The notes under the pieces are model-generated. The model was not told the DNA's origin and did not search any database. It worked only from the letters and a program-made list of their open reading frames with translations. A program made the position numbers and the translations under genes. Below, one piece after another: positions 1 to 64,000 of a stretch of DNA of 64,000 nucleotides (position 1 is its first letter; every line of letters begins with the position of its first letter). Origin of the DNA: Leucobacter coleopterorum. Lineage in GTDB: Bacteria; Actinomycetota; Actinomycetes; Actinomycetales; Microbacteriaceae. The DNA lies in the NCBI RefSeq assembly GCF_011382985.1, contig NZ_CP049933.1, positions 2,480,001-2,544,000 of the forward strand, in the 5' to 3' direction.

Positions 1-2
1 CA

Positions 3-83
3 CCGGGACTCACCCGAAAACAAAAACGTCCTGCCGCGGCCGAGCAGTTCGAATCTGCAACGACAGCAATACAGGTTGTGTAG
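3..83 (+). CDS. C-terminal tail of an upstream gene, probably an osmoprotectant ABC permease (partial)
   Basis: An open frame enters from the left edge and ends at a TAG at 81-83, 30 bases before the next start. Its 26 visible residues are charged and hydrophilic (ending AIQVV), as expected for the cytoplasmic tail of a membrane permease. Assignment as the permease of a glycine betaine/choline-type transporter rests only on the substrate-binding protein immediately downstream in the same direction. The identity cannot be confirmed from this fragment. Confidence 0.45.
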   Translation, partial: PGLTRKQKRPAAAEQFESATTAIQVV

Positions 84-113
84 CCAGTCCATCCCCTTAC
101 ACAAGGAAACAGC

Positions 114-1025
114 ATGAATATTTTGAAGAAGAGAACCCTGTCCACTTTTGCCTTAGTTTCGGCCGCGCTGATATTGACGTCATGCAGCAGCAGTGATCCG
201 ATGGCAACGAGTAGGGGCGGTTCGTCAAACAGCGACACCGTAGTCGTTGGCTCGGCAGACTTTGCAGAGAGCCAGCTCATCGCCACGATCTACTCCCATG
301 CCCTGCAAGACACGGGCATCAAGGTCGAGGAGAAACTCAACATCGGCAGCCGTGAGGTGTATATGGAGGCGCTGCGCGACGGTTCGATCAATTTGCTACC
401 CGAATACAACGGTTATCTGCTTGGCGAGCTCGATGCTGACGCCGACACCTCGGATCGATCCACAATTGATGCGCAGCTCGCAAAACTGCTGGCTTCCGAG
501 GGCATCGAGGTGCTCGATGCTTCGAAGGCCGAAAACACCGACGTTCTTGTTGTGGACCCCACGGTTGCCAAGCAGCACAAGCTAGAGAACATCTCTGATT
601 TGCAACCAGTAGCGGGTGAGCTGGTGCTCGCGGGACCAGCCGAGTGGAAATCACGCTACGTAGGGCTCCCCGGTCTCGAAAAAGAGTACGGTCTCTCCTT
701 CAAGGAATTCAAGGTGCTCGATGCGGGTGGGCCACTGACACTCTCTGCTCTGCAGAACGGGCAAGCTCAGGTTGGTGATCTCTTCAGCACCGACCCAGCA
801 ATCGAAGAGTCAAAGCTTGTCACGCTCGTCGACGACAAGGGCCTGTTCTTGCCAGCGAACATCCTCCCTGTGATCCGCAAGGACGCCGCAAGCAAAGAGG
901 TCACAGAAGTGCTCAATAGGGTCTCAGCGTCGCTCACCACCGAAGACCTGATGCACATGAACGGCCGCATCGCAGCCGGAGACGACTTTGGAGCAATCGC
1001 CGACGATTGGCTCAAGGAGAACTAG
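114..1025 (+). CDS. Glycine betaine/choline-type (ProX/OpuCC) substrate-binding lipoprotein
   Basis: This 303-residue protein is the extracytoplasmic binding component of a quaternary-ammonium (osmoprotectant) ABC importer. The N-terminus is a lipoprotein signal: basic start, hydrophobic stretch and lipobox LTSC with Cys24. The mature part begins around residue 47 with VVVGSADFAESQLIA, the typical opening of OpuAC-family binding proteins. It then shows the LPEYNG and DLFSTDPAI stretches near the two halves of the ligand site. Length is normal for the family. An AAGGA ribosome site precedes the ATG. It is the last gene of an operon entering from the left and is followed by a strong palindrome. 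The exact ligand (betaine, choline, carnitine) cannot be read from sequence. Confidence 0.88.
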   Translation: MNILKKRTLSTFALVSAALILTSCSSSDPMATSRGGSSNSDTVVVGSADFAESQLIATIYSHALQDTGIKVEEKLNIGSREVYMEALRDGSINLLPEYNGYLLGELDADADTSDRSTIDAQLAKLLASEGIEVLDASKAENTDVLVVDPTVAKQHKLENISDLQPVAGELVLAGPAEWKSRYVGLPGLEKEYGLSFKEFKVLDAGGPLTLSALQNGQAQVGDLFSTDPAIEESKLVTLVDDKGLFLPANILPVIRKDAASKEVTEVLNRVSASLTTEDLMHMNGRIAAGDDFGAIADDWLKEN

Positions 1026-1028
1026 CTA

Positions 1029-1083
1029 CTTCCACACCGACAAGCCCTGATCTCGTCGAGATCAGGGCTTGTCGGTGTGGAAG
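1029..1083. terminator. Perfect long palindrome, bidirectional terminator
   Basis: Arms 1029-1055 and 1057-1083 are exact reverse complements over 27 bases, centred on one T. The palindrome lies between the stop of the osmoprotectant-binding gene (1025) and the stop of the convergent LOG gene (1125). There is no long T-run on either side, so it is an atypical intrinsic terminator. Position between convergent genes supports a two-way terminator or transcript-end hairpin. Confidence 0.75.
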
Positions 1084-1124
1084 GGGCTAGCGGGCACACT
1101 ACCCGAACTGGTTGATCGCTCGGA

Positions 1125-2119
1125 TCAGGCGGTGTAGCTCTCCGACCGCCCGGGGCGCGGAGTCAAGATGATGCGCGGGAGCGCCAAAAGATCTCGCTCG
1201 TCTCGCTCCACCTCTAACGGTTCGGTCCGTTCGATACCGCCTTCAAGACACAGTCCCGAGAAGTGGTCGTTCAGACTCGTCATTTCTGCGTCGCTCAGTT
1301 CCCTGTTCAATCGGAGAATCAGGCGGTCCCCCACCCAACGCAGCGAGTCATAGTTGCGCCAGAACCCCGTGATCTCAGCAATGGCATCTTCAACCGAGTC
1401 GGTAATCAGCACACGATCAAGATCGTCGATGGAGATCATGCCCGTTCCGGCCATCTCTTTCATCGCGAACTGAGCAAACCCTCGCCAGAAACTGCCCCCG
1501 GGGCGATCAAGCAACACGATCGGCACTGGGATCATTTTACCGGTCTGCTGCAGCGTGAGCAGTTCAAGCGTTTCGTCAAGTGTGCCAAAGCCGCCGGGCA
1601 GGCATACAAACCCACTCGACTCTTTCACCAGCATGAGCTTGCGAGTGAAGAAGTATTTCATCGAGACGAGGCGGTCCTTCTCAGCAACCGTCGCGTTGGG
1701 CTGCTCCTCGAACGGCAGACGAATCGATACCCCCAACGAGTGTTCCGATCCTGCCCCCGTCGCGGCAGCCTCCATAATTCCGGGCCCTGCACCGGTCACC
1801 ACAAACCACCCCTGATCGGCAAGGCCCGAGCGGTGGCCTCAGCACTCAGCCAGAGCGGATCATTGGCATGCGTGCGAGCCGATCCAAAAATCGACACTTT
1901 GGGCACCCCGTGGTGCGGCGCAAACAGTCGGAACGCCGCACGCATCTCTTCAAGCGCAGCGGCCGTGATCTTGATGTCGAGCCGGCCAGCCTCATCTTGG
2001 CCGAGGCCGATTCCCGCCGCCAGAATGCGTCGGATCAGGCCGCGCTGATCCGTAATTCCGGCCTCGGTCATGAGCGAGGTGATGGCCTCGTTCAGAGCTT
2101 CAGTCTGGGTCTCGTTCAT
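1125..2119 (-). CDS. LOG/lysine-decarboxylase-family Rossmann protein (frame broken once)
   Basis: A two-part reading frame encodes one LOG-family protein of 331 residues after repair. The N-terminal part (about 105 residues) is an actinobacterial extension. The Rossmann core then shows SIFGSART, GAGPGIMEAA and the signature PGGFGTLDE. Members of this family cleave nucleotide monophosphates to release the free base, as in cytokinin activation; the in vivo substrate here is unknown. The frame is lost near 1820, in the segment reading ATARALADQGWFVVTGAG after one base is restored. The start at 2119 is preferred over the in-frame GTG at 2131 because GGAG sits 6 bases upstream of that ATG. It lies downstream of gcvH in the same direction, probably as a separate unit. 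Confidence 0.8.
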
Positions 2120-2210
2120 CAGCTTCTCCACGTTCCCAGTCTAGGCAAACGGGCTTGCTGAGCACGGCAAACACACCACAGCGTTCACCATGAGCGTCCA
2201 GCCGATCGCG

Positions 2211-2590
2211 TCAGACGACCTCGGCGTCGTTGGCTGCCGCGTACTCCTCAGGTGTCTGCAGCGGGCCGAGCTCGGTGACGGCGACCTTGAACAGCCAGCC
2301 CGTACCGTAGGGCTCCGCGTTGATCATCGCGGGATCGGCCACGGCCGCGTCGTTCACCTCGATGACTTCGCCCGTCGCGGGCGAATACAGTTCTGACGTC
2401 GACTTGGTCGACTCAATCTCACCGCAGACTTCGCCGGCCGTGACCGTGGAGCCAACCTCGGGCAGCTCGACGTACACAACCTCACCGAGCGCGTCGACCG
2501 CGACCTCTGAGACCCCACGACCGCCGGGCTCTCGTCGTTGATCCACTCGTGCTCGACCGAGTACTTTAGTCCGCTGCGCACTGTGCTCAT
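2211..2590 (-). CDS. gcvH: Glycine cleavage system H protein (frame broken once)
   Basis: This is the lipoyl carrier of the glycine cleavage complex, which shuttles the aminomethyl group between the P, T and L proteins. After restoring one G in the G-run near 2517 the protein is 126 residues, the normal H-protein length. It reads EHEWIN, ALGEVVYVELPEVG, and the lipoylation segment ESTKS with the acceptor Lys63. Unrepaired, the ATG frame loses similarity after residue 26 (PAVVG). It is the third gene of a gcvP-gcvT-gcvH operon, 62 bases after gcvT. Confidence 0.92.
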
Positions 2591-2652
2591 GTGTTGCTCT
2601 TTTCTGTGTTGTTTGAGTTGTCGAAGAAGGGGTGAGGATCGGTGTGGCGTGG

Positions 2653-3784
2653 CTACACCGACCGCGTGTAGAACGGCAGTTTGACGACTTCGAAAGGCTG
2701 TGGTTTACCCCGCAGATCAACCTCGAGTGCGGTGCCGGGCTCCGCGAACTCGGGCCGTACGTAGGCGAGCGCGATCGGGTACTCAAGGGTGGGGCTCAGT
2801 AGGCCACTTGTGATCTCACCAACGACTTCGTCGCCCAAGACAACCGCATACCCAGCCCGGCCAGCGCGCCGACCGGATCCGCGCAGCCCCACGAGCGCCC
2901 GTTCGGGTCTCGCTTCTCGCATAGCCTCCAGCGCCGCGCGCCCCACAAAAGGCTCCGGTTTTTTGAACGAGACGACCGCCCCAAGCCCTGCCTCAAACGG
3001 ATTCGTCGTGAGGCTGAGTTCGTTGCCGTACAGTGGCATGCCCGCCTCAAGCCGCAGGGAATCCCGCGTCGCAAGTCCCGCCGGGATCAGTCCGAATGAC
3101 TCGCCCGCCGAGAGCAGCGCCCGCCACAGCTCAACGGCTCGCTCGTTCGGTACATACAGTTCAAAGCCGTCCTCTCCCGTGTAGCCGGTGCGCGCGAGCA
3201 GCACATCGATGCCTGCCACGCGCGCCTCTTCGGCAGAGTAATACTTCATGTCGAGGGAGGCCCGCTGTTCGGGTGCCATGATTCCCTGCAGGATCGCCAC
3301 TGTCTTTGGCCCCTGCACCGCAATCAGGCTGGTCTCGGTAGAGACATCACGCACTTGCACATCAAAGCCGCTTGCCCGCCCCGCAGCGCCACCACCACCG
3401 TCTCAACGTTGCCTGCGTTCGGCACAACCAGAAACTTTTCGTCAGCGAGCCGATAGCAGATGAGATCGTCAATGATGCCGCCGCCCTCATCACAGAGCAA
3501 CGAATACTTGGCCCGACCCACGGCAACCGCGGCAAAGTTGCTTACAAGCGCGGTGTTCATAAACGCGACAGCGTCGGGCCCTCAACCCACACCTCGCCCA
3601 TATGCGAAAGGTCAAACAGTCCGGCGACCTCGCGCACAGCGCGGTGCTCCGCAAGTTCCGAGCCGTAACGCAGCGGCATGTCCCAGCCACCAAAGTCGGT
3701 GAAGTGCGCGTCGAGCTTTTGGTGTTCGGCGTGCAGCGGAGTTTGTTTCAGCGTGGTCGTTGTCGCCGTAGTCGCCTCAGTCAT
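2653..3784 (-). CDS. gcvT: Aminomethyltransferase, glycine cleavage T protein (two frame breaks)
   Basis: T protein transfers the H-protein-bound methylene group to tetrahydrofolate, releasing ammonia. Three frames join into one 377-residue protein when one C is restored near 3579 and one G near 3383. Recognisable segments are [55 protein letters not shown] and the C-terminal barrel ending in LPFYTRSV. The ATG at 3784 overlaps the gcvP stop as ATGA, showing tight translational coupling. Length and segment order match the normal single-gene T protein, so the breaks are most likely sequence errors. Confidence 0.93.
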
Positions 3785-6634
3785 GATGCGGTCCCTTCGA
3801 AGGCCTCGGGTGGCGGACACGAACACACGAGGTTGCGGTCGCCGTGTGCGTTGTCGATCCTGCCCACCGGAGGAAAATACTTGTCGACACGCAGCCGCGC
3901 TACCGGGTACGCGGCCTGCTCACGCGAGTAGGCCCGATCCCAGTCGTCTGCGGTGACCACCCGGCGGTATGCGGCGCGTTCCGCAACGGCGAGGCCTCAA
4001 GCGTGAAGTCGCCCGCAATCACCTGGTCAATCTCGGCGCGGATCGTGCGCATCGCCTCAATAAACCGCTCGATCTCACCGAGGTCCTCCGATTCCGTTGG
4101 CTCAACCATCAGTGTGCCCGGCACGGGGAAGGCGAGTGTTGGGGCGTGGAAGCCGAAGTCGATCAGGCGCTTCGCCACGTCTTCCGCGGTCACCCCCGAC
4201 TTCGCGGTGAGCTCACGCAGATCAAGGATGCACTCGTGGGCAACAAGTCCGTGATTTCCGGTGAACAGCACGGGGAACACGTCTGTGAGTCGGGAGGCGA
4301 TGTAGTTCGCGTTCAGCAGTGCGGTCTTGGTCGCCTTCGTCAGCCCAGCGCCGCCCATCATCGCGATGTACGCGTACGAAATCGGCAGCACCCCGCCGAC
4401 CCGAAGAGCGTCGCCACAACCGGCGCTCCGCCGACCTGGTGGATCGCTGTCGGATCGCTCGGCAAAAACGGCAGCAAATGCTCTGCTACACCGATCGGAC
4501 CAACCCCGGCCCACCACCACCGTGCGGAATCGCAAATGTCTTGTGTAGATTGAGGTGCGACACGTCGCCACCGAAGCGTCGGGGCTGTGCGAGACCTACC
4601 AGAGCGTTCATGTTTGCACCATCGATGTAGACCTGTCCACCAGCCGCGTGCACCAGTTCACACACGTCACGCACGTCGGTGTCGTAGACACCATAGGTCG
4701 ACGGGTAGGTGATCATGATCGCGGCGAGCGCGTCACGATTCGCCTTGATCTTTTCGGTGAGATCTGCGAGGTCGATCGTGCCGGTCTCGGTGTTCTTCAC
4801 CACAACAACCCGCATGCCGGCGAGCACCGCCGAGGCGGCGTTGGTGCCGTGGGCAGACGCCGGGATCAGGCAGACATCACGATCTTTGTCGCCGTTCGCC
4901 AGGTGATACCCGCGAATCGCGTGCAGCCCGGCGTACTCCCCCTGAGCGCCCGAGTTTGGTTGCACCGAAACCCCCGCGTAGCCAGTGATCTCAACGAGCC
5001 AACTCTCCAGTTCAGCGATCAGGTCCCGCCAGCCTGCGCTCTGCTCGGCGGGTACGTAGGGGTGGACGCCCGCGAACTCAGGCCACGAGATCGACTCCAT
5101 CTCGGCTGCAGAGTTGAGCTTCATGGTGCACGATCCAAGCGGGATCATCGTGCGGTCCAGCGCGAGATCGCGGTCCGCGAGTCGGCGCAGATACCGCATC
5201 ATCTGCGTTTCTGAGCGGATCGAGTGGAATACCGGGTGGGTCAGGTAGTTGCTCGTGCGGGTGAGCGCGGCGTCGAAGCCGTAGTCGCCGGGTGTCGCGC
5301 GCTCGGTTACCGTCACCCCGAATGCCTCAGCAACGGCCTCGATGTGAGCCGCTGTGGTGGTCTCGTCGGTCGAGATGCCAACGGTGTCTGCGTCAACGCG
5401 GCGCAGGTTGATCCCTGCCTCTGCCGCTCGCGCGATCACGGCGTCGGCTTCGCCCGGCACGGCGGCAAACACTGTGTCGAAGAACGAACCAGAAGCCAGC
5501 GGGATCCCGGCCGTGCTCAGCGCTGCCGCCAGCGTGCGGGCGTGCGCGTGGGTGCGCTCGGCGATCCCCTTCAGCCCGCCCGCACCGTGGTACACCGCGT
5601 ACATCGACGCCGTGATCGCGAGCAGCGCCTGCGCGGTGCAGATGTTGCTCGTGGCGCGCTCACGGCGAATGTGCTGCTCGCGGGTCTGCAGTGCAAGTCG
5701 GTACGCGGGGCACCGGTGGAGTCCTTCGAGACACCGACAAGTCGCCCGGGCAGTGAGCGCTCAAGCCCTCGCGAATCGCGAGGTACGCCGCGTGCGGCCC
5801 ACCAAAAAAGAGCGGCACCCCAAAGCGCTGCGTGTTGCCGACGGCGACATCGGCCCCCTGCTCGCCGGGTGGGGTGATGAGCGTGAGCGCGAGCAGATCC
5901 GCAATCACCGTGGCCATCGCGCCGCGATCCCTCGCCTCCGCGATCACGGCCGCGTGATCCACCACCGCACCATCGTTGCCGGGCTGCTGCAGCACGATAC
6001 CGCTGATGTCTCCGTCGGGCAGTCCCTGGGTGAGGTCCGCGACCTCAACCTCGATGCCGAGCGCTTCCGCGCGGCCCCGCACCACCGCGATGGTCTGCGG
6101 AAAGATGTTTGCGTCAAGCACCGTCTTCGCCGTCGCGGGCGCCTTTTTGTTCGCGCGTCGCATCAGCAGCACGGCCTCAGCGGTCGCGGAGGATTCGTCG
6201 AGCATCGACGCGTTTGCGATGGTCAACCCGGTGAGATCCGTGACCATCGTCTGGAAGTTCAGCAGAGCTTCGAGCCGGCCCTGCGAAATCTCGGGCTGGT
6301 AGGGCGTGTAGGCCGTGTACCAGGCGGGGCTCTCGAGCACGTTGCGGCGGATCACGGGCGGTGTGTGGGTGCCGTAGAAGCCCTGGCCGATCATCTGGGT
6401 GTGCGTCGTGTTGCGATCCGCAAAGCCGCGCAGCCTTGCGAGGATCTGCTCCTCGCTCAGGCCGTCAGCCAGTTGCAGCGGTTCGTCGCGCCTGATGGAG
6501 TGTGGCACGGCGGCGTCCGTCAGTTCATCGAGGCTGCCGTAGCCGAGGCGCTCCAGCATGGTCGTCGTGTCGTCGAGGCTCGTCACTCCGATGTGCCGAT
6601 CGGCAAAGGGGCGATTGGTGGGGGTAATGGTCAC
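3781..6634 (-). CDS. gcvP: Glycine dehydrogenase (decarboxylating), P protein (five frame breaks)
   Basis: The PLP-dependent P protein decarboxylates glycine and loads the aminomethyl group onto GcvH. The fused single-chain form is present: N-terminal half with [34 protein letters not shown], and C-terminal half with the PLP-lysine segment [15 protein letters not shown] (Lys near residue 697). The frame is lost near 5762, 5712, 4508, 4398 and 3960. Each break is repaired by one base, giving 952 residues, the standard length. The start is a GTG with GGAG 7 bases upstream. The stop overlaps gcvT as ATGA. A tandem glycine riboswitch occupies the leader, so glycine controls the operon. Confidence 0.93.
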
Positions 6635-6677
6635 GGGATCTCCAGGAGTAGCGTCGCGCGGGCGCGACTAATGGTGA

Positions 6678-6885
6678 TCCTCCCCACTCTGTTGGGAACC
6701 TGAGAGATTCGAAAGCTTCGAGTGTCTTGCGGAGCTTCCTTGCACCGTCGGTGAGTCTGCGACGCGAGCGACGCACACTACTTTCCAGAGTTGCCTTGCC
6801 ATAGCGGTACGGATGCCTGAGAGATTCCCGGGGAGGTATTGCTCCTTCGGCGCCGGGTGCAAGCCCCGGACTCTCCCGCCATAGC
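6678..6885 (-). promoter_or_regulatory. Tandem glycine riboswitch upstream of gcvPTH
   Basis: Read on the minus strand, two copies of the glycine aptamer pattern follow one another. The first begins GCGGGAGAGTCC, contains GCGCCGAAGGAGCAA and closes with AATCTCTCAGGCA and GGCAACTCTGGA. The second contains GACGGTGCAAGGAAGCTCC and closes with AATCTCTCAGGTTCC and AACAGAG. These are the conserved core elements of class glycine (gcvT) RNAs. The element ends about 45 bases before the gcvP start. In the known family, cooperative glycine binding turns on glycine cleavage genes; whether control here is transcriptional or translational is not clear from the sequence. Confidence 0.93.
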
Positions 6886-6962
6886 TCAGCGGCCTATATT
6901 CACGAGTGCTGCCAGCCTATACCAGCGTGGCCCTTGGTGAAGCCCCGGTGCCGCCCTTAACA

Positions 6963-7015
6963 CGGCCTCGATGCGGCTTCGCCGCTGCCTCGATACGGCC
7001 TCGACACGGCCTCGA
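6963..7015. repeat. Short direct repeats CGGCCTCGA in the gcvP/ispG intergenic region
   Basis: The 9-mer CGGCCTCGA occurs at 6963-6971, 6996-7004 and 7007-7015, with related copies (TGCCTCGATACGG) between. It lies in the 344-base stretch 6886-7229 that has no gene. That stretch otherwise holds a palindrome at 7054-7110 and a heptad tandem repeat at 7162-7224. No function is evident. Confidence 0.5.
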
Positions 7016-7053
7016 CGCACCGGGAGACCCGCAAACCCCACGCAATCCCTGCA

Positions 7054-7110
7054 CGAGAGCTCACTTTTACATGTTTTTTACTTCTAGAAACATGTAAAAG
7101 TGAGCTCTCG
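7054..7110. terminator. Perfect 23-bp palindrome downstream of ispG (family A hairpin, copy 1)
   Basis: Arms 7054-7076 and 7088-7110 are exact reverse complements (CGAGAGCTCACTTTTACATG...) around an 11-base loop. It lies 120 bases beyond the ispG stop. A diverged copy with the same core (AGCTCA-TTTT-CATGTTT) is at 43253-43307, also at a gene end. Placement suggests transcript-end hairpins of one repeat family. Confidence 0.7.
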
Positions 7111-7161
7111 GATGGGTCGTGTGGCGCAGCAGCGCGCGGCTCGGGGCGCCGAGTCTCGAGG

Positions 7162-7224
7162 CTCAGAACTCAGAACTCAGAACTCAAGACTCAAGACTCA
7201 AGACTCAAGACTCAAGACTCAAGA
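7162..7224. repeat. Heptad tandem repeat, 9 units
   Basis: Three exact copies of CTCAGAA (7162-7182) are followed by six exact copies of CTCAAGA (7183-7224). The array stops just before the ispG stop codon region (gene ends at 7230). There are no spacers, so it is not a CRISPR. The two-block structure suggests expansion by slippage of two variant units. Confidence 0.9.
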
Positions 7225-7229
7225 CAAAC

Positions 7230-8377
7230 CTACGGCGTGAACACGTCAGGCGCGCCCGACTCCGACGCGGGCATCTCGGCGGCGATGCGGTTCGCCTCTT
7301 CGATCAGCGTCGCGACGATCTCGCTCTCGGGCACGGTCTTAATGACCTCTCCCTTCACAAAGATCTGGCCTTTGCCGTTGCCCGACGCAACCCCCAGATC
7401 GGCCTCGCGGGCCTCGCCGGGACCGTTCACAACACAGCCCATCACGGCAACGCGCAGCGGCACGCTCATGCCCTCGAGACCCTTCGTGACCTCTTCGGCG
7501 AGAGTGTACACATCGACCTGCGCACGCCCGCACGAGGGGCACGACACGATCTCAAGCTTGCGCTCGCGCAGGTTCAGCGACTGCAGAATCTGCAGACCAA
7601 CCTTCACCTCTTCGACGGGGGTGCCGAGAGCGACACACGAATCGTGTCGCCGATGCCCTCGGAGAGCAGAATGCCAAACGCGGTTGCACTCTTGATCGTG
7701 CCCTGGAACGCCGGGCCCGCCTCAGTCACACCGAGGTGCAGCGGCCAGTCGCCACGCTCTGCCAGCTGGCGGTACGCCTTGACCATCACAATCGGGTCGT
7801 TGTGCTTCACCGAAATCTTGAAGTCGTGGAAGTCGTGTTCTTCGAACAACGACGCCTCCCACACGGCACTCTCAACGAGCGCTTCGGGGGTTGCCTTGCC
7901 GTACTTTTGCAGCAGCCGAGGGTCGAGGGATCCAGCGTTCACGCCGATCCTGATCGAAGTGCCCGCGGCCTTGGCCCGCTTGGCGATCTCGGCAATCTGG
8001 TCGTCAAACTTGCGAATGTTGCCGGGGTTCACGCGAACCGCCGCGCAGCCCGCGTCGATCGCCGCGAAGACGTAGGCCGGCTGGAAGTGGATGTCGGCGA
8101 TGACCGGAATCTGGCTCTTCATCGCGATGATGGGCAACGCCTCGGCGTCGTCGCGCGACGGACACGCCACACGCACGATGTCGCACCCCGACGCCGTAAG
8201 CTCTGCGATTTGCTGCAGGGTCGCGTTGATATCGGTCGTCGGAGTGGTGGTCATCGACTGCACCGACACCGGGGCGTTGCCACCGACCATAACTGAACCG
8301 ACTTTGATCTCACGCGACTTGCGCCGCGGCGCAAGAACTTCGGGGACCTTCGGCATTCCTAAATTGACTGCTGCCAC
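7230..8377 (-). CDS. ispG: 4-hydroxy-3-methylbut-2-enyl diphosphate synthase, IspG (frame broken once)
   Basis: IspG converts methylerythritol cyclodiphosphate to HMBPP in the non-mevalonate isoprenoid pathway, using a 4Fe-4S cluster. The protein shows [45 protein letters not shown] and [10 protein letters not shown] in the barrel. The C-terminal domain carries the cluster cysteines in SCPSCGR and [10 protein letters not shown]. The frame is lost near 7615 in a run of five C; adding one C gives [10 protein letters not shown] and a 382-residue protein of normal length. The gene is essential in organisms using only this pathway, which argues that the break is a sequence error. dxr and the site-2 protease lie upstream in the same direction. 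Confidence 0.94.
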
Positions 8378-8387
8378 GCCCGCAATT

Positions 8388-9179
8388 CTACTCGGCGTAA
8401 CCTGGGGCCGCTGGGAGGTCGAAGAACTCTTCTAGGGTAACGATGCCGGTGGCATGCATTTCGGCGGCGAGTTCTGGCCCCACGTAACGGAAGTGCCAGG
8501 GTTCTGGCATGAATCCGGTGACCGCTTCTTTGCCCTCGGGATAGCGCACAATGAAGCCGTATTCGGCAGCGTGTTCGGCGAGCCATTTGCCCGCCGCGGT
8601 CTCACCGAAGCAGCCCATCAGGTAACAAGAGCCGTGGTCATCAAGGTCAATGACCAACCCGGTCTGGTGTTCCGAGTGACCTGGCCTCGCTGAATAGGTG
8701 TCGGCGGCGGCCTGGCCGTCGCGCGCCACGTAGCTGTTGTAGAGCGCGACCTGCGTACCGTAGTCACGGTACGCGCTGATGATCCGCACCGGCATCCCGG
8801 CATCCGCTGCAGCAGCCGTCATTGCTTCGGCAGCACGCGCGGCGGGTTCCCGAAGCGGCTGGTTGAACTCGTTCTCGACCCCCTCCGGCATCGACAGGTC
8901 GCTGGGCGCAAAATCGATGGGATTCAGCGGCCGCAATTTGTTGCTGACCACCCAGATCGACATCGGATCATCTACGGAGTGCGCAGCCTTGTCGAAGGCT
9001 GGTTCGACCGGCTTCGTTGGCTCCGCAGTGCGAGTTGGCTCAGGATCCGGCGCGTGCGTTGTGGGTTTCCCAGGCTTGGCGGGTTCAGCCGCGCACCCGG
9101 CAAACCCCGCACTGACTCCAACTATGATCGCCACGGCGAGTGAGACCCGCATCACCGAAAGCCGCCTTAAATAAGCCAC
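8388..9179 (-). CDS. M15B/VanY-like D-alanyl-D-alanine carboxypeptidase lipoprotein
   Basis: This 263-residue protein starts with a lipoprotein signal (lipobox FAGC, Cys29), then a Pro/Thr-rich linker and a zinc D,D-carboxypeptidase domain of the VanY type. Zinc and catalytic signatures are visible: [15 protein letters not shown] (His and Asp ligands) and [10 protein letters not shown] (catalytic and ligand His). The preceding SAYRDYGTQ is the substrate-binding strand. The family trims the terminal D-Ala of peptidoglycan stem peptides outside the membrane. It sits 10 bases upstream of ispG in the same direction, so it interrupts what is usually a dxr-rip1-ispG run. No resistance genes are nearby, so a housekeeping wall role is more likely. 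Confidence 0.88.
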
Positions 9180-9364
9180 GTCCCCGATGTTACTCGGCCC
9201 CTTCGTGCTTCGCCGACTGCCAGTTCCCTCCCACGAACGCTAGTCTCAGCATGTCAGCCGGTGCTCACACACCCACCGGTTCAATCAGCTCGTTTCTATC
9301 CGGCTGAGTTCTCAGCACCGGCTGATGCGTTGGCACTCACACCACGCCAGCTATCCTGGTCAAC

Positions 9365-10664
9365 ATGGTGGATCAGGATCAGCCCGGCGCACACAACACT
9401 CCCGCGGAGGGCGCGCCGGATCCTCACCCCCAAACGAAACCCTCCAAAATGTCGCACCGCACCAAGATCCTCATCGGCGCGGGCGCAGCGCTTGTGCTAA
9501 TCCTGGCCGCAGGAGGCACCGCTTTCGCCCTGCTCAACCCGTCGGCCCCGAGCCAGCCAAAACCGCCGCACCAAAAACTCCAAAACCGACCGCGACCCCG
9601 ACCCCGACACCCACCACATCCGCAGCCCCCAAATCCGTCAAGGTCATCGCGATGGGTGACATGCTGCCCCACGACTCGGTGAATGCCAACGCGCTACAAC
9701 CAGACGGCAGCTACAACTACGCCCCGTTTTTCGACGGCATCAAATCTGAGCTCGACGCGGCAGATCTCACCTTCTGCAACCTCGAGGTGCCAACAGCGGG
9801 CGTCGATTTTGGCATCAGCGGCTACCCCACGTTCAACGCACCAACAGAGTTCTCCCGCGATCTGCACGGCGCCGCGGGCTGCGACCTGGTCAACACGGCC
9901 ACAAACCACACCGCCGACAAAGGCACGGCAGGCATCGCGGCCACCAGAAATACCTGGGACACCCTGACGCCCTCCTACGTGTCTGGCTCAAACCGCAGCG
10001 CGGAGGAGCAGCAAATTGTCCCGGTCGTTGAAAAAGACGGCATCAGGATCGCGCTCGTTTCGTTCGCCGAGTACTCGAACGCGCCGATCGACGGTATCTC
10101 GCTCAACCTTATGAGTAACGACGCACTGGTAGAGCAGCTCATAGCGAAGGCCCGCGAATCAGCCGACGTGGTCGTTGTGTCCGCGCACTGGGGTACCGAG
10201 GATTCGCACGAGGTCAACGCCCAGCAGCGCGACTTTGCGCAGAAGGTCGCCAATCTTGGCGCCGACGTGATCATCGGCACCGGACCGCACGTGCTGCAGC
10301 CAACAAGCTGGTTGAACCGCGCAGACGGCGGCAAAACACTTGTCTGGTACTCGATTGGCAACATGCTGAACACACAGCTCACACTCGATCAGCGCACCGG
10401 GGTGATCGCTGGGTTTGAGCTCACCAAAGATGGTGACACTGTTCAGGTGACGAACCCAACCGCCGTGCTCACCTACATGCACTACGACTGGACGCCAGCC
10501 CAAGAGGCGGCAAACGATCTGCTCGCGCGCCACAATCTGAGCCTCACACCGCTGGCTGCGGCCGACGACTTACTCGCCCGCACGACCTTCGGGTTTCAGT
10601 GGCTCAGCAGGTCGAAGCATCGTCCACGATCCTCGGCCCTGATGTCACCGTGCTGCCCCAATAG
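9365..10664 (+). CDS. CapA-family metallophosphatase-like protein, membrane-anchored (two frame breaks)
   Basis: After restoring one C near 9548 and one G near 10588 this is a 433-residue protein. Residues 1-35 are hydrophilic, followed by one membrane anchor (ILIGAGAALVLILAAGG) and a Pro/Thr/Lys linker. The rest is a CapA/PGA-synthesis domain: VIAMGDMLPHDSV, DLTFCNLEVP, NTATNHTADKG, VVVSAHWGTED, GADVIIGTGPHVLQP, VWYSIGNML. CapA proteins are linked to poly-gamma-glutamate export in Bacillus, but most actinobacterial members have no known substrate. It points opposite to the VanY-like gene (8388-9179) and converges on the site-2 protease gene. The repaired C-terminus ends VTVLPQ. Confidence 0.82.
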
Positions 10665-10688
10665 CCGCATTGGAGAAAGCAGCCGAAT

Positions 10689-12152
10689 CTACCCGAAGAA
10701 CGACACCGGCTTCACCAAGTCTGCATACACAAGCAGCAGCGTCATAAATCCTCCGACCACAACCACCGCGAAGGTGATCGGCACCATCTTGGCTGTGTCG
10801 ATGGGACCAGGGTCGGGCTTGCGGCGCAACCGCGCGATGCCGCGCTTGAGCCCCTCGTAGAGCGCACCAGCGATGTGACCACCGTCGAGCGGCATCAGTG
10901 GAATCAGGTTGAACACAAACAGTGCAACGTTCAGCGATCCCAGCAGACTAAACATGACCTGCGCGCGTGCGGCAACAGGCGCATCATCAACGCTCACAAT
11001 CTCGCCAGCAAGTCGCCCAACACCCACCACACTCATGGGCCCGTTAGGATCACGCGCCTCACTGCCAAATGCCGCGTTCCAAATGTCGACCATGCGCTCA
11101 GGCAGGTGCAGCACCATGCCCGCGACTCGAGAAACGTTGTCACCAACAAATGGCGGTACGTCGGCGACGGACTGCGGCACCATCTCAGAGGCAGGAGTCG
11201 CCCCAATCATGCCAACGGTTTCGTAGACGGGTTTGCCGGTGGCGTCGACCTTGGCTTGACCGCCGGCATCAGTGGCCTGACGCTCGTTCGCGACAGGAGT
11301 GAGTTCAAGCTCCATCTGAAAGGCTTCGCCCTGGTCGTTCTTGCGCTCGATCTTCACCGCGAGGTGTTTGCCAGGCGACTCACTCACAAGCGTGCGGAAC
11401 GCGTCCCAGTTCTCTACAGGTGCACCATCCACCGAAATCAGTTTGTCCCCGGGCAGCAGACCGGCCTCGGCCGCGGGTGCTGCGGGATCACCGCTGTCAC
11501 ACTTGGTGGCACTGCTCGATGCGGGCACGAGGCACTCGTTAATTGAGCCGAGCGTGGTGCTGTTTTGAGGCACCCCAAAGCCAACGAGCACGATGCCGAA
11601 GAACACAAACGCAAGGATCAGGTTCATGACCGGTCCACCGAGCATCACAACAATCTTCTTCCACACCGGAAGCCGATAGAACGTGCGGTGATCCTCGCCC
11701 TCCGCAATGGTCTCCGCGCTTGCCTCGCGCGCGTCGTCGACCATGCCAGCGAGTCCGTGACGCAGTTCGGTCGGCTCGACGTCACCGATGCGCTCGAGTT
11801 CAGACACGATGTCGGCGTGCTCGACCGACCCGCGAGTACGGGGTGACCCTTCCTGCACTACGGAGTTTAAGAACCCCGTAGTCGAGGCGCGCGCGGCCTC
11901 TCCGGGCTTTTTGGGCGGGTACATGCCGGTCATGGCAACGTAACCGCCGAGCGGGATCAGCTTGACCCCGTACTCGGTTTCGCCCTTGCGCTTAGACCAC
12001 AGGGTCTTGCCAAAACCAACCATGTACTGCGTGACCTTCACTCCGAAGAGTTTGGCCGGCACTAGGTGTCCGATCTCGTGCAGGGCGATCGAAACGGCGA
12101 GTCCGATCACAATGATCAGGATCCCGAACACATAGAGCAGCACTTCAATCAC
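10689..12152 (-). CDS. RseP/Rip1-type site-2 membrane metalloprotease
   Basis: This 487-residue intramembrane zinc protease carries the HEIGH catalytic motif at residues 25-29 in its first membrane segment and the second metal motif region PLDGGHIAGAL near the C-terminal membrane segments. A PDZ domain lies between (GLLPGDKLISVDGAPVENWDAF). A charged insertion of about 70 residues before the second membrane span (VVMLGGPVMNLIL) is usual in actinobacterial members. The family cleaves anti-sigma factors and other membrane proteins in regulated proteolysis. It is 40 bases downstream of dxr in the same direction, the conserved actinobacterial neighbour arrangement. The frame is intact. Confidence 0.92.
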   Translation of the reverse strand: MIEVLLYVFGILIIVIGLAVSIALHEIGHLVPAKLFGVKVTQYMVGFGKTLWSKRKGETEYGVKLIPLGGYVAMTGMYPPKKPGEAARASTTGFLNSVVQEGSPRTRGSVEHADIVSELERIGDVEPTELRHGLAGMVDDAREASAETIAEGEDHRTFYRLPVWKKIVVMLGGPVMNLILAFVFFGIVLVGFGVPQNSTTLGSINECLVPASSSATKCDSGDPAAPAAEAGLLPGDKLISVDGAPVENWDAFRTLVSESPGKHLAVKIERKNDQGEAFQMELELTPVANERQATDAGGQAKVDATGKPVYETVGMIGATPASEMVPQSVADVPPFVGDNVSRVAGMVLHLPERMVDIWNAAFGSEARDPNGPMSVVGVGRLAGEIVSVDDAPVAARAQVMFSLLGSLNVALFVFNLIPLMPLDGGHIAGALYEGLKRGIARLRRKPDPGPIDTAKMVPITFAVVVVGGFMTLLLVYADLVKPVSFFG

Positions 12153-12192
12153 TGTTTAAGATTAGCCCCTGCTGCTGTGTGGTTGCAGTGGT

Positions 12193-13281
12193 CTAGCGTG
12201 TTCGTGCTGCAATCACTTTCTGAGCCGCTTCGCGGGCCCAGCGTTCGGCTTCAAGCAGGCTCTCAAGGGTGAGCGATTCGGGAGCGGTGTGCAACTCCAG
12301 CACGTCTTGCACGGTGTCAACGATGTCGAGAAAACCGATGCGTCCCTCATGAAAAGCATCGACGGCTTCCTCGTTCGCGGCGTTGTACACCGCGGGGTAA
12401 GTCTTCCGAGCACGCCCGACGGTCTTTGCCAGTTCCACCGCTGGAAACGCATCAGAGTCTAACGGCGTAAATTGCCAGGTGGCCGCAGTCATCCAGTCGA
12501 GCGGTTCAACGGCCCCAGCGATTCGCTCAGGCCAGCTCAGCCCGAGGGCAATGGGAAGTCGCATGTCGGGGCGGGAAGCCTGCAGGATCGTGGATCCGTC
12601 AATAAATTCAACCATCGAGTGCACGATGGACTGCGGGTGGACCACCACGTCGATGCTCGAGTACGACACTCCGAATAGCAAGTGCGCTTCGATCACCTCC
12701 AGCCCCTTATTGATGAGGGTCGCCGAGTTCGTTGTGACCACCCGTCCCATGTTCCAGGTGGGGTGATTCAGCGCCTCAGCGGGGGTCACTTCTCGCAGCG
12801 AGTCTCGGGATCGCCCACGAAACGGCCCGCCCGATGCAGTTAGCACAAGCCTACGTACCTCGTCGTTCTGGCCGGACCGCAGCGCCTGCGCGATCGCTGA
12901 GTGCTCGGAGTCAACCGCCACAATCTGTCCGGGAGCAGCGAGACCGGTGACGAGCTCACCGCCAACGATCAGCGATTCTTTGTTTGCAAGGGCCAGGGTT
13001 CGCCCAGCTTTGAGCGCGGCGATTGTGGGTCCGAGACCAATCGACCCGGTGATGCCGTTCAGCACAACATCGGCGGGCACATCGCGGATCAGAGCCTCGG
13101 CCTCAACAGCTCCAAGTGCCGTGTGCTCAACATTAAACTCTTCGGCTTGCTGCCGTACCCGGTCAGCTTGGCTTCCGGCGACGAGCCCCACAACTTGAAA
13201 CTTCGAAGGGTTCTTGCGAATCACATTGAGAGCCTGCTCGCCAATCGAACCGGTGGACCCCAGAATCACAACACGCTTCAT
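12193..13281 (-). CDS. dxr: 1-deoxy-D-xylulose 5-phosphate reductoisomerase
   Basis: Dxr (IspC) makes methylerythritol 4-phosphate, the committed step of the non-mevalonate isoprenoid pathway, using NADPH. The 362-residue frame shows the dinucleotide loop GSTGSIG at residues 8-14, NGITGSIGL, LALANKESLIVGGEL, VDSEHSAI and the substrate-site segments ASGGPFRG and MGRVVTTNSATLINKG. Length is slightly short of the usual 390 but all segments are present and the frame is unbroken. It heads the minus-strand group dxr - site-2 protease, with ispG further on. Confidence 0.95.
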   Translation of the reverse strand: MKRVVILGSTGSIGEQALNVIRKNPSKFQVVGLVAGSQADRVRQQAEEFNVEHTALGAVEAEALIRDVPADVVLNGITGSIGLGPTIAALKAGRTLALANKESLIVGGELVTGLAAPGQIVAVDSEHSAIAQALRSGQNDEVRRLVLTASGGPFRGRSRDSLREVTPAEALNHPTWNMGRVVTTNSATLINKGLEVIEAHLLFGVSYSSIDVVVHPQSIVHSMVEFIDGSTILQASRPDMRLPIALGLSWPERIAGAVEPLDWMTAATWQFTPLDSDAFPAVELAKTVGRARKTYPAVYNAANEEAVDAFHEGRIGFLDIVDTVQDVLELHTAPESLTLESLLEAERWAREAAQKVIAARTR

Positions 13282-13317
13282 GATTCCATTCTGTCAGGCT
13301 TCTGCGCGGCAGCAGCA

Positions 13318-13353
13318 TCAAAAAGTGCCCGGGAGTTTTCACTCCCGGGCACT
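13318..13353 (-). terminator. Intrinsic terminator after the FKBP gene
   Basis: Arms 13324-13336 and 13341-13353 (AGTGCCCGGGAGT and its complement) are perfect, with a 4-base loop. On the minus strand the stem is followed by TTTTT. It lies 17 bases beyond the stop of the FKBP-type lipoprotein gene and before dxr, so dxr needs its own promoter. Confidence 0.88.
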
Positions 13354-13369
13354 CAATCAACCAGCTGTA

Positions 13370-14326
13370 TTACTTCGCTTCGGAGACAAGCTCCAGAACG
13401 AAGGTGCGGGTCATGCCGTCCTTGTACCCCTGCTCAGGCGGCACAGTCACCTGAACGATAGAACCGATCTTCTGCCCGACCATCGCAGCGGTGAAGCCCT
13501 CAATGAGCGCTCCCTTGGTGGTGTCAAACTCGATTCCGGTTGCGGTCCAGTTGCCGTCAAAGCGCACTGCACCGTTCCAATCGACACCAACGTAGTTGGT
13601 CATGACTTTGTCACCCTCTTTGATCTTGGCACCCTTGCCCTCTTTCAAAACCTTGATCTCAAGATCTTTCGGAGGCTCGATGCACTTAGGAATCTTGATC
13701 GTGGGCTCGGACTTGCCGTCGCCCAGATCGACCTCGGGGTACTTCTTGTCGCGCGGCTTCAGCTCATCGCAGGTCTCGGCAGTCTTCTCCGTGCTCTCAG
13801 CCTTAGCGATCTTGCCAAACTTCATGACCATGACGAGAGAGTCTGTGTTCTTAACGCCTTCAAGGCCAGCGTTTGCGGGATCCTGGCCACCAGTTACCTC
13901 CTTGACCGGAGTCACAAAAGAGATTTCCTGCCCGGGAATAGCGCACCGGAACGCATCGTAGGCCCACTCACTCAGACCATCTTTCGCGACCGGAACTGCG
14001 CTCTCGGGGGCCTGCTGAATAACCTTGCCGTCAACACCACTGAAGATGGTCATAGCAACATTGATCGAGTCGGTCGCCTTCGGCAGATCACCTTTGCCCT
14101 CTTCCATGACGGTGCGCTGGCTCTCTTTGGCCTTCACCGGCGTCTTAGAGGTGAGCTTCAGGTCTTGGCCGACCTTGCCCGAAACCTTGACAGAGTTGCT
14201 GGCTTCACCGCTCGGCAGACATTCCTTGCCGTTAGCGTCTTTGGTGGTGCCGCCTCCAGCCGCGCAGCCGCTCATAAGCAGAGCTGCGACAAGTGCGACG
14301 GGGATCAGTGTGCGCGTGCGCTTCAC
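13370..14326 (-). CDS. FKBP-type peptidyl-prolyl isomerase lipoprotein
   Basis: This 318-residue protein begins with a lipoprotein signal (lipobox MSGC, Cys21) and ends with an FKBP domain from about residue 225. The domain shows EGDKVMTNYVGVDWNG, FDTTKGALIEGFTAAMVGQKIGS and VTVPPEQGY. The family catalyses proline isomerisation on exported proteins at the outer face of the membrane. The middle region (about residues 35-215) is a weaker second FKBP-like repeat, with TIFSGVDGKVIQ and ALEGVKN-like spacing; this is inference. The start is GTG with AGGA about 6 bases upstream. It is transcribed alone, with a terminator right after it. Confidence 0.88.
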   Translation of the reverse strand: MKRTRTLIPVALVAALLMSGCAAGGGTTKDANGKECLPSGEASNSVKVSGKVGQDLKLTSKTPVKAKESQRTVMEEGKGDLPKATDSINVAMTIFSGVDGKVIQQAPESAVPVAKDGLSEWAYDAFRCAIPGQEISFVTPVKEVTGGQDPANAGLEGVKNTDSLVMVMKFGKIAKAESTEKTAETCDELKPRDKKYPEVDLGDGKSEPTIKIPKCIEPPKDLEIKVLKEGKGAKIKEGDKVMTNYVGVDWNGAVRFDGNWTATGIEFDTTKGALIEGFTAAMVGQKIGSIVQVTVPPEQGYKDGMTRTFVLELVSEAK

Positions 14327-14452
14327 GGGAGTCCTAACGTAGATAGCGTGCGCAAAACGCGCAGGTCGTCTCTAAGTGTCTCGCATTTGCTTATCTTTTG
14401 CCTGAGGACAGGCTGGATGCGTGCTGAACTCCGTGGCCCGCGCAGCAGGAGG

Positions 14453-14962
14453 CTACTTGTGGGACGAAACGCTGGCCCGAAGAATTGACCTCGCGGCCAT
14501 CACCGCTAGCACCAACACGAGCACCATCGTCGCGGCGTCGCACACAATATAGATGTAGTGCCACGGAGACTGACCCGGCGCGGCTCCGGCGAGCACCTCG
14601 TCAGTACGAGTGTTCAGGGGCGGGCGCACAAACGCAACCTTGGCCGCGAACACACACACTACGCCGAACCAGACGAGCAGTCGCGACCCCGCGATACGGG
14701 CACTCTCGGGCCAGAACGAGAGCAGGGTGAGCGCCAGCAGGATAACTCCCTCCACGATGTTGAGGGTCGCAAACACGAGGCGGCCGATCCCGAGCCCCAG
14801 CGGAATCGTGATGCCGGGTGCTTGAAATTTCAGCGGGGCTTCGATGAACGAGATGGCCGCGATCATGCCGAACCAAAGCACCGGCAGGGCAATGCGCCAG
14901 AGCTCAACCTTGATCAGTGTCCGTGTCAGTTCTGCGTTGGGGGTTGTCGCTGAACGGTTCAC
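14453..14962 (-). CDS. Small four-helix membrane protein of unknown function
   Basis: This 169-residue protein has four hydrophobic segments (about residues 25-45, 55-80, 90-112 and 138-160) separated by short charged loops. A conserved-looking loop reads FIEAPLKFQAPGI between the first two. The overall pattern resembles DUF4149/TMEM205-like membrane proteins, but I cannot confirm the family. The GTG start has AAGGAG upstream. It lies between an FKBP lipoprotein and rsmI, with no evident functional link. Confidence 0.75.
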   Translation of the reverse strand: MNRSATTPNAELTRTLIKVELWRIALPVLWFGMIAAISFIEAPLKFQAPGITIPLGLGIGRLVFATLNIVEGVILLALTLLSFWPESARIAGSRLLVWFGVVCVFAAKVAFVRPPLNTRTDEVLAGAAPGQSPWHYIYIVCDAATMVLVLVLAVMAARSILRASVSSHK

Positions 14963-14999
14963 GCCAGTACTCCTTGCTTCAACAGTATTTTATGCCGGC

Positions 15000-15821
15000 T
15001 CAGGCGCCACGAGCAGCGAGGGCAGCAGCGTACAACTCACGTGACGACAGTCCCGTCGCCTCAGAGACCGCTCGTGCGGCGTCTTTGAGTCGCTGACCCG
15101 CAGCGACGAGCCGCTGCACTTCTGTGAGTGCGTCATCGGGAGAGACCACGGTCTCGGGCGCGCCGCCAACCACAAGCACGATCTCGCCGCGCACTCCCTC
15201 ACTCGCCCAAGCAGCGAGCTCACCGAGCGAGCCGCGCCGAACCTCTTCGTGCATTTTGGTGAGCTCACGACAGACCGCGGCAGGCCGATCCTCACCGAAT
15301 GCGGTTGCGAGGTCGCTCAAGCTCGCAGCAAGCCTGACAGGGGCTTCAAAGAAGACAAGAGTGCGCCGCTCTGCGGCGAGGTCGCGTAGGGCCCGGGAAC
15401 GCTCTCCAGTTTTGCGAGGCAAGAACCCCTCGAAAGTAAAGCGATCCGTCGGCAGTCCGGCCACCGCGAGAGCGGTCACCACGGCGCTAGGCCCGGGAAT
15501 CACGGTGACCTCAACTCCGCGCTCTGCGGCCAGCTGTACCACACGAAATCCGGGATCCGACACGGTCGGCATGCCCGCGTCGCTCACAAGCACGATATCT
15601 TCGTTTGCCGCGCGATCCACGAGGGTCGCCGCACGCTCGTGTTCGTTGTGATCGTGCAGGGCGATGAGTTCGGGGCGGTTCTCGATGCCGAGCAGCCGCA
15701 TCAGTTGAATCGTGTGGCGGGTGTCTTCGGCCGCTATGACAGTGGCCTCGGCCAGCGTTTCACGGAGGCGAAATGAGGCGTCCCCCAAGTTTCCGATTGG
15801 GGTCGCTGCGAGCAGAAGCAT
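15000..15821 (-). CDS. rsmI: 16S rRNA (cytidine1402-2'-O)-methyltransferase
   Basis: RsmI uses S-adenosylmethionine to 2'-O-methylate C1402 in the ribosomal decoding centre. The 273-residue frame has the family opening LLLAATPIGNLGD, then AEDTRHT, LVSDAGMPTVSDPG, VTVIPGPSAVVTAL, and the signature DRFTFEGFLPRK. Downstream segments EAPVRLAAS and CRELTKMHEEV complete the tetrapyrrole-methylase fold. Length is normal. It is a single gene, divergent from the DsbA-like gene. Confidence 0.95.
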   Translation of the reverse strand: MLLLAATPIGNLGDASFRLRETLAEATVIAAEDTRHTIQLMRLLGIENRPELIALHDHNEHERAATLVDRAANEDIVLVSDAGMPTVSDPGFRVVQLAAERGVEVTVIPGPSAVVTALAVAGLPTDRFTFEGFLPRKTGERSRALRDLAAERRTLVFFEAPVRLAASLSDLATAFGEDRPAAVCRELTKMHEEVRRGSLGELAAWASEGVRGEIVLVVGGAPETVVSPDDALTEVQRLVAAGQRLKDAARAVSEATGLSSRELYAAALAARGA

Positions 15822-15889
15822 ACTCCAATGGTACGCGCAGCCGGGAGTTGCCAGGTGCCAGTGTGGTCACCCTGACACAATGTCTTGTT

Positions 15890-16975
15890 ATGAGCACCCC
15901 CGAGATGCCCACAGTGTCCACCCCTCCGCCGCACCCGTACGCCACGGTGCCGAACAACAGCAACGGTCGTGGTTTCGCGATCGCGGCGATGGCCGCCGGG
16001 CTGCTTTCACTGCTGACCACAGTGGTGGGGGTGTTTTATGGCGCCATGTTTGTATTCGTAGGGATCGGACTCGCAATCATTGCGATCGGGCTCGGGATCA
16101 CGGCGCTCATTCTCAAGCAGCGCCCTATCGCACCAAGCATCGTTGGTCTCGGCTCCGGTGTCCTATCGCTTTTGTCGGCGGTTGTTGTCGGAACTCTTGT
16201 TATGGGAGGAACCATCGCGGCCCCCGTCAACCAGGAGGCAGGCAGCTCAAACAACTCAACACCATCTCAGGGAATCGAGGCGAAGTGGCCATCTAACATG
16301 GCAAGCGGTGGTGTTCTGTTTCTCGGCGGCTCAGCCGGTGGAGGCGAAGTGGCGACCTCTGCGGCACCTGCAAACGGCGCTGCTCCCGACACCAGCCTGA
16401 CCGGAGGAAGCGCTGCTCCGAAGAACCAGATCCAGCTCTATGTCGACTACATGTGCCCGGCGTGTGGGGCGTTCGAAGCGACCAACCTCGACACCATCGA
16501 ATCGGCACTCGCAGGCGGCGATACAAGCCTTGAGCTGCGCCCGCTAACGTTCCTTGACGGCGCTTCGCAGGGCAGCTACTACTCCTCGCGAGCTTCGGCT
16601 GCCCTTGCCTGCGTTGTAGATTCGCAGCCGGAACTCGCTTGGAAGACACACACCGCCCTGCTCGATCCCAACAATCAGCCAGAAGAGGGCACCACCGGCC
16701 CCGATAACAAACAGCTCATTTCAATGCTAAACAAGGCAACAGGTGGTCTCAGCGACACGACGCAGTCCTGCATCACCGAAGAGACCTACGTGCCGTTCGC
16801 GCAGGGACTGAGCGCATGGCTTCTCAACAGCCCTGTCCCAAACGCGAAGGACCCCAGGCTCATGGTCTCCAGCACACCGACTGCCGTCGTGAACGGGACC
16901 CCCTACTCTGGCAGCATCACAGATGCTGCGGCCTTCAAGAAGTTCTTGACGGATCAGGGCGTCACGCTGAAGTAG
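15890..16975 (+). CDS. Membrane-anchored DsbA-like thioredoxin-fold protein
   Basis: This 361-residue protein has a short Pro/Thr-rich cytoplasmic N-terminus, two or three hydrophobic segments (about residues 30-110) and an external domain. That domain has a thioredoxin-type active site in YVDYMCPACGAFEA (CPAC near residue 190) and a cis-Pro loop STPTAVVNG. The family oxidises or isomerises disulfides in exported proteins. Further cysteines are present in ALACVVD and QSCITEE. The ATG at 15890 is chosen over an upstream in-frame start at 15773 because the extra residues overlap the divergent rsmI start. It is followed 24 bases later by an MFS transporter. Confidence 0.85.
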   Translation: MSTPEMPTVSTPPPHPYATVPNNSNGRGFAIAAMAAGLLSLLTTVVGVFYGAMFVFVGIGLAIIAIGLGITALILKQRPIAPSIVGLGSGVLSLLSAVVVGTLVMGGTIAAPVNQEAGSSNNSTPSQGIEAKWPSNMASGGVLFLGGSAGGGEVATSAAPANGAAPDTSLTGGSAAPKNQIQLYVDYMCPACGAFEATNLDTIESALAGGDTSLELRPLTFLDGASQGSYYSSRASAALACVVDSQPELAWKTHTALLDPNNQPEEGTTGPDNKQLISMLNKATGGLSDTTQSCITEETYVPFAQGLSAWLLNSPVPNAKDPRLMVSSTPTAVVNGTPYSGSITDAAAFKKFLTDQGVTLK

Positions 16976-16999
16976 GCACGCTGCTAGGCTTGGTCGGCT

Positions 17000-18247
17000 A
17001 TGCCCCGTAACCATTCCAGCGCTCCCGGCGATCCCGCCCCCGTCACCCTTCTCGCGCAGACGGGCCTCGGTTACTTTCCGCTCGCGTTCGTGTCGCGGTT
17101 GCCGTTCGCGATGATGGTCATCGGTGTCCTAACACTGGTGGTATCGGTACGCGGATCCGTTGAGCTAGCTGGGCTTAGCTCGGCACTCGTGGGGATCGGC
17201 GCCGCGCTCATCGGCCCCCTCATTGGGGCGGCTGCAGATCGCTTTGGGCAGCGACCGACACTGCTACTCGCAGCGGTTGTGAACAGTGCGGCCCTCGGCC
17301 TGCTCGCCTGGGTGACTTACAGCGACTCACCCGACTGGGTCATGATGGCGGTGGCGTTTGTTACCGGCGCCTCTGGCCCACAGACGTCGCCCATGTCGCG
17401 GTCCCGTTTAGTCTCAATCATTCAGACAGCGTTACCGTCTGAGCGACGCCCGCGCACCATCTCGACCGTGCTCGCTTACGAATCCGCCGCTGACGAGATG
17501 GTCTTTGTCTTCGGCCCGGTCGTGGTTGGGTTGCTCGCAACCACTGTTGGGGCGTGGGCCCCGGTGACGGGTGCCGCGATCCTCACCCTCGTGTTTGTGG
17601 TGGCATTTGCGCTGCACCACACAAGCGCCCCCGCCCGTTCCAAGGCAGAACGCGCGGCCACGCTCGCGCCGGCGTCAGAGCTCGTGCGTCCCACGCTGCT
17701 CGTGGTGGTGCTTGGCATCTTTGCGGTTGGGCTGGTCTTCGGATCGACGTTCACCTCACTCACCGCGTTTATGCAGGAGCGGGGTTCAGCCGAGTCAGCG
17801 GGCCTGCTCTACGGTGTGATGGGGGTCGGGTCTGCGATCCTCGCTCTTTGCGTCGCACTATTTTCACCTAAGTTCACGCTGCGTCACCGCTGGTTGGGAT
17901 TCGCGCTCTTTTTGTTGGCGGGCGAGGCTCTGCTCGCCACCGCAGACAGCATCGGCACGGTGCTCATGAGTCTGGCACTCACCGGGATCGGGATCGGCCC
18001 GCTGCTCGTAACACTTTACAGCTTCGGGGCTGCTCGCAGTCCAATCGGGCGGTCGGCAACGGTCATGACGATGCTCGGCTCAGGCATCATGCTCGGCCAG
18101 TCTCTCGCGGCGGCGATCACGGGGGCCGTCGCCGAGAACGTTGACGTTGCGACCGCCATGCTGTTGCCGCTGGGAGCCGCGGTTCTTGTGACGCTCACCG
18201 GGGCCGCAAACTGGCTACTTACGCCGTCGAGCCGCTACTCATCTTAG
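17000..18247 (+). CDS. Major facilitator superfamily transporter
   Basis: This 415-residue protein has about 12 hydrophobic segments. The conserved loop between helices 2 and 3 is present as GPLIGAAADRFGQRPTLLL (G-x3-D-R-x-G-R-R type). A central charged loop near residues 210-225 (SAPARSKAERA) separates the halves. The transported compound cannot be inferred; drug or sugar efflux-type families both fit. Its 3' end overlaps the convergent TRIC-like channel gene by 29 bases. Confidence 0.82.
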   Translation: MPRNHSSAPGDPAPVTLLAQTGLGYFPLAFVSRLPFAMMVIGVLTLVVSVRGSVELAGLSSALVGIGAALIGPLIGAAADRFGQRPTLLLAAVVNSAALGLLAWVTYSDSPDWVMMAVAFVTGASGPQTSPMSRSRLVSIIQTALPSERRPRTISTVLAYESAADEMVFVFGPVVVGLLATTVGAWAPVTGAAILTLVFVVAFALHHTSAPARSKAERAATLAPASELVRPTLLVVVLGIFAVGLVFGSTFTSLTAFMQERGSAESAGLLYGVMGVGSAILALCVALFSPKFTLRHRWLGFALFLLAGEALLATADSIGTVLMSLALTGIGIGPLLVTLYSFGAARSPIGRSATVMTMLGSGIMLGQSLAAAITGAVAENVDVATAMLLPLGAAVLVTLTGAANWLLTPSSRYSS

Positions 18248-18848
18248 GTCTCGGCAGGTGCCACCCGCGCGCCACCGAGGTAAGGCGAAGCGTGATGGCG
18301 AGTGCTCCCCCGATCAGTGAGGCGAGTGTTGCGTCCCCTCCGAGTGCCAGCACGGCGACTGCTGTGCCCGCGCCTAGAAGAGCAGAGACCGCGTAGAGCT
18401 CCCTGGTCAGCACACCAGGCACCGTGTTGACCAACACATCGCGAATCACTCCGCCACCGATTGCCGTAATTACACCAACGAGAATCGAGGTGAGTGTGCT
18501 CTGTCCCGAAAGGTAAGCGACCGCGGCACCATTTGCCGAAAACAGTCCCAGCCCGAAGGCGTCGAACACCACCTCAAAGTGACGGATGCGCGTGACGCTC
18601 GGGTGCAGGTAAAAGACCACGAGCGACCCAACAATCGCGACCGTCAGGTTCTGCCAGTGCAAAAACGACAGCGGCGGGTGCACTCCAAGCAGCATGTCGC
18701 GCAGAATCCCGCCGCCCACACCCGTAGAGGCACCGACCACCACCACCCCGAGAATATCGAGTCGGCGCCGCACACCAACCAGCGCTCCCGAGATAGCGAA
18801 GGCCAGTATGCCGGCGAGTTGCAACACTTCATACACGATCGAGGCCAT
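18219..18848 (-). CDS. TRIC/UPF0126-type membrane channel protein
   Basis: This 209-residue, seven-segment membrane protein carries the duplicated glycine-rich motif of the family: VGASTGVGGGILRDMLLG in the first half and VGVITAIGGGVIRDVLVN in the second. Bacterial members form trimeric monovalent-cation channels; some are annotated YicG/YadS and linked to glycine uptake. The ATG at 18848 (MASIVYEV) is chosen over an upstream start because homology begins there. The gene ends inside the 3' end of the convergent MFS gene. Confidence 0.88.
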   Translation of the reverse strand: MASIVYEVLQLAGILAFAISGALVGVRRRLDILGVVVVGASTGVGGGILRDMLLGVHPPLSFLHWQNLTVAIVGSLVVFYLHPSVTRIRHFEVVFDAFGLGLFSANGAAVAYLSGQSTLTSILVGVITAIGGGVIRDVLVNTVPGVLTRELYAVSALLGAGTAVAVLALGGDATLASLIGGALAITLRLTSVARGWHLPRPKMSSGSTA

Positions 18849-18948
18849 CACAGGGCTTGAGTGTAGCGGGTTGGGGTCGCTTCCAGCGCGCGGAATAGAC
18901 ACGATTCCCAGGCCGTTACACTTCCCGGTATCACCGCCAGGTGAAAGA

Positions 18949-20253
18949 ATGGGAGTTATGCCTTCGCTCAGCCCCGCTGAGGTCGCCGAACTACGAGCGG
19001 CCTTTCCTTATTTCAATGCACCGCCCCGCGAAGATGGGCGAACCGTCGCTTATCTTGACGCTGCGGCGACATCGCAACGACCGGGTACGGTGCTTGATGC
19101 GGAGCGCGTGTTTCTTGAGACCGCGAACTCCGCCGTACATCGGGGCACAAGTGGAGCGGTCGGTGCGGCCACGGCCGCGTTTGAAGGCGCTCGCGCGGCC
19201 ATTGCCGCTTTTGTTGGCGCTTCCACCCCCGAACAGATTGTGTGGGCAGAGAACGCGACAGATGCCCTCAACATCGTGGCTCTCGGAATCGGCGAGGCAA
19301 ATGCCGGACTCGGTGTTGCCGGCAGTGAGCGGTACCAACTTGGAATGGGAGACGAGATTCTCGTCACTGAGGCCGAGCACCACGCAAACCTCATTCCCTG
19401 GCAGCGTCTTGCGATGAAGACCGGTGCCTCACTGCGCTACATTCCAGTGCGCGAGGACGGCACCTGGACGCTCGACGATGCACGGGAGGCACTCAACTCA
19501 CGAACGCGTGTCTTCGCGTTTGCCCACGTCTCGAACGTGACCGGTTTTGTCGCGCCCGTTGCTGAACTCGCGGCCATCGCCCGTGAAGTGGGTGCCATCA
19601 CAGTGCTTGATGCGTGCCAGTCCGTACCTCATATTCCCGTCGATTTTGAAGCACTCGGTGTCGACTTCGCGGCGTTCTCCGGCCACAAAATGCTGGGACC
19701 AAACGGGATCGGCGTGCTCTATGGGCGCCCAGAGGCTCTTGAAGCGCTGCCTCCATCGCGCACCGGCGGATCCGCAATCACCCGTGTCACGATGGAGGCT
19801 GCGGAGTTTATGCCTCCTCCGCTACGCTTTGAGCCGGGAACTCAACCGGTGTCGCAGGTTGTCGGCCTCGGGGCAGCCGTAGCGTTCTCTGAGGAGGTTG
19901 GAATGCGGCGCGCGGCCGCACGCGAGCACGAGTTGGTGACGCGGCTGGTTGAGGGGATCATCGCCACCCCTGGTTTGCGTTTACTTGGGCCGGTGGATCC
20001 CGCTGAGCGCGTGGCGCTCGCTGCCGTCTCCGTTGATGGTCTGCACGCCCACGATGTCGGGCAGTTCTTGGACGAACAAGGAGTGCTCGTGAGAGTCGGA
20101 CACCACTGCGCTCAACCGCTACACCGCGCGCTCGGCATCACATCAAGCACACGAGCGAGTGTGCACCTGACCACCACCGAGGACGAGGTTGATCGTTTTC
20201 TCGACGCGCTCCGCGGCGCCCAGCGGTACTTTAGCGTGGAGGTGGCGGCATGA
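18949..20253 (+). CDS. sufS: Cysteine desulfurase SufS
   Basis: SufS is a PLP enzyme that takes sulfur from cysteine and passes it to SufU for Fe-S cluster assembly. The 434-residue protein shows the group II segments LDAAATSQRPGTVLDA, HRGTSGAVG, EAEHHANLIPW and the PLP lysine in SGHKMLGPNGIG (Lys247). The catalytic cysteine is in VGHHCAQPLH (Cys387). The start at 18949 is preferred to 18958 because AGGTG lies 5 bases upstream. The stop overlaps sufU as ATGA. The rest of the suf operon is not in the window. Confidence 0.94.
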   Translation: MGVMPSLSPAEVAELRAAFPYFNAPPREDGRTVAYLDAAATSQRPGTVLDAERVFLETANSAVHRGTSGAVGAATAAFEGARAAIAAFVGASTPEQIVWAENATDALNIVALGIGEANAGLGVAGSERYQLGMGDEILVTEAEHHANLIPWQRLAMKTGASLRYIPVREDGTWTLDDAREALNSRTRVFAFAHVSNVTGFVAPVAELAAIAREVGAITVLDACQSVPHIPVDFEALGVDFAAFSGHKMLGPNGIGVLYGRPEALEALPPSRTGGSAITRVTMEAAEFMPPPLRFEPGTQPVSQVVGLGAAVAFSEEVGMRRAAAREHELVTRLVEGIIATPGLRLLGPVDPAERVALAAVSVDGLHAHDVGQFLDEQGVLVRVGHHCAQPLHRALGITSSTRASVHLTTTEDEVDRFLDALRGAQRYFSVEVAA

Positions 20254-20720
20254 GCGCGCTCGATGGACTGTACCAAGAGGTTATTCTCGATCATTCGAAG
20301 CGCCCCATAGGCAAGGGGGCGCTTGCCGCGGGTTCCAATGAGCTGACTGCTTCGCATCACGAATTTAATCCAAGTTGTGGTGACGAGATTGATCTGTCGA
20401 TTGCCGTCGACCCGGCTTCGGGACTCGTTACCGGTCTGGCCTGGGAGGGTCAGGGCTGTTCGATCTCCATGGCATCCGCGTCGATTCTCGCGCAGCTTGT
20501 GCGAGATGAGCAGCTCACACTCTCCGACGCACAGTTGCGGATCGATGCCTTTCGCGAGATGATCCAGGCCCGTGGTGAGGTCGAGCCCGATGAAGATCTG
20601 CTCGGCGATGCCGTTGCGCTGCAGGGCGTCTCGAAGTTTGTGATGCGAGTGAAGTGCGCCATGCTCGGGTGGGTCGCTCTTGAAGCCGACCTGAAGAAAG
20701 TGGCGGCGCAACAGGGGTAA
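20250..20720 (+). CDS. sufU: SufU-type zinc sulfurtransferase/scaffold
   Basis: SufU accepts the persulfide from SufS during Fe-S cluster biogenesis. The 156-residue protein has the three zinc/sulfur cysteines of the family: Cys43 in NPSCGD, Cys70 in GQGCSIS and Cys136 in RVKCAML. The N-terminal LYQEVILDHSKRP motif is typical. An insertion relative to IscU between the second and third cysteine is also a SufU trait. It overlaps sufS by four bases (ATGA), so the pair is translationally coupled. Confidence 0.94.
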   Translation: MSALDGLYQEVILDHSKRPIGKGALAAGSNELTASHHEFNPSCGDEIDLSIAVDPASGLVTGLAWEGQGCSISMASASILAQLVRDEQLTLSDAQLRIDAFREMIQARGEVEPDEDLLGDAVALQGVSKFVMRVKCAMLGWVALEADLKKVAAQQG

Positions 20721-20827
20721 CGGTCTACTTCGCTCACAGCTAGCCATTTTTGGCTAAATTTGAGCATTTCGGTCTCGTCGCTGTGGACAACTCAGGTCGA
20801 GGACCTGTCGCGGCGCATGATCGATTC

Positions 20828-22054
20828 ATGAACGATCCAACTTCCACCGCTGCCACTGTTACTCCCCGTATCTTGAAGTGTGAGAGCACGGCAGATTTTC
20901 TTGCCGCGCTTCCACAACTTGCTGGGTTCACCGCGACTAACAGCATTTTCATTGTGTTCTTCTCTGGGAAACGCTCGGGTAGTGCAGCTCGCATTGATCT
21001 TCCCACGAGCGAAGAAGCAGACGACATCCCTTCGCTGCTGGACTTCTTGAGTTCTGTGCTGCACAAAGCGGGAGCAGCGGGTAACCCCGATGCTGCCCCC
21101 GGCATCGCGATCACTTGCGAGCAGACGTTTGTAGACGCCGGGGGCACACCGTGGCGTAAGTTTGCTCGACGGCTAGAGCGACATCTTGAGCGAGACAGCA
21201 TCCGTTTGCGTGAACTGTGCTGCCTCGCCCCAGACGGTTGGGCCAGCTATCGCGATCCCGTTGCACCTCGCGCGGGGCATTCACTCAACGCCATAGAAGA
21301 AAGCCCCATCACTTTGGAAGCGAGGGTGCGTGGTGTTTATCACCCCAGGCTTTCCGAACTCGGCACAATCCCCGAGGCTAGCCCCGCCCAGCTGGAGAAG
21401 GTCGCGGCTGCCCTCGAGGCACTCGCACCATTTCCCGCATATACGCAGGGAACCAGCACCCCGCCGCAGGTGACAGCGCACGATCCCACCACCATCGTTA
21501 CATCGTTACCCGCCTGGTTCCATGACACCGCTGAGGTGACCCGTGCCCTCAGAGATGAGACCACTCCGCTCAGCACCAAGCTCAAAGCTCGACTCATTCG
21601 CACGGCCAATACCCCTGATCGTTGGCTACTGCTCACGCTTGGTATTCTCACCCGCCCAGAGTTTCCGTGTGAACTCGCGCAAGACATGTCTCCCGAGTCG
21701 TTCACCGGCATTGCCATCGATCTCGACGCAAAAGAAACCGTGGAACCTCAGGTTGGGTGGTCAATCCGACGCATGCTGAGCAGCATTTGCCCAGATTTCA
21801 GTGATCGAGAGCGACTCTCCATCATCCGCGATCGGCTACTCACGCTCATCTCAGAAACACCCCGGCAGGATCGACCAGGCCTTCTAGCGCTGAGCGCATG
21901 GGTGTGGTGGCTCACGGGCACGCAGACGGTTTCGCGCAGGCACATCGCAGAGGCGCTCTGTATCGACCCCAAACACGAACTCACTCTGATGGTGCAACGA
22001 CTGAGCGAGTTGCCCCTCTACACGAGGTTTCTCGGGTCAGCCCATGCAGCCTAG
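20828..22054 (+). CDS. DUF4192-like protein of unknown function
   Basis: This protein of about 408 residues has no export signal or membrane span. Its opening (ILKCESTADFLAALPQLAGFTATNSIFIVFFSG) matches the start of the actinobacterial DUF4192 family as I know it: a CESTADFLAALP-like strand and helix followed by a hydrophobic strand. A TPR-like C-terminus (LLALSAWVWWLTGTQTVSRRH, ALCIDPKHELTLM) is also usual. No catalytic motif is visible. The start is uncertain: the frame is open back to 20750, and I chose the ATG at 20828 because the conserved region starts soon after. It follows sufU by about 100 bases and converges on the cysteine desulfurase gene. Confidence 0.72.
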   Translation: MNDPTSTAATVTPRILKCESTADFLAALPQLAGFTATNSIFIVFFSGKRSGSAARIDLPTSEEADDIPSLLDFLSSVLHKAGAAGNPDAAPGIAITCEQTFVDAGGTPWRKFARRLERHLERDSIRLRELCCLAPDGWASYRDPVAPRAGHSLNAIEESPITLEARVRGVYHPRLSELGTIPEASPAQLEKVAAALEALAPFPAYTQGTSTPPQVTAHDPTTIVTSLPAWFHDTAEVTRALRDETTPLSTKLKARLIRTANTPDRWLLLTLGILTRPEFPCELAQDMSPESFTGIAIDLDAKETVEPQVGWSIRRMLSSICPDFSDRERLSIIRDRLLTLISETPRQDRPGLLALSAWVWWLTGTQTVSRRHIAEALCIDPKHELTLMVQRLSELPLYTRFLGSAHAA

Positions 22055-22066
22055 GGAATGGGACCT

Positions 22067-23292
22067 TCACCGCCCAGGAGTTCTTGCCCCGCGAGCGGCA
22101 AGAACCTCCGCCCTCAAAACCTCTACGATCCTTTCGATCGCGTGGTTACTCAGAGGGCTCGGAAGCGTGAATCGGATTGCGGTCTGGGCAAGAGTCGGTT
22201 CCATGCCGAGCGCAAGCAGCACAGGCGAGGGCTCGTCCTTCCCAGCTGCACACGCAGAGCCAGAAGAAACTGCAAAACCCGCTACGTCGAGCGCAACGAG
22301 CATTGATTCTCCGCTCACACCAGGCACAACAAACGAGGCGTGGCCTGGCAACCGTTCCTCAGGATCTCCTGTCAGTCGGGCCCCAGGCACATCGGCGAGC
22401 ACTCTGGCGAGCAACTCATGCCGGCTAGCAGCGAGGGCAAGGGATCGGGTACCGACATCTTTGTTTCCAGCTCTTACGGCGGCCGCAAAGCCGACTATGC
22501 CGACAACATTCTCGGTTCCCGAGCGAGCACCACCTTCTTGCCCGCCACCGTGCAGAATCGGCTCCAGCCGAAGGTGCCTCCTCACGAGCAGGGCGCCGAC
22601 CCCTTGAGGCCCACCGAATTTGTGAGAAGCAACCGTCATGGCATCGACGGCGGGCCCCGGCCATGCGTTAGCAACCTGGCTAAAAGACATGGGCAGGGAC
22701 GCGGCTGCTTGCACGGCATCCGTGTGTACTGGAACACCGAGGCCTTGAGCGTGCTCGGCAATCTCCTGAACAGCTTGGACCGTACCGATTTCCGCATTGG
22801 CGAGACCAATGGAGAGCAGAGACGTATCTGGGCGCAGAGCCGCAGCAACATCCCCGGGTCAACTCGCCCAACTGCGTCTACCGGCAGCAACGAAAGCTCG
22901 AAGCCAAACACCCGCTCCAGGTAGCGACAGCTCTCCAGCACGGAAGGATGCTCGATTGCTGTCGTGACGATGTGCCGTCCTCTTGGATTCGCAAGCGTAA
23001 GCCCGATCACAGCAAGGTTGTTTGCCTCTGTTCCGCCCGATGTGAAGATGACCTCATCTGCTCTTGCACCAAGGGCATGTGCGATTTCAGAACGAGCGCG
23101 GTCAACGATCTGGCGAGCACGGAAACCCGACGAGTGCACGCTTGAGGCATTGACGGCGTCATCAAACGCGTCCACCATGGCCGCGCGCGCTTCAGAACGC
23201 AGTGGCGCAGTCGCCGCAGTGTCAAGGTAGCCTGACTCGACCACATCTTGCTGACCTGCGCTCCCTGCAGAGTGCGCTAGTTGTCCTCTCAT
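22067..23292 (-). CDS. NifS/IscS-type cysteine desulfurase of the NAD operon (frame broken once)
   Basis: After adding one G near 22856 this is a 408-residue class V aminotransferase. It shows YLDTAATAPLR, FTSGGTEANNLAVIG, AIEHPSV, ANAEIGTVQ, the PLP lysine in VASHKFGGPQG, and the active-site cysteine loop SSGSACAAGKDEPS. These are group I (NifS/IscS) features, unlike the SufS at 18949. It is the last gene of nrtR-nadA-nadB-nadC, 15 bases after nadC, with GGAGG before its ATG. That context suggests it supplies sulfur for the NadA 4Fe-4S cluster, as the nad-linked NifS of Bacillus does (established); for this organism it is inference. Confidence 0.88.
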
Positions 23293-23307
23293 TGCGTGTG
23301 CCTCCAG

Positions 23308-24154
23308 TCAGCCAGCATCAAGACCGAGATCGAGGGCACGCGCGCCGTGCGTCAGCTGACCAACAGAAATCACGTCAACCCCCGTCGCAGCAATTGCAGC
23401 AACCGTTTCAAGTGTCACGCCACCGCTTGCCTCGGCAATGGCGCGACCCGCGATCATGCCCACACCGACCTCAAGTTCAGAAAGAGAGAAGTTATCGAGC
23501 AATACACCGGTGACGTTTGCCGCGAGAACCGGTTCGAGTTGGTCGAGGCGGTCCACCTCAACGATGATTGCCGTCGTGTGGCCCGCCCGCTCACGAATTC
23601 CCTGCAGCGCAGCGGTAGTCGTCTCGGCATCAATGGCCCGAGCGCCACCAGGTGGTTGTCCTTGACCATGATCGCGTCCGAGAGACCGAAGCGGTGATTC
23701 GTCCCACCACCGGCACGCACCGCATGCTTTTCAAGAGCGCGCAGGCCGGGTGTCGTCTTCCGAGTGTCTGCGATATGAGCATGTGTGCCAGACACGGCCT
23801 CAACAAACTGGGCCGTCAGGGTGGCGATACCACTCATACGCTGTGAGAAGTTGAGGGCCACCCGCTCCCCCGTGAGCACACCGCGCGCGGGTCCTGCCAC
23901 CCTGGCGAGCACGTCACCCGCCGCGAACACCGCACCCTCGGCGGCGAGCGCCGTCACCCGGGTACGCGGGTCAACTTGCCGAAACGACTCCTCAACCAAA
24001 GCGCCGCCCGCGAACACCCCGGGCTCCCGAGCAACCAAACGTGTGTCGATCAGGGCGTCCTCGGGAATCGCGAGCTCCGTAGTCAGATCCCCCAGGGGGC
24101 GTCTTCTGCGAGCGCGACGCTCACGATGGATTCAATTGCGTGACGCGTCAGCAC
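23308..24154 (-). CDS. nadC: Quinolinate (nicotinate-nucleotide) phosphoribosyltransferase (two frame breaks)
   Basis: NadC joins quinolinate and PRPP to give nicotinate mononucleotide and CO2 in de novo NAD synthesis. Two restored G residues (near 24090 and 23640) join the frames into 282 residues. Segments seen: SVALAEDAPWGDLTTEL, VALNFSQRMSGIATLT, IADTRKTTPGLRALEKHAVRAGGGTNHRFGLSD split over the middle, MVKDNHL and LLDNFSLSEL. The GTG start at 24154 has GAGGAG upstream and overlaps the nadB stop (GTGCTGA). Without the repairs the N-terminal 38 residues and the C-terminal 110 residues would be lost. Confidence 0.92.
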
Positions 24155-25821
24155 GATGAAAAGCTCCTCAGCTCGGGGGCACCGGTCGGGTGCAGGGAAG
24201 GTGGTGAAACAAAGCGGAAGGCTCGGCGAGTTGCCTGCTCCGGGTCTGAACGAGGATAGTCTCGGCGCTGATGCGCGCCTCGAGACTCGGCGCGTGCGTT
24301 CGCCGCCGCGTGGATCATTGTGGCGAGTTCGGCTTCGGGGCCACCGTGTTGGGCAATCAGTCTCGCTGCCTCTGCCAAGCCGTCAGCCTCCCTCTCGATA
24401 CCGAGGCCGTTCTCAAGAGCGGTCATTATGCAAGAGTCAGGGGAGCCCAGAGGCAGATCTTGCAGCTCGTACGCTCGCGTTGGGTGACCGCAAGTGAGGT
24501 CACCACTGCGTGGAAGGTTCAGCATGGTCACCTGTGCAGAACCAACCAAGGTTCGCGCCCCATCACCGCGCAGCTCCCAGGCATCAGTCTTCGCCTGGCT
24601 CGCCGCACGACCAGCTCGGGTTCCAAACACCAGCCCTTCAAGCAGCGAGTTCGAAGCAAGACGATTGGCACCGTGTACCCCAGTTGACGCAGCCTCACCC
24701 ACCACATACAACCCAGGTACGCTGCTGCGACCGTCAAGGTCGCTCAGCACACCACCCATTGTGTAGTGCGCGGCCGGAGAAACAGGGATCGGCTCGTGTG
24801 CCCAATCGAACCCCTGCGCGGCTACGGCAGTCGATATCCCGGGGAATCGCTGAGACAACGTTTCAGGACCGCCCTCGCGCTCGATGCCCGTCGCGTCAAG
24901 CCACACAGCCGAGTCGCCGCGACGCTGCAGCACACGGTGTATCTCACGCGAGACCACGTCTCGAGGAGCAAGCTCCGCGAGCGGGTGCAGCCCCCGCATA
25001 AAACGTTTCCCCGAACCGTCAAGCAGCACAGCGCCCGCCCCACGAACCGCCTCGGAGACGAGGCTTCCGGTGCCGACAAGAACCGTTGGGTGAAACTGCA
25101 CAAACTCAAGATCGGCAACGACGGCCCCAGCGCGGGCCGCAAGCACGATCCCCTCGCCCCGCGCCCCCGCGTGGTTCGAAGTACGGGGATATAGTGCGGC
25201 ATATCCACCGGTCGCCAACACCACTGCGTCGGCAGAGATCGTCACAAGAGATCCGCTATCCTCACCCGCACCAACGGACGCGAGCACGGCCCCCGAAACC
25301 ACACCGTCATGTGCCACAAGCGATACAGCACGGCGTTCCTCAAGCAGCTCAATCTGGCCGCCCGCAACCGCGGTAAGCAGCTGCGACGTCAAGAATGTGT
25401 GCAGCATCGCGCCAGTGCGGTCACCCCCAGCGTGCACAATTCGCGAACAGCCGTGCGCCCCTTCCAACCCCAGCCGCGGCGACCCGTTCTCCTCACGGTC
25501 AGCTGCAAACCCCTCAGTCAGCAATGCGCGAACGGCGTCCACACCTTCACGAGTGAGCACCTCAATAGCCTGCCGATCCACGAGCCCCGCGCCAGCAGCA
25601 ATCGTGTCGATCACATGGTCGGCAACACTGTCGCCAGCACCGATGGCGGCGGCGATCCCACCCTGCGCCAGCGCGGTGTTACCACCGGCAAACTCGCGCG
25701 CTAAAGCCCCTGGCTCCCCCAGTATCCTGCCCGGCGTAGCGAGTGTCACCTGCACTCCAGCACGCACGGCCGCAAGCGCGCAGGAAACCCCCGCTACGCC
25801 CGACCCCAGCACCAGTATCAC
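24148..25821 (-). CDS. nadB: L-aspartate oxidase
   Basis: This FAD enzyme oxidises aspartate to iminoaspartate, the NadA substrate. The 557-residue protein opens with the FAD Rossmann motif LVLGSGVAGVSCALAA. It then shows GGNTALAQGGIAAA, EGAHGCSRIVHAGGDRTG, VVLATGGYAALYPRTSN, VQFHPTVLVG, the catalytic SEAVRGAGAVLLD region and GLYVVGEAASTGVHGANRLASNSLLEG split over its C-terminal FAD site. The frame is intact. The GTG start at 25821 overlaps the nadA stop (GTGA); a longer frame upstream only re-reads the nadA end. Confidence 0.93.
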   Translation of the reverse strand: MILVLGSGVAGVSCALAAVRAGVQVTLATPGRILGEPGALAREFAGGNTALAQGGIAAAIGAGDSVADHVIDTIAAGAGLVDRQAIEVLTREGVDAVRALLTEGFAADREENGSPRLGLEGAHGCSRIVHAGGDRTGAMLHTFLTSQLLTAVAGGQIELLEERRAVSLVAHDGVVSGAVLASVGAGEDSGSLVTISADAVVLATGGYAALYPRTSNHAGARGEGIVLAARAGAVVADLEFVQFHPTVLVGTGSLVSEAVRGAGAVLLDGSGKRFMRGLHPLAELAPRDVVSREIHRVLQRRGDSAVWLDATGIEREGGPETLSQRFPGISTAVAAQGFDWAHEPIPVSPAAHYTMGGVLSDLDGRSSVPGLYVVGEAASTGVHGANRLASNSLLEGLVFGTRAGRAASQAKTDAWELRGDGARTLVGSAQVTMLNLPRSGDLTCGHPTRAYELQDLPLGSPDSCIMTALENGLGIEREADGLAEAARLIAQHGGPEAELATMIHAAANARAESRGAHQRRDYPRSDPEQATRRAFRFVSPPSLHPTGAPELRSFSSC

Positions 25822-27133
25822 GGTCGGGCCGCGAGCATCCGCTCGAGGGCGACCCGTGAATCGTGCGAAACCCCGGCTGAAACGGAGACCCGGTTCGGTT
25901 GTTCTCCGGCGAGCAACCCCTCGAGTGTCCAGGCAAGGTAGGCGGGGTGGATCCGGTACATCGTTGAGCAGGGCAAACAACGGGATCAAGGCAAAAGACG
26001 GTGAGTTCCGGGTACTGCTGTTGCAATCGATTCACGAGGTTAATTTCGGTTCCCACAGCGATCACGTCTCCCGGAGAGGCCGCCTCTATCTGCTTGCGAA
26101 TGTACTCGGTCGACCCCGCGCCGTCCGCTGCTTCAACGACGGCAGCTGGGCATTCGGGGTGCACGATGACACGCACACCGGGGTACTCGGCACGTGCCTT
26201 TTCGATCTGCGCCACAGTAAATCGCTTGTGAACTGAACAGAACCCGTTCCACAGAATAACGCGGGCGTCGCGCAGTTGCTCCGCCGTGTTACCACCCAGG
26301 GCAAGGTGAGGGCGCCAGAGTGGCATGCGGTCTTCTGAGACACCCATCTCCTTTGCGGTGTTTCGCCCAAGATGCTGATCCGGAAAAAACACGACACGCT
26401 GCCCCCGCCCGAAAGCCCACTCGAGCACCGTGCGAGCGTTCGAGGAGGTGCATACGATGCCGCCGTTTCGTCCGCAAAATGCCTTGATCGCGGCCGACGA
26501 GTTCATGTAGGTCACCGGAATCACCGGTTGTAATCCGTCTTCCCGAGCGGGTTCGTCGAGCGCCACCAGTAGGTCGCGCCAGCAGTCCTCAACCTGGTCG
26601 ATCGTGGCCATGTCTGCCATTGAGCAACCCGCCGCGAGGTTGGGCAGGATCACCGCCTGTTCGGGGCCCGAAAGAATGTCTGCGGTCTCAGCCATAAAGT
26701 GCACCCCGCAAAACACAAACGCTTCTGCCTCGGGGTGGTCCTTCGCGGCCTGCGCGAGCATAAACGAGTCACCCACGAAGTCGGCGTGTTCAATAATTTC
26801 GTCACGTTGGTAGAAGTGGCCCAGGATCCGCACGCGATCTCCCAACGCCTCCTTTGCCGAGATAATCCACTGCCGAAGTTCGTCATCTGAAGCGCTCGTG
26901 TATTTCTCTGGCAGTGCCCCCTGCCGCGGTGCGCTTCCGGGAATCGTGTCGCCAAGTGACGCTCCAGGCCCGTAACCTGGCACGCGGTCAATCGCCCAGG
27001 GATCCCGCACCAGGCCCGAATCGCAGCTGGAGGATCCGGTCGCTCGCAGCGCAATCGGTTTTCGAGACGCAGTGTTGCGTCTCGTTTCTTCTTGCTGGGC
27101 TGCAAGGCGAATGAGTTCGTGCACGCTCGTCAT
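25818..27133 (-). CDS. nadA: Quinolinate synthase (frame broken once)
   Basis: NadA condenses iminoaspartate with dihydroxyacetone phosphate to quinolinate using a 4Fe-4S cluster. After adding one C near 25976 the protein is 438 residues, ending in the family segment DPVVCPCSTMYRIHPAYLAWTLEG, read in two frames. Other segments: ILGHFYQRDEI, FVGDSFMLAQ, VFCGVHFMAETA with a cluster cysteine, LPNLAAGCSMAD, CTSSNA and VHPECP. The third cluster cysteine lies in the repaired CPCS. The ATG overlaps the nrtR stop (ATGA). Unrepaired, the frame would run on for 48 nonsense residues across nadB. Confidence 0.93.
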
Positions 27134-28020
27134 GGCCTGCTCCTCGGGGGTGTTTGGTGTGGGGATGTTTGCTGCGGATGTTGCTGTTCTGGTGTGTTCT
27201 CTGAGGGGGCAGCTTCGGCCGCAAATCGGTACAGTCGGGCCGGTCGGTAATGGGTGCCAGTTTCGCGCTCACCCGTGTCAACGAGGTAGCCCTGCGCGAG
27301 CGCCTGTCGTCGAAAGTTTGCGGGATCAACAGCCTGCCCGCGCACTGCCTCGTGGACTTGGCGCAGTTGTGCAAGAGTAAACGTTCGCCCAAGAAAGCGG
27401 TGTGCGACCGCAGAGTATTCGGTTTTGGACCGCAGCCTCGAAAGCGCGTAGGCGACGATGTCACCGTGATCAAAGGCCAGCTCCGGCAGCCGGTCAGCAG
27501 AGAACCAGGCGACGTTCGAGTCCGGTTCATCTCGGCTCTGGTCGGAGTGCAGCGCTGTGACACCGTTGGGGTCATCCCAGCGTCCCCTTTGTGAACGGCT
27601 GTGTTCTGGCTGCGGCGTGGCGGCAGGATCAGCGGCGAGATCCCCCTCGCCGTACAGCGCCCAGTAAGCGATAGTCACCAACCTTTGCGCCTGAGCTGAT
27701 CGTTCTACACCGCCGAACGAGTAGAGCTGCTCAAGATACCCGGGCGCCCTCAGTACCGCATCATGGAGAGTGCGCAGCGCGGTGTCGGCCAGGGTTTCAT
27801 CCCAGCGCGTCGGTCCGCCTGGCAACGCCCACATGTCACGGAAAGGGGCACGAGTACGCCGAACAAGCGGAATCCACAGTGCGGTCGGATCCAGCCCCTC
27901 GGACGTGGATGAGTCGAGGGTGGCATCTTTCGGTGGGGCAAGCGCAAAGGCAACCGTTGAGACCGCAACGGCGGGCGGCAGCGTGCGACGCTCGCTCACA
28001 CTTGCACTCTCATATTGCAC
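27130..28020 (-). CDS. nrtR: NrtR-type Nudix-related transcriptional regulator of NAD genes
   Basis: This 296-residue protein has an N-terminal Nudix-like domain (about residues 15-165) and a C-terminal winged-helix region (GRTFTLAQLRQVHEAVRG, NFRRQALAQGYL). That is the NrtR architecture, in which ADP-ribose binding to the Nudix part controls DNA binding. The Nudix box is degenerate: GGPTRWDETLADTALRTLHDA lacks the REUxEE acidic pair, so it is probably non-catalytic. The GTG start at 28020 has GAGGGGG upstream; the longer frame starting at 28068 would begin inside the operator. It heads nrtR-nadA-nadB-nadC-desulfurase and overlaps nadA by 4 bases. Confidence 0.87.
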   Translation of the reverse strand: MQYESASVSERRTLPPAVAVSTVAFALAPPKDATLDSSTSEGLDPTALWIPLVRRTRAPFRDMWALPGGPTRWDETLADTALRTLHDAVLRAPGYLEQLYSFGGVERSAQAQRLVTIAYWALYGEGDLAADPAATPQPEHSRSQRGRWDDPNGVTALHSDQSRDEPDSNVAWFSADRLPELAFDHGDIVAYALSRLRSKTEYSAVAHRFLGRTFTLAQLRQVHEAVRGQAVDPANFRRQALAQGYLVDTGERETGTHYRPARLYRFAAEAAPSENTPEQQHPQQTSPHQTPPRSRP

Positions 28021-28049
28021 GGCACCCCCTCGCTCAAATGAATTTTGGC

Positions 28050-28071
28050 TTATAGTCAACCTGACCATAAG
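28050..28071 (-). promoter_or_regulatory. NrtR-type operator over the NAD-operon transcription start
   Basis: The sequence TAGTCAACCTGACCATA is an imperfect palindrome with GTCA-acc-TGAC at its core, matching the GTCnnnnnGAC pattern known for NrtR sites. It lies just downstream of a -10 hexamer and 30 bases before the nrtR GTG. Bound protein would cover the transcription start. Autoregulation of the NAD operon is inferred from this placement. Confidence 0.75.
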
Positions 28072-28073
28072 TC

Positions 28074-28101
28074 AGCATACGCCTACTTTGTGGGCTGTCA
28101 A
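28074..28101 (-). promoter_or_regulatory. Sigma-A/SigA-type promoter of nrtR-nadABC
   Basis: On the minus strand a perfect -35 TTGACA (28101-28096) is followed after a 16-base spacer by TATGCT (28079-28074). Transcription would start near 28067, inside the NrtR-type palindrome. This lies in the 325-base stretch 28021-28345; the remaining part toward 28345 holds the leader of the cold-shock gene, where I see no clear promoter. Confidence 0.72.
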
Positions 28102-28345
28102 CCTGGGATAACAAAAGAATCTCGAACAAATTGTTGCCCCCAAATGACACAAGAAGGTCACGATCCTGTTACGTCACTCCGGCATAGGGTAGGCTCAGGC
28201 TGTAAGACCAGTAATGCCGAACGTTGGGAAACCAAAGCACGTTTTATTTGTTGCCATTGCGCAGCACGCTACCAGTCTCCACGTCGGCACCGTCGCCGTG
28301 GCACACAAAGACCGCATCGCGGTCAGCAACACGAAGGAAATACAG

Positions 28346-28549
28346 ATGGCCACTGGCACTGTGAAATGGTTCAACTCCGAAAAGGGCTTTGGATTCATCG
28401 CCCCCGATGATGGCTCAGCCGACGTTTTCGCGCACTTCAGCGCGATCGCTGGCAACGGCCGCCGCGACCTGTTCGAAGAGCAGCGCGTAGAATTTGATGT
28501 CGAGCAGGGCCAGAAGGGCCTGCAGGCAACCAACATCCGCGCTCTCTAA
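28346..28549 (+). CDS. Cold-shock domain protein (CspA family)
   Basis: This 67-residue single cold-shock domain binds single-stranded RNA/DNA and acts as an RNA chaperone. It shows [14 protein letters not shown] with RNP1 (KGFGFI, residues 13-18), and VFAHF (RNP2, residues 27-31). Length is typical. The ATG is preceded by GAAGGA. A long upstream region without genes could form the usual structured csp leader. A GC-rich terminator follows directly. Confidence 0.95.
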
Positions 28550-28577
28550 ATCTTGTAAGATCTAGCGTCGCAGACGT

Positions 28578-28612
28578 AAGAAGGGTGGGGCTTCGGCCCC
28601 ACCCCTTCTTTG
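28578..28612 (+). terminator. Intrinsic terminator after the cold-shock gene
   Basis: The stem GAAGGGTGGGGC pairs with GCCCCACCCCTTC (one bulged C) around a TTCG tetraloop, followed by TTTGTTTT. It lies 28 bases past the cold-shock stop and just before the convergent response-regulator stop at 28616. Confidence 0.9.
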
Positions 28613-28615
28613 TTT

Positions 28616-29338
28616 TCATTGCCGCAGCGCCACCGGCGTCCACCGATACTCAAGCTCAGGGCGACCTGGAGTGCCATAGCGCGGCTCTCGCGACACCTGG
28701 CGCGTGCTAGTGAGGTACTCGAGGTAGCGTCGAGCCGTGATGCGCGAGATCCCGAGCACCTCGGTGAGTTCACCCGCAGAGACAGCCATGTCCAAAGACT
28801 GCAGGTAGCCAACCACAGCTCCGAGAGTGTCCTCCGATAGCCCCTTGGGTAATTCTTGTGCAGAATCGCCGCGAAGCCCAGACAGCGCCGCGTCAATATC
28901 CCCCTGCAGCACCGACTGTTGCGATCCTGTATCTATCGAATCACCACTGAGGTCATTAGCGAAACGCCTGTAGCGCCCGAGTTTGTCGGCGAACATCACA
29001 AAGGTAAACGGCTTCAAAATGTACTGCACCACACCAAACGAAATTGCCTCGCGTACAGTTTCGAGTTCACGTACCGCCGTAACGGCAATGAGGTCGACGC
29101 GAAGCGAAGCGGCCCGAATGCGGCGCGCAAGTTCCATGCCATTAAAGTCAGGCAGATTCATGTCGAGCATCACCACGTCTACGTTGGCGCCAGCACCGGG
29201 GGCGAGCACCCGGAGAGCTTCCGCGCCAGAGCCCGCGATACCTGCAACCTCAAATCCTTCAAGACGCCCGACATACGCAGCATGAGCCTCGGCGGTCATT
29301 GCTTCGTCTTCAACAATCAGTACGCGCAGTGTTCGCAT
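28616..29338 (-). CDS. Response regulator of the CitB/DcuR family
   Basis: This 240-residue protein has an N-terminal receiver domain with the acidic pair Glu10/Asp11, phosphorylation site Asp59 in VVMLDMNLP and the conserved lysine in YILKPF. A linker leads to a C-terminal helix-turn-helix (SAGELTEVLGISRITARRYLEYL) typical of DcuR/DpiA regulators of carboxylate metabolism. The start overlaps the stop of the sensor kinase gene, so the pair is co-expressed. The divergent dicarboxylate carrier next to the kinase is the likely target. Confidence 0.92.
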   Translation of the reverse strand: MRTLRVLIVEDEAMTAEAHAAYVGRLEGFEVAGIAGSGAEALRVLAPGAGANVDVVMLDMNLPDFNGMELARRIRAASLRVDLIAVTAVRELETVREAISFGVVQYILKPFTFVMFADKLGRYRRFANDLSGDSIDTGSQQSVLQGDIDAALSGLRGDSAQELPKGLSEDTLGAVVGYLQSLDMAVSAGELTEVLGISRITARRYLEYLTSTRQVSREPRYGTPGRPELEYRWTPVALRQ

Positions 29339-31023
29339 CAGCGTTGATCCTTTCGCTCGCTACTCGTTGTGCACCCGTCAGGATCAGCGGAAACGGTTGG
29401 CAGTACAACAGTGAACCTTGCGCCTTCATCCGCCGCCACCCCGTCCTCCAACCGCAGGGTTCCGCCGCGTCGGCGTACTGCTTGGTGCACAAGCGCGAGC
29501 CCAACGCCCCGCACGGCTGTTCCCCCGACCCCGTCACCCTTTTTGGTGTAACCCCGTCGCAGCACCTGTTCGGGCGCAACTCCGCCAAGTCCGGCACCAC
29601 CGTCAGTAACCCTCACCACAAACTCTCCTGGCACGGCCAGGAGTTCGACCTCTACCCAGCGTCGCTCAGCCGATTCTTGATCACCAGCCGCCTCCATGGC
29701 GTTGTCAATGAGGTTACCAATGATCGTCACGGCATCTTGCACGTCGATCATTCCTGCAGAGATGTGACCATCCGCAACGATGCTGAACTCGATGCCACTC
29801 TCCGAAGCCTGAGCACTCTTGCCAACCAACAACGCGGCAAGCACGGGCTCATCGATGGATTGCAACACCTGATCGGTGAGTTCCTGATCCACCTTCACAT
29901 CCTCAGCAGCGAACCGAATAGCCTCGTCGCCCCGCCCGAGTTCAACCAGCGTCACCATCGTGTGAATCCGATTGGCGTGCTCATGCGTTTGCGAACGAAG
30001 CGCGTTCGACATCGTCTGCAGCGAGTCCAGATCAGAGGTGAGCTTCAACAGTTCTGTGCGGTCTCGCAACACAACCAGCGTGCCGAGCGAGCCGACCGAT
30101 CCCCCTGTAGCTTCGTCACTTACCACCGGTCGGTGACTCACCAGCAGCACCCGATCCCCCACTGTCACGATCTCGTCTTCGACCACATTCCCGCTCGCGA
30201 GCATCTCGGTGAGTTCGTGTGGCAGTTCTCCGACAGGCACGCGCTTGCGCGATCGCACGTTGCCCGGCACAACAGAGACACGCAGTGCCGACCCCAGTAG
30301 CTCGCGTGCCCGGTCGTTGTACAGCACGAGTTCCCCATTACGCCCGAGCAAGAGCATGCCGTCATCGACCGTGTGCAACACAGCATCGTAGAAGGCGTAC
30401 ATCTGACCGATCTGCTCTGGTCCGCGACCAAAGGTCACGCGGCGAAGATACCGGCGGATCCCAAACGCCATAATGGCCCCGACAGTGAGCATCGTACCCG
30501 CGATCGCAATAATGAGCGGGATCCGTTGCAGCAGCAATAGGTTGCTGTGTTCGACCGTTACCCCGGTCGAAACAAGTGCAACGACACTGCCGTCTGAGCC
30601 GTGGATGGGCGTAATACCCCGGATCGTCACACCGAGGGGACCGTTGTTCGTTTGGTTCACAGTGCCGTGTTTGAGGGCCTCGTCAATGGGGCCCGCAAAC
30701 TTGCCGCCAATCTCCGAGGTGTAGCGATGCGTATAGCGGGTGCGATCGGTGTCCATGAACGTCACAAAATCGACGCTGCTCTTCGACATGACAGCCTCTG
30801 CGAAGGGTTGCAGCAGTTCCGTAGGGTGTGAGGTTTGCACCGCATCAATAACAAAGGGATCAATCGCGAGCGCAGCCGAGAGTGAAGCGGTGCGCTCTTG
30901 TGCGACGCTCACGGCTTGCCGGGTCGCATCCAAATACAGCGCGAGGGTGAGCGCCACAACAGCCAAGAGGGTCAACGATAAAAGTCCCATAAAAAAGCGT
31001 GTGGCAACACTCCATTCCCGCAT
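29338..31023 (-). CDS. Sensor histidine kinase of the CitA/DcuS family
   Basis: This 561-residue membrane kinase has a first membrane span (about residues 12-32), an external PAS-like sensor domain (about 35-165), a second span (about 168-190) and a cytoplasmic PAS domain. The dimerisation region carries the likely phospho-histidine in LRSQTHEHANRIHTMV. The ATPase domain shows GNLIDNAMEAAG (N box) and the G boxes TDGGAGLGG and VGLALVHQAV. CitA/DcuS kinases sense citrate or C4-dicarboxylates outside the cell. It is divergent from the carrier gene at 31160, which fits ligand-induced uptake. Confidence 0.92.
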   Translation of the reverse strand: MREWSVATRFFMGLLSLTLLAVVALTLALYLDATRQAVSVAQERTASLSAALAIDPFVIDAVQTSHPTELLQPFAEAVMSKSSVDFVTFMDTDRTRYTHRYTSEIGGKFAGPIDEALKHGTVNQTNNGPLGVTIRGITPIHGSDGSVVALVSTGVTVEHSNLLLLQRIPLIIAIAGTMLTVGAIMAFGIRRYLRRVTFGRGPEQIGQMYAFYDAVLHTVDDGMLLLGRNGELVLYNDRARELLGSALRVSVVPGNVRSRKRVPVGELPHELTEMLASGNVVEDEIVTVGDRVLLVSHRPVVSDEATGGSVGSLGTLVVLRDRTELLKLTSDLDSLQTMSNALRSQTHEHANRIHTMVTLVELGRGDEAIRFAAEDVKVDQELTDQVLQSIDEPVLAALLVGKSAQASESGIEFSIVADGHISAGMIDVQDAVTIIGNLIDNAMEAAGDQESAERRWVEVELLAVPGEFVVRVTDGGAGLGGVAPEQVLRRGYTKKGDGVGGTAVRGVGLALVHQAVRRRGGTLRLEDGVAADEGARFTVVLPTVSADPDGCTTSSERKDQR

Positions 31024-31159
31024 TGCTTCATTCTGTCATTGTCACCACGACTTCAACTAGCTCACACCCGTTGCGAACACTATGACCACAACGCCTCGCT
31101 TTCTTGGGCACACCCGCAAACTAACAACAGCAACCAGCCATTCCCACAAAGGAGTCGTC

Positions 31160-32585
31160 ATGGCACAAGCGCCCGCCATTCAGCCAGCAGGCAAGACCAA
31201 AAAGCGTCGAGGCATCGACAAATCGCATTACCTCTACATTGCCGTGATTATCGCGGTCGTCGGCGGTGCGATTGTCGGGCTGATGATTCCAGAGTTCGCA
31301 AAATCACTCAAACCGCTCGGCGACGCGTTTGTGGCGCTCATCAAGATGATGATCGCCCCCGTCATTTTCTGCACCATCGCGCTCGGCGTGGGTTCCGTCG
31401 CGAAGGCCGCCACCATCGGCAAGGTCGGCGGTCTTGCGCTTGGCTACTTTGTGGTCATGTCGACCTTTGCGCTCGGGATCGGCCTGTTCGTTGGCAACCT
31501 GATTCATCCGGGCGATGGCCTCGATCTCAGCAATATGCACTACGACGCGCCAGCCACGGCGGGCAGCGCCGAGGGTGGCACGCAGTCGTTCCTCATGGGA
31601 ATCATTCCCACATCGCTGCTCTCCTCGCTCACGGCCGGCAACATTCTGCAGACCCTGTTTGTGGCGCTGCTCACCGGCTTTGCCCTGCAAAAAATGGGCG
31701 ACGCTGGCAAGCCGATCCTCACCGCCATCGGTCAGGTTCAGGTTCTTGTGTTCCGTCTGCTCACCATGATCATGTGGGTGGCTCCGGTTGGGGCGTTTGG
31801 GGCGATCGCGGCCGTGGTTGGTTCGACTGGCCTCCAAGCTATCGTGAGCATGGCGACTCTGATGATCGCGTTCTACATCACCTGCATCCTGTTTATTGTG
31901 GTCGTGCTCGGGTCCCTGCTGTGGACGGTCGCCCGCGTCAACATCTTTCTTCTCATGAATTACCTCGCCCGCGAGTACCTGCTCATCTTCTCGACCTCGT
32001 CGTCTGAGCCCGCCCTGCCCCGCCTCATCGCGAAGATGGAACATCTCGGTGTCTCCAAGCCCGTCGTTGGTGTCACCGTACCGACCGGGTACTCATTCAA
32101 CCTCGACGGCACCGCGATCTACTTGACGATGGCCGCGCTGTTTGTGGCGACCGCCATGGGCAAACCGCTGGAACTCGGCGAGCAGATCTCGCTGCTCATT
32201 TTTATGATCATCGCGTCAAAGGGCGCGGCTGGTGTGACGGGGCTGGCATCGCGACCCTCGCCGGGGCCTGCAGTCGCACCGCCCCGACCTGGTCGACGGT
32301 GTTGGTCTGATCGTCGGCATTGACCGCTTCATGTCTGAGGCCCGCGCGCTCACAAACTTCACCGGCAACGCAGTCGCGACCGTGCTGATCGGCACCTGGA
32401 CGAAGAGCGTCGAAAAACAGCAACTCGTTGAGGTGCTCGCAGGCCGCGCCCCCTTCGACGAGTCTATGATGACAGCTCTCGACCACGGCGCCCCGACCCC
32501 GATTGTCGAGGCTGAGCGCATGGTCGCCGACCCCCCGGCTCCCGCCCAGCCGTCCAAGATGCAGGTATCTGAGCCGGCTGGCTAG
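31160..32585 (+). CDS. Dicarboxylate:cation symporter, DctA/GltP family (two frame breaks)
   Basis: This transporter belongs to the SLC1-type dicarboxylate/amino acid:cation symporters. Two restored G residues (near 32237 and 32264) give 475 residues. Features: eight membrane helices plus hairpin loops, SSSEPALPRL in hairpin 1, PTGYSFNLDGTAIYLT in helix 7, SKGAAGVTGAGIATLAGG (hairpin 2) and GIDRFMSEARALTNFTGNAVA in helix 8. Helix 8 carries the substrate-binding Asp and Arg. The ATG at 31160 has AAAGGAG upstream. It is divergent from the CitA/DcuS-type kinase, so C4-dicarboxylates or citrate are likely substrates (inference). A long palindrome follows. Confidence 0.9.
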
Positions 32586-32602
32586 GCACGATCGCACCTA
32601 GC

Positions 32603-32652
32603 GTGTACCCAGATGGTCCTTATTCTCGAGGATAAGGACCATCTGGGTACAC
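32603..32652. terminator. Perfect 21-bp palindrome after the symporter gene
   Basis: Arms 32603-32623 and 32632-32652 (GTGTACCCAGATGGTCC...) are exact complements around the 8-base loop TCTCGAGG. It lies 17 bases past the symporter stop. There is no T-run. Function as a transcript-end hairpin is inferred from position. Confidence 0.75.
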
Positions 32653-32669
32653 ACGACCAGACGGGCGAG

Positions 32670-32698
32670 GTCGCAGAGTCGCAGAGTCGCAGAGTCGC
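32670..32698. repeat. Octamer tandem repeat GTCGCAGA, 3.6 copies
   Basis: Three exact copies of GTCGCAGA (32670-32693) are followed by a partial copy GTCGC. It lies 17 bases after a perfect palindrome, in the gap before the dienoyl-CoA-reductase-like gene. The arrangement mirrors the palindrome plus heptad repeat next to ispG. Confidence 0.85.
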
Positions 32699-32720
32699 GA
32701 TTTTGTACAGTCACTACTAG

Positions 32721-34834
<2,114 letters not shown>

Positions 34835-34876
34835 TGTGGCCACCACGCACTCCCCCAAAAGCACTACGGTAGATCC

Positions 34877-36235
34877 ATGACCGCCAACGAAGCCAGTCCC
34901 GCGCTCAGCCTCACCCCTCGCAGGGGAGCCGCAGAGCGTCTCTCGCGCATGATTCAAGTGCCCACCGTTTCAGCAGAAATGGAGCAGCGCGGCGTAGAGC
35001 CATTCGAGCGCTTCGTCGCCCTGCTTGAAGAACTGTACCCACTCATACACACAACCCTCAGCCGCGAACAGATCACTGACCTCGGACTCCTCTTCCACTG
35101 GCGCGGCATCGACTCGCACCAGGACCCCGCCGTGCTTATGGCTCACTTCGATGTTGTGCCGGTCGACGAGTCAGACACCTGGAAGTATCCCCCGTTCGAG
35201 GGCCGCATCACCGACGGCTACGTGCACGGGCGCGGCGCTCTCGACGATAAGGGGCCACTGCTCGTGACGCTCGAGGCTGTCGAAAATCTGCTTGCCGCCG
35301 GGTTCACCCCCGCGCGCGACGTCTATCTTTCGCTCGGCGGCAACGAAGAAACCTTTGGCGACGCCGCCGAAGCAATCGCCAAAACATTTGAGGATCGCCG
35401 GATCACCCCCTGGATTGTGCTGGATGAGGGCGGAGCGGTGGTCGACGCTCCACTTCCTCTGGTCCGGGGTGTCTCTGCTATGGTCGGCGTCGGTGAAAAA
35501 GGCGCAACAACCGTGCAGCTGAGCACTAGGGGCGATGGCGGACACGCTTCTGCTCCGCCCACGCTCACCGCGGTGGGGCGAATTTCGAGAGCCGTGCAGC
35601 GGCTCACTCCCAGCACCTTCCCTGCCCGTACCCCAGCGGCGGTTACGCGCATGCTGAGTGATTTTGCCGCCCGATCCCGCGGCCCCGCACGTCTGCTCTA
35701 CCGCGCACTCGCGGCTTCCCCTTGGCTTACGGCGCGCGTCTTCACGTCGCTCGGCGGCGAACCGGCGGCGATGGTGCGCACGACCGTCGCACCGACAATG
35801 TTCTCTGGCGGCACCGCCGCCAACGTGCTGCCTTCACAGGCGAGCGCCACCATCAATCTGAGGATCGCGCTCGGCGAATCGGTGCAGAGCACCGTGCGCA
35901 GGATCCGCCGCCGCGTGAAGGATCGGCGCGTCATCGTCACGGTGTTGGAGGGAGGCGAGCCCTCCCCTGAATCAGCAACCGACAACGAACAGTTCGCGCT
36001 GATCGCGCAGGCCGTTGGCATTTCTCACCCGGCCGCTCACACAACCCCCTACGTGATGATGGCAGCGACAGACTCGCGTCATTTTCACCGCTTCGCCCCC
36101 GCGACTTACCGCTTCGCACCACTCGCGATGTCGGCAGAACTGAGGGCGACAATCCACGGTGTCGATGAGCGGGTGTCCATCAGCGAACTGGAACGCGGGG
36201 AACTTTTTCACCGCACCCTCATCGAAAACCTGTAA
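34877..36235 (+). CDS. M20 family zinc peptidase (carboxypeptidase/dipeptidase type)
   Basis: This 452-residue protein shows the M20 metal-site segments in order: LMAHFDVVPVD (metal His and catalytic Asp), YVHGRGALDDKG (bridging Asp), SLGGNEETFGD (catalytic Glu and metal Glu) and a C-terminal DSRHFHRF (metal His). The dimerisation domain lies in the middle, with GDGGHASAPPTLTAV. The order resembles CPS1/PM20D1-type carboxypeptidases. No signal peptide is present, so it is probably cytoplasmic. It is followed 15 bases later by an MFS transporter in the same direction, likely an operon. Confidence 0.88.
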   Translation: MTANEASPALSLTPRRGAAERLSRMIQVPTVSAEMEQRGVEPFERFVALLEELYPLIHTTLSREQITDLGLLFHWRGIDSHQDPAVLMAHFDVVPVDESDTWKYPPFEGRITDGYVHGRGALDDKGPLLVTLEAVENLLAAGFTPARDVYLSLGGNEETFGDAAEAIAKTFEDRRITPWIVLDEGGAVVDAPLPLVRGVSAMVGVGEKGATTVQLSTRGDGGHASAPPTLTAVGRISRAVQRLTPSTFPARTPAAVTRMLSDFAARSRGPARLLYRALAASPWLTARVFTSLGGEPAAMVRTTVAPTMFSGGTAANVLPSQASATINLRIALGESVQSTVRRIRRRVKDRRVIVTVLEGGEPSPESATDNEQFALIAQAVGISHPAAHTTPYVMMAATDSRHFHRFAPATYRFAPLAMSAELRATIHGVDERVSISELERGELFHRTLIENL

Positions 36236-36250
36236 CGGATCACGAAGAGA

Positions 36251-37699
36251 ATGAGCATGAAGAAAGTTACCCTCGGTGCACTCGTTGGTGTCGTCGGTTT
36301 TCTCGCGTTCGTTGAGCTGACAAGCGGCTTCATACAGGGCTACTACACCCCCATGCTGAGCAACATCGCTCGTCACCTCGATGTGCACGACGCCGACGTG
36401 AACTGGCTTGAAGGGTCGCAGCTGATGCTCTCGGCACTGGTTGTACCGGCGCTTGCAAAACTCGGTGACATGGCTGGCCACAAGCGGATCTTGCTCTGGT
36501 CAACCGCTGTTACGGCGTTCGCAACGCTAGCGCTGCCATTCACCGAGTCGTTCGCTCTCTTTCTCGCGGCCTGGACGCTGCAGGGAGTCTACGTCGTGTG
36601 GTTGCCCCTCGAAATCGCACTTATCTGGTCGCGCTCTCACAGCATGGAGAACCGCTCGCTCGTCACCGCTCGCGCCGCCGGCATTTTGGTGGCGGCGCTT
36701 GAGTTAGGTGCGATCACGGGCGCGCTGCTCGGCGGGCAACTCATCGACACACTCCCGATCATGACGGTGCTGTTTGTGCCGGGTGTTCTCGTGACGATCT
36801 GCTTCTTTGTCATTCTCTTTGGGGTCAAAGAATCGCCTGACCAGCTCGGTGGTCGCCTCGACCTCGTTGGCCTGAGCCTCATCTCGCTCGCGATCCTAGC
36901 GTTCACCGGCGGTCTCAGCCTGCTCCGTTTAAACGGCGCCGGTGATCCTGCTGCCTGGGGTGTGGCCCTTCTCGGGCTGTTGCTGGTTATTCCGTTCGCC
37001 CGTTGGGAGCTACGCCACCCTGATCCACTGATCGATGTGCGCCTCTTCCGGTCCCCCGCGCTCGCCCCGGTCTTTCTGACCGCGGCACTCTTCGGCATGA
37101 GTGTGCTCGGCGCGCAGGCTCCCCTCTCAACCTTCTTGCGCACGGACCCCGAAGTCTACGGCTACGGGATCGGCACCACGGGTTTTGTCACGTCACTGGC
37201 GATCGGTTTTTACCTCATCTCGATGGTAATCGGGGCGCTGCTCTACCCGCGCGTGGCTCGCCTACTCACGCCGCGCCTCGCGCTTGTCATCGCCGCAAGC
37301 ATGGTAGGTGTTGGTTACCTCATGTTTGTACCGTTTCACGCAACGTACCTGCAGATGGTCATCAACATCATGATTGCGGGCCTTGGCTCTGGGGCGCTTG
37401 TCGCAGCGCTCCCCGCGGCGGCGGCATCGGCAGCCCCCGCAACACAAACGGGAGTTGCAACCGGGCTCACCAATTCAACAAAGACGATCGGTGGTGCCGT
37501 CGCATCTGCCATCTTCGGGTTCGCGCTCATGCACGGTGTCTCGGGCGGTGCGGAGGGTGGCACCGCAGGATCCTTCTCGGGTTACCTCACCGTGTGGCTC
37601 GTGTGCAGCATCTCGGCGTTTGTCGCTGCCGCTGCCCTTCTTTTTATTGTGCCGAAGAACGCTTTCCAAGATCGCCCTGTTGAGAAGGTGGAGAGCTAA
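36251..37699 (+). CDS. 14-helix MFS transporter (drug-efflux-like)
   Basis: This 482-residue protein has about 14 hydrophobic segments, as in the EmrB/QacA (DHA2-like) type. The loop after helix 2 reads ALAKLGDMAGHKRILLW and helix 5 has the motif C-like LGAITGALLGGQLID. The gene ends 3 bases into the convergent TetR-family gene's stop region. A neighbouring TetR-family gene suggests the repressor controls this pump, although the repressor also sits next to an ABC operon on its other side. The substrate is unknown. Confidence 0.85.
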   Translation: MSMKKVTLGALVGVVGFLAFVELTSGFIQGYYTPMLSNIARHLDVHDADVNWLEGSQLMLSALVVPALAKLGDMAGHKRILLWSTAVTAFATLALPFTESFALFLAAWTLQGVYVVWLPLEIALIWSRSHSMENRSLVTARAAGILVAALELGAITGALLGGQLIDTLPIMTVLFVPGVLVTICFFVILFGVKESPDQLGGRLDLVGLSLISLAILAFTGGLSLLRLNGAGDPAAWGVALLGLLLVIPFARWELRHPDPLIDVRLFRSPALAPVFLTAALFGMSVLGAQAPLSTFLRTDPEVYGYGIGTTGFVTSLAIGFYLISMVIGALLYPRVARLLTPRLALVIAASMVGVGYLMFVPFHATYLQMVINIMIAGLGSGALVAALPAAAASAAPATQTGVATGLTNSTKTIGGAVASAIFGFALMHGVSGGAEGGTAGSFSGYLTVWLVCSISAFVAAAALLFIVPKNAFQDRPVEKVES

Positions 37700-38255
37700 A
37701 CCAACACCTCGCGGGCGACTCGCAGCGCTGACTCGACCTTCCGGGCGAGGTCGTGTCGGCCCGCGCCGAGGCTCGACCAGCGCCACACGGCGCCGAGCAG
37801 TGCTGCCGCGTATCCGGCTGCGACGATCCTCGCCCGCGCGGCATCCGCACCATCACGCTCTAGGCGATTCGCCACAGCGTCGGCGATTCGCAGCTGTCGC
37901 AGCGCCTGCCCCGTACGCAGTTCAACTTCGACCCCCATGTTTCGGGCGTCGACAATAGCGAGGGCGAGTGCGTCGGGGCGGTGCCGTCGGCGAACGCGTC
38001 GAGAGCCTCGTCAAGAGTGAGCTCAGGATCCTCGACCCGCTGCACAAGCGCGTCGATCTGCTCGTCGAGCACAAACCACAGTATTGCCGACTTGCCCTCA
38101 AAGTAGTTGAAGAAGCTCGAGCGACTCACTCCCGCGCGCCGGGCAATCTCGGTGACGGAGGTGGCCTCGTAGCCCTGCTCAAGAAATAGCTCGCACGCGG
38201 CATCCGTGAGCACTTCACGGGAGGAGGCGTGCGGGCGCCCGCGCGGATTCGACAT
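37696..38255 (-). CDS. TetR-family transcriptional regulator (frame broken once)
   Basis: After adding one C near 37976 this is a 186-residue TetR-family protein. The N-terminal helix-turn-helix is clear (TSVTEIARRAGVSRSSFFNYFEGKSAIL, split over helices 2-4). The C-terminal effector domain is alpha-helical and continues as GTAPDALALAIVDARNMGVE. The start at 38255 (MSNPRGRPHAS) is preferred because homology begins there. It is convergent with an MFS gene and divergent from the dipeptide-type ABC operon at 38335, with an 80-base gap that should hold the operator. Either neighbour may be the target. Confidence 0.87.
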
Positions 38256-38334
38256 GGTCAGCAGCTTATCGGCATACGTCATGCGCTAGGGTTTGCTTGT
38301 TGCACTCAATCCAACAACCAGGAAGCTCTGTTCC

Positions 38335-39996
38335 ATGACGCGCACATTTCCCCTTCGCCATACACTGCTGTACGGCATCGCAATGACATCGGTCGCCGCA
38401 CTCGCGGCGGTTGTTCTCAGTTCTTGCGCGAGCGAAGCAGGCACAGCCACCGACACAAAAACCGACGGTGGCACCCTCGTCTACGCGACGGGAGACGCTG
38501 AACCCAGTTGCCTCGACCCCCACGTCGGCGGTAACTACCCTCAGGCCCTCATCTCAACTCAGTACCTTGAGCCGCTCGTTGGCCGCAGTGCAGACGGCAC
38601 AATCAAGCCCTGGCTCGCGACCCACTGGGAGACCAGCACAGACGGTCTCACCTGGGACTTCACGCTGCAAAACGACGTCACCTTCACCGACGGCACCCCA
38701 CTCGACGCCGAGGCAGTGAAGGCGAACATCGAACACCTACAGGATCCCGACACACAGTCGTCAACGGGCTACCTCGCGGTCGAGAAGATTAAAAAGATCG
38801 AACCCATCGACGCAACCCACGTGCGCTTCCACCTCTCAAAACCTGATTCGGCCCTGCTCGAATCGATGAGCCAGCAGTGGACCGCAATCCAATCCCCCGC
38901 AGGCATCGCTCGCGGCATGGAAAAGAACTGCGCCGATCCAATCGGCACCGGACCGTTCACCGTCGAGAAGTGGACACCGCAGCAACAAGTCATCCTCGTG
39001 CGCAACGATGACTACAAAACGCCAGGCCCCGAGGCCGACCACAAGGGCCCGGCACACATCGAGCGCATCGACTGGCGATTCATTCCCGATGCGGCGACCC
39101 GCTATGCCGCGCTCACCTCAGGTGAGGTGCAGGTCATCGATAACCCGCAGCCCGACGCCATCGTCGCGGCGGAGAAAGACGGCTCCGGCATTGAGCACAT
39201 TGACGCGCCGCGTCCCGGATCCACCAACCGCATCGAGCTCAACTCCGGGCAAGCCCCATTCAACGATGTCAAAGTACGCGAGGCCTTCATTCGGGCGGCA
39301 GATCCCAATCCCGGCATTAAGTCGCTCTACCTCGGCACGGTAGATCGCTCAACTTCACTGCTCGCCAGCACAGAACCGACCGCGATCAGCGACAGCGACC
39401 TCTTCACCACTGACAAGAAGCAGGCAGAGAAGTTGCTCGACGAGGCCGGCTGGACCACAAAAGACACAGACGGCGTGCGCACGAAAGACGGTAAACGACT
39501 CACAGTGCGTTTCCCGGTCAGCACGAACCAGTCAGTGGCAGCAGAGCAGTCGCTGTTCGAGCAGATCCAGGCAAACGCCTCCGCTGTTGGTTTTGAGGTG
39601 GTCCTCAATCCCGTTGATCTGAGCACCTGGTACGGCGCGCTCGGCTCAAACGAGTACGAGGCGGTCAGCGCACCCTACACAAAGGTCGGTCCAGATGTCC
39701 TGCGCATCCTCTATCACTCCGGCGGCATCGTGCCGGCACCCTCCGGCTACTTCGCCAACCACGCGCAGCTCGCGAATCCCGAGGTCGACAAACTGCTCGA
39801 CGAGGCCTCCGCAACACTCGACACAGACAAGCGCACCAAAATCTACGCCGACGCGCAGCAACGCATCCTTGAGAGCTACACCGTTCTGCCGCTCTACGAC
39901 CAGCAGAACCACTTCCTCGTGAAAGGCGCCACCGGCGTCACAACACTCGGCACGGTCGCAACACCAACGTTCGTGAACGCGCGGGTCGGGGGCTAA
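38335..39996 (+). CDS. Dipeptide/oligopeptide/nickel-type ABC substrate-binding lipoprotein (operon 1)
   Basis: This 553-residue SBP family 5 protein has a lipoprotein signal (lipobox LSSC, Cys31). The mature part shows PSCLDPHVGGNYPQALI, LATHWETSTDGLTWDFTLQNDVTFTDGTP (the family signature region) and YGTGPF-like GTGPFTVEKW. It captures a peptide-like or opine-like ligand outside the cell. The ATG at 38335 has AGGAAG upstream. It is followed by two permeases and a fused ATPase, all in the same direction and nearly gap-free. The ligand is not predictable. Confidence 0.9.
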   Translation: MTRTFPLRHTLLYGIAMTSVAALAAVVLSSCASEAGTATDTKTDGGTLVYATGDAEPSCLDPHVGGNYPQALISTQYLEPLVGRSADGTIKPWLATHWETSTDGLTWDFTLQNDVTFTDGTPLDAEAVKANIEHLQDPDTQSSTGYLAVEKIKKIEPIDATHVRFHLSKPDSALLESMSQQWTAIQSPAGIARGMEKNCADPIGTGPFTVEKWTPQQQVILVRNDDYKTPGPEADHKGPAHIERIDWRFIPDAATRYAALTSGEVQVIDNPQPDAIVAAEKDGSGIEHIDAPRPGSTNRIELNSGQAPFNDVKVREAFIRAADPNPGIKSLYLGTVDRSTSLLASTEPTAISDSDLFTTDKKQAEKLLDEAGWTTKDTDGVRTKDGKRLTVRFPVSTNQSVAAEQSLFEQIQANASAVGFEVVLNPVDLSTWYGALGSNEYEAVSAPYTKVGPDVLRILYHSGGIVPAPSGYFANHAQLANPEVDKLLDEASATLDTDKRTKIYADAQQRILESYTVLPLYDQQNHFLVKGATGVTTLGTVATPTFVNARVGG

Positions 39997-40001
39997 CCGA
40001 A

Positions 40002-40945
40002 GTGAGGGCGGTCCTCGCGCGATTGGGCTCGGCTGTGCTGGTGGTGTGGATCACCGCCACGGTCGTGTTCGTTGCGCTGCGGGCGACGGGTGATCCGCTT
40101 GAGGCGATCCTCGGTGGCCCCGGATCACAAGCGGGGCCCGAGACCGTCGCACGTGCGACACAAAACTACGGCCTGGATCAGCCTGTTGTTGTGCAATACC
40201 TCGCGCAGCTGTGGCGGATCGCCACCCTGCAGTTCGGCGACTCGTATGCGCGCAAGCAGCCCGTCTCTGAGTTGCTCGCCGAGAACGTGCCACCGACCGT
40301 GCTGCTCGCCACCCTCGCGCTCCTGCTCGCCTGGGCGCTCGCGGTCGTGGGGTTGTTGATCGCAGCGACGGCTAGAGGTCGCTTCGGTGGGCTTGTGCGC
40401 TCGGCGCTTTCGGGAGTCGAAACCGTGGCGAGTGTGGTGCCGCAGTTCTTTTTGGGGGCGGTGCTCATTCTCGTGTTTGCAAACGGGCTGGGGTGGCTAC
40501 CGGCCACCAGTTCGGGATCGAGCCCGGCCGGTCTTGTGCTGCCGGTTGTGACACTGGCGGTGCCTATCGCTGGGTACCTCGCACACGTACTCCACGGATC
40601 TCTTGCCGAGGCCGACGCAGCCCCGTTTGCGGTGACCGCACGCTCGCGCGGGTCTTCCGAAACGCGGGTGTTCTTTCGGCACACTCTGCGCCACGCAGCG
40701 CTGCCCGGGGTGGCGCTCTCGGGTGGGCCTACGGTTCGCTGCTGAGCGGTGCCGTTGTGGTTGAGGCACTGTTTGCGCGGCCCGGCCTCGGGCGGCTGCT
40801 GCTCGAAGCTGCCGCCGTGCGCGATGTGCCCGTGGCAATCGGGGTGGTCACCGTGATCGCGCTGCTCTATGTTGTGGTGATGCTGGTGTCGTCGTTGCTT
40901 GAGCACGTGATTGACCCGCGACTCGCGAAGGCGGTGGTGGCGTGA
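40002..40945 (+). CDS. DppB-type ABC permease (operon 1; frame broken once)
   Basis: After adding one G near 40730 this is a 314-residue six-helix permease. The coupling-loop region reads FAVTARSRGSSETRVFFRHTLRHAALPGVALSGWAYGSLLSGAVVVE across the break. The RARGLS-like segment is ARSRGSSE. It ends LEHVIDPRLA, the usual DppB tail (DPR). The GTG start lies 5 bases after the binding-protein stop, and the stop overlaps the next permease (GTGA). Confidence 0.9.
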
Positions 40946-41790
40946 GTGCGGCAACAATCCTGCGACTGCAGCAGAAGACCAGCCGGTCGTTCAACGGTCT
41001 CGGCTGGCCAAGCTACGTCGCGCTCGCGATCCTCGCGATCACGGCTGTCGCCGTGTGCGCCCCGCAGATCCTCGCCCCGGGCAACCCGCTCGCTATCAAC
41101 CCCGCCGATGCCCTGCAATCACCGTCACCAGTTCACCTCTTCGGCACCGACGAGTCAGGCCGCGACCTCTATACCCGCGTCATTCACGGCGCCGCCGCAT
41201 CACTCGGCATAGGCCTCGCTGCCACGGCTATCGGAGTTGGTCTCGGCGCGATCCTGGGCTTCACCGCGGGTCTCGGCCCGAAGCTAGTCGATTCCGCCCT
41301 AGGCAGGGTCTTTGAGGTGCTCTTCGCACTCCCCACACTAGTGATGGCACTGCTGTTCATCACAATCATCGGCGGGGGCCCCACGGCATCCATCCTTGCG
41401 ATTGGCCTAGCCACTATCCCGGGCTACGCCCGCATGCTGCGCTCAAGGGTTCGTGGCATCGCACAGAGCGGCTACGTGGAGTGGGCGCGGCTCGACGGTG
41501 TGAGTCCCCTGCGAGTGTTCACCCGTCACATCGCCCCGAACTCACTGTGGCCGCTCGTGTCAGCGGCGACGCTCGGGGTCGGACAGGCCATCGTGTGGGT
41601 ATCGGCACTCGGGTTCCTCGGGCTTGGAGCGCTGCCGCCCTCACCCGAGTGGGGTGCGATGCTCAATTCTGGCCGCACCTACATCGCAACGGCGTGGTGG
41701 ATGACGGTGTTCCCGGGGCTCGCGATTGTCGTCACTGCCGCGGCGCTCACGGCACTGGGTCGTCGCCTTGCAAAGTTGGGGATCGCATGA
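40942..41790 (+). CDS. DppC-type ABC permease (operon 1)
   Basis: This 282-residue permease has an N-terminal helix (YVALAILAITAVAV), the external loop HLFGTDESGRDLYTRVIHGA that defines DppC-type subunits, and the coupling helix YVEWARLDGVSPLRVFTRHIAPN. It pairs with the DppB-type permease to form the membrane channel. The GTG start overlaps the upstream stop. Its stop overlaps the ATPase start (ATGA). The frame is intact. Confidence 0.92.
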   Translation: MSAATILRLQQKTSRSFNGLGWPSYVALAILAITAVAVCAPQILAPGNPLAINPADALQSPSPVHLFGTDESGRDLYTRVIHGAAASLGIGLAATAIGVGLGAILGFTAGLGPKLVDSALGRVFEVLFALPTLVMALLFITIIGGGPTASILAIGLATIPGYARMLRSRVRGIAQSGYVEWARLDGVSPLRVFTRHIAPNSLWPLVSAATLGVGQAIVWVSALGFLGLGALPPSPEWGAMLNSGRTYIATAWWMTVFPGLAIVVTAAALTALGRRLAKLGIA

Positions 41791-43254
41791 GCGTGTTAGA
41801 GCTGCAAAGCCTCGGAGTGCAGCATCACAATGATCAAATTCTCGACGGCATCAGTCTCACTGTCAACGCGGGCGAGTGCGTCGCTGTTGTCGGTGAATCG
41901 GGAGCGGGCAAGTCTGTTCTCACACGCACCCTGCTGGGTCTTGTGCAGGCCGAGCCAAAGTGGCGCGTGGACGCAAAGCAGTTCATCATCACGGGGCACA
42001 ATATGCGTGAGGCCAGTCAGCGAGACTGGCGTGCGCTTCGAGGGGCAGAGATTGGGCTAATTTTGCAGGATGCGCTGCAATCGCTTGATCCGCTGCGCAC
42101 CATTGAGGCCGAGGTGGGCGAGGCCCTTGAGGTTCGGGATCAGCGTGCGTTCGGTCAGGGTCGCCGCCTGCGGCGAGCGCGGGTGCTCGAAGCACTCAAA
42201 CGAGCGGGACTACCGAAGGCCGAGCAGCACCTGCGGCAGCGATCCGGCGAACTCTCCGGCGGCATGCGGCAGCGCGCGCTCATAGCGTCGGCCATTGTGT
42301 GCAACCCCCGGCTTCTTATTGCCGACGAACCCACCACCGCACTCGATCCGACAACCGCTGCTCGTGTGCTTGAGCTCTTCTCCTCCATCAAAGCGAGCGG
42401 CACCGCCTTGCTACTCATCAGTCACGATCTGCAGAGTGTTGCGCAGATCGCCGACCGCATCGTAGTGCTGGATCGGGGCAAGATTGTCGAGTCTGGCAAC
42501 CGCGACCAGATCCTGAACCACCCGCAACACCCCGTTACCCAACGGCTGCTCGCCGCGGCACCGTCCGGGGCCAAGCCCGGCGGGGCCGTTGTACCGGGCA
42601 AACCACTCATCACAGTGAGCGACGGCACTCGCAAGTTTGCGTTGGGCAAGGGCCACACGTTCGCGCTCTCTAGAGTCAGTTTCGAGTTGCGTCGCGGTGA
42701 GGCCGTGGGCGTGCTCGGTGAGTCCGGTGCAGGAAAGACCACACTCGCGCGGGTGCTTGTGGGGCGGAGCGACTCGATTCAGGCGAGGTTGAACGCACTG
42801 CGACACGGGTCCGGCTGATTCCGCAAGATCCACTGGCAACCTTTGATCCCAGGTGGCGGGTCGAGCGCATTCTCGCGACCTCTCTGCGACTGACGGGCAC
42901 TTCGGTGGCTGAGCTACTGCAGATGGTTGACCTTGATCCGGCTTTGGCCCACCGCCGCCCCTGACTCTCTCGGGAGGCCAGCGGCAGCGGGTTGCCATCG
43001 CGCGGGCGCTCGCCGCCGACCCCGACGTACTGGTGTGCGACGAACCCGTGTCGGCGCTCGATGTCTCGACGCAGGCTGGTGTTCTGAATTTGCTGCGGCG
43101 GCTGCAACACGAGCGTGACCTCACCATCGTGTTTGTCTCCCACGATCTCGCAGCGCTGCGCACGGTCTCTGATCGAGTACTCGTGATGCAAGATGGCCAA
43201 ATCGTTGAGCAGGGGCCGACGGAAGAGGTGTTTGCCCACCTGCAGCATGCTTGA
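41787..43254 (+). CDS. Fused DppD-DppF double ABC ATPase (operon 1; two frame breaks)
   Basis: One polypeptide of 489 residues after repair carries both ATPase domains. Domain 1: Walker A GESGAGKS, signature LSGGMRQRA, Walker [13 protein letters not shown]. Domain 2: Walker [13 protein letters not shown]-loop [11 protein letters not shown], signature [10 protein letters not shown], Walker [13 protein letters not shown], and switch VSHDLAALR. The frame is lost near 42765 and 42960, both in G or C runs; repair gives [10 protein letters not shown] and RRPLTLSGG. Domain 2 is compact for this family. It drives the operon 1 importer. A hairpin begins at its stop codon. Confidence 0.89.
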
Positions 43255-43307
43255 AAGCTCAGTTTTGCATGTTTCTAGGCTCAGAAATCATGTAAAACTG
43301 GGCTCTC
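43253..43307. terminator. Imperfect palindrome between convergent genes (family A hairpin, copy 2)
   Basis: Arms 43253-43276 and 43283-43307 pair with three mismatches, mostly G-U compatible, and one bulge. The core AGCTCAGTTTTGCATGTTT matches the hairpin at 7054-7110 (AGCTCACTTTTACATGTTT). It begins at the ATPase stop and precedes the convergent otsAB stop at 43340, so a two-way terminator is likely. Confidence 0.7.
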
Positions 43308-43339
43308 AACACCACTGGTACACAAAGACACCAGCACCC

Positions 43340-45637
43340 TCAGCGAACCGCCGCGACCTCCGAACCAATCACGATCCCGGTGCGCAATTCGGCGAGCGCG
43401 GCGAGCACAGCAGCCGCGGCTTCAGGATCGGCAACCCGCTCGCGTGCCAGCGATTCGCCCTCCCCCACTTTGATGCCCAGATCGTCGGGGCCGAGCACAG
43501 CAAACACGTCTTCGTCAGTCACATCATCACCGAGAAACAGCACGGGTGCGGCTGGCAGCATCTCGCGGATCAGCAGCAGCGCGCTCCCCTTGTCGGTGTT
43601 ACGCACTGAGAACTCGCGCACCTGTTTCCCCTCGCGCATCGTGATGCCGGGCACGGTCCCCAGTTCGACAGCAGCAGCCAGCAGCTCAGAGGCGCGATCC
43701 GGTTCAGCAACCTCGCGCGTGTGAACCACGATTCCGTAGGGCTTGCGCTCCAGTCTCACGCCGATTTCATCACGAAATACCCTGTCGAAGCGGCGCGAGA
43801 GTTTACCGAGACGCTCCTCCTCGTCGGGCGTCAGCGATCCCGCGTCACCCACCGCGTCAAGCCCGGTAAGTTCTGCGCCGTGTGAGGCCGACAGAATCCA
43901 GGAATCCGATTCGAGACCGGTCACCCTCAGTCCCTCGACCGAGCGACCTGTGAGCAAAATCACCTGCACATCTGGTGACTCCTGCAAGACTTCTAGTGCC
44001 CGCCGCGCGCGGGGCAGGATCCGGGCATCTTGTGGCCGCCCAACAATCGGCGCAAGGGTGCCGTCAAAGTCGCTCGCGACGATCAGCGACGGAACCGTTG
44101 CGAGTCGCCGCAGCCGAGCACGCAGAGCGCTCGACACAAACACCTCGTTTGGTGCGGAAAGCTCCGCGGTCTCTCCCTCGCGTACCCCCTCGGCCTGCTT
44201 CACGTGCGCGTCAGCCGCCGCCGATACCGCTTCGAGATACTGGGTCGCCCAGTGCGCCACATCGTTGTCGTAGACCGCCTTACGCAGCGAGCGCATGCGT
44301 CGTTGCTGTTCCTCACGGGGCAGGTGGATCGCGCGCAGCATCGCGGCCTTGAGCGCCTCAATGTCGTGCGGGTTGATCAGCAGGGCGGCTCGGAGTTCGT
44401 CGGCCGCGCCGGTGAACTCGCTCAAGATCAGTGCGCCGCCCTCGTCTGCACGGCAGGCAACGTATTCTTTCGCTACGAGATTCATTCCATCGCGCAGCGG
44501 GGTCACGACCATCACGTCTGCGGCGAGGTAGAGCGCCGCCATCTCTTCGCGAGAGTAGCTCTGGTGCAGGTAGACGAGCGGTGCGTGCCCGATGGAGCCG
44601 TGTGCGCCGTTGATGTGCCCGGCCGTCACCTCCACCTCTTCACGAAGTTGCTGATAAGCCTCGACCTGCTCGCGGCTCGGGCTCGCCACCTGCACGAGCA
44701 CGGTATCGTGGGCGTTAATCTCGCCGTCTTCAAGCAGTTCCTCGAATGCTTTCAGGCGATGCCGAATGCCCTTCGTGTAGTCGAGGCGATCCACCCCGAG
44801 AAGGATGGTGCGATCCTGCCCCAGCTCTTCTCGAATCTCACGTGCCCGCTGTTGCACCTCGGCGCGCGAGGCCAACTCTTCGAATCCACCCGCGTCGATA
44901 GAGATCGGAAACTCCTGCGCGAGCACCGAGCGAGAGGGGTGATCGGGTGATTCGGGCAGCACGATCGTGTTGCCGCGCGCGGGTACTCCGGCGTAGCGCT
45001 CGCTGGCCTGACGGAAACTCACGGCGTCTTGCACGCGCTGGAACCCGATGACGTCGGCCCCGAGTAGGCCGCGCACAATCTGGCGACGCCATGGTAACTG
45101 AGCGAACAGGCTGCGCGGCGGAAACGGGATGTGTAAGAAGAACGCGATGGTGAGATCGGGGCGCAGTTCTCGCAGCATCTCAGGCACCAACTGTAGTTGG
45201 TAGTCGTGCACCCACACGACCGCGTTGGGTGCTGCCTCGAGAGCGACCCTGTCGGCAAAACGCCGATTCACACGCTGGTAAGAGTCCCACCAGGTGCGGT
45301 GGTAGACAGGAGGAGAGATAACGTCGTGGTACAGCGGCCAAAGAGTGCCGTTCGAGAAGCCCTCGTAGTAGGTTTCAAGTTCTTCGCTGCTGAGCGGAAT
45401 TGGTGCGAGGCGCATTGAGCCAATTTCAAACGGCTCCACCTCTTCGTCCGCGCTACCCGCCCACCCCACCCATAGGCAGCCGAGTTCTCGCACGATCGGT
45501 TCGACCGCGGTCACGAGTCCTCCCGGCGAAGGCGCCCAATCGGTCGTACCGTCCGCCTGCACAACCCGATCGACGGGCAGACGATTAGACACCATGACAA
45601 GCTCGCGACCCTGCGCGACCTCACTCAATTCAAACAC
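43340..45637 (-). CDS. otsAB: Bifunctional trehalose-6-phosphate synthase/phosphatase
   Basis: This 765-residue fusion makes trehalose in two steps from UDP-glucose and glucose 6-phosphate. The N-terminal glycosyltransferase (about 1-480) shows VMVSNRLPV, WVHDYQLQLVPEML, FFLHIPFPP, GVDRLDYTKGI and DGMNLVAKEYVAC. The C-terminal HAD phosphatase (from about 515) shows the nucleophile motif VASDFDGTLAPI, LTGRS and FLGDDVTDEDVF. The frame is intact. Trehalose serves as an osmolyte and storage sugar. The start overlaps the end of the upstream YibE/F gene by 8 bases. The plain OtsA and OtsB are usually separate genes, so the fusion is worth noting. Confidence 0.94.
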   Translation of the reverse strand: MFELSEVAQGRELVMVSNRLPVDRVVQADGTTDWAPSPGGLVTAVEPIVRELGCLWVGWAGSADEEVEPFEIGSMRLAPIPLSSEELETYYEGFSNGTLWPLYHDVISPPVYHRTWWDSYQRVNRRFADRVALEAAPNAVVWVHDYQLQLVPEMLRELRPDLTIAFFLHIPFPPRSLFAQLPWRRQIVRGLLGADVIGFQRVQDAVSFRQASERYAGVPARGNTIVLPESPDHPSRSVLAQEFPISIDAGGFEELASRAEVQQRAREIREELGQDRTILLGVDRLDYTKGIRHRLKAFEELLEDGEINAHDTVLVQVASPSREQVEAYQQLREEVEVTAGHINGAHGSIGHAPLVYLHQSYSREEMAALYLAADVMVVTPLRDGMNLVAKEYVACRADEGGALILSEFTGAADELRAALLINPHDIEALKAAMLRAIHLPREEQQRRMRSLRKAVYDNDVAHWATQYLEAVSAAADAHVKQAEGVREGETAELSAPNEVFVSSALRARLRRLATVPSLIVASDFDGTLAPIVGRPQDARILPRARRALEVLQESPDVQVILLTGRSVEGLRVTGLESDSWILSASHGAELTGLDAVGDAGSLTPDEEERLGKLSRRFDRVFRDEIGVRLERKPYGIVVHTREVAEPDRASELLAAAVELGTVPGITMREGKQVREFSVRNTDKGSALLLIREMLPAAPVLFLGDDVTDEDVFAVLGPDDLGIKVGEGESLARERVADPEAAAAVLAALAELRTGIVIGSEVAAVR

Positions 45638-47183
45638 TCCAACGCCCCCAAAGGTACTGCGCTCGACGAAACTGAAGAATCTTCTTCAGTCTACTCAGAA
45701 GGTTCGGCAGAAGCTGCGAGGTGCTCAGAGGCCATCCAAGGTTCGTGACGTTCTTCTGCCCCGGCGGCGTGAACAGCGTCGCAACCCAGGTGGTGATCGG
45801 AACGGCGAGGATCAACCCGATGCTGCCGCAGAACGTGCGCACGAGTTCGACCGCGATGTCTTCACGGGTCAGCAGCGACAACACAGGGCGGTCGTAGAGG
45901 TACAGCAGCAGGAGCACGCTGAGCGCCGCCCCCACGTAGGCAAAGAACACCGTGTAGACCGTGGAGGCGATGTGGTCGCGGCCGATCCTCATGGCCCTGG
46001 CGAAAATCTCTCGCCGCGGCATGCCAGGTGCTGCCGCGCGCAGTTCCCACACGGCAGAAGACTGGGTGATGGTCACGTCGTTGAGGATCCCAAGCCCGGC
46101 AATAATGATCGCGCAGGTGAGCAGTCCGCGAAAATCAATCTCGCCCGTGACAGCGGCGAGAAAGCCGGATGACTCGTCTCCGATGCCGCTGAGCCGGGTC
46201 GTGTGCACCGCGACGAGCGAAATACCGGCCATGATCAGGATCCCGCACAGCGTTCCGATGAGCGCGGCCGTCGTGCGCATGTTGGGGCCGTGCACAAAGT
46301 AGAGAATCACAAACATGATGGCGCTCGCACCCACCAGAGCAACCGGCACTCCCGGTTGCCCCGAAACGAGGGCGGGGAGAATAAACGCGAGCAGCAGAAA
46401 CGCGCTGATCCCCAGCGCCACGAGCGCGAGCGCACCACGTAGCCGACCGACCCAGATCACTACGGCGGCAAACAAAAGGCCGAGGATCAGCAGCGGCAGA
46501 CCGCGAAAGACTCCCGACACTCCGTAGTTCGTTTGGGCGACCTCGTAGCTCTGGGGTGCCTTTTTTTCGGCTTCGTCCGTGTTTTGCGGGGTTGGTGGGG
46601 CTGCCGTCGGCGCTGGGGCTGTCGGGGCTGTCGCATAGGCGATCAGTTCGAGGCGATCCCCCTTCTGCAGACCCGCTGACGCGAGAGCTCCTCGCACGGG
46701 CACGTCGATTGTGCGCCCCGCATCGGGTCCGGTGTGAACACCAACGGTCACCGTGATGCAGCGGTCTCGCGGGGTCTCTGGATTCTTTGAGTTTCCACCC
46801 GTGCTGTTGGTGCCCTGGTCCGCGCTTCCGCTCTGGCCGGCACTCCCGCTTTGGCCCAGCGCGGCACACCCGTCCTCAATGCTCAGCACTTCGCCTTGCT
46901 CGTAGGTTCCGGCTGCCCCCATGGATCCGCTGCGCTCGGCCACCTTCGCCACTTGATCCGCGTTGGGCCACAGCAGGATCAGCCCCAGCACGGTGGCGAG
47001 TGCAACGACGGCGAGCAGACTAAACGTCACCACCTTCACGCCTCGGCTGAGGGCTGGTATGTCCTTTGGCAGGTCGTGGGAGTGGGCGTGGTTCTCTAGT
47101 AGCGCTGTCTCACTGGCCTGCCCCGGCTGCTCCGCACGCCCCTCGCCCTCCGAGCGCCACCCCCATTTGAACATGATTATCAA
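45630..47183 (-). CDS. YibE/F-like multi-pass membrane protein
   Basis: This 517-residue protein has one membrane span near residues 48-72 and an external segment of about 150 residues. It then has seven or more membrane spans and a C-terminal tail. The conserved YibE/F pattern is visible: FRGLPLLILGLLFAAVV, GAS-rich ILYFVHGPNMRTTAALIG and GEIDFRGLLTCAIIIAGLGILNDVTITQSSAV with the characteristic LG-x-L-x-D-V-x-x-x-Q stretch. The external part contains a Gly/Ser/Gln low-complexity linker. The family function is unknown. It lies upstream of otsAB with an 8-base overlap. Confidence 0.85.
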   Translation of the reverse strand: MIIMFKWGWRSEGEGRAEQPGQASETALLENHAHSHDLPKDIPALSRGVKVVTFSLLAVVALATVLGLILLWPNADQVAKVAERSGSMGAAGTYEQGEVLSIEDGCAALGQSGSAGQSGSADQGTNSTGGNSKNPETPRDRCITVTVGVHTGPDAGRTIDVPVRGALASAGLQKGDRLELIAYATAPTAPAPTAAPPTPQNTDEAEKKAPQSYEVAQTNYGVSGVFRGLPLLILGLLFAAVVIWVGRLRGALALVALGISAFLLLAFILPALVSGQPGVPVALVGASAIMFVILYFVHGPNMRTTAALIGTLCGILIMAGISLVAVHTTRLSGIGDESSGFLAAVTGEIDFRGLLTCAIIIAGLGILNDVTITQSSAVWELRAAAPGMPRREIFARAMRIGRDHIASTVYTVFFAYVGAALSVLLLLYLYDRPVLSLLTREDIAVELVRTFCGSIGLILAVPITTWVATLFTPPGQKNVTNLGWPLSTSQLLPNLLSRLKKILQFRRAQYLWGRWSV

Positions 47184-47375
47184 TATATCAAAGTGCCGCG
47201 CTGCGCCTCACCGCTGAGCATGCACCCCACCGCCAAGCCGCCAGCCCGCCAGCCCGCCAGCGAGCGTGCACCCCGCACCCGAACTGACAACCTACCACCG
47301 AGCGTGCAGCCAACAACCGCGGGCTCGGCGCCGAGAAGCAAGCTCGGCGCCCGCCCCGCATCTCCGCATCCAACC

Positions 47376-47409
47376 AAAAAGCTCCCGGAAACCGCAAGGT
47401 TTCCGGGAG
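47376..47409 (-). terminator. Intrinsic terminator of tRNA-Pro
   Basis: Arms 47382-47393 and 47398-47409 (CTCCCGGAAACC) are perfect with a 4-base loop. On the minus strand the stem is followed by CTTTTTGG. It starts 7 bases past the tRNA 3' end. Confidence 0.92.
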
Positions 47410-47415
47410 TTATGG

Positions 47416-47489
47416 TCGGGATGACAGGATTTGAACCTGCGACCCCGTCGTCCCGAACGACGTGCGCTACCAAGCTGCGCCACATCCCG
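47416..47489 (-). tRNA. tRNA-Pro, anticodon CGG
   Basis: The 74-base cloverleaf is complete. Acceptor arms CGGGATG and CATCCCG pair, the D arm holds AGCTTGGTAG, and the T arm is GCAGG-TTCAAAT-CCTGT. The anticodon stem CGTCG/CGACG encloses TTCGGGA, giving anticodon CGG. The CCA end is not encoded; the discriminator base is A. It has its own terminator. Confidence 0.96.
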
Positions 47490-47570
47490 ATTGCGTTTTC
47501 ACGCAGGGATTACTCTACCGGTTTCCGAGGCAAAAGCGAAAACCGCTCGCCCGTCGCGCAGGCCACACAC

Positions 47571-48209
47571 CTAAACCGTCAACGACGCCAGCATCACAGG
47601 GTCAAGCTGCCCTGGCCAGGTACCCCAGAGCACCTCGGAACCGGCCAACGGTGTCGCCTCTCGGTCCAGCCCCCGAAACACGTCGAGCGTCGCGAGAGGC
47701 GCTTCGATCCTGACTGCTCCCCCTAGCACCTCGACTGAGGCGGCCCACAACTCGGGCACGGGGCTTCCCGCGGATCCCGAACCGCGAACGTGGGTAGTAG
47801 ATCCGCGCACCGTGCGCTGACCCTCGGCATTCTCCGCCACGAGTTCCGCCTCGTGCCCGCCCTGCGCGATCGCAGCAGCAAGAGCAGAGCGATACACGGG
47901 ATCACCGGTCGCATCGCTCACCCAGCGCGTGCCGAGCACACCGTGCTCCATGGTGCCGACGAGAAACGGTTCGCCGTCCTCCAACTCAGCACCACGGTAC
48001 GTGAGCGGCACGTGATAGACCGTGTCATCACCCGCGCTCAACAGGTGCCCCTCGACCCCAACTTCACCCTCGGGGTCGTCAAAGCGATAAGCACCGAGTG
48101 AGGTCAACAGAGCAACATCACCAGCAAACCAACTCTGAGTGGGCAGCCACTCGGCGAGCAGTTCGAGCTTCGAGGGCCGCAGTGTGGTCGAGGCGTAAAT
48201 CAGAGACAT
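47571..48209 (-). CDS. Maltokinase N-terminal cap-like domain protein, stand-alone
   Basis: This 212-residue soluble protein resembles the N-terminal cap of actinobacterial maltokinases. It shows an opening strand-helix (KLELLAEWLPTQSWFAGD), then GDDTVYHVPLTYRG and GEPFLVGTMEHGVLGTRWV, but has no kinase domain. Such stand-alone cap proteins are known in actinomycetes without a firm function. A role near alpha-glucan or trehalose metabolism would fit with otsAB nearby, but this is inference. It lies between tRNA-Pro and typA, all on the minus strand. Confidence 0.72.
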   Translation of the reverse strand: MSLIYASTTLRPSKLELLAEWLPTQSWFAGDVALLTSLGAYRFDDPEGEVGVEGHLLSAGDDTVYHVPLTYRGAELEDGEPFLVGTMEHGVLGTRWVSDATGDPVYRSALAAAIAQGGHEAELVAENAEGQRTVRGSTTHVRGSGSAGSPVPELWAASVEVLGGAVRIEAPLATLDVFRGLDREATPLAGSEVLWGTWPGQLDPVMLASLTV

Positions 48210-48278
48210 GCTCAGATCCTACGCCCGGACCTCGCACCCGCAACACATCAAAGCGATTCGGGATCAGACCCTCAACGA

Positions 48279-50183
48279 CTACTTCTGGTTCTTCACCCGC
48301 GAAGCCGCACGTGCACGAGCACTCGCGTCGAGCTCGACCTTACGAATACGCACTACCTCGGGGGTCACCTCGACGCACTCGTCTTCACGAGCGAACTCGA
48401 GGCATTCCTCGAGTGTCAGCTGACGCGGCGGCGTCATCGACTCGAAGTTGTCTGCGCTGGCGGAGCGCATGTTGGTGAGCTTCTTTTCCTTGGTGATGTT
48501 CACGTCCATGTCTTCGGAGCGCGAGTTCTCGCCAATAACCATGCCCTCGTACACCTCTTGGGTGGGCTGCACGAAGAACGACATGCGCTCCTGCAGGTTG
48601 ATGATCGAGAACGGCGTGGCCACACCGGCGCGGTCAGCAACGATCGAGCCGTTGTTGCGCGTCACAATGGAGCCCGACCACTCGTCGTAGCCGTGCGAGA
48701 TCGCGTTGGCGATGCCGGTGCCGCGGGTGGTGGTCATGAACTCCGAGCGGAAGCCGATCAGGCCACGCGACGGCACGATGAACTCCATGCGCACCCAGCC
48801 GGTGCCGTTGTTTACCATGTTTTCCATGCGACCCTTGCGAGCGGCCAGCAGCTGCGTAATAGCGCCGAGGTGCTCTTCCGGCGTATCGATCGTGAGGTGC
48901 TCGTAGGGCTCGTGCGTCTTGCCGTCGATTTGCTTGGTGACCACCTGGGGTTTGCCCACGGTCAGCTCGAATCCCTCGCGGCGCATGTTCTCAACAAGGA
49001 TCGCGAGCGCAAGCTCGCCACGACCCTGAACCTCCCACGCGTCCGGGCGCGAGGTGTCGAGCACACGAAGCGACACGTTACCGATGAGCTCGCGGTCAAG
49101 GCGATCCTTGATCATGCGGGCGGTGAGCTTGTGACCCTTCACCTTGCCGACGAGCGGCGAGGTGTTGGCACCGATGGTCATCGAGATGGCCGGCTCGTCA
49201 ATGTGAATCGCGGGCAGCGGGCGCACGTCTTCGGCATCAGAGATGGTCTCACCAATGGTGATGTCTTCGATACCGGCAATAGCCACAATGTCGCCGGGGC
49301 CAGCCTTCTCCGCCGGGAAGCGGGTTAGCGCCTTGGTCAGCATGAGCTCGGTGATGCGCACGTTCTGCACGCTGCCATCGAGCTTCACCCACGCAACGGT
49401 CTCACCCTTGTGGATCCAGCCGTTGTGCACGCGCAGCAGCGCAATACGGCCGAGGAACGGCGAGGAGTCAAGGTTCGTGACGTGCGCCTGCAGCGGTGCT
49501 TCGTCGTCAAATTGCGGGGCGGGCACGCGGTCGAGGATCGTCTCGAACAGCGGCTCAAGATCGGGGTTGTCGGGCAGCTCGCCGTTCTCGGGACGGTTGT
49601 GGCTCGCAGCGCCCGCGCGGCCCGAGAGGTATACGGTTGGCACATCAAGCACCGCATCGATATCGATGTCGGGGTGATCCTCTGAGAGATCTGATGCGAG
49701 ACCAAGCAGCAGATCCTGCGCCTCGCCCTCAACCTCTTCAATGCGACCATCGGGACGGTCGGTCTTGTTCACCGCGAGAATCACGGGCAACTTCGCCTCA
49801 AGTGCCTTGCGCAGCACGAAGCGGGTCTGCGGCAGCGGGCCCTCGGATGAATCGACGAGCAGCACGACACCGTCAACCATCGACAGGGCGCGCTCCACCT
49901 CGCCACCGAAGTCGGCGTGGCCCGGGGTGTCTACAACGTTGATGATAATGGGGCCATTCTTCGCGTGCACACCCTCGTAGGTGATCGCGGTGTTCTTGGC
50001 CAGGATCGTGATGCCCTTTTCGCGCTCGAGATCGTTCGAGTCCATGACCCGATCGTCCATCTCGGCGTGCGCGTCAAACGAGTTTGTCTGGCGCAGCATG
50101 GCGTCAACGAGCGTTGTCTTGCCGTGGTCGACGTGTGCGACAATTGCGACATTGCGGAGGTCTTCGCGTGTGGCGAGAGCCAT
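48279..50183 (-). CDS. typA: Translational GTPase TypA/BipA
   Basis: This 634-residue ribosome-binding GTPase has G1 HVDHGKTT (residues 17-24), switch REKGITILAKNTAI, G3 DTPGHADFG and G4 NKTDRP. The C-terminal region shows VPSRGLIGFRSEFMTTTRGTG, the TypA-specific signature, and NITKEKKLTNMR. TypA acts in ribosome assembly and stress or cold adaptation. Length is normal and the frame intact. It is divergent from the Bcr/CflA-like transporter. Confidence 0.96.
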   Translation of the reverse strand: MALATREDLRNVAIVAHVDHGKTTLVDAMLRQTNSFDAHAEMDDRVMDSNDLEREKGITILAKNTAITYEGVHAKNGPIIINVVDTPGHADFGGEVERALSMVDGVVLLVDSSEGPLPQTRFVLRKALEAKLPVILAVNKTDRPDGRIEEVEGEAQDLLLGLASDLSEDHPDIDIDAVLDVPTVYLSGRAGAASHNRPENGELPDNPDLEPLFETILDRVPAPQFDDEAPLQAHVTNLDSSPFLGRIALLRVHNGWIHKGETVAWVKLDGSVQNVRITELMLTKALTRFPAEKAGPGDIVAIAGIEDITIGETISDAEDVRPLPAIHIDEPAISMTIGANTSPLVGKVKGHKLTARMIKDRLDRELIGNVSLRVLDTSRPDAWEVQGRGELALAILVENMRREGFELTVGKPQVVTKQIDGKTHEPYEHLTIDTPEEHLGAITQLLAARKGRMENMVNNGTGWVRMEFIVPSRGLIGFRSEFMTTTRGTGIANAISHGYDEWSGSIVTRNNGSIVADRAGVATPFSIINLQERMSFFVQPTQEVYEGMVIGENSRSEDMDVNITKEKKLTNMRSASADNFESMTPPRQLTLEECLEFAREDECVEVTPEVVRIRKVELDASARARAASRVKNQK

Positions 50184-50326
50184 ATAAGTTGAGTCCTAAC
50201 GAGACGAACGGAGCGCCGACGCGGCGGGTTGCCGGGCGCGCTGCGGGATCATCCCGCGAAGGCACCAAAGAGGCCGACGCACCAGTTTAGCGGATTTCAC
50301 CTGAACCTCCACCATGAACTTCGCAT

Positions 50327-51526
50327 ATGATCGTTAGGATGACCGCTCGGCCGCGCCTCACCCCAGCTCTCCTGGCGGTACTCTCGTTCCTCGCCGCGAT
50401 CGGACCGTTCGCCACCGATCTCTATTTGGCATCATTTACAGACATCGCGCGTGACTTGGGCGCCCCGGCTTCTTCGGTGCAGCTCACACTCACCTCATTT
50501 TTACTGGGGATGGGGATCGGCCAGCTCATTCTCGGCCCACTCTCCGACCAACTGGGCCGCCGTCCCGTGCTGGTCGTCTCGCTGAGCGTGTTTGCGCTCG
50601 CGAGTGTGTTAATGGTGTTCTCCCCCAACATCATTGTGTTTATTGCGCTGCGCGCCCTGCAGGGCATCACGGGCGCTGCGGGTGTGGTTGTCTCACGCGC
50701 GATCGCTGTTGATCTTTCAGAGGGCGCGGCCGCAATTCGGGCCATCAGCCTGATCGCCATGTTCGTGGGCCTCGGCCCGCTGGTCGCACCACCCATCGGC
50801 GGTGGCATTTTGCAACTCGGCGACTGGCGCACGGTGCTTGGCACGCTCGCCGTGATCGCTGTCGCGATGTTTGGGCTCGCATTAGCGTTTGTGCCCGAAT
50901 CGCTTCCGCCCGAGGCACGCCGCAGTTCGGGACTGCGCACCGCCCTGCAGAGCTTCGGATTCCTGCTGCGCACCCACGAGTTCCTACTGCTCATGTGCGT
51001 GTTCGGCCTGGGCTTCGGCAGCATGATGGCCTACATTTCAGCCTCGCCGTTCATCGGGCAGTTGATCCTCGGCATGCCACCGTTTGTGTACGCTCTGGCG
51101 TTTGCTTCCGGCGCGTGCGCGATGATCCTCGCGAACTCCATCAATGCTCGCCTCGCGGGCCGGGTGCGGCCGCAGCGCATGCTACTGCTCGGCACGAGCC
51201 TGTCGCTCGCGGCGGGCATTGCGCTGACCTTGTTCGCGGCGACTGACACCCTCAGCATTCCGGCATTTATTGCCTGCGCGTTCACCCTCACCGGCGGCAC
51301 TGGACTGATCATGTCGAACGCCAGCGCCCTCGCCCTGACGCTCGCAGCGCGCTCACGCGGTGCGGGATCCGCACTGCTCGGCGCCGCACAGTTTACGGTC
51401 GGTGGACTGGCGTCACCGCTGGTTGGTGCGTGGGGCGAGCACACGGCCCTACCAATGGCGGTCTTTGTGCTCGCAGCCTCCACGCTGGCGTGCGCAGGCG
51501 CGTTGGCCTACGCACGCCAGGTGTAG
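50327..51526 (+). CDS. Bcr/CflA-type MFS drug transporter
   Basis: This 399-residue protein has 12 hydrophobic segments. Helix 1 and loop carry PFATDLYLASFTDIARDLG, the Bcr/CflA signature, and the 2-3 loop reads LGPLSDQLGRRPVL. The family exports drugs such as chloramphenicol or bicyclomycin and also dipeptides or cysteine. An alternative start lies 12 bases downstream at 50339. It ends directly against the convergent fused ATPase gene (stops at 51526 and 51527). Confidence 0.88.
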   Translation: MIVRMTARPRLTPALLAVLSFLAAIGPFATDLYLASFTDIARDLGAPASSVQLTLTSFLLGMGIGQLILGPLSDQLGRRPVLVVSLSVFALASVLMVFSPNIIVFIALRALQGITGAAGVVVSRAIAVDLSEGAAAIRAISLIAMFVGLGPLVAPPIGGGILQLGDWRTVLGTLAVIAVAMFGLALAFVPESLPPEARRSSGLRTALQSFGFLLRTHEFLLLMCVFGLGFGSMMAYISASPFIGQLILGMPPFVYALAFASGACAMILANSINARLAGRVRPQRMLLLGTSLSLAAGIALTLFAATDTLSIPAFIACAFTLTGGTGLIMSNASALALTLAARSRGAGSALLGAAQFTVGGLASPLVGAWGEHTALPMAVFVLAASTLACAGALAYARQV

Positions 51527-53311
51527 CTAGCGGGACGGCAAGCCCGTTGGAGCCTGGCCCGCGAAAGGCCCTTCGCCGTCGGTTCGCTTCCGAAGGTGAG
51601 GCACGTGGTCACCAGGCTCCATACCCAGTTCAATGTTCGCCCCGGGAATCGCGGCGAGCAGGTTCTTCGTGTACTCCTGCTGCGGGTTCTCGAAGACCTC
51701 TTCAACGGTCGCCTGCTCGACGATCCGTCCCTGCTGCATCACGCACACGCGGTCCGCAATCAACCGCACCACCGCAAGGTCGTGTGTAATGAAGAGGTAC
51801 GTCAACCCGAGTTCACGCTGCAGTTCGGCGAGCAGATCCAGAATCTGTGCCTGCACCAGCACGTCAAGCGCCGACACGGCCTCATCGAGGATCAGCACGT
51901 CAGGCTTCAGCGCGAGTCCACGAGCGACAGCCACGCGCTGGCGTTGGCCACCCGAGAGTTCGTTCGGGTAACGCGTAGCCATGTCACGCGGCAGCGACAC
52001 CTGGTCAAGCAGCTCATACATGCGCTCACGACGGCTGGCGCGATCGCCGACCTTGTGAATGTTGAGCGGCTCCATGATGGTGTTGCCGATGTTGGTCAGC
52101 GGATCCAGCGAACCGTACGGGTCTTGGAACACGGGCTGTAGCGTGCGACGCAGATCGAAGAGCCGCTTGCCAGAGATACCCGCCATTTCTTGGCCAGCGA
52201 TCTTGATTGACCCGCTGGATGAAGTCTCGAGCTGCAGGAGCATCTTCGCGATCGTGGATTTGCCCGATCCCGACTCACCAACAAGCGCCATCGTTTCGCC
52301 GCGCTTGACCGTGAAGGTGGCGTCGGAGACAGCGTGGAACTCTTCAGACCCAAAGTTTCCCTTACGAATCTTGTAGACCTTGCCGAGGCCGTTGACCTCG
52401 ATCATGGGTTCACCTTGGGCGACATTCTTTTGATCTCCGCCCGCGAGAGTGGAAACATCAAACGAATCAGTCGGAGCGGGAGGCAGCTCGGCGTCGGAGC
52501 CGATGCGGCGCGAAGCGAGGCTCGGCGCAGCAGCAACGAGTCGCTTCGTGTACGGGTGCTGCGGGTGCTGCAGAATCTCGCGGCTCGGGCCCGATTCCAC
52601 GATGTTGCCCTTGTACATCACGATCAGCTTCTCAGCGCGCTCAGCGGCAAGGCCGAGATCGTGAGTAATGAACACCACGGCAGTGCCGCGCTCACTCGTC
52701 ATCTTGCCAAGGTGATCGAGCACCACTCGCTGCACGGTCACGTCGAGCGCCGAAGTCGGTTCGTCTGCGATGAGCAGCTGCGGGTCGGCGGCGAGGCCGA
52801 TGCCAATAAGCGCGCGCTGCTTCATGCCACCAGAGAACTGGTGCGGAAACTGCTTCATGCGCTTTTCGGCATCTTGCAGACCCGCCTGCTGGAGCACCTC
52901 AACGGCACGCTCCTTGACCTCTTTACGTCCATTCGCAAGGCCGTTGGCACGGATGGCCTCTTCAACCTGGAAGCCGATAGACCACACCGGGTTGAGGTTT
53001 GACATCGGATCCTGCGGCACAAGACCAATTTCGCGGCCGCGAATGGTTTCCATGTCACGCCGGTGGATACCAACAAGCTCGCGCCCGTTCCAGTTCACGG
53101 ATCCCTCGGTGATGCGACCCGTACCTGGCAGCAGGTTGATGACGGCGTGCATTGTTGTGGACTTGCCGGACCCTGATTCCCCCACAATCGCGACGGTCTC
53201 GCCGGGGTACACGTCAAAGTTGACCCCGTGCAGCACCTCGTTCATCGTCTTGCCGACTTTAAACGCAACCTTCAGGTCGCGCACGCTGAGTAGTGGCTGT
53301 TGCTCGCTCAT
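51527..53311 (-). CDS. Fused DppD-DppF double ABC ATPase (operon 2)
   Basis: This 594-residue protein contains two ATPases. Domain 1: Walker A GESGSGKSTTM, signature FSGGMKQRAL, Walker [13 protein letters not shown]. Domain 2: Walker A GESGSGKSTIA, Q-loop PVFQDPYGSLDP, signature [14 protein letters not shown], Walker B VLILDEAVSALD. Here the usual DEPVSALD is DEAVSALD, a Pro-to-Ala change next to the catalytic Glu. The frame is intact. It follows the DppC-type permease with an ATGA overlap and closes operon 2. Confidence 0.93.
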   Translation of the reverse strand: MSEQQPLLSVRDLKVAFKVGKTMNEVLHGVNFDVYPGETVAIVGESGSGKSTTMHAVINLLPGTGRITEGSVNWNGRELVGIHRRDMETIRGREIGLVPQDPMSNLNPVWSIGFQVEEAIRANGLANGRKEVKERAVEVLQQAGLQDAEKRMKQFPHQFSGGMKQRALIGIGLAADPQLLIADEPTSALDVTVQRVVLDHLGKMTSERGTAVVFITHDLGLAAERAEKLIVMYKGNIVESGPSREILQHPQHPYTKRLVAAAPSLASRRIGSDAELPPAPTDSFDVSTLAGGDQKNVAQGEPMIEVNGLGKVYKIRKGNFGSEEFHAVSDATFTVKRGETMALVGESGSGKSTIAKMLLQLETSSSGSIKIAGQEMAGISGKRLFDLRRTLQPVFQDPYGSLDPLTNIGNTIMEPLNIHKVGDRASRRERMYELLDQVSLPRDMATRYPNELSGGQRQRVAVARGLALKPDVLILDEAVSALDVLVQAQILDLLAELQRELGLTYLFITHDLAVVRLIADRVCVMQQGRIVEQATVEEVFENPQQEYTKNLLAAIPGANIELGMEPGDHVPHLRKRTDGEGPFAGQAPTGLPSR

Positions 53312-54263
53312 CGCTGTGCCCTCGCCTTCGGATCGAGTGCGTCACGCAGTACCTCACCCAGCAGGATGAAGGCGAGTACGGTCAGGGTGAGCGCGATGGA
53401 TGGGAAAATCAGGTTCTCCGGTGCGGTGCGCAGGTCCCCTGGGCCTGAGCAATATCGTTGCCCCAGCTAATGAACTCCGGCGTTGGCAGGCCGACACCCA
53501 AGAAGGAGAGCACTGCCTCAGCCACGATCGAGGCGGCCAGCGCGAGCGTTGATACGACGATCATTGGCGCCATCGAATTCGGGAGTACGTGGCGCCACAG
53601 TGTCCGCCACGGACCAAGGCCCTGCGCGGTAGAGGCGGTGACGAAGTCTGCCGGACGAATACGCAGCACTTCAGCGCGCAGCACGCGCGCGCTTGAGGCC
53701 CAGGCGAAGATACCAATGGCAAGCGAGATCACCCAGATGTTTCGGTAATCCCTCAGGACGCTCATCACGATCACTGCCGCGAGGATGTAGGGGATCGAGA
53801 AGAAGATGTCGCCGACACGCGACAGCACCGCGTCGACCCACTTGCCAAAAAAGCCCGCGATGGCACCCATCACGGTTCCGATCACAAAAATGAGCAGTGT
53901 AGAGATGAGACCAACGGACACCGAGGTGGAGGTGCCGTACACGATGCGGGCGTAAATGTCACAGCCCTGCTTGGTGAAGCCGAGCGGGTGTCCGGCTTCA
54001 GGACCGGCGTTACTCAGCGAGAGATCGCACTGCCTCGGGTCGGCCTGCGTAAACAGACTCGGAAAGACTGCTGCGGTGATGACAAAGAGCAGCAGGGTGA
54101 CTGAGATGTAGAACATCGGTCGCTTGCGAATATCGCGCCACGCATCTATCCAAAGGCCGGAGCGACGCTCGTCGAGCTTCGGAACATCTACCGCAGCGGT
54201 AAACGTGTTCTCGTCGAACGGCGCAACGAAGTGCTCGTTTCTAGGATTCGTGTTCTCAGGCAT
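53308..54263 (-). CDS. DppC-type ABC permease (operon 2; frame broken once)
   Basis: After adding one G near 53437 this is a 318-residue permease. It starts with a long charged N-terminus, then a membrane helix (FYISVTLLLFVITAAVF) and the DppC external loop GHPLGFTKQGCDIYARIVYGT. It has the coupling segment DFVTASTAQGLGPWRTLWRHVLPN, and the repaired tail DLRTAPENLIFPS ... DALDPKARAQ. The ATG at 54263 has AAGGA upstream. It overlaps the DppB-type gene by 8 bases and the ATPase start by 4. Confidence 0.91.
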
Positions 54264-55182
54264 ATCGGATCCTTGGGTCAAGCACCGCGTAGAGCAGGTC
54301 AATGAAGAGGTTGACGAAGAGGTAAATGAGCACCATCACCGTCACAAACGAAACCACAGTTGTGTTCTCCCCGAGTCGGATCGCTTTGAAGAGGGTATTA
54401 CCGACACCGGGAACGTTGAAGATCGCCTCAGTCACCGTGGCACCAACCATGAGAATTCCGAAGTTGGTGGCGGTGTTGGTAATCGTCGGGATGAGCGAAT
54501 TTCGCAGCACGTGTACCGGGATAATGCGGTTGCGGCTCAGCCCCTTCGCATAGGCGGTGCGCACGAAGTCCTGGTTCAGCGTGTCAATGACTGAGGCACG
54601 CGTCAACCGCATGCTGGTTGCGTAGAGCGAAACACCGAGCACGAGCGCTGGCATGATCAGATCCTGTATCGGAGCACCAGGGCCGACGGTCGTGCGAAAG
54701 ATGCCCCACTTGATACCAAGGAAGTACTGCGCAACAAATGCAAGCACGAAGATCGGCACACTCGTCATGATGAGTCCGATAATGAGGCTCACGTTGTCAA
54801 AGAGTTTGCCTTTGCGCAGGCCCGAGATGAGGCCGATCGAAACGGCGAGGAAAAGCTCAACGACAATTGCCATGAGCGCTAGCTGAATCGTGACCGGAAA
54901 AGTGCGCGCGAGCACCTCGGTCACTGGCTGTCCCGAAAAAGTGAGGCCGAGGTCTCCGGTGAAGATACCGCCGAGATACAGAAGGTACTGCACGATAAAC
55001 GGCTTATCGAGGTTGTATTGTTTGGTGATCTCTTCAAGAACCGCCGGGCTCGGGGTCTTGTCGCCGAAGAGGGCGAGGATCGGGTCTCCCGGCATCGAGA
55101 AGACCATGAAGTAAATCAGAAACGTCGTTCCCAGGAGAACCGGGATGACCTGAAGGATGCGGAAGAGGACGTATCTCAGCAT
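54256..55182 (-). CDS. DppB-type ABC permease (operon 2)
   Basis: This 308-residue six-helix permease has the canonical opening RYVLFRILQVIPVLLGTTFLIYF and MPGDPILALFGD. The coupling loop is DFVRTAYAKGLSRNRIIPVHVLRN with the AKGLS motif, and the tail is VLDPRIRYA. It lies between the binding-protein gene (gap about 180 bases holding a hairpin) and the DppC-type gene (8-base overlap). The frame is intact. Confidence 0.94.
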   Translation of the reverse strand: MLRYVLFRILQVIPVLLGTTFLIYFMVFSMPGDPILALFGDKTPSPAVLEEITKQYNLDKPFIVQYLLYLGGIFTGDLGLTFSGQPVTEVLARTFPVTIQLALMAIVVELFLAVSIGLISGLRKGKLFDNVSLIIGLIMTSVPIFVLAFVAQYFLGIKWGIFRTTVGPGAPIQDLIMPALVLGVSLYATSMRLTRASVIDTLNQDFVRTAYAKGLSRNRIIPVHVLRNSLIPTITNTATNFGILMVGATVTEAIFNVPGVGNTLFKAIRLGENTTVVSFVTVMVLIYLFVNLFIDLLYAVLDPRIRYA

Positions 55183-55317
55183 TCGCCGCTCCTCCGCTCA
55201 GTGGTGGTAAGCATGAAGCGTATTCTCTCGCAATTGTGGCGCGAAACGAAGTTGAGAACCACTATGTCCTCAATTCCGCAGTGAAAATCCTCCCTGCGAA
55301 GCATTCGCCGGGAGGTG

Positions 55318-55353
55318 ATTGAGGCCCCGAGTAGGTGGGCCCGGGGCCTCAAT
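55318..55353 (-). terminator. Hairpin between binding-protein and permease genes of operon 2
   Basis: Arms 55318-55329 and 55342-55353 (ATTGAGGCCCCG) are perfect with a 12-base loop. It lies 10 bases past the binding-protein stop and 135 bases before the DppB-type start. No T-run follows on the minus strand, so it may act as a partial terminator or 3' stabiliser that raises binding-protein mRNA relative to permease mRNA. Confidence 0.65.
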
Positions 55354-55363
55354 ACTGTAGGTG

Positions 55364-56992
55364 TTACTTGGTGATCTCGTAGTAGAGCGGCACCGAGTTC
55401 CAACCGATGGTGACGTTGCTCACAGCCTCGGAGTAACCGCTCACTGCGTTCTGGTACCAGAGCGGAATAGCAGGCAGATCCTTGAACAGGATCTCCTCTG
55501 CTGCGTGGAACTTCTCGTTTGCAGCCTCCACGTCCTTCGCCGCGACACCCTCTTCAAGGAGCTTGTCGACCTCTGCACTGGAGTAGTCGCCGTCGTTCGA
55601 CGATGCACCGGTCTTGTAGAGCGGCAGCAGGAAGTTGCTGAGCCCCGGGTAGTCACCCTGCCAGCCCGAGCGGAATGCGGTTTGGATGGAACGATCAGTG
55701 ATGGTCTGACGGAAGTCACCGAACAGCGGGTTCGGAGCGCCCGAGGCATCAATGCCGAGGTTGTTCTTAAGGTCGTTCGACACAGCATCGACCCAGGCCT
55801 GGTGGCCACCGTCAGCGTTGTACGCGATCTGGAACTTGCCGGTCCACGGCGAGATAGCATCGGCCTTCGCCCACAGCTCCTTCGCCTTCTTGGCATCGTA
55901 GGTCAGTACATCTTTGCCCTTGAGGCTGTCGCTGAAGCCGTTGATGACAGGTGAGGACCAGTCAACCGCGGGGGTACGGGTGTCGCTGAAGATCTTGTCG
56001 GTGATCTGCGGGCGGTTGATCGCACGCGAGATAGCCTCACGACGCAGCTGGCCCTCTTCACCGGCAAAGTGATCGAGTCGCTCCGGGATAGTGAAGGACT
56101 GGAAGATCGCAGCGGGCTGGTTGATCCAGCGATCACCCAGATCGTCCTTGTAGTTGGCGTATGCGGTGTCAGGAATCTGGTCGAGCACATCAAGGTTGCC
56201 GCCCAGCAGGTCAGCGTACGCAGCATCGTAGGAGTCGTAGAAGACAATCGAGAGGCCACCGTTCTTGGCTTCGCGATCACCCTTGTACTCGTCGTTTTTC
56301 ACCATTTCGATCTTGACCTTGTGGGTCCAGCCCTTGTCAGCGACCTTGTAGGGGCCGTTGCCAATAGGATTCTGACCGTAGTCCTTGGTGATGTTGCCGT
56401 CTGCGTCAAACGCTGACTTCGGCACCGGGTAGAACGAGGAGTAACCGAGTTGCAGCGGGAAGTCCGACTGCGCGCTCTTCAGCGTAACGGTGAAGGTCGT
56501 GTCATCAACGACCTTGAGACCGGTGAGCTCTGCATCCTTAGTGTCGTCAAAGCCCTCGATATTCGAGAACCACGACGCATTCTTGCGGGCGTTTGAGAAT
56601 TTCGCAGCGTCGTTCCACGCGTTCACGAACGATTCGGCGTCGACCGGGTCTCCATTGGTGAACTTCTGATCAGCCTTGAGCTTGATCGTATAGACCTTCG
56701 AGTCCGTCGTGTCGACCGACTCAGCAACATCGAGCTTCGGGTTGCCCTTTGCATCGTAGTAGTACAGCCCCGCGTACATGATGTCGAGAATACGACCACC
56801 ACCAACCTCGTTGGTGTCGCTAGGGATCAAGCCACTTTCGGGCTCCGAGCCGTTTACAGTAATGATTGCAGCACTGTCGCCCTTGGCATCGCCGCCCTTG
56901 TTGTCGCCACCGCTCGATGAGCAGCCAGTCAGCACCAATGCGCTAGCTGCAGCCATAGCAATTAAGCTCAGGCCGATACGTGATCGCTTCAC
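55364..56992 (-). CDS. Dipeptide/oligopeptide-type ABC substrate-binding lipoprotein (operon 2)
   Basis: This 542-residue SBP family 5 protein has a lipoprotein signal (lipobox LTGC, Cys24) followed by a Gly/Lys-rich linker. The mature domain shows the OppA-like opening ITVNGSEPESGLIP, LKADQKFTNGDPVDAESFV, NPIGNGPYKV and QTAFRSGWQGDYPGLSNFLLP. It resembles oligopeptide-binding OppA more than the operon 1 protein does. The GTG at 56992 is preferred over an ATG 21 bases upstream because AAAGGA lies 6 bases before it. It is the first gene of operon 2. Confidence 0.92.
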   Translation of the reverse strand: MKRSRIGLSLIAMAAASALVLTGCSSSGGDNKGGDAKGDSAAIITVNGSEPESGLIPSDTNEVGGGRILDIMYAGLYYYDAKGNPKLDVAESVDTTDSKVYTIKLKADQKFTNGDPVDAESFVNAWNDAAKFSNARKNASWFSNIEGFDDTKDAELTGLKVVDDTTFTVTLKSAQSDFPLQLGYSSFYPVPKSAFDADGNITKDYGQNPIGNGPYKVADKGWTHKVKIEMVKNDEYKGDREAKNGGLSIVFYDSYDAAYADLLGGNLDVLDQIPDTAYANYKDDLGDRWINQPAAIFQSFTIPERLDHFAGEEGQLRREAISRAINRPQITDKIFSDTRTPAVDWSSPVINGFSDSLKGKDVLTYDAKKAKELWAKADAISPWTGKFQIAYNADGGHQAWVDAVSNDLKNNLGIDASGAPNPLFGDFRQTITDRSIQTAFRSGWQGDYPGLSNFLLPLYKTGASSNDGDYSSAEVDKLLEEGVAAKDVEAANEKFHAAEEILFKDLPAIPLWYQNAVSGYSEAVSNVTIGWNSVPLYYEITK

Positions 56993-57153
56993 AGGTATTC
57001 CTTTCGTGAACATTCCTCCGCTCGCAGAAATACCCTTTTTTGGGGACTCTATCTGCGAGCGACTTAGAGTACTTACCCCTCCAGCCTATCGAGAGCTGGC
57101 GCACTCGGAAGCCTCGTGACTTGCTCGTGACTTCTTCGTAACAAGGGCTGTAG

Positions 57154-58032
57154 ATGTTCTCCCACAAACCGCGCCTCTCGTCGAAATATCTCGGCACAAT
57201 CCAACTATGGGGCCGACCGCTCGCGCGATACGCTAAAGTCGTGAAAATTTCGGCCGCGCGAACCCGGCTTCGCTGGGAAATTGGGATTGTCTTGGCGCTG
57301 TCCTTCGGCGCGTCTGGCGTGTATGCCATCGTCACGATTATTGAGCGCGTAACCCGCGAGACCGCTCTCTCATCGCAGACGGCCACGATCAACAGACCAC
57401 TCGACGAGCGACCACTGTTCGACCTCATTTATCAGCTACTGGGCTTCGCGTTTGGTCTCGCTCCGGTCGCACTCGTAGTGTTTCTGTTGTGGAGCAACAC
57501 TCGCCCGCACCTGCGGCGGCTCGGGATCGGCCGGCCCATCGATGCGAAACCACTCTGGTGGCTAAGGGAGGCCGGTGGCGGGGTGATCCTCGCGGCCGCG
57601 ATTGGGATCCCCGGCATTGCCTTCTATTTGTTCGCCAAAGGGATTGGCATCAACACCACCGTTGTGCCCGCCGCCCTAGATACATACTGGTGGACCGTAC
57701 CGATCCTGATTCTGCAGGCGCTACGCGCGGCACTTGGCGAAGAACTGATCGTCGTTGCATACCTATTCGAACGACTAAAAAGGCTCGGCGTTGGCACGGT
57801 GGCCACGATTGTGACGAGCGCCCTGCTGCGCGGAAGTTACCACCTCTACCAGGGATTCGGCGGCTTCATCGGAAACGTGGCCATGGGCCTCGTCTTTGGC
57901 TGGGCCTACCATCGCTGGGGACGCAGCCTGCCGCTCATCGTTGCGCACTGGATCCTCGACATCGTCAGCTTCGTCGCCTACCCGCTCGCAGTAGCACTTT
58001 GGCCAGCGCTGTTTGGTTCCCCAGCGAAGTAA
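57154..58032 (+). CDS. CPBP-family intramembrane metalloprotease-like protein
   Basis: This protein of up to 292 residues has about seven membrane helices and the CPBP (CAAX protease/bacteriocin-processing) motifs. Motif 1 is GEELIVVAYLFERL, motif 2 is GSYHLYQGFGGFIGN and motif 3 is VAHWILDIVSF. Motif 1 keeps the two Glu but lacks the Arg of the common EExxxR form, a variant seen in actinobacteria. The function of such proteins is mostly unknown; some process prenylated or secreted peptides. The true start may be the GTG at 57241, since homology begins there. It is divergent from operon 2, and a hairpin starts at its stop codon. Confidence 0.8.
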   Translation: MFSHKPRLSSKYLGTIQLWGRPLARYAKVVKISAARTRLRWEIGIVLALSFGASGVYAIVTIIERVTRETALSSQTATINRPLDERPLFDLIYQLLGFAFGLAPVALVVFLLWSNTRPHLRRLGIGRPIDAKPLWWLREAGGGVILAAAIGIPGIAFYLFAKGIGINTTVVPAALDTYWWTVPILILQALRAALGEELIVVAYLFERLKRLGVGTVATIVTSALLRGSYHLYQGFGGFIGNVAMGLVFGWAYHRWGRSLPLIVAHWILDIVSFVAYPLAVALWPALFGSPAK

Positions 58033-58092
58033 GGGCCACTTTCCGACGGCTGGGTCTCTGTCCTGCATAAATAGATCGTCAGAAAGTGGCCC
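58033..58092. repeat. Hairpin element, family B copy 1
   Basis: Arms 58033-58048 (GGGCCACTTTCCGACG) and 58077-58092 pair with a single G-U-type mismatch. It starts immediately after the TAA of the CPBP gene. A related hairpin with the same arms is at 59501-59542, and both are followed by a similar tail (GGTGTGC-CTGT). The stretch 58093-58261 to the next gene shows nothing else. Confidence 0.72.
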
Positions 58093-58261
58093 GCTCGACG
58101 GCACGGTGTGCACTGTGGTCAGTTACAAATGCCAATGGCGGTGAACATCCCGCAGCTGCACCATCGCTCACAACCACTCGCACAGGACCATTCGAGCGCT
58201 TTTCTCCACAGATCAGCAATTCCCCGCGATCCCGTTTCCGTTCGCTGCCAGGCTCTCTACC

Positions 58262-59425
58262 ATGCAGATTGCCCAGGTCGTTGAAGAGGCGGCACGTTCG
58301 CTTGCGTCAACCCGAGAACTCCTTCGGGCTGGAATGACTGAGCGGGGTATCCGATCAGAAGTGTCGAACGGTTCGCTTGTGCGGCTTCGACAAGGGTACT
58401 TTGTCAGATCGGCGTTTTGGAATGGCGCTGACTACAGGCAGCGCCACGTTGTTTCAGCGCTTGCGGCACGCGAGGCTGCCGCCGGCACCATTGTGTTCTC
58501 GCATCGCACAGCCGCAACATTGCTTGGCTTGCCCGTTTGGTCGGCCTGGCTCAATCGTTTGTTCCCGTCCGAGGCGCGCGAACCCGGCGTTACCACGGCG
58601 TTCAGCCCGTTCAAAGAAAGGCAGAGCTCTCTCGACGGCGATGCACCCAAGGACCGCACTCCGTCGGGTGCTCCGGACCCTCGTCTGGTTCATACAACCG
58701 CAGCAAGCAATAGGCGTGCGTCTTCACACCCATTCATGTTTCGCCACCGGGGTGAACTATCTGACAGTGAAGTCATTTCAAGCCTCGGGTTTACTCTCAC
58801 ATCGGGTGAACGGACGCTGTTCGATCTTGGACGGTCAGAGCCATTTGCAATTGCGCTTGCTTGCACAGACGAGTTCCTTCGCCACCAGATAACTGTCAAC
58901 CGGTCCATCGATGAACAGTCCTGGGATGAGTGGCAGCAGCGTCTACGAGATAGGGCAAAACGCTTCCCTCATTCTCGGGGGATGCCCGCGGTTCGTGCGC
59001 TCGCGACGCTTGCACATCCTGGCGCCGATTCCCCACTAGAGACAGTGAGTCGGCTCCGATGTTTACAGGTGGGGCTCAACGTGAAGGTGCAGTTTAGAGT
59101 GCGCTCCGAGTGGGGCGGGTACAACTATCTCGATTTTCTATTCGAAGGTCTCGGGGTCTTTGGAGAGTGCGATGGGAAGGCAAAATACACTGACTCTAAG
59201 CTGCTTGGAAAGCGTTCAGCCGACGAGGTGGTGCATGACGAAAAGCGTCGGCACGATTGGGTTGTTGGGACAACTGGAATGCGTGGGGTGCGCTGGGGTG
59301 CTGCCGATGTCGAAACCACTGAGGTATTCGCACAGCGATTACGCGAGTTCAGACTACCCGTTCCAGGTGTTCCGGTCCGCAGCTATGGCGAAGAGATCGC
59401 TCTGTTTCTCGGCAAGTTACGGTGA
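58262..59425 (+). CDS. Orphan AbiEi-like antitoxin-domain protein with PD-(D/E)XK-like motif
   Basis: This 387-residue protein has an N-terminal region like the AbiEi family (type IV antitoxin-like winged helix: TRELLRAGMTERGIRSEVSNGSLVRLRQGYFV). A middle region contains GTIVFSHRTAATLLGLPVW. The C-terminal region reads YLDFLFEGLGVFGECDGKAKY: Asp291, Glu302 and Lys306 form a D-x10-E-x3-K pattern as in PD-(D/E)XK (Vsr/DUF559-like) nucleases. This architecture is common in actinobacteria as an orphan gene. No AbiEii-like nucleotidyltransferase toxin is adjacent. A real nuclease activity is inference. It is flanked by two related hairpin elements and looks less GC-rich than its neighbours. Confidence 0.75.
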   Translation: MQIAQVVEEAARSLASTRELLRAGMTERGIRSEVSNGSLVRLRQGYFVRSAFWNGADYRQRHVVSALAAREAAAGTIVFSHRTAATLLGLPVWSAWLNRLFPSEAREPGVTTAFSPFKERQSSLDGDAPKDRTPSGAPDPRLVHTTAASNRRASSHPFMFRHRGELSDSEVISSLGFTLTSGERTLFDLGRSEPFAIALACTDEFLRHQITVNRSIDEQSWDEWQQRLRDRAKRFPHSRGMPAVRALATLAHPGADSPLETVSRLRCLQVGLNVKVQFRVRSEWGGYNYLDFLFEGLGVFGECDGKAKYTDSKLLGKRSADEVVHDEKRRHDWVVGTTGMRGVRWGAADVETTEVFAQRLREFRLPVPGVPVRSYGEEIALFLGKLR

Positions 59426-59500
59426 CCTATGCGCTCTCGGATGATGCGTTCCGCTTCAATCGCGGCGTCGGTCAGACGAGTGGGCCGCAGTTCCACGAGC

Positions 59501-59542
59501 GGGCCACTTACCAACGCAAACTTAGCGTCGGGAAGTGGCCCC
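59501..59542. repeat. Hairpin element, family B copy 2
   Basis: Arms 59501-59517 (GGGCCACTTACCAACGC) and 59525-59542 pair with two mismatches. The arms and the following tail (CTCGTGGGCAAGGTGTGC) match the hairpin at 58033-58092. It lies in the gap between the AbiEi-like gene and the convergent ATPase gene of operon 3. Confidence 0.68.
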
Positions 59543-59618
59543 CTCGTGGGCAAGGTGTGCGCTGTCGCAAACCCCTGGGCAAGGCCCCGACCAGGAGCAC
59601 TCCGCCCACGCAAATGCT

Positions 59619-61319
59619 CTACGTCCCTGCCTCACGCAGAGCGCGAGCCAACTCACGACGCTCGGCCTGCCGAGCCGGGTCCGGCACCGGCAGCGAAGCA
59701 AGCAGTCGCTGTGTGTACGGTTCCTGCGGGTTGTTGAGCACCTCGGTAGCTACTCCGCTCTCCACGAGTTCGCCGTGATAGAGCACCCCCACTCGGTCGG
59801 CGAGCGCGTCGACAACCGCGAGATCGTGGGTGATGAACAGCGCTGCAAAGCCCAGCTCCGCCTGCAACTCTGTGAACAGCTCCAGCACCTTCGCCTGCAC
59901 GGATACATCGAGCGCAGAGGTCGGCTCGTCAGCTATCAGCAGCTTCGGGTCGAGCGCCAACCCGCGAGCGAGCGAGGCCCGCTGTCGTTGGCCCCCCGAG
60001 AGCTCGTGCGGAAAGCGCTCACCGTACGTGCGCGGCAGTTGCACTGACTCGAGCAGTTCGTCGACCCGTTTTTGAGCCCCGGCAAGGTTGCGGGCCAGGC
60101 GATGCACCAGCAGCGGCTCGGCGACGTTCTCCGCTATGGTCAGCAGCGGGTTGAAGCTCGAGGCCGGATCCTGAAATACAAACCCGATGTCACGCCGAGC
60201 AGGCTTAAATTCCCGCTCTTTGAACCCGACCATTTCGTGGCCGAGCACCCGCAGCGACCCACCGGTCGCAGGTGTCAGGCCTGCAATTGCGCGACCAATA
60301 GTGGATTTGCCCGATCCTGACTCCCCCACGAGGCCGTACACCTCGCCAGCGTGGATCTCAAAGTTGACGCCGCGCACGGCCATAAAGCCAGGCCGCCCTA
60401 GGCGCCCGGGGTACTGAATCTGCAGATTCTTTGCCAACACCACGGCTTCGCTCTGCGTGTGATCCCGAACTGACCCGGACGCCTCCTCAACACGACCCGA
60501 GGCCCGAATGCGACCACCACCAAGGTTCAATACGGATCCCAATAGCTCTCGTGTGTACTCCTCGCGCGGATTCGCGAACAGTTCAGCTGCGGGAGCCCGC
60601 TCCACGACTTCACCCTGATACATCACAGCGACGTCGTCAGCAAGGTCGGCCACGACCCCCATGTTGTGGGTAATGAGCAGGATCGCGGTACCAAACTCAT
60701 CGCGCAGTTTGCGCAGCAGATCCAAGATCTCCGCCTGCACGGTCACATCGAGCGCGGTCGTCGGCTCATCAGCGACAATGAGCCCGGGTCGCAGGGCGAG
60801 CGCCATCGCGATCATGACGCGCTGCTTTTGCCCGCCGGAGAGCTGATGCGGGTAGTAATCGGCGCGCTCGGCGGGCTCCGGGATCCCGACCCGCTCCAAC
60901 ATTTCGATCGCCCGTGCCCGCGCCTCCCTCTTCGACAGCTTCTCGTGCGCGCGCAGTCCGTCGGCGATCTGCCATCCGATGGTAAACACAGGGTTCAGCG
61001 CGGTTGAGGCCTCCTGAAACACCATCGCGACGTCACGACCGCGCACCTGGCGCAACTGATCCTTTGTGAGATGCAGCACGTTGTTCTCTGTGTCGCCATC
61101 GCGGGTGGTGAGCAGCACCGCACCAGACGACACCGCGGTCTCGGGCAACAGGCCCAGGACCGTGCGAGCCGTGACGGTTTTGCCAGATCCCGACTCGCCG
61201 ACAACGGCCAGCACACGGCCGGGTTCGACGGAGAGCGAGACTCCGTCGACCGCTTTCACGGCGCCGTGATCCGTTGCGAACGTCACCTCAAGGTTCTGAA
61301 TATCAAGAACATTTGTCAT
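59619..61319 (-). CDS. Fused DppD-DppF double ABC ATPase (operon 3)
   Basis: This 566-residue protein carries two ATPases. Domain 1: Walker A GESGSGKTVTA, signature LSGGQKQRVMIA, Walker [13 protein letters not shown], switch ITHNMGVV. Domain 2: Walker A GESGSGKSTIG, Q-loop FVFQDPASSFNP, signature [14 protein letters not shown], Walker [13 protein letters not shown]. The frame is intact. Its start overlaps the DppC-type stop (ATGA). It closes operon 3 and drives peptide-type import. Confidence 0.94.
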   Translation of the reverse strand: MTNVLDIQNLEVTFATDHGAVKAVDGVSLSVEPGRVLAVVGESGSGKTVTARTVLGLLPETAVSSGAVLLTTRDGDTENNVLHLTKDQLRQVRGRDVAMVFQEASTALNPVFTIGWQIADGLRAHEKLSKREARARAIEMLERVGIPEPAERADYYPHQLSGGQKQRVMIAMALALRPGLIVADEPTTALDVTVQAEILDLLRKLRDEFGTAILLITHNMGVVADLADDVAVMYQGEVVERAPAAELFANPREEYTRELLGSVLNLGGGRIRASGRVEEASGSVRDHTQSEAVVLAKNLQIQYPGRLGRPGFMAVRGVNFEIHAGEVYGLVGESGSGKSTIGRAIAGLTPATGGSLRVLGHEMVGFKEREFKPARRDIGFVFQDPASSFNPLLTIAENVAEPLLVHRLARNLAGAQKRVDELLESVQLPRTYGERFPHELSGGQRQRASLARGLALDPKLLIADEPTSALDVSVQAKVLELFTELQAELGFAALFITHDLAVVDALADRVGVLYHGELVESGVATEVLNNPQEPYTQRLLASLPVPDPARQAERRELARALREAGT

Positions 61320-62371
61320 CGTGCATTCCCATCTTGAGCAGCACCAACATTCGGGTCGGGCTCCTGCCCGGCAATACCTACCGTTTCGAGCATCGAGGTG
61401 TTTGCGACCACCCCGCTGCCCGCTTTCGCACGGCGACGGCTGCGCAGCCTCGGGTCGGAGAGGTCATTCAGGCTCTCGCCGGTAAGTGTCAACCCCATGA
61501 CCACGAGCACGATCGCGATACCGGGCCACAGGCTCGTCCACCACACCCCGTTCGTCACGTCGGCGATGGCCTTGTTGAGGTCGTAGCCCCACTCAGCGGC
61601 GGAGTTGGGCTCGATCCCGAATCCCAAAAAGCCGAGGCCGGCAAGAGTCAGAATCGCTTCCGAGGCGTTCAGTGTGAACACGAGCGGCAGCGAGCGCGTC
61701 GAGTTACGCATGACGTGACGAAACATGATTCGCAGGTGGCTCGCGCCAACCACTCTCGCTGATTCAACATAGGCCTCGGCCTTCACTCGAATGACCTCGG
61801 AACGCACCACACGCAGATACTGCGGAATGAACACCACGGTGATCGACAGCGAGGCCGCCCAAATGCCACCCCACAGGCTTGACTGGCCGCCAGAAATGAC
61901 GATCGAGAGCACAATGGCGAGGAGCAGCGAGGGGAACGCGAAGATAGCGTCGGCCAGCATCACAAGCACACGATCCAGCCAGCCACCAAGGTAACCGGAG
62001 AGCAGACCGAGGAACGACCCCAAGAAGATCGAACTGATCACCGCGATGGCAATCACGAGGAACGCCGTGCGCGCGCCCCAGATGACGCGCGAGAGCACGT
62101 CGTAGCCCGCGATGGTTGTGCCAAACGGGTGCGCGGCGGATGGTGCCTGCAGCGATCCAAAATCACCGTCGGGGCCGGATAGCGCCGAGAACCCGTAGGG
62201 CGCCAAGAGCGGCGCGAAGAGCGCCACCACCACGAAGGCAAAAACCAGCACGAGGCCAGCAATGAGCATGCCGCGCTGCAGGCCAATGCTCTGCCGAATC
62301 TGCTTGACAAGCGGCCAAGAGTGCCAGCCGCGCTCAACACGCGGGGCCGTGAGAATCGCTTCGGTTGTCAT
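61316..62371 (-). CDS. DppC-type ABC permease (operon 3)
   Basis: This 351-residue permease has the first helix LIAGLVLVFAFVVVALFAPLLAPYG and the external loop AHPFGTTIAGYDVLSRVIWGA. The coupling helix is YVESARVVGASHLRIMFRHVMRN. An unusually long C-terminal tail of about 45 residues follows the last helix (after DPRLRSRRRAK) and is hydrophilic, so it is cytoplasmic. The start is one base past the DppB-type stop. The frame is intact. Confidence 0.93.
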   Translation of the reverse strand: MTTEAILTAPRVERGWHSWPLVKQIRQSIGLQRGMLIAGLVLVFAFVVVALFAPLLAPYGFSALSGPDGDFGSLQAPSAAHPFGTTIAGYDVLSRVIWGARTAFLVIAIAVISSIFLGSFLGLLSGYLGGWLDRVLVMLADAIFAFPSLLLAIVLSIVISGGQSSLWGGIWAASLSITVVFIPQYLRVVRSEVIRVKAEAYVESARVVGASHLRIMFRHVMRNSTRSLPLVFTLNASEAILTLAGLGFLGFGIEPNSAAEWGYDLNKAIADVTNGVWWTSLWPGIAIVLVVMGLTLTGESLNDLSDPRLRSRRRAKAGSGVVANTSMLETVGIAGQEPDPNVGAAQDGNAR

Positions 62372-62372
62372 C

Positions 62373-63446
62373 TCAGTACCTCACTCGCGGGTCGATGAGC
62401 GCGGCGACCACGTCAACCACAAAGTTACTCAGCGCGACAATTACCGCGAGCAGTGCAACGATGCCCTGCACCGCAACGAAGTCGCGCGCGCTCAGGTAGT
62501 GCGCCAGCTGGAAGCCCAGACCTTTCCACTCAAAGGTGGTCTCTGTCAGCACAGCACCACTGAGCAACAGCGCGATCTGCAAACCAATCACCGTGATGAT
62601 CGGGATCAGCGCCGGCTTGTACGCGTGCTTCGTCACCAGGCGATACTCGCGAATACCGCGGGAACGGCCCGAGTCGACATACTCCTGCCCCAGTGTGCCG
62701 ATCATGTTGGTGCGCACGAGCCGCAGGAACACGCCCGCCGTCATCATGCCGAGTGTCAGGGCGGGCAGCACGGCGTGCAATAGCACGTCGCCAACGTTGG
62801 CAATGTTGCCGGTGCGGAACGCATCAATCAGGTAGAACCCGGAGGGATCCGGCAGCGTTTGGATCGCTAACTCCGTTGATATCGAAGCCCTGCCAGAAAC
62901 CGGCAGCCACCCCAGCCAGATGCCAAAGATGAGCTTCATAATCAGGCCGGAGAAGAACACCGGGGTTGCATACGTAAAGATCGCGAACACGCGCAACACC
63001 GCGTCGGGTCCGCGATCCCGGTAGTACGCCGCCAGCATGCCGAGCGGGATGCCAACAATCAGCGCAACGATGATCGTGTAGATGGCGAGTTCGAGGGTTG
63101 CGGCACCAAACGTCATGAGCACCTCGGTGACCGGGCGACGGTCACTAAAGGTGACGCCAAAGTTCCCCGTGAACACCTGACCGAGGTACTCGAAGTACTG
63201 CACGATGAGCGGGCGATCGTAACCCGCGGCAGCGACGCGCTCTGCCAACTGGTCGGGAGGAAGTCTGTCGCCAACCGACGCGGTGATGGGGTTGCCCATG
63301 GTTCGCATGAGGAGAAAGACCATCGTCACCAGAATGAAGACGGTTGGAATGATGAGCAGTGCTCGCCAGAGAATAAAACGACCGAGCCCACCGCCGCGCT
63401 GTCGCGCAATTGCGGCCGGAGCCGTGTCGGTTTCAGTAATAACCAT
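62373..63446 (-). CDS. DppB-type ABC permease (operon 3)
   Basis: This 357-residue permease shows the opening RFILWRALLIIPTVFILVTMVFLL, the NPITASVGDRLPPDQ loop and DRPLIVQYFEYLGQVFTGNFG. The coupling segment is EYVDSGRSRGIREYRLVTKHAYKP, and the tail VAALIDPRVRY is canonical. It lies 78 bases after the binding-protein gene, with a hairpin between. The frame is intact. Confidence 0.94.
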   Translation of the reverse strand: MVITETDTAPAAIARQRGGGLGRFILWRALLIIPTVFILVTMVFLLMRTMGNPITASVGDRLPPDQLAERVAAAGYDRPLIVQYFEYLGQVFTGNFGVTFSDRRPVTEVLMTFGAATLELAIYTIIVALIVGIPLGMLAAYYRDRGPDAVLRVFAIFTYATPVFFSGLIMKLIFGIWLGWLPVSGRASISTELAIQTLPDPSGFYLIDAFRTGNIANVGDVLLHAVLPALTLGMMTAGVFLRLVRTNMIGTLGQEYVDSGRSRGIREYRLVTKHAYKPALIPIITVIGLQIALLLSGAVLTETTFEWKGLGFQLAHYLSARDFVAVQGIVALLAVIVALSNFVVDVVAALIDPRVRY

Positions 63447-63478
63447 GAGTGCTCCGTTGAAAATGGAGAAACGGGGAG

Positions 63479-63514
63479 AAGCGGGCGAACGCGGTAGTCC
63501 GCGCTCGCCCGCTT
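63479..63514 (-). terminator. Hairpin between binding-protein and permease genes of operon 3
   Basis: Outer arms AAGCGGGCG and CGCCCGCTT pair perfectly. An inner stem CGCGG/CCGCG continues after a 2-base mismatch, with loop TAGT. It lies 10 bases past the binding-protein stop, the same relative position as the hairpin in operon 2. Confidence 0.65.
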
Positions 63515-63524
63515 TTCGAAACCG

Positions 63525-64000
63525 CTACTTCGTGATCAGTCCAAAGCGGAGTTTGAACGAAGCGTCAAGCGTCACGCCCTCGACACCGTCAACCGCGACC
63601 GCAACCTGTGCGCCCTGCAGCATCGGGAGAGTCGAAAGCTCAACCGCAAGCTTGTCTTGGATCTCACCCAGGATCTTCGCGCGCTCTTCGGTATCGCTCG
63701 TGACGCGCTGCTTGTCGATCAGCGCCGTGATTTCTTTGTTCTCGAAGTGGTTCACGAGGAAGTTGTCCGGCAGGAAGAACGGCGACAGGTAGTTATCGGG
63801 ATCGGAGTAGTCCGGGAACCAGCCGAGCTGATGCACGGGGTACAGGTCTTCAACGCGATCCTTCGTGTACTGACCCCACTCGGTCGACTGCAGGTCCACC
63901 TTAAAGAGACCGGTCGCCTCGAGCTGCGACTTGATCTGCGCGTACTCCTCGGCCGAAGAGGCACCGTAGCGTTCACCCGCATACTGCAGCGGGAAACTCA
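63525..64000 (-). CDS. Dipeptide/oligopeptide-type ABC substrate-binding protein (operon 3; partial, runs off the window)
   Basis: The C-terminal 158 residues are visible, from FPLQYAGERYGASSAEEYAQI to the end GLITK. Segments typical of SBP family 5 are IKSQLEATGLFKVDLQS, LGWFPDYSDPDNYLSPFF and a final GVTLDASFKLRFG. The N-terminus and signal peptide lie beyond the right edge. It is the first gene of operon 3, followed by two permeases and a fused ATPase. Confidence 0.9.
   Translation of the reverse strand, partial: SFPLQYAGERYGASSAEEYAQIKSQLEATGLFKVDLQSTEWGQYTKDRVEDLYPVHQLGWFPDYSDPDNYLSPFFLPDNFLVNHFENKEITALIDKQRVTSDTEERAKILGEIQDKLAVELSTLPMLQGAQVAVAVDGVEGVTLDASFKLRFGLITK

Follow-up and report, generated by a model that had tools for sequence, protein, structure and literature searches.

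One-base losses at G and C runs split genes throughout a Leucobacter coleopterorum assembly and are almost certainly sequencing errors

A single stretch of 64 kb, here called the window, from the one-contig genome of Leucobacter coleopterorum (3,215,551 bases; estimated completeness 89.59%) contains 15 genes whose reading frames are interrupted by the apparent loss of single bases (Table 1), which raises the question whether these genes are decaying, are rescued in the cell, or have been misread. To locate the breaks, proteins of relatives were aligned to the window with a purpose-written frameshift-aware protein-to-DNA aligner. In the final pass, which replaced an earlier one with unfiltered open frames, the references were filtered on codon-position GC, because long antisense frames had produced spurious stops. 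G009 was the closest genome compared, with synteny to much of the window and 91% identity over the window's GcvP piece; the best named matches of this piece were L. luti (79% identity) and L. tardus (76%).

Table 1 Broken genes of the window. Gene names were verified with the orthologue in G009 or with the pieces present in the window.
Gene or feature	Position	Strand	Breaks near	Remarks
LOG / TIGR00730-family gene	1102..2131	-	1824, 1156	
gcvH	2217..2620	-	2517	
gcvT	2656..3943	-	3582, 3379	
gcvP	3784..6882	-	5763, 5710, 4502, 4395, 3961	upstream end of the alignment reflects an extended open frame in the relative
ispG	7233..8377	-	7614	
open frame with the middle of a capA-like (PGA_cap) gene	9325..10860	+	9546, 10595	
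cysteine desulfurase-like gene	22091..23265	-	22853	family scores below curated cut-offs
nadC	23314..24154	-	24090, 23635	
nadA	25821..27133	-	25971	
dicarboxylate/amino acid symporter-like gene	31160..32579	+	32244, 32264	DctA-type scores below curated cut-offs
OYE / dienoyl-CoA reductase-like gene	32793..34831	+	33016	family scores below curated cut-offs
tetR-family gene	37702..38255	-	37972	
ABC transporter permease	40005..40942	+	40720	
ABC transporter ATPase	41372..43236	+	42760, 42963	
dppC-like permease	53311..54302	-	53437	

A preliminary description of the window had listed 24 one-base breaks, and for every one of them (24/24) the frame-aware alignment of at least one relative's protein placed a one-base deletion within 10 nt. 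The list was correct in all its entries and incomplete, a further break near 1156 in the LOG gene, seen with 5/5 references, having been overlooked; a possible 26th break near 45757 is a candidate that lies too close to the gene end for confirmation. The sites in gcvH, gcvT and gcvP were each covered by 12-24 sense-strand references, not all of them independent since in some cases the same sequence carries two ids (L007/L014, for example), and one reference at 3383 (gcvT) and one at 3960 (gcvP) showed no event. The ispG break was seen with 4 references and the dppC-like break with 11, while ten sites (22856, 24090, 23640, 25976, 32237, 32264, 37976, 40730, 42765 and 42960) had G009 as their single sense-strand reference. 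The weakest sites were those of the capA-like gene, where a deletion was called in 1/5 references at 9548 and 3/5 at 10588, the remainder showing no event; matches of relatives to the unmodified frame stop near both places. For 14/15 window genes the alignments span 89-100% of a relative's protein.

Within the window the filtered pass returned 22 one-base deletions and no one-base insertion. One two-base event, at 6716, falls in the stretch by which gcvP is extended upstream, and several stops arose in alignments of upstream parts or of antisense frames, those at 6668, 31180 and 50495 belonging to the upstream parts. A cluster of stops near 53.4-54.0 kb derived from an 879-residue frame of a relative and was set aside. 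The breaks had also been said to fall in G or C runs except at 1820 and 5762. The rule held, with a run of at least three in or beside the interval at 19/20 localised window breaks, and the exceptions did not, both lying at GGG. The comparison with relatives, which the preliminary description had called for, showed proteins that pass through the sites in one frame and a G009 broken in other genes: none of the 8 genes broken in its syntenic region, judged with the same non-G009 references, is among the window's broken genes, with the restriction that breaks common to both would stay hidden at sites where G009 is the sole reference.

The phenomenon extends over the genome. Eight regions including the window were sampled (nine further stretches without a reference stayed outside the break counts), and in 301,377 nt of aligned coding sequence from 293 genes we counted 94 one-base deletions versus 11 one-base insertions, along with 2 deletions and 2 insertions of two bases each. 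A break was present in 76/293 aligned genes (26%), and the density was ~0.31 per kb of aligned coding sequence; were this density typical, the whole genome would carry roughly a thousand breaks. The 11 insertion calls were left unpolarised and may in part reflect bases missing from G009. Among the 94 deletions, at least two come from alignments with antisense-looking frames (1022024-1022868, 1028043-1029953) and may be spurious; 16 internal-stop events also passed the flank filter. The same procedure applied to control relatives gave 0 events in G013 (49.9 kb), G019 (27.4 kb) and G003 (11.0 kb). Other controls were not fully clean: 2 events were found in G001 (39.8 kb), 1 each in G006 (18.3 kb) and G018 (20.7 kb), and 3 each in G004 (35.1 kb) and G011 (35.2 kb). 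G009 took an intermediate place, with a milder form of the pattern: over 133 kb it gave 23 one-base deletions and 13 calls of an insertion, part of which may instead be deletions in the G000 reference pieces. Break density was mildly clumped beyond what run content predicts (p = 0.0075, with many small expected counts), for instance with 0 breaks near 1.68 Mb, where 3.6 were expected, and 11 in the first 20 kb of the window, where 6.0 were expected. The clumping may stem from uneven read depth; neither it nor the unpolarised insertions alters the verdict reached below.

The sequence context of the breaks was examined for the 91/94 deletions that could be assigned to a narrow interval, the other 3 being excluded. 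The break touched G or C at 88/91 of them versus a background of 78%, and the longest called run was 4 at 44%, compared with 6.4% of matched random intervals. Shortening rose with run length: G/C runs of true length 3, 4, 5 and 6 were shortened in 5/6126, 29/1487, 40/381 and 8/18 cases, whereas A/T runs were shortened in 2/2861 (true length 3) and 1/539 (true length 4). At true lengths 5-6 the difference was 48/399 for G/C versus 0/167 for A/T (Fisher p = 2.5e-8). Of the affected runs, 34 are G and 44 are C when read on the + strand of the genome, and the runs as called at breaks were mostly 3-5 bases long. A word scan around 78 breaks yielded no convincing motif beyond the run itself, the best word being CCGG (22 versus 11.3 expected; uncorrected p = 0.001, many words scanned). 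The reference-free spectrum of run lengths was also considered and rejected as evidence, as G/C runs of 6 numbered 5.4 per 100 kb here, 12.2 in G009 and 3.7-22.5 in smaller samples of nine other relatives, a spread too wide to be clearly informative.

The losses are found outside coding sequence as well. Between the two copies of the 16S gene there are 3 differences and between those of the 23S gene 2, every one of them in the length of a G/C run, and no substitution. One of the 16S gaps, in the copy at 913912-915432 of the contig, falls inside a motif that is intact in 28/28 relatives' loci (15 genomes) and in this genome's other copy; its short form was seen in just three overlapping loci, all from one affected copy. 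Among comparable 23S pairs of relatives, those of G003 and G026 and one pair of G004 are identical, the pair of G006 has one substitution, another pair of G004 has 7 substitutions and 2 gaps, one of them in a G run, and the pair of G009 differs by one G-run gap.

Genes indispensable for growth are affected too. The gene rpoC is split here, near 1004012 of the contig, and is one open frame in 17/19 relatives, that is, in all that gave a match, the two others being incomplete genomes; breaks also occur in rplB (L2), rplV (L22), secY and trmD, and in a murG-like gene whose family score lies below the cut-off. rpoC, rplB, rplV, secY and trmD are essential. Matches to class-I tRNA synthetases showed no recognisable split in this genome, so that large essential genes are not hit without exception. 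The 58 broken genes had a median dN/dS of 0.083 and the 154 intact ones a median of 0.067 (p = 0.69), after exclusion of genes with fewer than 150 aligned codons, of references other than G009 and of undefined dS. By this measure no relaxed selection was seen in the broken genes, although very recent decay would escape the test.

Taken together, one-base losses that are concentrated at homopolymers, climb in rate with run length, strike G/C runs harder than A/T runs and recur across eight regions as well as in rRNA and essential genes make it very highly probable that the breaks are errors of the consensus sequence, namely G/C homopolymer undercalling in an under-polished assembly, and not mutations. 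The homopolymer shortening during sequencing proposed in the preliminary description is thus borne out by the length trend at G/C runs, the rRNA and essential genes, the unchanged dN/dS and the different set of genes broken in G009. The low completeness (89.59%) for a one-contig genome was likewise counted in its favour. The assembly most likely derives from nanopore long reads that received little or no correction with accurate ones; G or C runs of at least 4 would then sometimes be called one base short, and such a call would shift the reading frame inside a gene and leave a one-base gap inside an rRNA. The real DNA is presumably intact, and the apparent gene breakage is almost certainly ordinary technical error with no biology behind it. 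A biological trigger, a base modification common to this genome and G009 that makes short G/C runs read one base short, is very improbable; it gains little support because the word scan gave nothing convincing beyond the run.

To yield this pattern, a real cause would need to take one base from runs of G/C while sparing those of A/T, at a rate that follows run length, in rRNA as well as in rpoC, and do no harm; a basecalling error does this naturally. Genome decay affecting about 26% of genes does occur in host-restricted bacteria, and the broken fraction in the aligned set (76/293) would by itself suit a decaying lineage with true recent frameshifts. Such decay is, however, also accompanied by nonsense changes and by deletions of larger size; the losses seen here are of single bases at G/C runs without a matching A/T excess, they affect rpoC, L2, L22, SecY, TrmD and rRNA, and dN/dS is unchanged, so that we give mass pseudogenisation hardly any credence. 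A mutator clone that truly lost single bases at G/C runs would account for loss rates that depend on run length, since replication slippage is expected to show the same dependence. It would nevertheless have destroyed essential genes and the 16S motif, and it fits poorly with intact A/T runs of 5-6 (0/167 shortened) and with the scarcity of insertions; its probability is accordingly minimal. The location of the breaks at runs is equally what would be expected if the short runs were real and the cell made up for them through ribosomal or transcriptional slippage, a mechanism suggested for certain genes of endosymbionts and organelles. Runs of 3-5 bases, the length of most called runs here, are short for slippage, however, and the conservation of shift sites expected of programmed frameshifting was not seen, as a single frame covers these genes in G009 and other relatives. 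Slippage also leaves unexplained why two rRNA copies should differ only in run lengths. Rescue of frameshifts by recoding is described in other systems (PMC5009743, PMC8254509), but for the present breaks it is extremely unlikely.

If the breaks are consensus errors, it may still be asked which machine produced them. Homopolymer indels also occur with 454 and Ion Torrent sequencing, and older PacBio, 454 or Ion Torrent data could have left the same artefact. For PacBio CCS reads, a passage of PMC12007338 names homopolymer indels as the main error. Within the reading of the breaks as undercalled homopolymers we consider this a minor, rather unlikely variant. The strong preference for G/C over A/T fits the nanopore profile given in the relevant part of PMC8486125, and the single contig of 3.2 Mb suggests long reads; neither is proof, and the technology was probably nanopore.

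Taken at face value, the sequence would have about a quarter of the aligned genes (76/293) counted as broken, its completeness (89.59%) would be understated, and work on gene loss in Leucobacter would be led astray. Findings on the window that are based on broken, short or missing genes are to be discounted.

The pattern has close published parallels. For nanopore homopolymers of more than 2 bases, the relevant passages of PMC8486125 ('Sequencing DNA with nanopores: Troubles and biases') report that C/G is read worse than A/T, that length is underestimated with deletions increasing with length, and that high-GC species are worst off; these measurements were made on reads, whereas the present data are a consensus from which the machine is inferred. 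Portions of PMC9262707 and PMC12007338 describe homopolymer indels that split genes in unpolished long-read bacterial assemblies, causing frameshifts in gene calling and inflated pseudogene counts. In the example given in PMC12007338, pseudogenes amounted to 23.3% before correction and 5.6% after it, and the uncorrected value is close to the 26% of aligned genes that are broken here. Both of these sources had reads at hand, whereas here the cause is deduced from the consensus, and, unlike the cases that they describe in those portions, the losses in the present genome are almost confined to G/C runs.

Frame-aware alignment of relatives' proteins placed an additional frame break close to the 3′ end of the LOG (TIGR00730-family) gene, which was absent from the break list of the preliminary description. 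A further candidate one-base deletion lies only 10 residues from the end of the alignment to G009, the closest relative compared, too close for it to be confirmed.

Coordinates of the features discussed.
Feature	Coordinates	Strand
LOG gene	window 1102..2131	-
Additional break in LOG gene	window 1156	
Candidate one-base deletion	window 45757	
16S copy (L187)	G000:C1:913912-915432	

Across sampled regions of the window's own genome (G000), break density was more variable than G/C-run content predicts (p = 0.0075), as exemplified by 2480-2500 kb versus 1680-1700 kb, and perhaps read depth drives this unevenness. The two 16S copies of this genome, L187 and L186, differ only in three G/C-run lengths, and identification or copy-variant analyses based on the G000 record would therefore be slightly wrong.

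The same sequencing artefact, the shortening of G/C runs, is also present, in milder form, in G009. Within 125 kb of aligned coding sequence on its contig C1 (loci L094-L097, L121-L140 and L167-L169), 23 one-base deletions were identified, all at G/C and 16 of them in called runs of 4-5. The two G009 23S copies differ by a single G-run gap, and the genes broken in G009 differ from those broken in the window.
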